From the NCBI GenBank assembly GCA_021432605.1, contig MU271159.1, positions 124,001 through 188,000 of the forward strand: 64,000 bases of DNA, written 5' to 3'. Shown one piece after another: positions 1 to 64,000 of this stretch (the first letter of the stretch is position 1; the number at the start of each line of letters is the position of its first letter). Both the position numbers and the translations under genes were made by a program. Under the pieces are notes generated by a model. The model was given only the letters and a program-made list of their open reading frames with translations, ran no database searches and was not told the origin of the DNA. The stretch is from Coniochaeta sp. PMI_546. Its lineage: Eukaryota; Ascomycota; Sordariomycetes; Coniochaetales; Coniochaetaceae.

Positions 1-11877: not shown

Positions 11878-12800
11878 AGATCATGATGAATGCGAGGCGA
11901 GAACTTCGTCGTGTGCTTCTGCCCCGCACTGAACATCTTTCCGGCTTACCGTATCACCTTTACATATCCACCCGCTCACGGATATCATGCCACACGCAGA
12001 GACCTTTAATCTCCTGACCTGACCATCCTGTGCCGGCGTCAATCCTCGTTCGGCACCAGTGACGTGTGGAGCGTCGTCCACTCGGATGCTTTGCTTTGGT
12101 CATGTGGGCGATCTTTGTACGGTTGTCAAATCATGCAATGTGTCATCCCAGATGTGGTGCAAACGGGAACCGCCTGTGACATAATTACCCACGGTTGGAC
12201 GACATACATGCCGTTACCCCCCTGTTGAGATTGACTATTAGCCACAGCAGCAAGATCTTTCTGATCTCAGCTGAACAACTCCATTGAGTAAATGCCCAGA
12301 CATACGATGACCAAATCGGATTCTTCGCGGATCTTGTCGTCACAGATCAAGCCTTAACTAATACATGACGTCACACAACGTTCTGTTCTGACGAGATAAC
12401 AGGCCAGCCAGTACGTGGCCAGCATATGACGCTCTCGTTCGCCCTGTGACACTATCATCGAATCCTCCATTATTGAGCTGGGTGTCCACCGTTGGCTGAG
12501 CCGCCGTGCTAGTTGTTAGTCCTTCAGTTTGCACGTCATTCGTTTGTTAAGCTCCCGTGCACGTTTCTAGCCCCAAGTTGCGGGTCGATAGGTATGTCGA
12601 GAAGTTGTAGTGTGTCGTGCTATATCGCGGGGGTCTCCCATACCTCCTCGTTGGACTTTTCGGTAGGGGAGAGTAGTATTATTGTATTCTTAGGAACCGG
12701 GCCCCGGTGGCCGTTGCTTCCTGTGGTAGGGGGATGCGGTCGGTTCCTAGTAGCTGAGGGTCTGCCGCCTCTTGTTATCTCTTTGCTGGTGCTTGCGTCG
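11878..12800. other. No gene supported
   Basis: Upstream region of the 11-kb hypothetical gene, followed by sequence that runs into the LINE fragment. The part from about 12500 probably belongs to the LINE, downstream of its ORF1, but nothing codes clearly. Confidence 0.35.
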
Positions 12801-13330
12801 CTATCTCCATCCGTGGTATCTTGGTTTGTCGTCTTGTATTGGCGGTATACGATGGTGCGTTTGGGGGCGTTTCTTTAGCCGGGACGTGTAATAGATATTG
12901 CGGCCCTCCTTGGCTTGTTTAACTCTTTGTATTTCCTTTCTCCTTGCTAGATAGGTACTGCTCCATGCTGTATGGGTACCTTTGTATATTGTATATCGGG
13001 GGGCGAAGCCTTCCGCCCCCTTCTGCCTGCAGTGCTTGGACTCGTGTAGCTCGGCGCAATAGCCGCAAGTTTGGGATGAGTTGTATTGAGTGCCGATATG
13101 GCCGTATTGGTAGTATCGGAAGCATTGTTTCACTCTGTAGACGCGGTCGTAAAGTTGGCATTGTCGTATCCGGCCTTCCCACGCTATTACCGCGTAGATG
13201 ATAGCGTTGGCTATCTCTAGGTTTGCAAACTCGACGACTAGTAAGGATGCGCGTTTGTACGTAGCCTCCTTGGTGAGCTATATTATGTGCGATATCTCTG
13301 CGAGTGGGATTACTGTGTGGTTGTCTGCGA
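12801..13330 (-). mobile_element. Tad-like non-LTR retrotransposon (LINE), ORF1 zinc-knuckle fragment
   Basis: The minus strand reads TVIPLAEISH, then RASLLVVEFANLEIANAI, WEGRIRQCQLYDRV, KQCFRYYQYGHIGTQY and CGYCAELHESKHC. This is the typical end of ORF1 of fungal Tad-clade LINEs, with CCHC zinc knuckles that bind nucleic acid. Several knuckle cysteines read as tyrosine, and one in-frame stop lies near 13278, both consistent with G:C to A:T RIP changes. Only this middle piece is present; ORF2 (endonuclease and reverse transcriptase) is not seen. It is joined on its 5' side to a DUF7924 relic on the same strand. Confidence 0.78.
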
Positions 13331-13965
13331 GGCCTTGTGTTGTCGCTTCCGCAAACCGTACATTTCGAGGATATAGACCCTCTTTGGCTAAGAATTGTGG
13401 CTGGGTGAATGCGCCATGCCTGAACGCGCCGGAGTATCGGTAGAGTAGATCAGGTTTCGGCCCAGAAACCAAACTGGCTTTCAGGGTTGTTGGGAATGAG
13501 ATGAGAAGATATCAAGGATGACTTGGCACTTTCCAAGCCTGCCGAGCGCCCATAGGTGAGGTCTAAGGGTATTGGAAATATTGCGTCTTCGAGCAATCCG
13601 TCCACATCAGCCTCATTACATCCTTCCGCAAGAATTTCTAGTCCATGGATATATCCATCAATTTGTTGGGACGACGGACCAGGCGAGTCCCGCTCTGCCC
13701 GTAATTCCTCAACATGACTGGAGATATAATCAGGAAGCTGAGTATCGGCATGTCGAACATAACTACCATTCGAGGTTAGGTTGTTCCGACGATAGGACGG
13801 ATGGCGAACACTGGCAGTATTGGAAGCAGAACCCTCTGTTGCCCGGAATGAACTGGCCCTGGTAGAAGCCGGTGTCGGCGGCACCGCAAACCCATCGGCA
13901 TCCCGTGTGTAGCCCATTTCCGGCGCTGACCTTGTGAACTGTCTCGAAATGGAGACGTCGTCCAA
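13331..13965 (-). pseudogene. DUF7924-like protein fragment, truncated by a LINE
   Basis: From ATG 13965 the frame gives a Ser/Thr/Pro-rich lead (TPASTRASS), then HPSYRRNNLTSNGSYV, RAERDSPGPSS and AIFPIPLDL. After a one-base frame change near 13460 it continues GPKPDLLYRYSGAF and LAKEGLYPRNVRFAEATTQG. From memory this order (Y-R-x-N-N-L-x-x-N-G, D-S-P-G-P-S, K-P-D-L-L-Y-G-Y) is that of the fungal DUF7924 family, which is thought to have a PD-(D/E)XK nuclease-like fold. The FFxIEFK-type core expected next is missing because LINE sequence begins near 13330. The start codon is uncertain. No nuclease activity can be expected from this piece. Confidence 0.6.
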
Positions 13966-14512
13966 ATGATGCAGATGACTGTCCGACCGGCAGTGTTTCT
14001 CTCGCTCTGATCCAACTCACTCGAGCCACTCGGAAACAAAGCTGTCGACGTGTGTGGGACCGGGCCCCGGATGGATGGGGTCGCCAGCCTGTCGCACCCT
14101 CGGCGGCATGGAGCACAAGACTGCGGCGAGACGCGTGAGTTAAGACACCGGTCAAAGGCCCTGTCGCGCCGAGAAGCAGGCTCTCCGACCCTGGGCTTAG
14201 TGGCGTCAAGCTATACACTCCTACGGCAGAGAACCGCTATAAGACGCTCTTAAAGAGGCGTGGACCCGAGCAAGTCCCAGCGCGCGGAATTGGCCTGCAA
14301 TCCGCTGCAAGCTGACGTTAACGTCCCCCGTGCGACAACAAGCCGGCGGAGCTGGAAATGCTGTGCGAGTCTAACTCAACGACCCAGACCGTGGATACGT
14401 AGCATGTCCAACAGACCTTGCTTTGGAGGATACGGCACGCGAACGCCCCCGAAACACGCCTCCAGCTTTGCGGAGAAGAACTCGTTCACAGCATACACTC
14501 GTTCCGCGACGG
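13966..14512. other. No gene supported
   Basis: GC-balanced sequence between the DUF7924 relic and the STAND pseudogene. Open frames overlap on both strands without recognisable protein features. It may hold the decayed 5' part of the STAND gene. Confidence 0.35.
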
Positions 14513-15242
14513 CTCCTGCCATCGAGCAACTGCATTTGTCGGCCATGGCCTGGGCAATATCATTGCCCATGTAGGTCGATCTTCCGGCTTTCGGTATGTT
14601 GAGCTACAAGGCCTCTTGTACGCCGCCGTTGAATGCGAATATCGGTACTTGTCGGAAGTAACTATCAGGTTGCTCTTCCTCGGCAGTTCTGTCGGAGCTA
14701 CGAGATGGAAATTCTTTGCCGACTGGGTTTCTATCGTAACTGCCGAGCGTTGCTGAACTGCCAGATGCGTTGATGGAGAAGCCCGAGGGTAGAGAGTGCC
14801 TTCGCGACCTCTTTGTGACCGGTCCGTTCGAGGACAAGCACTCACCGAATCGGGAAAGAAAGGAGGACGTGATGCCGGCATGGAAATGGATTCTCGGCAC
14901 TGAAGACACACTGCCTGGCTTGCTTCTTGTCCAGACAAATGTTCCCCAGGACCGCAACACCCGCGTCTTGTGGCTCCACGGTAACCCGAGAACGGGAAAG
15001 TCGATCTTGGCCATATTCATTGTTGCAGAGCGTTCCATAGCTTTGGACGTGCAGACATTGGCATACTTGTTCTGCGACTCTGCCTTCGATGATCGGAGGA
15101 CGACCACATCAACTGTCAGGGGCCTTCCTTCTCCAACTCGTCCAGTAGCATCCGCAGCTTCTCGATCGCCTGCTGCCGAAGTACAACGAGCGTGGAGCGG
15201 GTCTGTTCGAGGCATTCGACGCTCTTCGGAGGAAATTAATGT
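14513..15242 (+). pseudogene. STAND NTPase with hydrolase-like N-terminal domain, broken
   Basis: Two adjoining modules are seen. At 14513-14716 the frame reads RATAFVGHGLGNIIAH, LQGLLYAAVECEYR and VTIRLLFLGSSVGATRWK. This is the layout of the alpha/beta-hydrolase (serine esterase-like) domain that precedes NACHT domains in fungi. The GxSxG nucleophile elbow reads GHGLG, so the catalytic Ser is absent. At 14770-15115 it reads EGRECLRDLFVTGPFEDK, then a P-loop HGNPRTGKS (14977-15003), then LAYLFCDSAFDDRRTTTS, typical of fungal NWD/NACHT proteins. Frame changes lie between the modules and near 15116; after the second, QLLDRLLPKYNERGAG is readable up to about 15235. Nothing of a repeat domain is seen. 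STAND proteins act as NLR-like sensors in fungal allorecognition; this copy is a relic. Confidence 0.75.
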
Positions 15243-15915
15243 GAGTCCGTAGCATTGGGACAAAGGCAAGAAACAGCAGTGCTCCTCGCATTCGCGACCT
15301 CATAGCTGTGAGGAGATGTATACTGCTGTCGACAGGCAGCACCGCAGTCTTCCGAAGACCTGGACGAACAGGGCGGTGGGGGCCAGGGCCACTTCGTGGT
15401 GTTCTCGCTTGATGACAACCCTAAGGTCGAACATTCCAAAATGGCCGACAGCTTGACCTAAACAGGAATAGCTGATACATGAGATAATACCAAGTAAGGT
15501 AAGCAGAGCAAACCGTGTCGCCACGGACCGTGGGGTTTGTTCGCCGCAAGGGCGCCGTTGACGAGTTCTCTGAGGGGCCGGACGGGGCTACCGGGTTGAA
15601 AGAAGGTTGTGGCTGCAGAAGCTGTGACACAAGCTGGCCATGGTTTCATTGGGCACCTTGCAACCGGGTAATCGTTTCAGCTGAATCGTTAAAGGAAGGC
15701 GGAAGAACTACCTTATGTGGACGGGATCGGCAGGCCGAATATATACTACGGAGCTAAATCCGGCCGTCTTACTTGTAGGTCCTGCTACATTGCTTGGAGC
15801 TCGACACAGCAATGTTGTCCTGCGAATACCCTCCATCTTATCCCTTTTCACTTTCCTCTTTGCACTTCCCTCTAACGCATAATGCTTCGTTGACGCAGCG
15901 TGCATCTGGGTGAAG
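15243..15915. other. No gene supported
   Basis: Possible decayed downstream part of the STAND gene, then the promoter and leader of the membrane protein that starts at 15916. No repeat was recognised. Confidence 0.35.
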
Positions 15916-16940
15916 ATGACTACCACAGTCGTCGCTGGGGCGACGGTCACTATCCCGTCTTTTACCATTTCCACCAACCTCGGCCCCCTGACCACCCAAA
16001 CGTCTTTTCCACCAGACTGTCTGGCAAGTCTTTACGATATGCATACCCTTGGGTTAGGCCTCCCATGGACTTATGAAACCCAAGGCTGTGCCCTGAGCAC
16101 CTGCTGCCCGTCCGGGAATGCCTACACCGAAGGTTGGGCGTGGATGACAAACTATTACTCTCCTGTGGGTATGCCCGTCGGACTATAGGTCCTGTGCGCC
16201 TCCTCCCTCGCCAACAACACTCCAATCTGACTCAGACGAGACTATTGCGTTTTGTTGTCCAACAAGTGAGTCTGGCTGAATCTGGCGCAAAGGCCCAGGA
16301 GTACTAACGAGAACCAGACTACAAATGTCCCGACGCGGAGCAAGGTAACGTCTTTATGGCTTGCCAGAGCCCACTGTCGACAAGCACGCCCGTTGTCGTA
16401 ATCGACAACATATTCGACCAAAAGACTCTCTCGACAAGGACCTTTACCCTGCCGCCTACGCTGAGCTACTCCTGGCAGATCGCTTATCCGATCCAGATCC
16501 GATGGAAATCTGGCGATTTCGCCCAGGCTTCTGTCACCTCAACATCAAGCACCTCGACATCGACTACTAGTTCCCCAGCCTCGTCAATTGGCGGAGGTCC
16601 AACCGGATCCCGACTTTCAACCCGGGCGATTGCTGGAATAGTCATTGGTGTGGTCATCTTTGTCCTCCTACTCGGGTCTCTGATTGCTGCGATTATCCTT
16701 CTTATGAGGCGACGACGTCAGCCTCAGACGACGGCTTCATATTCGGGGTCCACATACCTGCCCCCGAACAATCAAGCGCAGGATATGTCTATGGCCGCGC
16801 ACGAGGATGGTAGCTTATGGACGCCAGAAGTGAATGGCCAGGGAGTACCGCAGGAGCTTGGACACGAGACGCACGCCGGTCTGGCGGTCATGGAACTTGA
16901 CGGCAGAGCACTTAGGTCTGAACTGGAGGGCAGGAGCTAG
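15916..16940 (+). pseudogene. Single-pass fungal membrane protein with Cys-rich outer part (one frameshift)
   Basis: The start ATG is at 15916 (MTTTVVAGATVTIP). Exon 1 codes for a Cys-rich outer domain (GCALSTCCPSGN, WAWMTNYYSP). A single-base frame change near 16170 is needed to continue with CPSDYRSCAPPPS and ETIAFCCPT. An intron lies at 16266-16317. Exon 2 begins YKCPDAEQGNVF and reads a beta-rich segment (TLPPTLSYSWQIAYPIQIRW), a Ser/Thr stalk (about 16530-16600), the membrane helix IVIGVVIFVLLLGSLIAAII and the basic stop RRRRQ, then a short acidic cytoplasmic tail to 16940. From memory the family is common in Fusarium and Colletotrichum relatives and unnamed; it resembles Mid2-like wall sensors in shape only. 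A single indel could be a recent pseudogene event or a sequencing error. Confidence 0.72.
16266..16317 (+). other. Spliceosomal intron (52 nt)
   Basis: Donor GTGAGT at 16266, perfect branch site TACTAAC at 16302-16308, acceptor CAG ending at 16317. Splicing joins CCPT to NYKCPD in frame. Confidence 0.85.
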
Positions 16941-18920
16941 GAGTGATTCGCACCTGTGAACCAGACGGTTGAGAGCCTCATGTTGACCGTTCTTCCGAAA
17001 CCGCTTTTTGAGATCGCTGCATCGACCAATCCAGAAATTCTCACTCCAATTTGATTAACTTACATCGTGGACTACGGCAACGTTTCTATTTCGATCAGAT
17101 CAAAGCTGACAACGTCGACTATGACCACTTTGTACTCTAGTGCTCGTACTCATTCGGGTTGTGCGTTCCTATAGAAAACCTAACAACGTGGATCACATGT
17201 ATTCCAAACAACTAACACTTTGCTCAGTCATCATCACCAAGTCTCTCCACCAATGCCTCAGCATATTCCTCAGGATGGGATATATCCTACGTTGGGCGCC
17301 AGACAGCTCCAAACAGATTAGTATCCAGCCGCTCAGCTAGAGCTTCGATGTTCAGCCGGTAGAGGCTGTGCTCGTAGATCTCGGCTTTTCGGTAGTATAA
17401 TCATCGGCCGCTGTGTCATAAACGCTTGCAGCTCAAAGTCGCCTTGGCAACAAGCCAGTAGACAGAACTGGATAAATATACTGGTTGATAGTTCAGTTCA
17501 ACCGCGTCACTAATTCAGTTATTGAGCCCACTAAAGAAGGAAATATACTTCCAATCTCCATGTTCGAGAACACCATAGCAGCGTTATGTGATAGGACACA
17601 TATCTGGAAAACAGGCGTAGCCGTTCTTTCCTGCATACATACTACCCCTTCAGAAAATACTTTGAAGAGTTTCTCACGCCGGCCGATATAAGAGCCTCCG
17701 CTGTCGCTCTGGAACTGCTTCCATTGTCCGACCTCCTACAGTTTGCGTGCTTGGTCTAATTCTCAACAATCATGGCTGCCGAACCGGAGAGACACACAGA
17801 AGTGAGATGTGCTAGCTGTCGTCTTTCACATGTTCGGAAACATCCGAGGCTTCGTAGTCTACAAGCCAACCAGTTCAAAAACCCCTGCTGCTAGAGCAAT
17901 GCACATGTGTGGTGGGCTGGCTATGACGGAATACCCAGAAACGTCTTACTGTGGAAGCTAATCCCTCAGGCGGGCAACAGATACATACAACCCCTGGCAG
18001 CTAAAACCAGAACAGGTCAGATGTGGCATGCTTATGGATATTCCAACACGGAAAATAGCTTCCCATGGGCATGAACATGTCCCGTAGTGCAACCCTGGCA
18101 AAGCCAGAGAAGAACCTATGGTTGCAAGTATTAGCCACTCCAGGTTTAGAAGCCCGCCAGCAATACTTTCACCGCCCCATACCTAAGTCCCCGTTCTTCC
18201 CCCAAAACCACAGCTATTGATGTTCGTCACTCATGACAACTAAGGTACGACAGATCCTGTAGATGTCGAGGCCCCTGGCGAAGATCCGGCCATCTTTCAG
18301 GATGCACATCTGGCGTATGTACTAGAAGTTTGCACTACAATCGGCAGTTGATGGAGTATGATTCGTTGATCACTTTTCCCCTCCAGTCCCGCGGATGACA
18401 AAGCAAACCGACGCCCAAGAGTCTATGCAACTATCGGCCGAACACGTACAATATGTCTTTCAATCCTATCGGTTCCCATCTAGACACAGACGATTGCTAC
18501 AGTCGATCTGGATATCCTGCATATCTCACAAAGAAGGGGCTGCCAAACACTCAGCAACCCTGCGTCACCAAGGCTATCGTGTAAGTTCGGATGGAAACTT
18601 GATCACCAGAGCTCAGAGATATGGTCGTGCCTACCCCTGAAATATCGGCCAACATGCTCAGCCGGCCCCAGTCTCGACAATAGCTATTGCCTGTGCGTCG
18701 GACGGTTCTATATCATGGAGTTTTCTTCAATCTTCAATACTTCACCTCTTCCTTCAGTATACCTTTTTTTTTCTCCTAACATAGAGAGTGCTACAGGAAG
18801 AGCCTGGGAGGCTCTGTGAATTTATATGCGTCAATTGCAACCGACAGATGCAATCAGGACGTGTTCCACAGGCGTGCCTGGTAGCGTTCGGCGCCGACGC
18901 CTTTTGCTCCTATTTGCCAT
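16941..18920. other. About 2 kb without a supported gene
   Basis: A possible gene 5' end lies near 17684-17772: a GATATAAGAG box, a pyrimidine-rich leader and an ATG in good context (CAATCATGG, ATG at 17771). The frame (RHTEVRCASCRLSHVRKH) stops after about 40 codons. An 81-codon frame at 18395-18640 matches nothing I know. The rest is featureless. Confidence 0.35.
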
Positions 18921-19933
18921 TTACCGAAGGCTTAGGCGCCATGCGTTCGCGCCGTCGAGTGACGACTCTGGCTCAACGGCTGGAAATTGAGTGGCTGTAT
19001 CCAGTATCAACGTATTCCCACTTGCCAGAGCTGGAAATCGGTCCAGGTGAGCTCCATCATCACCCGACGAACGGGGATTGGGAAGGCCATAAGCGTACTC
19101 AAATACGACCATACCGAGAGACCAGACATCGACACGCGCATTGTATTTTTTCCCCGCGAACACTTCTGGCGTAATGTAGAGCGGTGTACCATAGTAAGTG
19201 CTCAGGTAACCTAGGCTCACTCTAGAGACGCCAAAGGCGGAGAGCTTGATGTGTAACTTCGGGAGTCGCGACTGCACTAGGATATTGCTCGGTTTGATAT
19301 CGCGGTGGACGATCGGGTCTTCGCGGCCATGAAGATATCTTAAGGCTGAGAGGCCCTGACAGAGGATTTCAAACGCCTCCTCGACCGAGATGGAGTTTTC
19401 CTTGTGTTGGTCCTCGAGAGATCCAAGAGGAATACACTCAAGGACTAACCGAGGCATCGGCATCGTCGTCGAAAACTCGGCAATGTAGTTAACGATGTGT
19501 TCCTAGTTGCAGTGTATGTTCGCGACCAGCAACTCGGTTCGCTTACATTGTGGATCCTTTATAGGAGATGGATTTCCCCCTTCAAAACCTTCCAATCCCC
19601 ATTTTTAAGAGGCTCCTTAGAAGCATATTCCACCCCAGTACTGACGTTCCAGACCCGGGTCACCACTGCAAAGGCTCCCCTTCCGAGCTCTCCATTCAGG
19701 TTCTTAATCTCGCTATATCGGCCACGGTCTTGTAATTCTTGGCTCAGCAGATAGATCATCTCGTCCTCGTCCGACTCCTCATTACTTCCGAACGGGACCA
19801 TGACGTGTCTTTGTAAGTCTCGGCAATGGGTCTTCCGTCGCTCGATCACGTCTTTCCAGTTGAGCCACATCTTGCGGACCTCCTCCGAGATGCTCAAGAA
19901 CGAGCGGTCATTCGGGCTAGAGAACTTGTTCAT
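18921..19933 (-). pseudogene. Ser/Thr protein kinase-like gene with altered catalytic motifs
   Basis: Exon 1 (19933-19547) holds an N-terminal extension and the kinase N-lobe, with glycine loop GELGRGAFAVV and the VAIK-type YASKEP. Intron 19546-19503 (GTAAGC to CTAG, 44 nt) joins RIHN to EHIVNYIAEFS in phase. Exon 2 reads LVLECIPLGSLEDQH, VHRDIKPSNILV (catalytic loop intact), then IKLSAFG in place of DFG, GTPLYITPEVF in place of APE, and DVWSLGMVVFEYAYG. The Mg-binding Asp of DFG is thus Ala. An in-frame stop (TAA in place of a probable CAA) stands four codons before the intron. The C-lobe end after YGLPNPRSSGDDGAH does not look like a kinase, so the 3' end may also be shifted. Best read as a decayed kinase of the CAMK/FHA-kinase-like type common in fungi. 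Confidence 0.75.
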
Positions 19934-20100
19934 TTTGATCCTTTGCCAATTCCAAGGCCAGATACAGTTGCCTTGGATCTAAGCATATCAATGGAGTCAC
20001 CCTCAGACGCGGTCTATATTGCAACAACGACCTCTTTTGGCCTTAGAACGACAAGAGTCCAACGCTATGAATGTTCCCTCTCATGACAACCCCCTAACGC

Positions 20101-21634
20101 TCAAGAACCCACATCACCCCATATAGAATGTCCTCTCCGCATCCCCCTAACACTCGCTTGCCCTCCCATCACCGACGCGGACTTTGCTTCGCCGGCCTCG
20201 GTGCTCATAACATTAACCTCAACCGTCCTGGTGATCCCGCTCCCGCCCGTCCGCTTGGCGAAGGTACACAGCTCGACCTCATCCCGCCCCTTGGTCCCCG
20301 CTTTCCCCCTGCTCCCACTCGGCATCCCCGCCGCCGCGAGGTTTGCGTCCAAGCCGTTAGTCGGCTGCCTGGCGACATTAGAGCTCGATGTACTATCGTC
20401 CTCCTCCAGCATCACCATGGCATCCGCGTCATCCCTTAACCTCCCTGGCACATGTGCTGGGCGTTCCTTCTCCTCCACCGCGAGCATAGCCGTGAGGCTC
20501 GCCGACAGCCCGTTAACAGGCGGATACGCAACCTTCTCGGGCAAGACCAGGGCGCGCCACGACGCGAGGCTCGATTCGTTGACGCCGTAGATGATGGCGT
20601 CGACGACGCCCTGCAAGACGATGCATGCCTTGTCCACCGTCTGCAGCGCGAAGGGCGCCGCCTTTCCGGTTCTGGCCTGGTAGATGCGGACGCAGGTCGG
20701 CAACGTCCAGATGAGCATGTAGGCGATGGGGTACATGATCATGAGGCGGGCGAGCTTCTTGAGCTTGCGGCTGTTGGGCGGCACAGCGCCGCGGGTGTAA
20801 CGGCCCGAGGAAGAGGCCCGGTTGTTGCTACGGTCGGCGGAGGACTCCTCGTCGTTGGAGGAGATGAAGCGGCGGGCGCGGAAGAGGATGAAGTACAAGC
20901 GCGTGTAGACGATGAGCATGCCGGCGATGATAATCCAGCGGGGGATGAAGTTGACGAGGAGGCGGACTTCGTCTGAGGTGAACCAGCACCCTTGAATCGA
21001 AGTTAGTAACCGCAGGATGACAACGGGGGTTGTTCAAACTCGGAGGGCGCAGGACTGACAGGCTCCAATATTCCCATATCCTGTTACTCCCAAGCCAATC
21101 GATGCCCAAAGGACCGAGAACACCCACGGCAGCGATGCCAACAGTTTGCGGTGATCTTGGACCCAACTCGCGGCCCGTTTGTAGTCGGCGAGGATGAAGT
21201 ACGTGCTCATGGCAATTACCAGGACCCAGTAGTCCGTCTGGATGACGAACACCTGCGTCATGTAGCCGTTGAAGCTGCAAAATCCCTGCTGCTCCGGAGC
21301 TCCGATGAACTTCCCGCCGAGGTTCATAGCTGAGGACGACAGGAAGTTCAACGCCATGAGGCAGTCGCTGACGGCGAGGCCTAAGATGAGCTGATGCCGG
21401 AAGGCTCTGAGTTTCTTGAAGCACTGGAGACGGCATCTCGCGTTAGGCGTCACTCGACACGCGGCTCTGAGACGGACTTACAGCGAAACTCAGCATAATC
21501 CAACCTGCCCCCACCGCCGACATGGTCGACACGACGACGATGACGATGCTCAGGAAGTACGTCAGGCCGTCTGATGCTGGAGCCGCCAGGGCATCTCGCG
21601 GGCTGATGTCGAAGTTCAAGTGCATCTTGTCCAA
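20101..21634 (-). CDS. Seven-helix receptor, cAMP-receptor/Git3-like fungal GPCR
   Basis: Three exons give an uninterrupted 465-residue protein: 21634-21482, 21414-21060 and 20990-20101. Intron 1 (67 nt) has a GTAAGT donor, CCTAAC branch and AAG acceptor. Intron 2 (69 nt) has GTCAGT, TTACTAAC and CAAG. Both keep the phase. The helices are TM1 YFLSIVIVVVSTMSAVGAGW, TM2 HQLILGLAVSDCLMALNFL, TM3 QTDYWVLVIAMSTYFILA, TM4 LASLPWVFSVLWASIGLGV, TM5 WIIIAGMLIVYTRLYFILF, TM6 LMIMYPIAYMLIWTLPTCV and TM7 ACIVLQGVVDAIIYGVNES. The third inner loop is short and Ser-rich; a 150-residue cytoplasmic tail follows. The pattern fits the Dicty-CAR/Git3 class of nutrient or cAMP-type receptors that signal through G proteins. 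The ligand is unknown. It is the best preserved gene in the window. Confidence 0.85.
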
Positions 21635-22726
21635 TGGCCGGGAGCTGTCGTGCCTTAGATCCTGGATATGAGATCCGAGTTTGTCGTCTCAGTGAGCAGG
21701 AGCTGCAGAACCTCTTCTCGGCTGGGCTACGTCAGAGAAGCCTCGATGCACAGCATGAGACCCTATGCGAGATGCAGCGATGTCCACGAAGCTTGAAGAA
21801 AGCCATGGCTGCAGCCAGAATCACGACGCGCGACGTAGAAACTTATATCAAGCATCACAAGCGGCAAGGATCCAGAATCTCCGTGCTTCTCCGGTCGCTG
21901 AGCTAGAACGCAAGCGTCCTGGAGAGGAAAAGAAACATGCCCAGGATGCTTATCAGCAGCTAGAGGGAGTCGATTGAGACAAAATAAACGTAGAGAAGCC
22001 TATCATTAGTTTCAGATATTGACGGGAGATCGTTTTGGCCAGGGTCGAGGATCAAGGACCGTTGAAGCCTCTAGGGCCTTCAAGGCCCCAATTCGGGTGC
22101 TGCTGAGGCCGACCGTTAGCCTACGGTAGCCTAGTTCCGTGGACTTTAGCTCCGTACACGTGTAGGCCCGTAGCAGAAGAAGGCCCTCCAAGTTCATATT
22201 TGCATTTTGTCACTCGACGAGGCGTCGTCTACAACAAGCGGCCGGAGCATGGGGTCGAGATAAGCTCCCGCGCAAATCACAGGGCGACTAGACTTAGTCG
22301 GGGGTGATTTCGCCACGACCCGGATATGGTGACTGGCAGCAGATCATCCATGAATCCGGAGTACGGAGCACCCATTTCGGGAAGCGTTAGCTAAATTGAT
22401 AGTCTAGCAAATCTTTTTCATTATATTGAAGAGAAGTGGGCGTCCACCAAGAGAAGCCTCTCCCCACGACTCCCGAGTCCACGACGTTGGACCCCTGAAA
22501 GTGTTTGTGAACCCCCGCGCCGGCCCGCCGGAATGGCGCGTGGGGGGAGGGGGCGGGATGATAGCAGTCCAACGCCTACCCCTCCGCCAAGAAGCTGGTC
22601 CCTCACTCGGGGGTGGCTCAGAGGAGTGGCTCAAAGGAGTAAATTCGATGGCTGATGTGAGATGAAATGGGAATCTTATCAGATTAGAAGAAGTCCAGCA
22701 TTTCCGGATGTGATTGATCCCTCTTA
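21635..22726. other. No gene supported; upstream region of the GPCR
   Basis: Divergent open frames (for example 21634-21906 plus) lack recognisable features and probably lie in the GPCR 5' region. From about 22440 a GC-rich, G/C-tract sequence follows. Confidence 0.4.
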
Positions 22727-22835
22727 TCGTCCCGCATCTCCCGGATCCCAAATTTCCCCCACATCCCAAAACCGTTCCCGTATCCCAAATCTCTCCCACA
22801 AACCTCCCACATCCCAAATCTTGTTTTCCAAACCT
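22727..22835. repeat. Degenerate short tandem repeat, unit near CATCCCAAA
   Basis: ATCCCAAA or a close variant recurs at irregular 16-30 base spacing, separated by CCC-rich spacers (CATCTCCCGGATCCCAAAT, ACATCCCAAAACC, TATCCCAAATC, CACATCCCAAATC). On the minus strand it would code GFGMW-like motifs in an open frame, but low complexity explains that. Confidence 0.55.
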
Positions 22836-22958
22836 GTCCATTCCGAAGTTTGTCCTCAGATCTGTATGCTCCGTACATAAATCCAACGGGTTTAGTGGAA
22901 ACCTTAGCAGGGGATAAAGTCTCTGGCATTCCAAATAAAAAACCTCCGACAATGAAAC

Positions 22959-23150
22959 ATGTCTCCCCTAGGAGACCTTGGACACCGCGCGGAACTACCC
23001 CCTAAAGACCGCTTATTCCCTTCAGAGGGTGAGATGGCTCGATTTGTAAAGTCCTTCTGCAAGGAACAAGGTTACGAAGCCATCATCAAAGGCCGGTCAA
23101 ACAAGGGCACGAGTGTTTATTGGATCTCTTGTATCCCTTTTCAGTCCTAG
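22959..23150 (+). pseudogene. Short ORF resembling the N-terminus of a MULE/FAR1-type transposase
   Basis: 63 codons: PPKDRLFPSEGEMARFVKSF followed by CKEQGYEAIIKGRSNKGTSVYW. This resembles the FAR1-like DNA-binding lead of Mutator-type transposases (F-x-S-x-E-E-x-x-x-F-V-x-x-F-C-x-x-x-G-Y). No transposase core follows in the remaining 145 bases before the AT-rich block. It could be a remnant of a DNA transposon, or chance likeness in a small host ORF. Confidence 0.35.
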
Positions 23151-23294
23151 TGTTCTCGTTGATCAAGCCCGATATCGAACTTGACCCCGTTATGTCGGAA
23201 ATAAGACGAGGTTCGCAGGTAGCTAGATATTAGCCCCCCCACCCCCCGCGCTGCCAACATCCCTAAGCTCCGACCATAAACCACGAGGATATAT

Positions 23295-26200
23295 ATAAAC
23301 TGATAACGCCTAATGAGGTTAAGGTGAGGAGGGGTAAAATTTTTGTTTAGGTGATAATAAAGACGTGATTGGCTGAAATATTCTAAAGGACCTATAGGCT
23401 TAAACGAGAAATATTTCCTCGACGCGTAAGAAATATTTCTAACGCGTAAGAGAAAGCTTCTCTTCTTCTTTCCATTTTATCAATACTATTACCCGCGTTA
23501 ATATACCGTTTACGTATAAAAACTTAACGGCGTATCGCTAGTATTTTGCTGGCGATAAGGGTAACTATATTCCTAACCTACCGGAATACGAAATAGATAA
23601 TATAAATATTTTATAATTAAAGATACGGGAACATTTCGATTAACTACCGTAAAAAGATAAAAGAATCCTTATTATTATAAAGAAGTTATATTACTACGCG
23701 TACGATAATAAGTTAATATTAATCTATCCAAACGTACGGAACCTTTTACTAAATATATATTAATATCGTTAATTCTTTTAAACCTTAACGTTAGTTATCT
23801 ATAGGCGTTATTAAGAAATATCTTTTAAAAGCGTATGGTATTAACTTAATAAATTCGTCGTAAGGTTCCTTAATATCTTTTAAAGATCTTATTATAGCTC
23901 GTAAGTTTAACTAGTTATCGTTTAAAAAGGTTTCGTAATCGTTAATATAATATTATAAGATTTTGCGAGAACCTTTAACGTTTATTTTCCGGAAAGAATA
24001 CGTTTCTTACTACGCCGTATAAAACAAGAGCTATATATTAATAACGTACGAAATTACCTCTCTTCCTATAAGATAATAATAATAAGGTAAATAAGGTCTA
24101 AAAACGTTTTTAAAAGCTTTCTAATCGTTTACTAATTAGAACTAGCCTAATCTAGCAAAGGTTAAGGTTATCACTTTAAAAGTAAACGTTACGTAATATA
24201 AAGTTTATTAAAATTAGGAATTTACCGAACGAGGTACGTTTCCTTTATAATACGGTTTCATATCTTATTTTAATTTATAATTAAACTAACTTACCTATTA
24301 GCCGAATATAATATTCTTTATAAAGTTTATAGAAAGTTTCGTTATCCAAATCTCGTTGGTAATATTCCCTTATCAGGTATATTCTATATTACTTTATATA
24401 ATCGTTCTCTAATATTCCTTATACTAATACGTATTTTTATAAACTTTATATCGCCGTTTTCGTAACGTAACCTTAATATAGTCGTTCGAAGTCTTATTAC
24501 TCGTATTAAAAACGTAAAAGATAACGACGAATAATAAGAAGTCTTAAGTTTATAATACCCTAAGGGCCTTACTTTATTATATTAAGAATATTACCCCTTT
24601 TAATTCGATACCTCGTTACTTTTAACTTTATACTTTTTTTAATCATTTCCTAAATATTTCGTCCGTAATTACGAATCGTTTCCCGAATATTTCTTTTATT
24701 AACGTAAAAATAATAATACTAATATTAACCGAACTATCTTCTAATATCTCCTTAGTAAATAAAAAAACTATAATATTTATAACGATTAAGCTATCTTCGA
24801 TTATAACTTTATCTCTAACTTCTTTATTTCCAATTCCCTAATTACCAATTCTATTTCCATCTTCTTTAACTATATTTGTTATTCTATCTTCTTTATCTCT
24901 AACTCCGTTTATATCTATCTTAATTCCTTCTTTTAATTAAAACGGTTAAGTTTTTCTAACCTTTTTACCTTACGTTTTTTTAACTTTAAAAGCTTTCTTT
25001 TTTCCTTAATAGAAAATTATTATTCATCGTATAAATAGGCCGTTTAATTAAGCTAGTTTTAAATAGCTATCGCTTAACGACGGAGTAATAATAATTAAGA
25101 GGTAATTAAACCCTTATCTTACTAACTTCTTAGTCGGTTACGAAGAACCCCGTTTGACGAGATAGAAACCGACCGGGAATTTTAGGGACGAGGTATTATA
25201 TTCCGACGTAGACTTTCGTCTTCTCGTTTTTTACGATTATTAATATCTTCGGATAATAACGAACTTCCTTTATAAATATTATCCTTTCTCGACCTCGTCT
25301 CGTTACCGACCCGTCGTCGTCGATGTTTTTTAAAATCTTTCCGCTTTTTTATATTTAAAATAATAATTAATATAAGGTATTTCTTTAAAAGAGAAGATAT
25401 ATTATTTCGCTTAATTATAAGGTTTATACGTCTTCTTATATTAGTATTCCGATACGAAGTCGGTATCTATACCTTTCGTATTATATAATCTCTATTAATT
25501 AAGTTCCAATTATAATCACGGTATCTATATCCGTTAACGATTCCTTTAAGATACTTAATTATAAACGTACCTATCGATAACTATTGGAATCTTAAAATAT
25601 CGTCTAATCTACTAATATAACGCCTCGTAAAATATCTCGATTATATTCGTATATTTTACGATAGAATCTTAGTTTTCTTATAACATCTTCGAGATAGCTT
25701 TATAAAAGTTAGACGTAATATATTCCCGTTTCTTATAAAGAACCTATTCTTTGAACTTCGGATACTTTTCTATCTTAAGTATTAGTATACGGGGTTATAT
25801 TATAGATATTTGAGAAATGTTTTTAAAACGTTTCCAAAACATATATACCTATTATTATAATATAAAGTTTATAATTATCTAATATATTACGTATAATTAA
25901 GAGAGAGGATAAAAGGTAATATATTAACTTTATACTTCGATCGGTATTATTACCGAAAATATCGTTTACCCCTCGTTTAAAGTAAATGATATAATACTAT
26001 ATATACTTTAACGGGATAGATTACTAACGGAACGGGAAGTTATACTTTTCGATAAGAAATTAACAAAATCCTTTAATCGTAATAAGATCTTGGTTTATAA
26101 TTACTCTTATAAGGCTTATACCGTTATAAAACTTCTACTTAATATTAATACTGAATTTCCTTTCGAAGATCTCGAACACTTAAGTATATATACATTTATA

Positions 26201-28454
26201 TATCTTATAGGTTTTGGAACTTATAAAGACCCGAACTAAAGGGAAGGCTAATATATTTTAAAAACGTTTCTAAACTATTCTTAGTTGGAATACTTACCTT
26301 TCTCCAATATAAAGTTATATTATCTGAAGATAACCTTTATAGCTCCCTTACTCTTGATATACTTATAATTAATATTGACCGAAAAGGTTATTATATCAGA
26401 AAATGCTTATTATCTTACTTATATACGAAAGAAGTAGATAACGAGAAAGCGAGTTCCCTTTTCCTATACCTTCTAAATATATTATATTACAATTATCAAT
26501 ATAGTAATTAAGGGATTAAGGTTATATTTATAACTTACGTTATCTTTATTATATTTGTTTCTTAATTATTAGAATACTAATATAAGTATAAAACATCCTT
26601 TTAAGAATATAAGGATCTTTTACTTTTGGATTAAATAACGAAGGTGATTATTATTAGTAAGAGATCCTTAGATATCTATAATAATCTTATTATAATACTC
26701 GGTAATAAACTCCTTTAGTTTAGGTAACCGTAAGAAAGTATCTAATAAAATATTAGATAAGATATTATATATAATAAGTATAATACTTATTCAATATCGT
26801 TATCGGCTTATTAATCTATACGATTATTCGAATTAAACCTTATACGATAAACTTGGGCATTATACTTAAACGTATTAAAGGGTAACGATAACGTTTATAG
26901 GATATTATAACGATCTAAAGGGTAACTTCTAAATTAATAGGTATTAAGAACCGTATAATAATATTATACGTTACCTACTATAACTTAATAGGCCTTTGAT
27001 AATATATCTCGTCTATTATATTTATAATTAATAAATAATATAAAGTATTATCGAAGAGTTCTTACCGTAGAATAGTCTCTTTCGTTTATTTATAAAGAAA
27101 GTATAACACTTCTTTATATACTTATCTAATAAGGTAAGCTAATTACCCTTAAAAAGGGTTTCGATCTCTTAGATATAAGCGTTCTATTTAGACTTTATTA
27201 GCTTCTAATAATAACTCCGTATTTTAAAGATATATCGTATACCGTTATTATAACAGATATAATATTATTAAAAGCTTATTATATTACCTTAAGTAAAAGC
27301 CTTAATCTTAAGTATATAATCATCTTTCGACTTAATATATACTTTTCCTTTTTAAAACTATTTAAAGATTATAAGAGCTTCGTTATAAAAACAATATTAT
27401 ATTAATTAAAAAGATATAACTAATAAAAGGAAACTTCGTACTTAAAGACCTTTTTTTTTTATTCGATTAACCGTTCGTACTTCTTCTTATAACGTTTATT
27501 ATTAGTTAAGAAGTCCGGTAGTTACCTTTTCGTAAGCGAAATTGTTTACGTTAAAATAAAGGTAGGTTTTTCCCCCTTAGTATAATCTTATAAAACGCAA
27601 AACAAAAACGTTATTAAGAAGAGTATATATAGTCTAAAACGGGGGGTATAACCGTCGAATAACGTATCTGATCTAAGAAATAAGATATTAAGTTTCTTAA
27701 TTATAAGGTTATTTTAGATTAATTATTTCCTAAGGATAACTCTTTTCGGTATTATTAAGAGTTACAATTAGAATAATATAAGCGATTTTAACATTCGACA
27801 TAGTTAGAAACTCGGGTATTCTAACTATATATCCTAGTATTTATACCGAAATAGTATAATATTACGAGGTATTTATACCTTTATATATTATAACTATAGA
27901 GATTAATATATTACGACTTTGGTAACCTTTATTTGCTTATTTAAAGTTAGAAATAATATAACCTAGGTAAAGTAATAAATACTTATACCATTTTAATACT
28001 TCTATATTAAATAGGGTCTCTTTAAGGTCGAAAAGAAGTATATAATATAACGTTAGATATTATAATCTCGTCTTAATCTTCGTCGTTAGAATCTAAAAGA
28101 ATAGTTCCATTTATAACAATATCTACTAACTCTTTATTATCCTATACTTCGTTATGATTATTAAGTGGAAACGTAAAAGGTATTAACGGTATAGTAAGAA
28201 ACCTTTTAGAAACGTTTCTAAGAGCTTTCTAATTTATTTATAAAGGGGGTAATACGTAATAATATTTTTGTTACCTAGTATATAGGGTAGGTACTATTGG
28301 TACTATAGTAATAAGAAGGAAAGCTATTGCGTAAGAGAAATATAAGGCGTTACGAAGGTAACTAATTAAAACGTTATTATCAGGCCAGCCTTTGTGGTAT
28401 TGCGCCTTACTACGCCCGTTGTCAGGTTAGTACGAGTGGGCGTTATCAGTTTAT
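23295..28454. mobile_element. AT-rich, RIP-mutated block bounded by a 16-bp inverted repeat; family unknown
   Basis: ATAAACTGATAACGCC at 23295-23310 is perfectly repeated in inverted form at 28439-28454. Between them lies 5.1 kb with almost no CpA or TpG and no open frame of even 60 codons, the mark of heavy RIP. A further inner similarity exists (TGATAATAA about 50-60 bases inside each end). No LTR of families A or D is present. The flanks allow a TA target duplication if the terminus is AACTGATAACGCC, but this is weak because the flanks are AT-rich. A DNA transposon is the likeliest reading. Minus-strand pieces around 25150-25330 keep a basic open stretch (KHRRRRVGNETRSRKD) without recognised family. 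Confidence 0.5.
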
Positions 28455-28470
28455 CTGTATCCAGATAAAC
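28449..28470. repeat. Perfect 9-bp hairpin at the right border of the AT-rich block
   Basis: GTTTATCTG, loop TATC, CAGATAAAC. It overlaps the right terminal repeat by six bases. Confidence 0.75.
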
Positions 28471-29528
28471 TACATCGCCGCGGTTGCTAGAGCAATATCT
28501 GGCGCACACGTACCCTCGGACTTAGGCCCAACTCCACTCCAGTAGAGGGACTCTTACGCACCCACTTATCTGCGCCACAGTGTAGTAGTGGCGTTTGGAG
28601 GCACAGAACATTTGTCGCATAGCCTGAAGGCGCGACGTTTGCCAGGACTGGAATGTTGCCTCTTTCGGACAAACATCTTAAACATAATATTCCTAATTTT
28701 ATTTACATACGGAGACGCTGCCTTCCTTCAGAAGCCGACCACCTCTATTCCCCAAGCTTATTCCATCGATCCCTATAATTACGACTGGCGGGGGAAGAGC
28801 ATTTCCTATTATCATTAGCAGCTATATCATCCTAAGGGGAAGGCTGCTTACTATATTACTTGGTAATATCGGCGAAACTTCTTTGCTAGATCGAAAGATA
28901 AAGTCTTTTCGTATCATGGGTATCGAGATCGAGAGTTAAATCCTGGCGCCGTAGTCGTGATGAAGCTCATATCCAATTTTAATTAGAGTCCGCCATCTCT
29001 TCCGTATATTTGCACTACTTCTGTCCCTCTTCCTGACGGGCTTGGGTAATGGGTAGCTTGTCTTGTCTACGGGTTGGAGGTCTGGTGTGGCTTGACCGTT
29101 GTTTGCCTTCTCCATAATGTTTACTCTGGTAAGAACGGGAGCATTTTATCACGAGATACTACCCCGGGACTTGGCTGAGGTACCTTATATTACTCCTAGC
29201 TCGGTCATCTCGATGATTCTCTGGTGTCGGATTCTGGTGTGGTGTGCCGTTTCTAGTCCCTGGATGCGGTTTCCAGCTCCCTGGGTTCCCGCCATGTTGC
29301 TACTTTTAGCTCTTTGGCGGCGGTCCAGTTTGGGTACGAGTTGGCCAATGAAGCGGCTTGCGATGCTCGCCAGACACAGCGGTTACGGGGAACATCAATC
29401 GCATCGAGCACGCGATGTTTATTAGGCGGGGTAGTTCCCAGATTGACGACAAGGGTATGAACTAAAATAGATCGGCCGCCACAGACCTAGCAAGATCCGT
29501 GGTCTATATAAATCTCCAAGTCTCATAA
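28471..29528. other. No gene supported
   Basis: Composition returns to normal over about 100 bases. Frames such as 29099-29425 carry no recognised feature. Confidence 0.4.
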
Positions 29529-29694
29529 CCTAGTCAATATGTGCGAGATGGGAGTTTGACCAGTCAATATGTACGTGCACGGAGTATGACCATTCAATGT
29601 CTACGTACATAAAGTTTGACTAGTTAATGTCTACGGATTGACCAGTCAATGTGTACGTACTTGGAGTCTGGGAGTTTGACTACTCAATGTGTAG
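29529..29694. repeat. Minisatellite, about 30-bp unit, roughly six diverged copies
   Basis: The unit is near CCAGTCAATGTGTACGTAC followed by TTGGAGTTTGA. Successive copies start CTAGTCAATATG, CCAGTCAATATG, CCATTCAATGTC, CTAGTTAATGTC, CCAGTCAATGTG and CTACTCAATGTG. Unit lengths vary between 22 and 38 bases. Confidence 0.8.
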
Positions 29695-30182
29695 TGTAAC
29701 AGTTGGTTGCTGGTTGCAGTGTCCCGTTTTCTGGCATCGGGTGCTGGGTGATGGTCGCGCGACTTTTTTATCAGCTATCCACCTCTGGCAGCGAGAGAGA
29801 CAAGTTCCAGTTCATCCACCTATCAGAACCCCGACACCGCCCCCAGGAAACTCCGCGATTCCAACACGGGTCACGGCGCTTATGCGGGTGCCAATTCATA
29901 TTCCATGCCTGGGCATCTAGCCAATTACATGCTTTACCGTTGCCTCGGGACACCTCTGACTTGCTCGTGGGAGTGGATGGAGTCTGCGCCCAGTTGACCA
30001 CTACCGTAACGGAGGTGATCTTTGACTTGTGCCGCGCTAGCCGGGGCGCTCCCAATGGAGCCATTGGAGTTAGACAGCGGTCACCGTCACACGCCCTTGG
30101 CCAGTGAGTCCCATGCCATGTCTTTTAGACATGTGCGGCACCTGCCCTAGGATTTCGCAGACTTCCCATCTGCCTCATCGTA
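29695..30182. other. No gene supported
   Basis: Overlapping open frames on both strands, none with recognisable protein features. Confidence 0.4.
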
Positions 30183-30884
30183 GCTTTTCGTACCATACTA
30201 TTCATCACGAGCACCACCAACAAGCATACGAAGGCAGTGTACCAGAACCTCAATAAATCTTCTCCATAAGGATGCCAATATTGAAACCGCGGACGCGAGT
30301 GGCAGCAAATACGGGGAATCGCTTGATGCTTGCGTAGCTGCGAAGCTGGTAGTCCGCAGTGCCATCACTGAGCAGCCTGCCTTTGCGGTAGATTCTCATG
30401 CTCTTCCTACTCCAGTAAGTTTCGCCTCTGCCCACTAGAGTGAAATGTAACTCTCGTTGCTTAGATGGCCAAGAACTTGCCTGCGAGGACAACCTCGGCG
30501 AGGAAGCCCCTCGCGCCTGGAGACCGCCGGGCCGTCCCATGCTGCGTCTGGTGCATGGCGCAGGGTCGTACGTCGCCTTGCTCTAGCCAGAAGGGTAAGG
30601 GTCTGGGTGACAGCTGCAACATGTGTGCCTCCCAAGGCTGCACTTGCGAGCCCGTCGACGAGCAGCTCGTCGATCTGGCTGCCGCTGTGGGAGCTGCGTT
30701 TGCGACATTGGCTGCCACCTCTGCGGCGTACGACAAGGCTGCTGCTGCTCTGAAAAAGCAGAAGAAGGGCAAGGACAAGACTGCTGCTGCTGCCCCGGCT
30801 TTTGAACCCGCTCCTGGTCCTGCTGCTGCTGTTACGCCCACTGTGATTGCGGCCGCCAAGGCCGCCGCCCACATCGCCGCTTGA
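30183..30884 (+). CDS. Small Cys-rich, Ala/Lys-tailed protein, probably with an upstream exon
   Basis: The 139-codon frame from ATG 30465 reads VPCCVWCMAQGRTSPC and CNMCASQGCTCE (CxxC-type pairs that could bind zinc), then a long Ala/Lys/Pro-rich tail (KKQKKGKDKTAAAA). An AG acceptor ends exactly before the ATG. A GTAAGT donor at 30415 gives a 50-nt intron (30415-30464) that keeps the frame with an open stretch 30183-30414 (HKDANIETADASGSKYGES, ankyrin-like). No ATG is seen in that stretch, so either the gene starts further upstream and is broken, or this is a leader intron and the protein starts at 30465. The Cys pattern recalls N-termini of fungal Zn-binding regulators; function unknown. 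Confidence 0.5.
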
Positions 30885-31856
30885 GCCACCAGGCAACGAA
30901 AGGCGGAGCAACAGCCGCTTCCGCTCCAATTCCCTTACTTCTCATGCCTCCCGACCGAGCTCCAAGATATGATTTGGGACTTCGCGGCGTCTCTGCCGAA
31001 AGTCGTCCATATTTTTGTCCAAGGGGGTCGAGTCACCAGAGCATATATTCAGTCTGATGCCTCAAGAGCTTATCAAGCGAGCCGGAAGTATCATGAAAGA
31101 CATAACATGCACAACTTCTCCGCTAACCTTGGACGTATCAAGCTCTGCGTTAATTTCGACTCTGACCTCTTTTTCATCCACGGCCTTGGCCATTGTTCCG
31201 AACTCGCACACCTAGAACCATGTCGAGATCTGAAGAAAGTCATTTTGCCTTGCGAAGTGCCGCCAGGCCTCGCGCAGCTTCTCAAGAGCGAGGACACCGG
31301 ACAGCTCCGACTGCAAGAAGTATGGGTTCTCCGACGAAGGGACGCGGATATCAAGACGTTTTATCCGGCCCCAGAGTGGCAGTTCCAGCGCCATTGCCCT
31401 CTTCACCACCACGAGCTACTTCCGTCTGCATTCTTCCCCGTACCTTGTATACAAGACAGTTACAGAGGGCTATGGAAAGATGAAAGAAGACGATTTTGCC
31501 CGGCATGCAACTGGAACGCGGAATTCACTGGTATCTCAGCTACCGCCCTAGATCCGATGCCCCATCACTTCAGACTCACATATGACGCTTTGTTACCGAG
31601 ATATCCATCTGCGTCTCAGGTAAGTCGCGCGCGGAACCCCGTACTCAGATGGGTTCGGCACGGAGAGCTGAGCAAGCTCGAATACAATGAACAAGTGGTA
31701 TCGGCGGTTACTTGCTTAACCAATACCGGTCCAGCAAGATGTTCTCATTGAGAAATGGGGGAAAGGCAACGTCCGCTTTGTGTTGTGTGTGAGGAATCAA
31801 GCTACATGTACCCTTCCTCCGGTATCTTTAGATCCTTATCATACGCTTTTAAAGAG
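30885..31856 (+). pseudogene. 2EXR-domain (F-box-like) protein gene, 3' end split by element D
   Basis: The 2EXR signature reads FPYFSCLPTELQDMIWDFA (30930-30986), which lies partly upstream of the first ATG (30969). The true start is therefore in an unseen upstream exon or lost; the frame is open back to 30885. The 651-base segment 30969-31619 continues HIFVQGGRVTRAY, GRIKLCVNFDSDLFFIHGL, DLKKVILPCEVPP and RLTYDALLPRYPS. Intron 31620-31734 (GTAAGT, GCTTAACC branch, CCAG) leads in phase to DVLIEKWGKGNVRFVLCVRN and then YHTLLK at 31849, where D is inserted (TSD AAGAG). Right of D, at 58701, the same frame reads Ser-Pro-stop. The 2EXR family is expanded in Pezizomycotina and its function is unknown. 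Confidence 0.72.
31620..31734 (+). other. Intron of the 2EXR gene (115 nt)
   Basis: GTAAGT at 31620, CTTAAC branch near 31714, CCAG ending at 31734. It joins two phase-0 exons and recovers the conserved W-x-x-G-x-V-R ending typical of 2EXR proteins. Confidence 0.65.
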
Positions 31857-32269
31857 TGTTACGAACCAACTCTATTGGGTCAGGCTACAACAGCCGGAAC
31901 GGAACAACCGAGGCACCGTTGGCTAATTAAGAGCGGGATTACGGGATCTAATAGTAACAAGTAATCTAACGTTCCGGGAACTTAAGATTATTTTACGAAT
32001 AACGTTCTAAGAGGAAGGCCTTAAGATTACGGTTAAGAATAATCTATAAAGAAATATTCATATTTAAATAATCGTTATAATTAAATAATTACGAGTTATT
32101 TCTATAACGATTAATATATAATTCTTTATATTTAATTACTTACCCTTTTTTAAAGTAATAATCTACCTTTTAACTAAATACGATTTTATTATAACCTACC
32201 GTACGTACCTAATTAATTATTAATAAACCTTAAATATCGGTTAATATTTAAAAATATTAATTCGTTATA
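31857..32269 (+). repeat. 5' LTR of element D
   Basis: Starts TGTTACGAACC and ends AATTCGTTATA (RIP form of GTTACA). It is the same length as 58288-58700, with the shared core AATTAAGAGCGGGATTACGG. Confidence 0.9.
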
Positions 32270-32378
32270 CGTTAATCGTTCTTATTTAACTTAATTACCT
32301 ACGTATTATTAAATAGTATTTTATAAATAACGATATCGTTAATATCGAAAGTAAGTAACTCGAACTTATAAGCCTAAG

Positions 32379-32770
32379 TGTTACAAACCTATAGGTGACA
32401 GAGGACACCCCGCCAATAGATAAGGAACATATATGCGAGGCTTATCGCATTGTATGGACAAGGGACCTCGGTCACGTGACTGATAGATGCGATAGCTGTC
32501 TATCACAGCTATTATTGATATTTCGAATAGCTATCTATCACAGCTATTACCATAGTCTCTACAAGTATATAGGAAGGAGTCTCTCTAGATTCCGCTATAG
32601 ATAGTTCTTGATCACCTAGTAATCAATCTAAGTATTCAATCGAGGTTATCATTGAGTAAGATACTTATCTTAACGATACCAGAGTGAAGACTACTTGTTA
32701 TACCTTAACTTACTTACCCTAAGTAATAGAACTTATCTTCTAATCCTTAGCCCGTCTTGGGATCGTTACA
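32379..32770 (+). repeat. 5' LTR of element A
   Basis: TGTTACAAACC to GGGATCGTTACA, ends intact. It contains two 23-bp direct repeats 35 bases apart (32492-32514 and 32527-32549) and the palindrome GTCACGTGAC at 32471-32480. Confidence 0.95.
32471..32480. promoter_or_regulatory. Possible bHLH (CACGTG) site in the LTR of A
   Basis: A perfect 10-bp palindrome, GTCACGTGAC, also kept in the 3' LTR (38836-38845). CACGTG is the classical E-box bound by bHLH proteins such as Cbf1. Its position in the 5' half of the LTR (U3) fits a transcription control site. Inference only. Confidence 0.35.
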
Positions 32771-35700
32771 TTTTGATTACTCCTATTCGGTAGGTTAACC
32801 TTATACCAAACAGCTAATAATCATGTCGACCAAAAGAACCGTTATAATTACGTCCAAGGAAAAGCTTACTTAGTAGGTTACTAAGTTCGGAGCTGAATTG
32901 GAGAAGTTAAAGAACGAATATAAAGAACTGAAATCTAGATCGGCGGAACCTAAGAACGACCCCAAGACTACGGAACGAGCGGCTAAGATCAAGGCCCCGC
33001 GGCCGGAACCCTACGACAGGAACCGCGAAGGGTTATAAGCCTTTATCACCCAGACTAATACGTACTTCTTAATTAACAAGGCGGTTTTCGCTTACGAGTA
33101 CGAAAAAGTAGTATACGTGGTAGGAATACTAAGGGGAAGAGTTACGGAATGGTACGAACTAACGTTACGCGACTGGATAGATAATACTACTAACGATCGT
33201 AAACCCGAAACCAGAATACTATTTAACAATCTCGACAAATTCTAGAAGAAACTCCGCGAGACGTTCGGCAGTCCTGATAAGACGCGAGTAGCCGAACGAT
33301 AGCTGATAAACCTAAGGTAAAAGGGATCGGCGGGAACCTATGTAACCGAGTTCAAACGCTTCTCTATAAAACTCGATTTAAGGGAAACGGCTTTTATAAT
33401 TCAGTTCTACGGAGGACTTCGTAATAACGTCAAGGACGAACTTAATAAGACCGATAGGCCTAAGACTCTCTATAAGTACGTTATACAAGCTATCTTGATC
33501 GACAATCGATTATATAAACGATAGTTGGAAAAGAAACGAGGAAGAGTTACGTAAGGACGGTCTAATAACAATAATACCGCGAATACTAGCCAGAAGAAGT
33601 CTACCGCTTATGGTAGTTATTCTGGACTAATAGAACTGGACGCCACCCGGAAGGACAACTCCAAGAAAAACAAGAAGTACTTTAATTACGGTAAGTAAGG
33701 ATATTTCGCTAACAAATATCGATAACCCAAGAAAGCCTAGAAACTAGTCCCCGAAAACAAGGCTTAGGTAACGATAAGGGACGATAGGTCCCGCGCTATC
33801 GTAATAATACGTAGAAAACAATAATATAAGGTACTTCTTAGACTACCGGGAGAAGAAGTCGACCTGGTAGTAGTACCAGGGTACGACATCACAGATGCAA
33901 CGTATCTGGTCAGTCTGTTGGATCGGGAGTAGGACGAAATCGAGGAAGAACAAACACCCTTGTATAGAGATTACGAGTCGGTATATATTGATTCGGTTTA
34001 CTATAACCAGATTTCGTAGAATTCGTACGTCTTTCACCGTTGTATTTGGTATATATAGGAAAAACTAGATTACAAATAGATACTAGTACGAATACTAATA
34101 ACTAGACCGATATCTTACCCTTATAGACCGAGAGATATCGAAGGATACGAGGAAGTATATAGGAACGGATAGTACCTATTACTAGCGCTACCCGGAACTA
34201 TATAATCACGATTCGACCTAACGGGGTAGGAGTTCCTGATAGCAACAGAACCTAGACGAAGAATCGAAGGTAGGAACCAAACACAAGCTACTTACCTACC
34301 CGAGAACTCGGTAAGATAAACGGGACGACTAGGACGTTCGGTATTAGAAATCGTAACGTAAGCTACGACGGGAAGAGAACCGACCGAAGAGTTCTAAGCG
34401 CGACAATACCGTATTAACGCGCAAGTCAATACGTACTTGGCAAGTTGCCGGGACTATAAATTATAAGTATAAAGGAGGGTCGAAGAGTTAGTATAAGAAG
34501 CGGACCAAATAGACAAACGCTTGGATAGATTATTGGGGCCCGAGCCGGAAGTAGAGGAGGAGGAGAACGGGGAACCGTTAGAACCTTCCTTAAGGGCCAA
34601 AGACAGACCTGAATATTACGGTATTTCGCTCCGAAGATCAGAAAAACGATCAAAAAACGACAAACGTCGATTGTAAAGGGACTATATCGACGTGATATAG
34701 AAAGATCCCTATATACGACCGTAGGAGTTGAATACTTACGAATTACGATTAATATATAAGGAAGTTATACCTAGGCAATGATAGATAACGGAGTATAAGG
34801 AAATTATATCTCGCCAAATCTCGTTAATACGTTACGATTACCTTGGAAGAAAAAGGACGAGCCCTACCGACTTAGAACTATTGATAGAAACCTTATCGAT
34901 TATAGATAAGGACTGGTAGACATAGAGATTACGCCCTTTCAAGTTATTATCCAAGGCTATGATCAAGAGATAACGTTTGATATTACGGAGATCTTATCGT
35001 ACGGTATAATATTAGGGATACCTTGGCTACGAGCGAATAACCCCCGAGTTAACTAGAGAATAGGCCAACTTTAGTAGGATACGCTAAGAAAAGAGTTAGC
35101 CTCTATAGAGAGCGGACCTTACGAGGAAAAGCCTATACGTAACTTTAGAAGAGCTCTGATGATCTACGAAACGATCATAGAAACTCAGTTTATATCGACG
35201 CGAACGATTCCGAAGGAATACTATCGATATAACAAACTGTTCAAGCCCGAACTTAAGATAGGACTGCCTGAATATAATCGCTAGGATTACGAGATCAATT
35301 TCTAGCTAGGTAAGGAGCCCGGATTTCATAAGATTTACCTTTTTAACGACTTATAATTATAAGCGTTAAGAGAATATATTGATAAAAATCTAAAGAAAGG
35401 TTATATTCGACTATTACAATTACCAGTAGGATACCCTATCTTATTCGTACCTAAGAAAAACGGGAAGTTACGTCTCGTTATAAACTATCGATAGCTTAAT
35501 AATATTACTATCAAAAATCGAGGACTATTGCCTCTTATATCCGAATTAAGAGATCGGCTGTATAAGGCCCGATGGTTTACTATCCTAGACTTTAAGAGAA
35601 TATATAACCTAATACGAGTTAAGGAAGGAGATAAGTAGAAGACGGTATGGCGATCTAGGTTGGGACAATACGAATATTGTATTATACCCTTCGGGCTCGC

Positions 35701-38141
35701 TAACGTACCGGCTTCTTTCCAGAGGATAATTAACTACGTATTTCGAAGGTAGTTGGACGACTTCGTCGTCGCGTACCTCGATAATATCTTAATCTACTCG
35801 GAAGACCTCGAATAATATAAGAAATACGTTTACCTCGTCTTATAGGTATTATAAGACGCGAATTTATTAGTCGAACCCGAGAAGTACGAATTTTACTAGT
35901 AAAAAGTGAAATTTTTCGGTTACGTCATATTACTAGGTTAGTTCGAGATAGACCTAGATAAGCTAAAGGTTATTAAGGAATAGCCCGTACTAGAAACGGT
36001 TACGGGAGTACGAGCCTTTCTAGGGATTACTAACTTCTATCGGAAGTTTATCAAGGATTATGGCAAGATCGCAATACCCCTTACCAACCTTACTAAGAAA
36101 GACTTAAGGTTCGAATAGACTTCGAGGGAAGAGGAGGCGTTCTAAGAACTCAAGAGGAGGATCTTAAGCTAGCTAGTACTAGTTATTACGGATCCCGAGA
36201 AACCCTACGAAATAGAAACCGATACGTCGGAATTCGTATTCGGAAACTAGTTAGGACAAAGGGATGAACAAGGAAGATTGTACCCAATAGCATTCTTCTC
36301 GAAGAAGCTAAATAGACTAGAACTCAATTATAGTATACTAGATAAAGAACTGATAGCTATTATTAAGGCGTTCAAAGAATAGAAATACTACCTTATAGGA
36401 GCAAGATACAAGGTGAAAGTCTTAACGGATTACAAGAATCTTATTACGTTTACTTCTACGAAGGAACTCAATAAGCGACAAATCAGATAGTATAAGTTCC
36501 TTACCGATTTCGACTTCGAAATTGTATATAGGAAAGGAAGTGAAAATGGTAGAGCGGACGTTCTTAGTCGACGAGAAGATCTAAGACTAGAAAAGGAAAT
36601 GCGTTCGGCGAACTTCCTTAGGACTAACTAACAAGGAAACCTTAAGCTCGACATATAGGTCGGAATAATATAGAACGTAGAACCCGAAGAATAGTAGGCG
36701 GAAAGGATTAAGAAGTATCGGAAGGAAGAAGCAAAGGAAGATGTTACCTTTATACTTCCGTCATACCGCGGCTTATTATAGTTTAGGAATAAGGTATACG
36801 TACCTGACAAACTATAGAAGGAACTGGTAGAAGAATTCTATAAATATCTACTATATAGATACTAAGGAGTCTATAAGGATAAGGAACGCGTACGGCGGAC
36901 CTACGACTTTCCGGGATTGGATAAGGTAGTCAAATAAGTTGTTAGCGAATACGACGAGTATAACAAAGCCAAGTCAAACAGATACAAGCTATACGGGCTG
37001 TTATAACCTATATAACTACCGGAGAAACTATAGGAAATGGTTACGATGGATTTTATCGTCAAACTACTAGTATCGAAAGAACCTATGATTGGGATCGTTT
37101 ACGATAGTATATAGGTAGTTGTAGACAAATTCTCCAAATACGCGTACTTCGTACCGTATAAGGAAACGAATACGGTAGAAAACATGGCCTACGCCTTCTT
37201 GAGGGTAGTAACTAGTCAATATAGACTACCTAAACAACTTGTTACCGATAGAGACAAGCTATTTACTTCAAAGTTTTGGATAGTATTAATACGACAAATC
37301 GGAATCAAATATAAATTATCGATATCATTCTACCCGTAGACAGACGGACAAATAGAACGGACAAACCAAACCCTTGAATAGTATCTGAGGATATATATTA
37401 ATGAAAAACAAGATGATTGGGTCAGGTGGCTACTAATAGTACAATAGGCTTATAACAATGTACCAAGCGAAATACTAAACGGGGACTTACCGTTCTTTGT
37501 CAATTACGGTTACGAGCCTATTATAAGGGAGACATTGGGGAACGAACTAGTAGATCTAGAATTACTATAAGCGAAACGTACTACGGAACAAATAGAGCTA
37601 CTCTATAAAAGACTCCGTAGACATATAGAAGACCTCAACCTGAGAATAGCACGATACGTAAACTAGAAAAGGTTAAAGGGACCAACCTTATAGGAAGGAG
37701 ATAAAGTCTACCTTATACGACGTAATATCAAAACTAAGCGTCCAAGTGACAAACTAGACTGGAAGAAGATCGGACTTTTTAGGATTAAGAAAAAATTGTC
37801 TGATTTGAACTACGAACTCCAGCTACTAGTACGAGTACGAATCTACCTAGTATTTCATATCTCGCTCCTTGAACCAGTACTTAAGAACGTAAGGTTAGCA
37901 ATAGATGTCGAAATAGAACCAATATAGGAATACGAAGTAGAAAGGATTCTCGGTTACAAAAGGGAGAACGACAAAAACCTCTACTACGTCAAATGGAAAG
38001 GTTACGACGACTCGGAAAATACGTAGGAATTAGAAACTTACTTTTAGAACTATTAGCAATTATTATAGGAGTTTCGGTCTATAATAGCATTATTAAACCA
38101 AGAGTCGAAGGGGATAGGACCACGTCGCCGTAGATTGCGTC

Positions 38142-38534
38142 CTAACCGGAAGTGAAATCTTTATCAAGAGGAAGAGACGTAGCGGAAGGCGGACGATTCT
38201 CGGCAACTCTTACGGCCTCGCGATCGGCTTCCTCCTTTTCGACCCGTTCCAATTCTTTTATACTCGTTATACCCTTACGTATAACGCGTAGTATCTTTTC
38301 GAACCATAATTTCTTTTGACGACGTAATCGTTCTAGCTTCGCTATAATCTCGTCAATCTCTCGCTCTATAGAAGAGAGCTGGTCGCCAATCCTGGTCAAG
38401 TCCTTAACGGAAGGGCCTTGTACGTCGTACTTGGAACGACCAAGACGGACGCATTCCGCGTAACGGGAGGAGTCGCCTTCCGACACTTGATAGGTTTTGA
38501 GACCACGAGTCTTATAGGAAGAACAGGTAGGCAT
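38142..38534 (-). CDS. Antisense ORF of element A: Cys/coiled-coil protein of unknown role
   Basis: An open frame of 130 codons on the strand opposite to gag-pol, starting MPTCSSYKTRGLKTYQ and passing through YAECVRLGRSKYDVQGPS to a charged heptad-rich segment (IDEIIAKLERLRRQKKLWFE and ITSIKELERVEKEEADRE, residues about 60-115). The N-terminal part looks like a worn zinc-binding region; the rest should form a coiled coil. Relics of the same ORF lie at the matching place in B (1650-2066), C (about 47230-47350) and E (about 51830-52055). It is part of the retroelement family. I recall similar proteins annotated as hypothetical in many Pezizomycotina genomes. Confidence 0.6.
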   Translation of the reverse strand: MPTCSSYKTRGLKTYQVSEGDSSRYAECVRLGRSKYDVQGPSVKDLTRIGDQLSSIEREIDEIIAKLERLRRQKKLWFEKILRVIRKGITSIKELERVEKEEADREAVRVAENRPPSATSLPLDKDFTSG

Positions 38535-38723
38535 TTTGACGGACTGAAGAAGGACGGCTGCCCAAAGAGCGTTCTTGCGAACAATTGATAATTCGACGGA
38601 TTTCTTTTGCTTCTATATACTACGGTCAGACATGATAACGATAAAGAAGGGGAAACCTTCGGACGCAACTCACATAGGCTGTTGGTATTACTTATGAGAA
38701 GCACTAGGCCTTAAAGATAACGG

Positions 38724-38743
38724 CTAAAGGAGGAGGGGAATAA
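38724..38743 (+). other. Polypurine tract of element A
   Basis: The purine-rich run AAAGGAGGAGGGGAA lies directly before the 3' LTR, the usual plus-strand primer site of LTR retroelements. Confidence 0.7.
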
Positions 38744-39135
38744 TATTACAAACCTATAGGTAATAGAGGATATCCCGCCAATAGATAAGGAATATGTATA
38801 CGAGGCTTATCGTATTATATAGACAAGGGACCTCGGTCACGTGACTGATAGATACGATAGCTGTCTATCATAGCTATCACTGATATTTCGAATAGCTATC
38901 TATCATAGCTATCACTACAGTTTCTACAAGTATATAGGAAGGAATCTTTCTAGACTCCGCTACAGATAGTTCTTGATCACCTAGTAATCAATCTAAGTAT
39001 TTAATCGAGGTTATCATTGAGTAAGACACTTGTCTTAACGATACCAGAGTAAAGATTGTTTGTTATACCTTAACTTACTTACCCTAAGTAACAGAACTCA
39101 TCTTCTGATCCTTAGCCCGTCTTGGGATCGTTATA
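38744..39135 (+). repeat. 3' LTR of element A
   Basis: Pairs with 32379-32770; in the stretches I compared, the differences are transitions. Followed by TSD CTAAG. Confidence 0.94.
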
Positions 39136-41449
39136 CTAAGCCGTACCTTAGGGAATTACGTTTTAAATTATAACGAACGAAATTATCTAACTTCGAACTA
39201 TATTTATATAGTTTTAAGAGTAATAAGTTAAGGAAAAAGGTAACCGCTTTAAAGTATCTTAATTTCAAACTTATAATAGGAATTTAAAAACCCTTTAAGG
39301 TTTCCTTATCTAATCTAAGGCCTATTTCCGGTATAATATATACGATTTTCCGAATAAAGAACGTAAGGTCTTTTTCGCCGTTTACCTTTTAAAAGGTAAT
39401 ATATTTAATTAGTTTAAACTTATCTTACGAGATTACTCCGAAAACGGAAAATTAGATCGCGACGATAAGATTAATAAGATCTTTAAATCTTTTTTAAACT
39501 TCGCCGATATTTTTAAAAAGACTTTTAGAATTCTAAATAAAGAAAGAATAACTAAACGTAAGTTATAAATTCTCCGATAAAAAAGGTTAGCTTTGAGTTA
39601 TATTTCGTAATTTAGATAGATCTTTTTTAAATTAGAATAAGAAGACGAACTTCTTATAATATAATTTTATTAAAGATTTAAAGAAGACGTTAAAAACGAA
39701 TTGGTTAAAGAAGACCGACCCGACGAACTATTTATTTATATTAAGATAATAATTAAGATCGATAACCGTTTATATAAACGACGTATAAAAAGGAAAAGAA
39801 CCGCGAAGATTCCTTAATAGCTAACTAAAAAGGGTATAAATTAATATTTTAAAGAAAATCTAAAATTATAATACCTTTTATAAATAACGAAACGGGCTAA
39901 TAACGTTCGACGTCGTTTAGCGATATAAGAAAAAGGAAAAGAAAGATATAAAGTATTCTAATTATTAGAAAAAAAGATATTTAGTTCGGGAATATTAGTA
40001 ATTTCGAAGATTAAAAGAAAGAATTACGAACCGATAAATTAATATTATTAATAAAAGTAAGTACGAAATTACGAACTTTATATTAACCGTTATTAAAACT
40101 CGAAATCCGATAAATTACGATAAGACGGATTAGTTTTATAGAAACTATTTAATAAAGATCGTACGACGATACGACGTTAGAAGAAAAAAAAACTTTATAA
40201 GATAATAACGATAATATATTAGCCGAATACGAAGTAAGTATAATAGAAATCGAATTAAAAGAAGTTATCGTAAAAACTTACGAAAATTAACGAAAGGCCG
40301 TATTACGGACTTTAGAAAAAGAATACTTTTCGTTAAAAGAAAAAGTAACTCTTATTACAGAATAGAGAAATTTCGATTAAACCTTAACGTTTTTAAAAGA
40401 TTTAATACGTATCCGTTATTAACCCGTTACCCAAAATAATATAATAATCGTTTATAACGATACCGTTAAAAACGTTAAAATCGGGATATTTCCGGAAAAT
40501 TAAAAGTAGATAAAAGACCGAAATAACGATTATTATAATATAAGCCTAGACGGGGAATATTATTATTTAATCTATTAGGTATCGTATATTTACGACGAAT
40601 ATTTCGAATACCTAATACCTAAGGTTAAGAATAACTTTTTCTTACGACGATAAAAAGACGATATTATTTATAACCTTTATTATTAAGAAAAATTAAAATT
40701 ATAAAGAAAAGTTAAGAAATATATTTATTATAAGGCGGTTATATTAATTAAAGATCTAAAATACCCCCAAATATACGAAAAAGAAATATTTTAAGACTAT
40801 AAAGAACCTAAATATAAATAATATCGCGTTAGTAAGATATCGTAGTAATATATATATATATAATAGATAAGAAACGAGAAGAAAAAAGGTTTATCGTTAC
40901 CTTATAACCGGGATAAGAACGTCGGACTCCCGTTTAGAAGAGAACGATAACCTAAATAAAACCTAACGAATAAACGTACGAAAAATAACCTACGTCGTAA
41001 AACTAGTTCGAGATAACGTAAAGGTTTAAAGAACTTTTTAAAGAATAAACGATAAGATTATTAAAACCCTCATAATTAGGAACTGTTTATAAGTTATTAA
41101 ATAAACTATCCCCGAGGCGGGAAAAATTAATTAAGGCTAGTATAACCGATTAAAAGTTTACCGAGGTATTAAAAAAATATAAGAAAAACGATAACCTTAT
41201 ATAATACGTTAGTTAGTTATTAAAAAATAACCGATAAATTCGACGTTAACGGAAGGATAAAACCTTTTAGGAAACGGTACCGTTTAATTCGGGAAGTTAT
41301 AAATATAACGTTTAAGATTCAGAAAAAGTTTAACGAAAGTTAATCAAATAATAATAACGAAAAGTAAAAAACGGGAAAGACCGTTTATAAAAAGATTATA
41401 ACCGGATCTGATAAATAAGTTTTTAACGATTATTCGAAAACTAAGTAAT

Positions 41450-41845
41450 TATTACAAACCTATAGGTAACGGAAGATACCTTACTAATAGATAAAGAATA
41501 TATATACGAGGCTTATCGTATTATATAAGTAAGGGACCTCGGGTTACGTAACTAATAGATACGATAGTTATCTATCGTAATTATTACTAATATCCCGGAT
41601 AGCTATCTATTACGGATATTACTATAGTTTCTATAAATATATAAGAAGGAGTTTTTTTAAACTCCGTTATAACTAGTTCTTAATTACTTAGTAATCAATC
41701 TAAGTATTCAATTGAGGTTATTATTTAAATAAGGTATTTATCTTAACGATACCAAAGTAAAGATTATTTATTATACCTTAACTTACTTACTTGCTAAGTA
41801 ATAAAACCTACTTTCCGATCTTAAACCTCGTTTTAGATCGTTATA
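41450..41845 (+). repeat. 5' LTR of element C
   Basis: Starts TATTACAAACCTATAGG and ends GATCGTTATA. It is followed by the leader TTTTAATCACTCTTATTC, the RIP form of the leader of A. Confidence 0.88.
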
Positions 41846-44800
41846 TTTTAATCACTCTTATTCAATAAATTAACCTTATACCAAATAGTTAATATAATAC
41901 CCGGAATACCCGTACCTTAGTAAACCTTTATAGCTTAGGTTTAAGCTTAGGTTTAGGCGAACGATCTAACGGTAATAATCGTATAACTATAAACGAAAAT
42001 TGTTATTCTTAAAGAAAGATTTAAAATCGATTTTACGGTTAAGATTAAAATTCCGCGTTTTAAATCTTACGATAAAAATAAAAAAGGGTTATAAGTTTTT
42101 ATTACGTAAACTTACGTATATTTTAAAATATACGTATCGTTTTCTCTTTAAAAATACGAGAGAACGATTTATTTAAGAAGTTTATTAAAAAAAAAGGCGG
42201 CGGAATAATTTAAACCTAACCTTTAAGATTTTTTATAAAACTAGTTAAATACGGAAAGACGGAAACCGGAAACCTACGTTATATTTTCTAATATCGACCG
42301 GTTATTCGAAAAACTTAAAGAAACTTTCGGAAATCCTAACGAATAAAAGTCGGCGGAACGATAACTTCTATCTTTAAGATAAAAAAACTCGGTAAGAATA
42401 TATACGGTAGAATTTAAACGAATTACGGCTAAATTCGACCTAAAGGAATAAATATTATTCTTTTATTTTTACGGAAGATTATAAGATAATATTAAAAATA
42501 AATTTAATAAAGAAAATCGACCGGATACCTTATATAAATATATCGTATCCGTAATCAAAATCGATAATCGATTATATAAACGAAAATTCGAAAGAAAGAA
42601 AAGAAAAATCTTTTAAACGATAAGGAAAACCGCGAATTCCGGAAAAAAACGATTTACGGTTACGGACTTTTATCCGGGATTTATAAATCTAAACTTTATT
42701 TAACGAAGCTAACTTAAAAAAAAAGGTAAATATTTTAATTATAAGAAATAAAAATATTACGTTAATAAATATCGTTAACTTAAAAAGATTTGGAAACTAG
42801 TCCCCGAAAATAAAACCTAAATAATAATAAAGGATAATAAATCCCGCGTTATCGCGATAATACGTAGAAAATAATAATACGAGGTACTTTTTAAATTACC
42901 TAAAAAAGAAATCGATTTGGTAATAATATTAGGATACGATATCGTAAACGTAACGTATCTAATTAATTTATTAGATTAAAAATAGGACGAAATCGAAAAA
43001 GAATAAATACTTTTATATAAAGATTACGAATCGGTATATATCGATTTAGTTTATTATAATTAGATTTCGTAAAATTCGTACGTTTTTTACCGATATACCT
43101 AATATATATAGAAAAAACTAAGTTATAAATAGATATTAATACGGATACTAATAACTAAGCTAATACCTTATCTTTACCGATTAAGAAATATCGAAAGATA
43201 TAAAGAAATATATAAAAACGGGTAATACTTATTATTAGTATTACTTGGAACTATATAATTATAGTTTAATTAGACGGGATAAGAATTCTTAACGGCGATT
43301 GAATTTAGACGGAAAATCGAAACGAGGAGATAATTATAAATTACGAACTTACCTAAGAATTCGGTAAAAAGGACGGGGCGATAAAGATATTCGGTATTAG
43401 AAATCGTAACGTAAATTACGACGTAAGAAGAAGAATCGACCGGGGCGTTCTAAATATATTACTAAACCTATAATATATAAACTAATACGTTTTTGGTACG
43501 TTACCGAAATTACGATATATAAGTATAGGAAAGAATTAAAAAAATAAACTAAAAGTAGATTTAAATAAAAGAACGTTTAGGGAAGTTATAAGTTTTAGAG
43601 TCCGAGATAAAAAAAGAGGATTACGGGGAACCGTTAAAACCTTCCTTTAGAATTTAAGATTAATTAAAATATTACGGTATTTCGTTCCCAAAATTAGAAA
43701 AACGGTTAAAAAACGACTAACGTCGATTATAAAAGGATTATATCGACGTAATATAGAAAGATCTTTATATACGACCGTAAAAGTTGAATACTTACGAATT
43801 ACGATTAATATATAAGGAAATTATACTTAGGTAATAATAGATAACGGAATATAAGGAAATTATATTTCGCCAAATCTCGTTAATATATTACGATTCTTTT
43901 AGAAAAATAAAGACGAACTTTACCGATTTAAAACTATTAATAGAAACCTTATCGATTATAAATAAAGACTAGTAGATATAAAGATTACGCCCTTTTAAGT
44001 TATTATCTAAGGTTATAATCAAAAGATAACGTTTGATATTATAAAGATCTTATCGTACGGTATAATATTAAAGATACTTTAGTTACAAACGAGTAATCCC
44101 CGAGTTAATTAGAAAATAAGCTAACTTTAATAAAATACGTTAAGAAAAAAGTTAGCTTTTATAAAAAGTAAACCTTACGAGGGAAAGCCTATATATAATT
44201 TTAGAAGAGTTTTAATATTCTACTAAATAGTTATAAAGATTTAGTTTATATCGACGCGAACGATTCCGTAAGAATATTATCGATACGATAAACTATTTAA
44301 ACCTAAACTTAAGATAGGATTACTTTTATATAACCGTTAAGATTACGAAATCAATTTCTAACTAGGTAAAAAGCCCGGATTTTATAAGATTTACTTCCTT
44401 AACGATTTATAACTAAAAGCGTTAAGAGAATATATTAATAAAAATCTAAAAAAAGGCTATATTCGACTATTATAATTATTAGTAAGATACCCTATCTTAT
44501 TCGTACCTAAGAAAAACGGGAAGTTACGTTTCGTTATAAACTATTGATAGCTTAATAATATTATTATCAAAGATCGAAGATTACTACCTTTTATATCCGA
44601 ACTAAGAAATCGGTTATATAAAGCCCGATAGTTTATTACCTTAGACTTTAAGGGAATATATAACCTAATACGAATTAAAGAAAAAGATAAATAAAAGACG
44701 GTATAACGATCTAAGTTAGGATAATACGAATATTATATTATACTTTTCGAGCTCGTTAACGTACCGGTTTCTTTCTAAAAAATAATCAACTACGTATTTC

Positions 44801-47360
44801 GAAGGTAGTTAAACGATTTCGTCGTCGTATACTTCGATAATATCTTAATTTATTCGGAAGATTTCGAATAATATAAAAAATACGTTTACCTCGTTTTATA
44901 AATATTATAAGATACGAATTTATTAATCGAACCCGAAAAATACGAATTTTACTAGTAAAAAGTAAAATTTCTCGGTTACGTTATATTACTAAATTAGTTC
45001 GAAATAAACCTAGATAAGCTAAAGGTTATTAAGAAATAGTTTATATTAGAAACGGTTATAGGAATACGAACCTTTTTAAAGATTACTAACTTCTATTAGA
45101 AGTTTATTAAGGATTATAGTAAGATCGCGATACCTTTTACTAACCTTACTAAAAAGGACTTAAAATTCGAATAGATTTCGAAAGAAGAAAAAACGTTCCA
45201 AAAACTTAAAAAGAAGATCTTAAGCTAGCTAATATTAATTATTACGGATCCCGGGAAACCTTACGAAATAAAAACCGATACGTCGGAATTCGTATTCAGA
45301 AACCAATTAAAACAAAGGGATAAATAAAGGAAATTATACCTAATAGTATTCTTTTCGAAGAAACTAAATAGATTAGAACTCAATTATAACGTATTAGATA
45401 AGGAACTAATAGCTATTATTAAAACGTTTAAAGAATAGAAATATTATCTTATAAAAGCGAGATATAAGGTAAAAATCCTAATAGATTATAAAAATCTTAC
45501 TACGTTTACTTTTACGAAAGAACTTAATAAACGACAAATCAAATAGTATAAGTTCTTTACCGATTTCGATTTCGAAATTATATATAGGAAAAGAAGCGAA
45601 AATAATAAAACGGACGTTTTTAATCGACGAGAAGATTTAAAATTAAGAAAGGAAATACGTTCGGTAAACTTCTTTAAGATTAACTAATAAAGAAACTTTA
45701 AATTCGATATATAGATCGGGGCGATTTGGAATATAAAACCCGAAGAACGATAGGCGGAAAGGATTAAAGAATACCAAAAGAAAGAGATTAAAGAAAACGT
45801 TACCTTTATATTTCTATCGTATTACAGTTTATTATAGTTCCGGAACAAAGTATACGTATTAGACGAATTACGGAAAGAACTAATAAAAGAGTTTTATAAA
45901 TATCCGTTATATAGATACTAAAGAGTTTATAAGACTAAAAAACGCGTACGATAGACTTACGACTTTTTAAGACTAGATAAAATAATCAAATAGGTAGTCG
46001 GCGAATACGATAAGTATAACAAAGTTAAGTTAAATAAATATAAGCCGTACGGGCTATTATAACCTATCTAACTACCGGAAAAACTATAGGAAATAGTTAC
46101 GATAGATTTTATCGTTAAACTATTAGTATCGAAGGAACCTATAACTAAGATTACTTACGATAGTATATAAGTAGTTATAAACAAATTCTCCAAATATACG
46201 TACTTTATACCGTATAAGGAAATAAATATAACGGAAGATATAACCTACGCCTTTTTAAAAGTAATAATAAGTTAGTATAGATTACCAAAATAGCTTATTA
46301 CTAATAGAAATAAGTTATTTACTTTAAAGTTCTAAATAATACTAATACGACAAGTCGGAATCAAATATAAGTTATCGATATCGTTTTACCCGTAAACGGA
46401 TAGGTAAATAAAACGAACGAATTAAACCTTTAAATAATATCTAAAGATATATATTAATAAAAAGTAAGATAATTAGGTCAAATAGCTACCAATAGTATAA
46501 TAGGCCTATAATAATATACTAAGCGAAACGTTAAACGGGTACTTACCGTTCTTTATCAATTACGGTTATAAACCTATTATAAGGGAAATACTAGAAGATA
46601 GACTAATACCGTTAGGTTTAAAATTATTATAAGTAAAATATACCGTAGAACAAATAAAACTATTCTATAAGAGATTTCGCGGACATATAAAACTACTTAA
46701 CCTACGAATAATACGATATATAAATTAGAAAAGGTTAAAAGGATTAACCTTATAAGAAAGAGACAAAATCTATTTCATACGACGAAATATCAAAATAAAA
46801 CGACTAAACGATAAACTAGATTAAAAGAAAATCGGACTATTTAAAATCAAGAAAAAGTTATCTAATTTGAATTATAAACTTTAATTATTAACGAATATAC
46901 GTATTTATCTAATATTTTATATTTCGTTTTTCGAACCGGTATTTAAAAACGCGAAGTTAATAATAGATATTAAAGTTAAACTAACGTAAGAATACGAAAT
47001 AGAAAAGATCTTTAAATATAAAAAGGAAAGAAACGTAAACTTTTATTACGTTAAATAGAAAAACTATAACGATTCGGAAAATATATAGAAACTGAAAGTT
47101 TACCTTACGAACTATTAATAGTTATTATAAGAGTTCCGTATTATAATAATATTATTACCTTAAAAGTCGAAAAGGATAATATTACGTCGCCGTAAACTAC
47201 ATCTTAGTTTAAAATAAAGTCGTCGTTAAAGGAAAAAAACGTAACGGAAAGCGGGCGATTCTCGGTAATTCTTATTATTTTACGATCGGCTTCTTCTTTT
47301 TCGACCCGTTTTAATTCCTTTACGTTCGTTATATTTCTACGGATAATACGTATTATTTTA
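41450..47360 (+). mobile_element. Element C: truncated, heavily RIP-mutated copy of the A/B family inside D
   Basis: The 5' LTR at 41450-41845 and an interior collinear with A run through gag, pol, chromodomain and the antisense-ORF region, then stop near 47360; the last 1.3 kb and the 3' LTR are missing. The 5 bases before it are GTAAT. A GTAAT also occurs at 47396-47400, about 40 bases after the junction, where sequence similar to D's own left flank (ATAACCGGAT) resumes. The right junction is therefore not a clean insertion and may reflect later recombination. Broken by very many changes; older than A. Confidence 0.82.
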
Positions 47361-48036
47361 GGATAACCGGATATAAGATTCCGAACGATAACGAGGTAAT
47401 TATAAGAAAAGAAGTCCGACTTCTTAAAAGTATCCTAAAGAAGTACTTATAAGCGTGATAAAACCGATCTAAGAGAAAGTTATATATATTATAAAGTCGA
47501 AGATACCGGAAGAATACCAGAAATACCGATAATTATTCGAGGAATAATCGGAAGGAAGAGCCTTACTTTAATATAACGAATAAGATTATAAGATACCTTT
47601 CGAAGAAGGATAACAACTTAAGTTTTATAAGATTTACCTTTTAAATAAGCTATAAAGATAGGCGTTTAAAAAGTATATCCAGGATATATTTAAGAAAGGA
47701 TATATACGATTATCTACGTTACTAATAAGATACCTTATCTTATTTATTCTTAAGTTACGTTTATATATCGACTATCGATATCTTAATAATATTATTATTA
47801 AAAATCGATACCCTTTACTATTAATTTCGGATATTAAAGATCGATTATATAGAACGAAATAGTTTATTATATTCGATTTAAAAGGAACGTATAACTTTAT
47901 TAAAATAAAAGAAGGCGAAGAATAGAAAACGGCGTTTCGAACGTAAGAAGGATACTTCGAATACCTCGTTATATTATTTATGTTTACTAACGCCCTAACT
48001 ATTTTTTGAACTATAATTAATTACGTATTATACGGA

Positions 48037-48228
48037 TTTCTCGACGTATTCGTAATAGTTTACTTCGACGATATTTTTATCTATTTAAAAACGTTTGAAG
48101 AATATAAAGAATACGTTTATTAGGTATNNNNNNNNNNTTTCTCGACGTATTCGTAATAGTTTACTTCGACGATATTTTTATCTATTTAAAAACGTTTGAA
48201 GAATATAAAGAATACGTTTATTAGGTAT
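48037..48228. other. Assembly gap (10 N) with a 91-bp duplicated flank
   Basis: Bases 48037-48127 and 48138-48228 are identical, on either side of ten Ns (48128-48137). The sequence is part of D's reverse transcriptase. Two contig ends that overlap by 91 bp were placed side by side instead of merged. Confidence 0.95.
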
Positions 48229-48385
48229 TATAAAAATTATAAAACGTACGATTATTAATTAATCCAGAAAAATACAAGTTTTATATTAAGGAAACGGACT
48301 TTTAAGATTTACGATTAAATTAAAAAAGATACGTATATAAAAGTCGAAGATCGCGGTAATTAAAGATTAGTTACGACTTACGAAT

Positions 48386-48776
48386 TATTATAGACTTACG
48401 GCTACGGAAAAACACCCCGCTAATAGATAAGGAACATATAAACGAGGCTTATCGTATTATATAGATAAGGGACTTAGGGTTACGTGACCGATAAACGTAA
48501 TAGCTATCTATTATAACTATTACTAATATTCCGAATAGTTATTTATTATAACTATTATCATATTTATTCAAGTATATAAGAAAGAGTCCTTTTAGACTCC
48601 GTTATAAATAGTTCTTAATTACCTAATAATCAATCTAAATATTCAATTAAGGTTATCATTTAAGTAAGATATTTATCTTAACGATACTAAGTAAAGATTA
48701 CTTGTTATACCTTAACTTACTTACCTTAAGTAATAAAACTTACCTTTTGATCTTAAACCTTATTTAAATCGTTATA
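48386..48776 (+). mobile_element. Solo LTR of the A/B family inside D
   Basis: Starts TATTATAGACTTACGG and ends ATCGTTATA, with 5-bp flanks CGAAT (48381-48385) and CGAAC (48777-48781), a TSD pair differing by one C/T. D's pol region continues on both sides. No interior is left, so the element was lost by LTR-LTR recombination. Confidence 0.87.
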
Positions 48777-51036
48777 CGAACGTTAAAGAAGTTAGAGGTT
48801 TTTTTAGATTTACTAACTTTTATCGAAGGTTTTTAAAAAGGTACAACCGGATAGCCGCCCCCTTTACGAACCTAACGAAAGGAAATAAGGATTTTTAATA
48901 GAACCCGGAGGTAAAGGAAACGTTTAAAAGGATCAAAAAGGTAGTTAGTAAACGACTAATTACCGCGTTTTTAAATCTAAAGAAACCTTATAAGGTCGAA
49001 ACCGATATATTTAACTATATATTCGGAAGATAGATAGGATAACGAGATTTCGAAAAACGGTTATATCTTATTATATTTTTCTCGAAGAAACTTAATAGAC
49101 CTAAACTTAATTATTAGATTTATAATAAGGAACTAATAATAATTATTAAGGCTTTTAAAGAATAAAAACCGTATTTTAACGGGACGATATATTAGGTAAA
49201 AATCTATATAGATTATAAGAATCTAATATATTTTATAATTACGAAAGAGCTTAATAAACGATAAACTAGATAGGTAGAGTTCTTATTAAAGTTTAACTTT
49301 CAAATTATCTACTAAAAAGGAAACGAAAACGGCCAAACGGATACGTTAAGCTAAAGACTAGATTATAAACAAAACGAACTATTAATTTACTAAACGATTT
49401 TCAAAATTAATACGAACGGGGACTTTAAATAAGCGAAATAGTAAATTAACGTTTTATTTACCGTTTACCTAAATAGAAAATAGGAAGACGAAATTAGGGA
49501 TATTAGTTAAGCTTACTAGTTAAAGATTAAGAATAGGAAAATACTTATACCAAAGTTTTTTTAGGAAGACTTAATCAAAGAATATTATATATACCTAATA
49601 TATAAATATATAGGGATTTCGAAAACGGTATAGAAGATTTAACGAACTTACGATTTTAATAAGTTCTAAGAACGCGTTATAAAAGTCGTCGGTTAATATT
49701 AATAATATAACTAGAACAAAGTAATACGATATAAACTATACGGAAAGCTAAAACTTCTACCGGTATTAGAAAGAGCTTAATAATATATCGTATTCGATTA
49801 TATCGTTAAATTATCCTTATTAAAAGAACTAATAATAAAAGTACGATACGATAACGTCTTCGTTATTATCGATAAACTAACCAAATATAAGTATTTTATA
49901 CTATACGTAAAACCTAATATAGCCGAAGACCTTACGTATACGTTTTTAAAATATATTATTAATAATTACGGATTACTTACCAAAGTAATCTTTAACCGAA
50001 GAACGATATTTACGAGTAACTTTTAAAAAGCGTTTATAATAAGATTAGGAGTAAAGTATTCCTTATCAACCGCCTATTATTTATAAATAGATAAACAAAC
50101 CGAAAGATTAAACTAAGTCCTAAAATAATACCTATAATATTATATTAATTATAAATAAGATAATTAGGTAAAACTCTTACCTTTAATATAGTTCATATAT
50201 AATAACGTAAAATAAGATAATATCAAATACTCGCCCTTCTTTATAAATTATAATTTTGAACTAAAGATTAACTAGATACCTTACTAATCCCGAGAAATAT
50301 CTAAAGCTTTTATAATAATTAAAGAACTTAAAGAATTATATAATAAGTTACGATAAAACTTAAAACTCGTAAAATAAACCGTAACGAAATATTATAACGA
50401 AAGAAGGTTAAAAAGACTAACCTTTAAAAAAGGAGATAAGGTTTACTTATTTAGGAAAAATATTAAAACCAAATGATTAAACGATAAATTAGACTATAAA
50501 AAACTTAGACCCTTTAAAATTAAAGAAGTAATATTGGATACCAATTATAAACTTCGCTTACTAAAGACGATAAAGATTTACCCGGTATTTTATATATTAT
50601 TATTAAAACTAATAACGGCTAACGCCAAACTTTAAGAATTAGTTAAAATAGAATCCGTAGAATTAAAATACGAAGTTAAAGTAATCTTCGACTTTAAGAA
50701 AAGAGGGTATTAGATAAAATACTTGATCAAATAGAAAGATTATAATAACTCGGAAAACATATAAGAACTAATTAAGAACTTGACGAATTATTAATAATTA
50801 CGTAAATAATATTACCGTTAATACCTTAACCCGTCTTTAACAAATTATTACCGAGGTTAAGTATAAGGCTTTAAAGATCCCCGCCTAAACTAAACGTATT
50901 CTAATCGATCTCGTCGGAGATACTTATAACCTATAAATCCCTTACGATAAAACTATCTTAAACGTCGAAGGACTAAATAATATCGTTATCTTCGTCTAAC
51001 TCTTATATCCCTTATTAAAATAACTTTTTACCTCGT

Positions 51037-51427
51037 TATAACGATCTAAGACGGGGTTTAAGATCAAAAGGTAAGTTTTATTACTTAAGGTAAGTAAGTT
51101 AAGGTATAATAAGTAATCTTTATTTAGTATCGTTAAGACAAATATCTTACTCAAATGATAACCTTTATTGAATATTTAGATTGATTATTAGGTAATTAAG
51201 AACTATTTATACCGGAATTTGAAAAGACTCTTCCTTATATACTAATAGAAACTATAGTAATATAGGTAATATACCCGTATCCCTTATATTATAATACGGT
51301 TATTACGAACGTATTTTAAATATTAATTACGTAACCCGGGGTATTTAACTTATATAATACGATACGCCTTATATATTTGTTCTTTATCGATTGGCGGGAT
51401 TCCTTCCGTAACCGTAAGTCTATAATA
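51037..51427 (-). repeat. 3' LTR of element E
   Basis: TATAACGATC to GTCTATAATA, followed by the TTATCCCCTTTTTC purine-tract complement. Confidence 0.9.
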
Positions 51428-54400
51428 TTATCCCCTTTTTCCTTTTGGTTATTATCCTTAAGGCCTAATACTTCTTATAAATAATACTAATAGCTTATAT
51501 AAATCGCGTCCGAAGGTTTCCTTTTTTCTATCGTTATTATATTTAACCGTAATATATAAAAACGAATAAAACAAACGAAAAGCTTTATAAAGCGAAAGTA
51601 TAAACTACTTTCTACCTTATCGGGTATAGAGTCCGATATTATACCTACTTATTCGAACTACGAAAAGAAAGGCTTTACGACTTACGAAGTCTCCCTCTTT
51701 AATCTTAATTATTATATTCCTTACGTCTAAAAATCGTTATCTTATTACGATATCTACGACTTTTTAATACGTAACCTAAAATAAGCGAGGAAATAGTTTT
51801 ACGTTTATAAAACTATTTTAGAATAGGCGGAAGAAGAGCTTTAAACGTAATTTCGGAAAATTGAACGTTTTCGTAAATAGAAGAAAATATAGTTTGAAAA
51901 GATAATATATATTATCCGTAAAAGTATAACGAATATAAAAGAATTAGAACGGGTCGAGAAAGAAGAAACCGATCGTAAAATAATAAGAGTTACCGAAAAC
52001 CGTCTATCTTCCGTTATATCTTTTTCTTTTAATAATAATTTCATTTCGGACTAAGACGTAATTTACGGTAACGTAATTATATCCCCTTCGACTTTTAAGG
52101 TAATAATACTATTATAGTACGGAATTCTTATAATAATTACTAATAGTTCGTAAGGTAAATTTCCGGTTCTTACGTATTTTCCGAATTATCGTAGTTCTTT
52201 TATTTGATATAATAAAAATCTACGTTTCTTTCCTTTTTATACCTAAGGATTTTTTTATTTTATATTTTTATATCGGTTCGATTTTAACGTTTATTATTAA
52301 CTTCGCGTTTTTAAATATTAGTTCGAAAAGCGAAATATAAAATATTAAGTAAATACGTATGTTCGTTAGTAGTTAAAATTTATAGTTTAAATCAGATAAT
52401 TTTTTCTTAAAAGTCCGATTTTTTTCTAATCTAATTTATCGTTTAGTCATTTTATTTTAATATTTCGTCGTACGAGGTAGATTTTATTTCTTTTTTATAA
52501 GGTTAGTCTTTTTAACCTTTTCTAGTTTACGTATCGCGTTATCCGTAGGTTAAATAATTCTATATATCCGCGAAATCTCTTATAAAATAACTTTATTTGT
52601 TCCGCGGTATATCTTACTTATAATAGTTCCGGATCTAACGGTATTAGTCCGTTTCCCAATATCTCTTTTATAATAAACTCGTACCCGTAATTAATAAAGA
52701 ATGGTAAGTTCCCGTTTAATATTTCGTTAAGTATACTATTATAAGCCTATTATACTATTAATAGCTACCCGACCTAATCGTTTTATTTCTCGTTAATATA
52801 TATCCGTAGATATTATTTAAAAGTTTGGTTTATTCGTTTTATTTGTCCGTTTATTTATAAGTAGACCGATATCAATAACTTATATTTAATTCCGATTTAT
52901 CGTATTAACGTTATCTAAAACTTTAAGGTAAATAGTTTATCCTTATCGGTAATAAGTTATTTAAGTAATTTATATTAGCTTATTATTACTTTTAAAAAGG
53001 TATAGGTTATATCTTCTGCCGTATTCGTTTCCTTATACGGTATAAAATACGCGTATTTAGAAAATTTGTTTATAACTACTTATATATTATCGTAAGTAAT
53101 TCCGGTTATAGGTTCCTTTAATATTAATAGTTTAACGATAAAATCTATTATAACTATTTCCTATAATTTTTCTAATAGTTATATCGGTTATAATAACCCG
53201 TACGGTTTATATTTATTTGATTTGGCTTTGTTATATTCGTCGTATTCGCCGACGACCTATCTAATTATTCTATTTAGTTTTAGAAAGTTATAAATCCGCC
53301 GTATACGTTCCCTAATTTTATAAACTTTTTAATATCCTCGTAACGGATATTTATAGAATTCCTTTACTAGTTCCTTTTATAGTTTGCTAGGTACGTATAC
53401 TTTATTTCTAAACTATAATAGGTTATAATATAATAGAAGTATAAAGGTAATATCTTTCCTTATTTCTTCTTTCCGATATTCTTTAATCTTTTTTACTTAT
53501 TATTCTTCGGGCTTTATAATCTATATTATTCCGATTTATATATCGAGTTTAAAGTTTCCTTATTGGCTAATCTTAAAGAAGTTCGCCAAACGTATTTCCT
53601 TTTCCGGTTTTAGATTTTTTCGTCGATTAAAAACGTCCGTTCTATTATTTTCGTTTCTTTTCTTATATATAATTTCGAAATCGAAATCGGTAAGGAATTT
53701 ATATTATCTAATTTATCGCTTGTTAAGTTCTTTCGTAAAAATAAACGTAATAAGGTTTTTGTAATCTATTAAGATTTTTACCTTATATTTTACCCTTATA
53801 AGATAATATTTCTATTCCTTAAATACCTTAATAATAGCTATTAGTTCCTTATCTAATATATTATAATTAAGTTCTAGTTTACTTAGCTTTTTCGAAAAAA
53901 ATATTATTAGGTATAATTTCCTTTATTTATCCCTTTATCCTAACTAGCTTCCGAATATAAATTCCGACGTATCGGTTTCTATTTCGTAAAGTTTTTCGGG
54001 ATCCGTAATAATTAATACTAGTTGATTTAAGATCCTATTTTTAAGTTCTTAAAACGTTTCTTCTTTTTTCGAAATCTATTCGAACTTTAGATTTTTTTAG
54101 TAAAGTTAATAAAGGGTATTACGATCTTATTATAATCTTTAATAAACTTCCGATAGAAGTTAGTAATCCTTAGAAAAACTCGTATTCCCGTAACCGTTTT
54201 TAATATAAGTTATTCCTTAATAACCTTTAACTTATCTAAATCTATTTCGAACTAACCTAATAATATAACGTAACCGAAAAATCTTATTTTCTTTTAATAA
54301 AATTTATATTTTTCGGGTTCGATTAATAAATTCGTGTTTTATAATACTTATAAAACGAGGTAAACGTATTTTTTATATTATTCGAAGTCTTCCGAATAGA

Positions 54401-57337
54401 TTAAGATATTATCGAAATATATAACGACGAAATCGTCTAATTACTTCCGAAATATATAGTTAATTAGTTTTTAGAAAAAAGCTAACGTATTAACGAACCC
54501 GAAAAATATAATATAATATTCGTATTATCCTAACCTAGATCGTTATACCGTTTTCTATTTATCTCCCTCTTTAATTCGTATTAGGTTATACGCTCTTTTA
54601 AAGTCTAAGGTAATAAATTATTAGGCTTTATATAACCAATCTCTTAATTTAGATATAAGAAATAATAATCCTCGATCTTTAATAATAATATTATTAAGCT
54701 ATCGATAGTTTATAACGAGACGTAACTTCCCGTTTTTCTTAAGTACGAATAAGATAGGATAACTTATAAGTAATTATAATAGTCGAATATAGCTTTTTTT
54801 TAGATTTTTATTAATATATCCTCTTAACGCTTTTAGTTATAAATCGTTAAAAAGGTAAATTTTATAAAATCTAGGCTCTTTATCTAATTAGAAATTGATC
54901 TCGTAATCTTAACGGTTATATAAAAGTAGTCCTATTTTAAGCTCGGGTTTGAATAGTTTATCGTATCGATAGTATTCTTACGGAATCGTTCGTATCGATA
55001 TAAATTAAGTTTTTATAACTATTTGGTAAAATATTAGAGCTTTTTTAAAATCGTATATAAGTTTTCCCCCGTAAGGTTTACTTTCTATAAAGGTTAATTC
55101 TTTTCTTAACGTATCTTATTAAAATTAGCTTATTTTCTAATTAACTCGGAGATTATTCGCTCGTAACCAAGGTATCTTTAATATTATACCGTACGATAAA
55201 ATCTCCGTAATATCGAACGTTATCTCTTAATTATAGCCTTAGATAGTAATTTAGAAAGACGTAGTTTCTATATTTACTAATCTTTATTTATAATCGATAA
55301 GGTTTCTATTGATAGTTTTAAATCGGTAAAGTTCGTCTTTTTTCTTCTAAAGTAATCGTAACGTATTAACGAAATTTGGCGAGATATAGTTTCTTTATAT
55401 TCCGTTATCTATTATTACTTAGGTATAACTTTTTTATATATTAATCGTAATTCGTAAGTATTTAATTCTTACGGTCGTATATAAAGATCTTTCTATATTA
55501 CGTCGATATAATCCTTTTATAATCAACGTTAGTTGTTTTTTAATCGTTTTTCTAATTTTCGGAACGAAATACCGTAATATTCTAATCGATCTTAGGTTTA
55601 TATAGGAAATACCGACGGTTTTCCGCGGTCGTTTTCCTCCGTCTTAGCTTTTAAGGTTTATAACTTATTCTAACGTTCTTTTATCTAGTTTTATTTTTAA
55701 TCTAACTCTTTAACCTTACCTTATACTTAGGTTTTAAAAGTACGGGCTCGGGCTAAGAACTTATTAGTCGACTTTATAGTTTGTATTATAATTTCTAATA
55801 TTAAATATCCTAGTCGTTTTATTTTTTTTACTAAGCTTTCGGGTAAGTAGGTAACTTATAATTAGTCCTTATCTTCGATTCTTTATCTAGGTTCTATCGT
55901 TATTAAAAACTCTTATCCCGTTAGGTTAAATTACGATTATATAATCCTAGGTAAACTTAACAATAAGTATTATCCGTTCTTATATACTTCTTCGTATCTT
56001 TCGATATCTTTTAGTCGATAAAGGTAAGGTATCGGTTTAGTTATTAATAATCGCGCCGGTATTTATTTATAACCTAATTTCTTTTATATATATTAAGTAT
56101 AACGGTAGAAGATATACGTATTCTACGAAATCTAGTTATAATAAACCGAATTAATATAAACCGATTTATAATCTTTATATAAAAGTATTTGTTTTTCTTC
56201 GATTTCGTCTTATTCCCGGTCTAATAAGTTAATTAGATACGTTATATCCGTAATATCGTACCCTAATATTATTACCAAGTCGATTTCTTTTCTCGGTAAT
56301 CTAAGAAGTACTTCGTATTATTATTTTCTATATATTATCGCGATAACGCGGGATTTTCTATCCTTTATTATTACTTAAGTTTTATTTTCGGGGATTGGTT
56401 TTTAAATTTTCTTAAATTAACGATACTTATCCGTATAATATCTTTATTTCTTATAATTGAAATATTTACTTTTTTTCTTAAATTAGTTTCGTTAAATAAC
56501 GTTTAGGTTTATAAATCCCGAATAAAAACCTATAACCGTAAATCGTTTCTTTTTCGAATTCGCGGTTTTTTTTATCGTTTAAAGAACTTTTTCTTTTCCC
56601 TTTTCGAATCTTCGTTCGTATAATCGATTATCGATCTTAATTACGGACGCGATATATTTATATAAGGTATCTGGTCGATCTTCCTTATTAAATTTATCTT
56701 TAATATCGTCCCGTAATCCTTTATAAAAATAAAGGAATAAGGCTTGTTTTTTTAGATTAAGTTTAGCCGTAATTCGTTTAAATTCTACCGTATATATTCC
56801 TACCAAACCTTTTTATCTTAGGGATAAAAGTTATCGTTCCGCCGTTCTTTATTTATTAGGATTACCGAAGGTTTCTTTAAGTTTTTCGAATAATCGGTCG
56901 ATATTTAAGAATATAACGCGGGTTTCCGGTTTCTATTCTTCCGTATTTAACTAATTATCTAAAAAAATCCCGAAAGTTAAATTCGAACTATTCGGTTACT
57001 TTTTTTTTCAATAGATTTCTTATATAGATTACCTTTTCGTATTCTTTAAAAAAGGACTTGGTATATATTTTGAAATACGTATATACCTAAGTAATAAAGG
57101 CTTATAACCTTTCTTTATTCTTATTATAAGGTTTAGGGCGCGGAACCTTAATCTTAACCGTAAAGTTAATCTTAAGTTTTTTTTAAAGGCCGTAATTTTT
57201 ATTTATAACTACGTAATTATCGCCGTTATATCGTTAACCTACGTTTAAGTTACGGTTACTTATTAAGGTACGGGTATTCCGGGTACTATATTAGCTATTT
57301 GGTATAAGATTAACTTACCGAATAAGAATAATTAAAA

Positions 57338-57729
57338 TATAACGATCTAAAACAGGGTTTAAGATTAAAAGGTAAGTTTTATTATTTAGAATAAATAAGT
57401 TAAAGTATAATAAGTAATCTTTACTTTAATATCGTTAAGATAAATATCTTATTCAAATAATAACTTTAATTGAATATTTAGATTGATTACTAGGTAATTA
57501 AAAACTATCTATACCGGAATCTAAAAGGACTCCTCCTTATATACTAGTAGAGACTATAATGATATAGGTAATATACCCGTATCCCTTATATTATAATACG
57601 GCTATTACGAACGTATCCTAAATATCAGTTACGTAACCCGGGGTACCTAGCCTATATAGTACGATACGCCTTATATATTTATTCTTTATCGACTAGTAGG
57701 GTTCTTTCCGTAACCGTAGGTTTATAATA
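57338..57729 (-). repeat. 5' LTR of element E
   Basis: TATAACGATC to GGTTTATAATA, directly followed by the TSD CTCGT. Confidence 0.9.
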
Positions 57730-58287
57730 CTCGTTCTTCGATCTTTTTACGGATTTTACGGATCCGGGAAAGACGATTTATAATAATAGTTAATTATTAT
57801 TAAAATACGAATAATACCTCTTTTACGGCCTCTTTATCGTTACGTAATTTCTTTTAAGAAGAAAATAAACGAAATATTAATTAAAAGCTAATAAAAATAG
57901 TTCGAAATAATAAAAAAAAACTAAAAAGTAACGAATAAAAGGAAGCTATTAATATACCGTCGTAAGAACGACCGCGGCGAATATATTTATTATAACAGGA
58001 GTTTTCCCCCGTTATACGGTAAGGTTTATTATTACGGAAATAGAATAAGTAAGGTATATCGGCCGGAATATCTAATTCCTCGACGTATATTATTAAGGTA
58101 AGACGTTTAAGAGTTTTCTTAAAAAAGGATTTCTCGGATTTTTCGTTTTGTTTCTTTTTTACGCGGTTTAATATATTATTAATATTTTAAGAAAAGAAAA
58201 AGGGTACGCGCGATTTACCTTAACGTAAACGTTAATAACGTTTTATAACCTTAGTTTCCGGGACGAAAGCTTAGAAGAAGGATATCG

Positions 58288-58700
58288 TATTACGAACTAG
58301 TTTTATTAAATCAAATTATAATAACGGGAACGGAATAATTAAAGTACCGTTACTTAATTAAGAGCGGGATTACGGGATCTAATAATAACGAATAATCTAA
58401 CGTTCCGGAAACGTAGGATTATTATACTAATAACGTTTTAAGGAAAAGGTTTTAAGATTACGGTTAGGAATGATTTACGAGGAAGTATTTGTATTTAAAC
58501 AATCGTTATAATTAGATAATTACGAATTACTTTTATAATGATTAATATATAATTCTTTATATTTAATTACTTACCCCTTTTTAAAATAATAATCTACTTT
58601 TTAGCTAAATACGATCTTATTATAACTTACCGTACGTACTTAACTAATTGTTAATAGACTCTAAATATCGGTTAGTATTTAAGAATACTAATTCGTTATA
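58288..58700 (+). repeat. 3' LTR of element D
   Basis: TATTACGAAC to AATTCGTTATA, 413 bp, followed by TSD AAGAG. It is more heavily mutated in its first 100 bases than the 5' copy. Confidence 0.9.
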
Positions 58701-59724
58701 AAGAGTCCTTAATGTATTTATTATTTGAAAAATAGTTATTTATAATAACCTTTTCTATTTAGAGAATTATAAGTTAGTTTACCGATCTTATAGTTTTTCT
58801 ATCTACTTAATAGTTTTTTATTCTTTAGAACTAAAGTACTTATATATTATATCGTTATTAATATTAAAACTCGTTTAAGTTAAACTCTTTTCATTTACTT
58901 TATTATCAATTTAATTAGCCGTCTTTTTTTCCTTATTACGAAATAAAAAGAAAATCGTTAATAAATAAATATAATATTTAATATATAATAAAAAAGACTA
59001 ATACGAGGGATATAAAGGAGATATACGAGGATACGGTAAACTACGTAATTAAAAATAATAGACGTATAAAGGGAAAAGACGTTTATTTATAACTAGATAT
59101 AAAGGCTTTGATACTATTCTTTTTTTAAAGAAAGTCGAATATAAACGTAGCTTTATATATAGCTCCGCTAGTATTATATCGAGAGTTCTTTATAAGTAAA
59201 AGTAAAGATATTATAGCTAGGAGGAAGAGTAGATTTAGGTTTGAGAGCTATCGCTAGATATGGATTTCTCTCTAGTATAGATCGTTTAAAGGATGGTCTT
59301 ACGTAACCGGAGCTGAGTTAGGAACTCAGGAGAGCGAGCGGGTGAGCCGGTAAGCCGGACCTAAGCTGGACCTGAGCCAAGCGGCGACTTTGACTAACTA
59401 CGTTAGGTCTTTTATATAGTCGTGTTTCGTCTGAGAATACCAGAATAGTCTAAGGTGCTGAGATATCACGGTCCAGACCTTCTGCTTATCAGCCGTATGC
59501 GAGATATGCGGTCGGTGGCTCGCCATGCCTTACTTCAGAGTTCTTGCCCTAGTCGGCGACCTGTATAAGACTTCGTCTTCCGGTTCTGTTACTGAATGAT
59601 ATAAAACCGCGATACTCGTCGCTATGAGTAACGGTGCAACTGAGGAACAGTCGGCTGTCGCTGTATACCTACATATCACGACTCTACATCTTTTCTCTTC
59701 AAGTCTCCGCCTCTCAGACGGATC
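58701..59724. other. Right flank of D: AT-rich remnant, then normal DNA; no further gene
   Basis: 58701-58709 reads, after the TSD, as the probable last codons (Ser-Pro-stop) of the 2EXR gene. The next 550 bases are AT-rich without open frames, likely host DNA hit by RIP spreading. Composition normalises near 59280. A degenerate GAGCCGG/GACCTRAGC short repeat lies at about 59335-59385. Confidence 0.5.
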
Positions 59725-61410
59725 ATGGCTCCTGCTGCACTTGTCGACTTCACGCCTTCTGGCATTGACATGGTCTTCGCTGTCAGTCAGCAGAACCTGA
59801 ACCAAGGGCTGGCTGAGTACATACAAGGCCTGAATGCCCAGGTCTCATGGGGTTTTGACGTCGATGATGCCGGCAACTTGACGGCACCCGCAGACCCAAC
59901 GAAGCCAGACATCTCCTTCTCTGGCACGCTCGCGCCCCCGACTCAGCCTGCAGGAGGTGCTCCAGTCTGGATCGTGGATATGTCTCAGGCCGGTGCCGCA
60001 AACCAGGTGACCTTCAACCTGACCTTCGAAGACGGTGCCACGTTCACGGACCACCAGACGGGCCGTAGCTACAAACAGTCGGCTGCAAGCGGAGGTGCAC
60101 TGTGGGTGATTCCTTTCCAAGTGGACCTGACGCTGGCGGCCCTCAGCGACACATCAAACCTGCCCGCCTGGCTGCAGAAGCAGCTTGCCATCCTCAACGG
60201 CAACTACGGAGAGGTCTTTGACCTGTCACAGGTGTTGCTAGACCTGCAGACCCTAGCCTCCACAGTCGACCCAAAATCCGTGCTGCCTGCCGGCATCTTG
60301 CTCTACGAGTGGACTCTGATTATCCAGGGCATGAGCCAATACATGAAGGCTCACAGCGGGGAGATCTTCATCACCCCGCCGAGCGCCGGCTATGCGGTGA
60401 CGCACAACGGGGACATGCCGACTTAGTCGCTGCCGACCTATACGCCCACGGCGGTTGACTTCGTCATCATCCCTAGCACCGCCAACTACGGCGTGCCAGC
60501 ACGCTTGTCTTTGTGCTGATGGTCCAGGGAGCGGCACTGCCCAACGCGCCCGCCAACGCCTTCACTGATGTCACCTTGATTGCCGACCCGGGTACCACGC
60601 CCGGAGTCGCACTGATTGACTCTCCCCGACTAGTAAGTTTCATGCAGTTTGACTTCAGCAATGCCGGAATCGGTGGTGCTTCAGCCAGTACGTGCAGTCG
60701 GTCGAGTCCGATCAAGACGGCGTAACATGGCAGCTCGCCCAGTCAGGGACGCAAGCAACCTCGTCCGCTGTAACACCAACCTCGAGCAATGGCGGGACCT
60801 TCCTAAGCTTCAGCATGCCCACGCAAACCTCCAATGTCTCCCACTATTACGTTGGCGGTGGTGACTACTCCGCCAACTCTGCCACGAGCAGTACCATCAC
60901 TGCGGCCTTCAGTAGCCCCCAGCAGGGAGTGGGCAACACCACGATCGCCGTCGGCGGCACCCTCTCCATGTCGGTCGGCTACTCGTTCACCCCGCCCAGC
61001 CACGGCGGACAGCCGTCGATCCCCACGGCCTAGGACTCGCCTACCTTCAACTGGAACTGGAGCGCCTACTACGCCATCCAGTCGGTGAACGCCGGCGACG
61101 TGGAGTCGGGCGGCGGCGTGCAGTTCGTGCTCCAGATCGACAAGTCGACGTTTCCAACGACGCCGGTGAACGCCGGCGGCGGCGGGGCGTCGTGGTTCTC
61201 GCGTAGAGCCTTCGGAGCAGGACTTTGTCGGCAACTTGTTGGCGCCGGTGATTCAGCAGCTGCCTGTCACTTTCAAGGCGGGGATAACGTCGCTTGCCGG
61301 GCTGGGCAGCTTTGTCTTTCCTGGCGGGGGCACTTTCACCTTCCAGAGTCCGGCGGTCAACAATGCTTTTGCGCTGTACTCTACTATCCAGTATCAGAAT
61401 CCGAACTAGG
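59725..61410 (+). pseudogene. P47/TULIP-like protein gene, broken
   Basis: The first 233 codons are open (GIDMVFAVSQQNLNQGLAEY, WVIPFQVDLTLAAL, ILLYEWTLIIQGM), and further pieces of the same strand follow to about 61410 (SHYYVGGGDYSANS, WNWSAYYAIQSVNAG, GSFVFPGGGTFTFQSPAVN). The opening G-x-D-x-V-x-x-x-S-x-x-x-x-N-x-x-L-x-E-Y-I and the closing F-V-F-P-G-G-x-T-F-T-F resemble P47-type TULIP proteins, which bind lipids in the members studied. The gene looks broken, with about four breaks, and is treated as a fossil. Composition is normal (no AT shift), so the decay seems recent and not RIP-driven. The family call is from memory and moderate. Confidence 0.45.
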
Positions 61411-62466
61411 CTTGGGAATAGAAGGCTTGAGAGGCTTTTTTTTATCACGGCCTGGGCATTTCGTTTGGGCATGAGCTAAGTACGTCCCATGCATGTACTA
61501 GACCTCGGACTACTTCAGCCACTGCTCCCCTATCCAATCAGAGCAGTCCGCTATCATCGCGTCTGTCATTTGTGCCTGTGATATAACCCACTTGATAATC
61601 CCTGTCGGCGAACATGGGGAAGCCCTGGTCCAGCGTAATTCTCCTCCGTCCGTTGCAGCGGTCATCGTCGATGGCCAGATAATGGGCGAGATTTGGGAAG
61701 GTGTGTTCATGCCTAGTGTGATCGGCTGTTACCCTAGTAGGTCAAGATTAGGAGCTGTGGATATATAGTTCAGGTACGCTGAGCTACCGGAAGTGAGGGG
61801 CGAACTGGGCCAACGAGTCCTTCTGTTGTGGTGCTGAAGGGAGTTGCGTGGTCAGCTTCGCGATAATTGACAGATTTCGGCCGGGCACGCCGGTGTGCGG
61901 TTGCGAGGGGTGTCCATCGGACGAGACCCAATGTTACTGCTTGTTGCTAGTGGTTGGGAAGGGCAACCAACTTTTGTCGAGGACCTTGGTGACTGCCTTC
62001 TCGCTATTATCAGTCTGTAGGCAGCGGCCGCATCATGGACAAGTGAGATATTCTGCGTATGCACGGCTTCCAGCTGCACAGGCAACTCGATCCGCTACTT
62101 TATGTGGCCAGGCTGCTGGCGGGTGCAGGGCTCCTAGTCCTGCGCTACGGGTACTACGACGTAAACAGATATAGTCTAACGATCACAGCTTAAGGTATGC
62201 GGACGGTCAGTATGTCGAAATTCCGGGACGAGATTTGACAGTCCAACTGCCGTTAGCTGCCAGAATGTCGGGCGGACACTGAGACCAATGGTGCTAGACT
62301 ACTAGCGTAAGAAGACTTGCGGTCAACAGGACTCCAATGATTGCCCTCTGATAACCTATGTGATACCCGTGCCGCTGACTACTGCTTAAGGACCATATCT
62401 AAACATCCATCCCAAAATTCGAAGCCAGACAGTAGCCTCCGTAACCCTCGTCGTCTTCAAGACTTG
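61411..62466. other. No gene supported
   Basis: Several short overlapping frames on both strands (61510-61710 minus, 61848-62174 plus) without recognised features. Confidence 0.35.
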
Positions 62467-63348
62467 CTATACTTCAGCAATCCCCACGGAATCGTAGTCG
62501 CTATCGACCCAAATTGTGTACCACGAGTAGACGTCTGGTACAAGAAGGGCGTACAATGAAACAAGGCTGCCGAGATTGACCTTTTTAATGCAGTCTAACA
62601 GCTCGCGTTGCTCGTCCAATGGGTCCTGGTCGTCCGGAATCTCCCCGGATAGTCGTCCATCCTCTCTAATTTCGACCGAAACCGGGTATATAATCTTGCA
62701 AAAATAGCCGGCGTCCCGGTCTTTTGCTTTCTCCTCGTCCACCACGCTCTCTAAACTCTCCTCGTCCACGTACATAAAGAAGCTATATCTAGGTATATTT
62801 GGCCATACGTCCGTAAATATACTACCTTGTATCTCTACCCTCCCGTTGTCTTCCACCCACGCCCGAAACTTGCGACTTGTATCTAAGATATTGGCGCCGT
62901 CTAGGGTCTCGGCATCCTCGATAACGGTCCAATCCATCTTGTCGTAGACCCAGAGATCTCCCGTACCCGACCGTTTGAGATAGTCATAGGCCTCCTGCTT
63001 GGCGAGGGCGAGGAATTTATCCCATTTCTCTTGAGAGCCGTAGGTACAGCGGTAAATCACAAAACCCCAGTGATTGAGCTTATATCCTTCGAGCGACTTG
63101 GCGATGACTTTGGCCGGTTTGACGAAGAAGCCAGAACAATACGCATTTAGCTCGGCCACTATAATTGAGGTTGACTGGAGCCTAGCAGACGAGGGTTGTA
63201 GAAATGAATGATGGGAGCTGATGCCTGTGACAGATAAGGTGCTCCTTAACGAGGTACGAGCGAGGAGACTCGCGTAAATATTGGTGCGCATTGTCACACG
63301 GGCTGGTAATAACAGATGCCAGAGAAGGTGCGGTAATTGGGGTGGCAC
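62467..63348 (-). CDS. Hypothetical fungal protein, intact ORF
   Basis: 293 codons, uninterrupted. The body reads LNHWGFVIYRCTYGSQEKWD, YDKMDWTVIEDAETLDGAN, FRAWVED, RYSFFMYVDEESLESVVDEE and YSWYTIWVDSDYDS. From memory this order (WGFVIYR-T-Y, D-W-T-V-x-E-D, RYxxxxxVDEESL) belongs to a large family of unknown function in Sordariomycetes, with no named domain. The N-terminal 60 residues are Leu/Ser/Arg-rich; Met 20 (MRTNIYASLLARTSLRS) may be the real start and would give a mitochondrial-type leader. No intron is seen. A region of normal composition far enough from D to escape RIP. Confidence 0.65.
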   Translation of the reverse strand: MPPQLPHLLWHLLLPARVTMRTNIYASLLARTSLRSTLSVTGISSHHSFLQPSSARLQSTSIIVAELNAYCSGFFVKPAKVIAKSLEGYKLNHWGFVIYRCTYGSQEKWDKFLALAKQEAYDYLKRSGTGDLWVYDKMDWTVIEDAETLDGANILDTSRKFRAWVEDNGRVEIQGSIFTDVWPNIPRYSFFMYVDEESLESVVDEEKAKDRDAGYFCKIIYPVSVEIREDGRLSGEIPDDQDPLDEQRELLDCIKKVNLGSLVSLYALLVPDVYSWYTIWVDSDYDSVGIAEV

Positions 63349-64000
63349 TGAGCGCCCCCTTTATACGGAGTGTTACGAATTACGCACTGATATGTAACCG
63401 CTGCGTCGCATGAATAATCAGCACCCCTGCAATCGCGAAAGGGTTCAGACCATTGCTACTTCTCTAATCCGTAACCACAACGAATCATAAAGTGAATAAC
63501 AAAAAGAACATGATGTTTCCAATTGACTCGGTTCAAGCTCCTCCACTATTGTAAGTATTTCGGTTCCAATCCTCGCGAAGGCGTAAGATGAATGAATGCT
63601 TATCAAATTACATAACTCATTCCAACCTGATGCAGGTTGGTCGCATTTTTGATGAGATACCCCGACATGTAGTCTAGATCTAGCCGGATGTAGTGAAGCT
63701 TGACTGTGACCAGGCGCGGGCGGCAAAGTTAGCGAGCGGCTGCAGTGAGAGGCACAAACCAATGTTTCACACAAATACTTGAATCCTCATGAAGTCCGCC
63801 GTACTTAGGACCATCTAACATACACCTTTCCATATAAAGTTTTCTTCAGCAAGATGCCAACACGTTAAAGTTTAAAAGTCTTATAGATAGGCGCGATGGT
63901 TTCAATCCCAGCTCAAACCCTTAGAGTCTATTACACGACCTCGACTTTACATGTTTTGGTACATCGAGATCGTCGACGCAGTTCTTGCATACGCTGAAAA
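63349..64000. other. Upstream region of the hypothetical gene; no other gene supported
   Basis: The 109-codon minus-strand frame at 63445-63774 has no recognisable feature. Confidence 0.4.

Follow-up and report, generated by a model that had tools for sequence, protein, structure and literature searches.

A 27-kb nest of Ty3-type retrotransposons in Coniochaeta sp. PMI_546: one old element holding four later inserts of a second family

How was the degraded 27-kb repeat block in this part of the Coniochaeta sp. PMI_546 genome built, and how much of the order of its assembly can still be read? An earlier note on the window (the whole 64,000-nt stretch analysed) had proposed a nest of retrotransposons at 31852..58705, and after re-reading and re-aligning its boundaries we find that the nest is real and that its coordinates are right (Table 1). 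The stretch is one old Ty3-type element, D (31857-58700), with four later inserts, A, C, a solo LTR and E, whose LTRs all belong to a single Ty3 family other than D's. It is an ordinary kind of fungal DNA shaped by ordinary biology, cleanly resolved.

Table 1. Features of the nest and its edges (positions in the window; TSD, target-site duplication)
Feature	Position	Strand	Remarks
TSD of D, left	31852..31856	.	AAGAG; same 5-mer at other end
D 5' LTR, 413 bp	31857..32269	+	alignment to 58288-58700
D internal piece 1	32270..32378	+	colinear with D-family copies; left TSD of A, CTAAG (32374-32378), at end
Insert A, second-family Ty3 LTR retrotransposon, partly RIPed	32379..39135	+	LTRs 32379-32770 and 38744-39135, 392 bp each; TSD CTAAG twice
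D internal piece 2	39136..41449	+	D-family matches; right TSD of A, CTAAG, at start
Insert C, A's family, heavily RIPed	41450..47359	+	5' LTR 41450-41845 only, 3' end lost; internal match to A 33666-38297
C/D deletion junction	47354..47359	.	6 bp, TATTTT, alignable to C and to D
D internal piece 3, RT-like	47360..48385	+	assembly gap inside; left TSD of solo LTR, CGAAT (48381-48385), at end
Assembly gap, 10 N	48128..48137	.	flanks 48037-48127 and 48138-48228 identical, 91 bp
Solo LTR, 391 bp, A/C/E family	48386..48776	+	TSD CGAAT/CGAAC
D internal piece 4, RNase H-, integrase- and SH3_Tf2-1-like	48777..51036	+	left TSD of E, CTCGT (51032-51036), at end
Insert E, full-length, heavily RIPed	51037..57729	-	LTRs 51037-51427 (3') and 57338-57729 (5'); TSD CTCGT twice
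D internal piece 5	57730..58287	+	right TSD of E at start; colinear with D-type copy on contig C19
D 3' LTR, 413 bp	58288..58700	+	alignment to 5' LTR; heavily RIPed over whole length
TSD of D, right	58701..58705	.	AAGAG
Host-side sequence right of D	58706..59305	+	mostly RIPed; with 31815-31856 matches D-less paralogue on contig C2

The architecture is carried by the edges of the elements. Re-alignment confirmed the bracketing of the whole nest by the two 413-bp LTRs of D and their AAGAG duplications, and likewise the separate duplications that had been assigned to A, the solo LTR and E. All of these lie exactly at the LTR edges, perfect for D, A and E and 4/5 for the solo LTR. At local base composition a 5/5 flank match has a chance probability of ~0.0027 and a match of at least 4/5 one of ~0.033, and three perfect duplications together with one at 4/5 are far beyond chance. 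The pieces of D stand in the same order as in D-family copies of the same genome. A search for D copies that lack the inserts, as the earlier note had suggested, was successful among the loci retrieved: 10 distinct D-family places are uninterrupted at the A site (a count that excludes 15 one-sided matches), 14 at the solo-LTR site and the one alignable D copy at the E site, the last two sites with no one-sided match. A single LTR with its own near-perfect duplication and an empty site in siblings is what known solo LTRs look like, and we saw no difference from them. C had been described as truncated, which is true in that it keeps only a 5' LTR, but more than truncation is involved: C ends where A runs on for another 838 bp, and 14 distinct D-family places hold ~343 bp extra between 41449 and 47354. 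The lost end of C is a deletion that also removed this part of D.

The site of D itself has an empty counterpart. A D-less paralogue on contig C2 is continuous across it, with 520 of 656 columns identical, 105 transitions and 16 transversions. The left part of this D-less site is visible solely in a transition-tolerant alignment, in which 31815-31848 alone scores 39, above the maximum of 36 reached when the flank was block-shuffled 200 times; no second copy of D's left flank was found in the genome by plain search, nor any BLAST match across the joined flanks. We also considered that D might lie at the very edge of an unrelated older repeat represented by the right flank, and rejected this since the paralogue extends ~42 bp into the left flank.

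The coding remnants of both families point to Ty3/gypsy elements. In A, an RT-like piece (35363-35491) has no Pfam match and resembles PDB entries for retroviral and Ty3 RT only weakly (best E 0.04); it precedes RT_RNaseH_2 (36251-36379, Pfam E 7e-12), rve (37115-37336, E 3e-6, below the Pfam cutoff) and SH3_Tf2-1 (37694-37924, E 1e-12), and among solved structures the integrase piece finds the Ty3 Gag-Pol chain 7q5b (E 9e-5). The RT, RNase H, integrase order of A is thus that expected of the group. D, with its paired LTRs and short duplication, also belongs there, RT and RNase H standing before integrase: its RT-like piece (47662-47859) matches that of A by BLASTP at E 4e-10 (for that one comparison) and its integrase-like piece (49784-50023) that of A at E 3e-14, with RT_RNaseH_2 at 48902-49030 (E 9e-4, below the Pfam cutoff) and SH3_Tf2-1 at 50477-50632 (Pfam E 1e-7). 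The RT-like and integrase-like pieces of D had no relevant Pfam match, and the latter no PDB match. Both elements resemble Ty3-type elements (Metaviridae) with a Tf2-like integrase tail in the order of RT-like, RNase H, integrase and SH3_Tf2-1 regions, and nest elements share the 5-bp duplications of the Ty3 type; the nest is unlike these elements in that its frames are broken by RIP and that two distinct families are present. In Tf1-like self-priming, the primer-binding site is complementary to the start of the element's own transcript. A candidate for such a site, a 9-nt complement 2 nt past the LTR, occurs in A (equalled in 8 of 1000 shuffles) and in D (equalled in 50), but not in C (998), E (733) or a further element of the window at 1073-7833 (97).

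Nearly the whole nest looks as if it had been mutated by an apparent host repeat-mutating defence, repeat-induced point mutation (RIP). RIP is tied to the sexual cycle, needs the RIP machinery, and makes C:G to T:A transitions in repeats on both strands, preferably at CpA. The changes in the nest are of this type, with the same preference and on both strands, and we infer that the RIP machinery was the agent. The RIP index, (CpA+TpG)/(ApC+GpT), is 0.00-0.12 in the D pieces, 0.10 in C and in E, 0.24 in the solo LTR and 0.39 in the interior of A, as against 1.07-1.20 in host DNA; CpA/TpG is not depleted in the left host flank of D. AT-biased mutation is common, and ordinary drift might be thought to give similar AT-rich decay, but we regard this as hardly credible given the index in D, C and E, the very few transversions in the LTR pairs, the position of 27 of the 35 changes between the LTRs of A at CpA/TpA or TpG/TpA, and a 2-kb A-family alignment with no CpA or TpG common to all 21 rows. 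No open copy occurs among the A-family members examined. A and the element at 1073-7833 are adenine-rich on the coding strand, which hinted at hypermutation of minus-strand cDNA in place of RIP. Such strand-biased hypermutation was rejected, as in that alignment both CpA>TpA (80 of 114 sites) and TpG>TpA (49 of 76) have affected A, and the skew is therefore mainly one of base composition.

RIP also governs what the LTR pairs can tell. The earlier note had held that a better match of the LTRs to copies elsewhere than to their partners would speak against the nest. On raw identity this is the case for D, whose LTRs are 83.5% identical (68 differences: 63 transitions, 5 transversions and no indels) and match copies elsewhere at 88.6% and 88.3%. 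Nor are transversions lower within the pair (5, against 3-7 to four other D-type LTRs), and LTR similarity therefore gives the pairing no support. The better match elsewhere is not decisive against D either, because identity is set by RIP state (in 50-bp bins, the outer ~100 bp of the 5' LTR are little RIPed and the remainder heavily) and the pairing rests on the duplication, the colinear pieces and the D-less paralogue. Compared with two LTRs on contig C19, each of the five transversions is private to one D LTR (3 in the 5' and 2 in the 3'), as would be expected of a pair diverging in place.

Two other ways of dividing the stretch have to be weighed. D could be a composite of two D-family copies that ectopic recombination, or misassembly at the gap, has put together, each LTR being most like a different copy elsewhere and the assembly gap lying in D's interior. 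This gap had gone unmentioned in the first reading of the nest. The 91-bp repeat on its two sides is an unmerged contig overlap and not biology; a tandem duplication at 48037-48228 was rejected, as the repeat sits on both sides of 10 N and 14 distinct D-family places have one copy of it. The overlap is exact, whereas no other copy seen comes closer to 48138-48380 than 95% identity, and with the matching duplications, the D-less paralogue, the colinear pieces and the private transversions this makes a joined D very improbable. Still less probable is a single 7.3-kb element (41450-48776) with C at one end and the solo LTR at the other, which would leave three insertions instead of four. The two LTRs are of the same family and orientation at a plausible spacing of 6.9 kb, but the one at 48386 has its own duplication and its empty site in 14 distinct D-family places, and what lies between (47360-48385) is D and not C, held by D-family copies in 14 distinct places. 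Moreover, the two LTRs show 9 transversions and 4 indel events (in the other alignment, 12 and 5), against 0-1 of each within the A and E pairs.

The preferred reading, to which we give a probability of about 0.93, is that D entered an AAGAG site and underwent RIP, and that a second Ty3 family inserted into it at least four times, A entering after most of that RIP and being only partly mutated. At some point a deletion, with a 6-bp overlap at its junction, took the 3' end of C with the adjoining ~343 bp of D. C, E and the parent of the solo LTR would have arrived early enough for near saturation by RIP. Solo LTRs arise by LTR-LTR recombination, and the one here would probably have been left by a full insert in this way later on.

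That D came first, as had been proposed, follows from topology. For A as the last arrival there is good support, since RIP is much lighter in it than in its same-family neighbours C and E. In the aligned interior A has 208 CpA+TpG against 581 TpA, and C 45 against 776 (Fisher p 2e-32); for the LTRs alone, the index is 0.78 and 0.67 in A, 0.14 in C, 0.14 and 0.21 in E and 0.24 in the solo LTR. The LTRs of A are 91.1% identical with 35 transitions and no transversion, and those of E 88.5%, with 45 differences (44 transitions and 1 transversion). Mutation load had further been read as age, which does not hold here: the changes are RIP-type and near saturation, and C, E and the solo LTR consequently have no recoverable order among themselves. 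The contrast in LTR-pair transversions (D 5, E 1, A 0) is weak (D vs A, p 0.06; D vs E, p 0.12; D vs A pooled with the 1073-7833 element, p 0.005), and the counts are too small for absolute dates. Since RIP is stochastic from cross to cross, the lighter load of A could partly be luck, and with so few transversions to date inserts by, A might have arrived together with C and E and simply been less affected. We consider this unlikely. C lies within D as well, at a distance of 2.3 kb, and has nearly the LTR of A, yet it is almost saturated; no CpA/TpG is present in the 109 bp of D that adjoin A on its left, and the D piece to its right scores 0.05. Furthermore, GC in the same 2-kb piece is 0.33-0.39 in 18 further A-family places and the 1073-7833 element, with A at 0.38, against 0.26 in C and 0.25 in E, and A thus fits a younger cohort, all of these places lying above C and E.

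Only 3 transversions separate the LTRs of C and A, although RIP has nearly saturated C and not A. This tentatively suggests that one Ty3 family entered the single host element D in two separated pulses, a reading to which we give somewhat less than even odds. If it is true, the lineage stayed active while its older copies were being destroyed; an asexual interval, a source copy that escaped or a new entry from outside would be required for this, and such nests might be a possible stratigraphy of RIP exposure (rounds of sex) and not of time. A against the nearly saturated C and E in one host element is a small internal control for RIP timing in Coniochaeta, and the nest offers a worked example of how nested RIP-degraded elements can be resolved by target-site duplications, empty sites in siblings and transversions where raw LTR identity and mutation load are untrustworthy as clocks.

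Among fungi with such DNA, the AT-isochores of Leptosphaeria maculans are mosaics of truncated, RIP-degenerated elements, in AT-rich blocks that alternate with gene-rich, GC-balanced DNA (PMC4210507). The nest is alike in this, and differs in that a single nest is here resolved insert by insert through duplications and empty sites. The Coniochaeta host is a root endophyte, unlike the L. maculans case (PMC6757388). The genus seems to have received little attention on this point: of three papers listed for Coniochaeta with transposable elements and RIP in an open-licence collection, none has the subject in its title. Around the nest, ARAGORN found no tRNA in the window, and ten host-side ORFs gave Pfam matches only to a Gpa2-type receptor and a protein kinase, together with one match below cutoff.

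The nest forms an AT-rich block (GC 0.26-0.39 in 2-kb bins) with gene-like DNA of GC about 0.52-0.54 on either side, and consists of D, an outer Ty3-type LTR retrotransposon, enclosing four insertions of a second Ty3 family (A, C, E and a solo LTR). When LTR edges and flanking 5-mers were re-read and re-aligned, the coordinates and target-site duplications (TSDs) that an earlier note had proposed from the sequence alone proved correct. The LTRs of the four inserts make up a single family, distinct from the D LTRs, within which C lies 3 transversions from A's LTRs, the solo LTR 10, and E, the family's most distant member here, 24-25. The remaining D pieces total 6,977 bp.

Components of the nest, in window coordinates
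Feature	Position	Structure	TSD
D LTRs	31857-32269 and 58288-58700	413 bp each	AAGAG outside both
Insert A	32379-39135	LTRs 392 bp	CTAAG, two copies
Insert C	41450-47359	5' LTR only	
Solo LTR	48386-48776		CGAAT/CGAAC
Insert E	51037-57729	minus strand	CTCGT, two copies

Host DNA had a (CpA+TpG)/(ApC+GpT) ratio of 1.07-1.20; within the nest the D pieces gave 0.00-0.12, C and E 0.10 each, the solo LTR 0.24 and A's interior 0.39. For LTRs alone it was 0.14 (C), 0.14 and 0.21 (E), 0.24 (solo) and 0.78 and 0.67 (A). Differences within LTR pairs, as transitions/transversions, number 63/5 for D, 44/1 for E and 35/0 for A. CpA/TpA or TpG/TpA make up 27 of the 35 differences in the A pair, and CpT or ApG sites account for most other differences in the D and E pairs, as expected once CpA sites have been exhausted. 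We aligned 2 kb of the A family in 23 rows, which without C and E leaves 21 rows and 20 distinct copies (the A-family element at 1073-7833 is present twice). No CpA or TpG is common to all 21 rows, and 114 CpA and 76 TpG columns alternate with TpA only, a pattern of repeat-induced point mutation (RIP)-type mutation on both strands. Over this piece all 23 rows carry 24 or more in-frame stops even when read in their best frame, and the copies examined (20 fetched of 40 listed, with 135 candidates) are dead. RIP is slight in the outer ~100 bp of the D 5' LTR (31857-31960) and in the adjacent host flank, while it has affected the corresponding stretch of the 3' LTR and the flank on that side; the RIP boundary falls within the 5' LTR. 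A second AT-rich block (23500-28500) is strongly RIPed and has no match of at least 60 bp to the rest of the window.

Topology shows that D is older than all four inserts. For the timing of A relative to the others, C, being near RIP saturation, is a good internal control: it shares A's lineage (their LTRs differ by 3 transversions), lies 2.3 kb off and sits in the same D. In the aligned interior, CpA+TpG versus TpA is 45 versus 776 in C and 208 versus 581 in A (Fisher p 2e-32). LTR-pair transversions (D 5, E 1, A 0) point weakly in the same direction as the RIP order, with p 0.06 for D against A, 0.12 for D against E and 0.005 for D against A pooled with the 1073-7833 element. Of the order proposed earlier (D, then C, E and the solo LTR, then A), D's place at the start stands on topology and A's at the end is well supported by its 208 CpA+TpG against C's 45; no order can be given for C, E and the solo LTR among themselves. 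Formation of the solo LTR probably goes back to a stage when its parent's LTRs retained enough similarity for recombination, and therefore to a time before heavy RIP.

Insertion-free D copies, which the earlier note had suggested seeking, were found across three of the sites. Two D pieces used as queries against the same genome (33.5 Mb, 24 contigs), in which the window is C17:124001-188000, gave at least 42 and at least 40 matches, weak matches to the other family included. Among the fetched loci, the A site is unbroken in 17 rows from 10 distinct places (another 15 matches, all one-sided, fall outside this count), the solo-LTR site in 18 rows from 14 distinct places and the E site in 2 rows from 1 place, with no one-sided matches at the last two; the remaining D-family copies cease to be alignable ahead of the E site. 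At the fifth position of the solo-LTR target, 11 of the 14 places have C and 3 have T, so the T in the left duplicate is most simply a later change.

D's host flanks (left 42 bp, right 600 bp) match one continuous stretch of contig C2, with 520 identities, 105 transitions and 16 transversions over 656 columns of a transition-tolerant alignment, and GATAG at the position of the window's AAGAG. The right flank recovers this match by plain search; the left flank (657 bp) returned only itself from a plain genome search, and no BLAST match spanned both joined flanks. Under transition-tolerant alignment, the segment 31815-31848 reaches a score of 39 by itself; 200 block shuffles of the flank gave no more than 36. 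The C2 sequence represents a paralogue without D rather than an allele.

LTR identity misleads as a guide here. The earlier note had held that better matches elsewhere would undo an LTR pair, and on raw identity the D LTRs do have them: they are 83.5% identical to each other, the 5' LTR is 88.6% identical to a copy on C19, and the 3' LTR 88.3% to one on C17. We do not judge this decisive, because RIP state sets identity, transversion counts are alike (5 between the D LTRs, 3-7 against four other D-type LTRs) and each of the five D transversions is private to a single D LTR when two C19 LTRs serve as reference. The pairing of the D LTRs rests on their TSD, on colinearity and on the D-less paralogue. 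In the A and E pairs each LTR is closest to its partner of all LTRs compared, with 0 and 1 transversion respectively and at least 3 to any other. A D-type copy at C19:460700-470699, with LTRs 1 transversion apart, has stretches only ~70% alike to D, which is the level of A-family DNA, and is possibly a further nest.

Fourteen distinct D-family places contain the sequence on either side of the C site and, separating the positions that abut C here, ~343 bp (derived from coordinates; 342-344 where worked out). Two rows counted as spanning the site owe this to chance extension of right-flank matches and were handled as right-flank only. Beyond C's stop point A runs 838 bp further, and these together with the ~343 bp of D imply that ~1.2 kb was lost. 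C's final six bases (47354-47359) can also be aligned to D, and a microhomology-mediated deletion, perhaps in a single event, may have removed C's 3' end and the adjoining D.

The nest is not gap-free: 10 N at 48128-48137 separate two identical copies of a 91-bp stretch that is present once in 14 distinct D-family places. The N run and repeat are most simply explained as two contig ends whose overlap was left unmerged, and the join is supported because the overlap is exact.

The nest is an ordinary case, well resolved. Accounts of Leptosphaeria maculans AT-isochores include mosaics of RIP-degraded elements (PMC4210507, PMC3493481), and one of Pyrenophora teres mentions nested insertions as complicating comparison of RIP-affected elements (PMC5915480); a literature search covering open-licence papers found none on the nest locus.

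Domain searches on stop-to-stop pieces gave RNase H in A (RT_RNaseH_2, E 7e-12) and, below the Pfam cutoff, in D (E 9e-4), SH3_Tf2-1 in both (E 1e-12 in A, 1e-7 in D) and an integrase core in A (E 3e-6, below the Pfam cutoff; Ty3 Gag-Pol chain 7q5b, E 9e-5). A's integrase and RT-like pieces can be aligned with D's counterparts; the RT-like pieces of A and D have no relevant Pfam matches, and A's has only weak PDB matches. RT-like, RNase H and integrase pieces follow one another as RT, RNase H and integrase do in Ty3 elements. In both A (32773-32781 with 32618-32626) and D (32272-32280 with 32106-32114), nine bases beginning 2 nt past the 5' LTR show complementarity to a site inside that LTR, an arrangement that may resemble Tf1-type self-priming. 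All nine pairs are kept in 10 of 11 other D-family copies, one of the 10 having changed on both sides; the complementarity is not significant in C, E and the 1073-7833 element. This last, on the minus strand, is full-length, with TSD GATTG on both sides, and is lightly RIPed like A; an additional A-family LTR fragment lies at 1-137.
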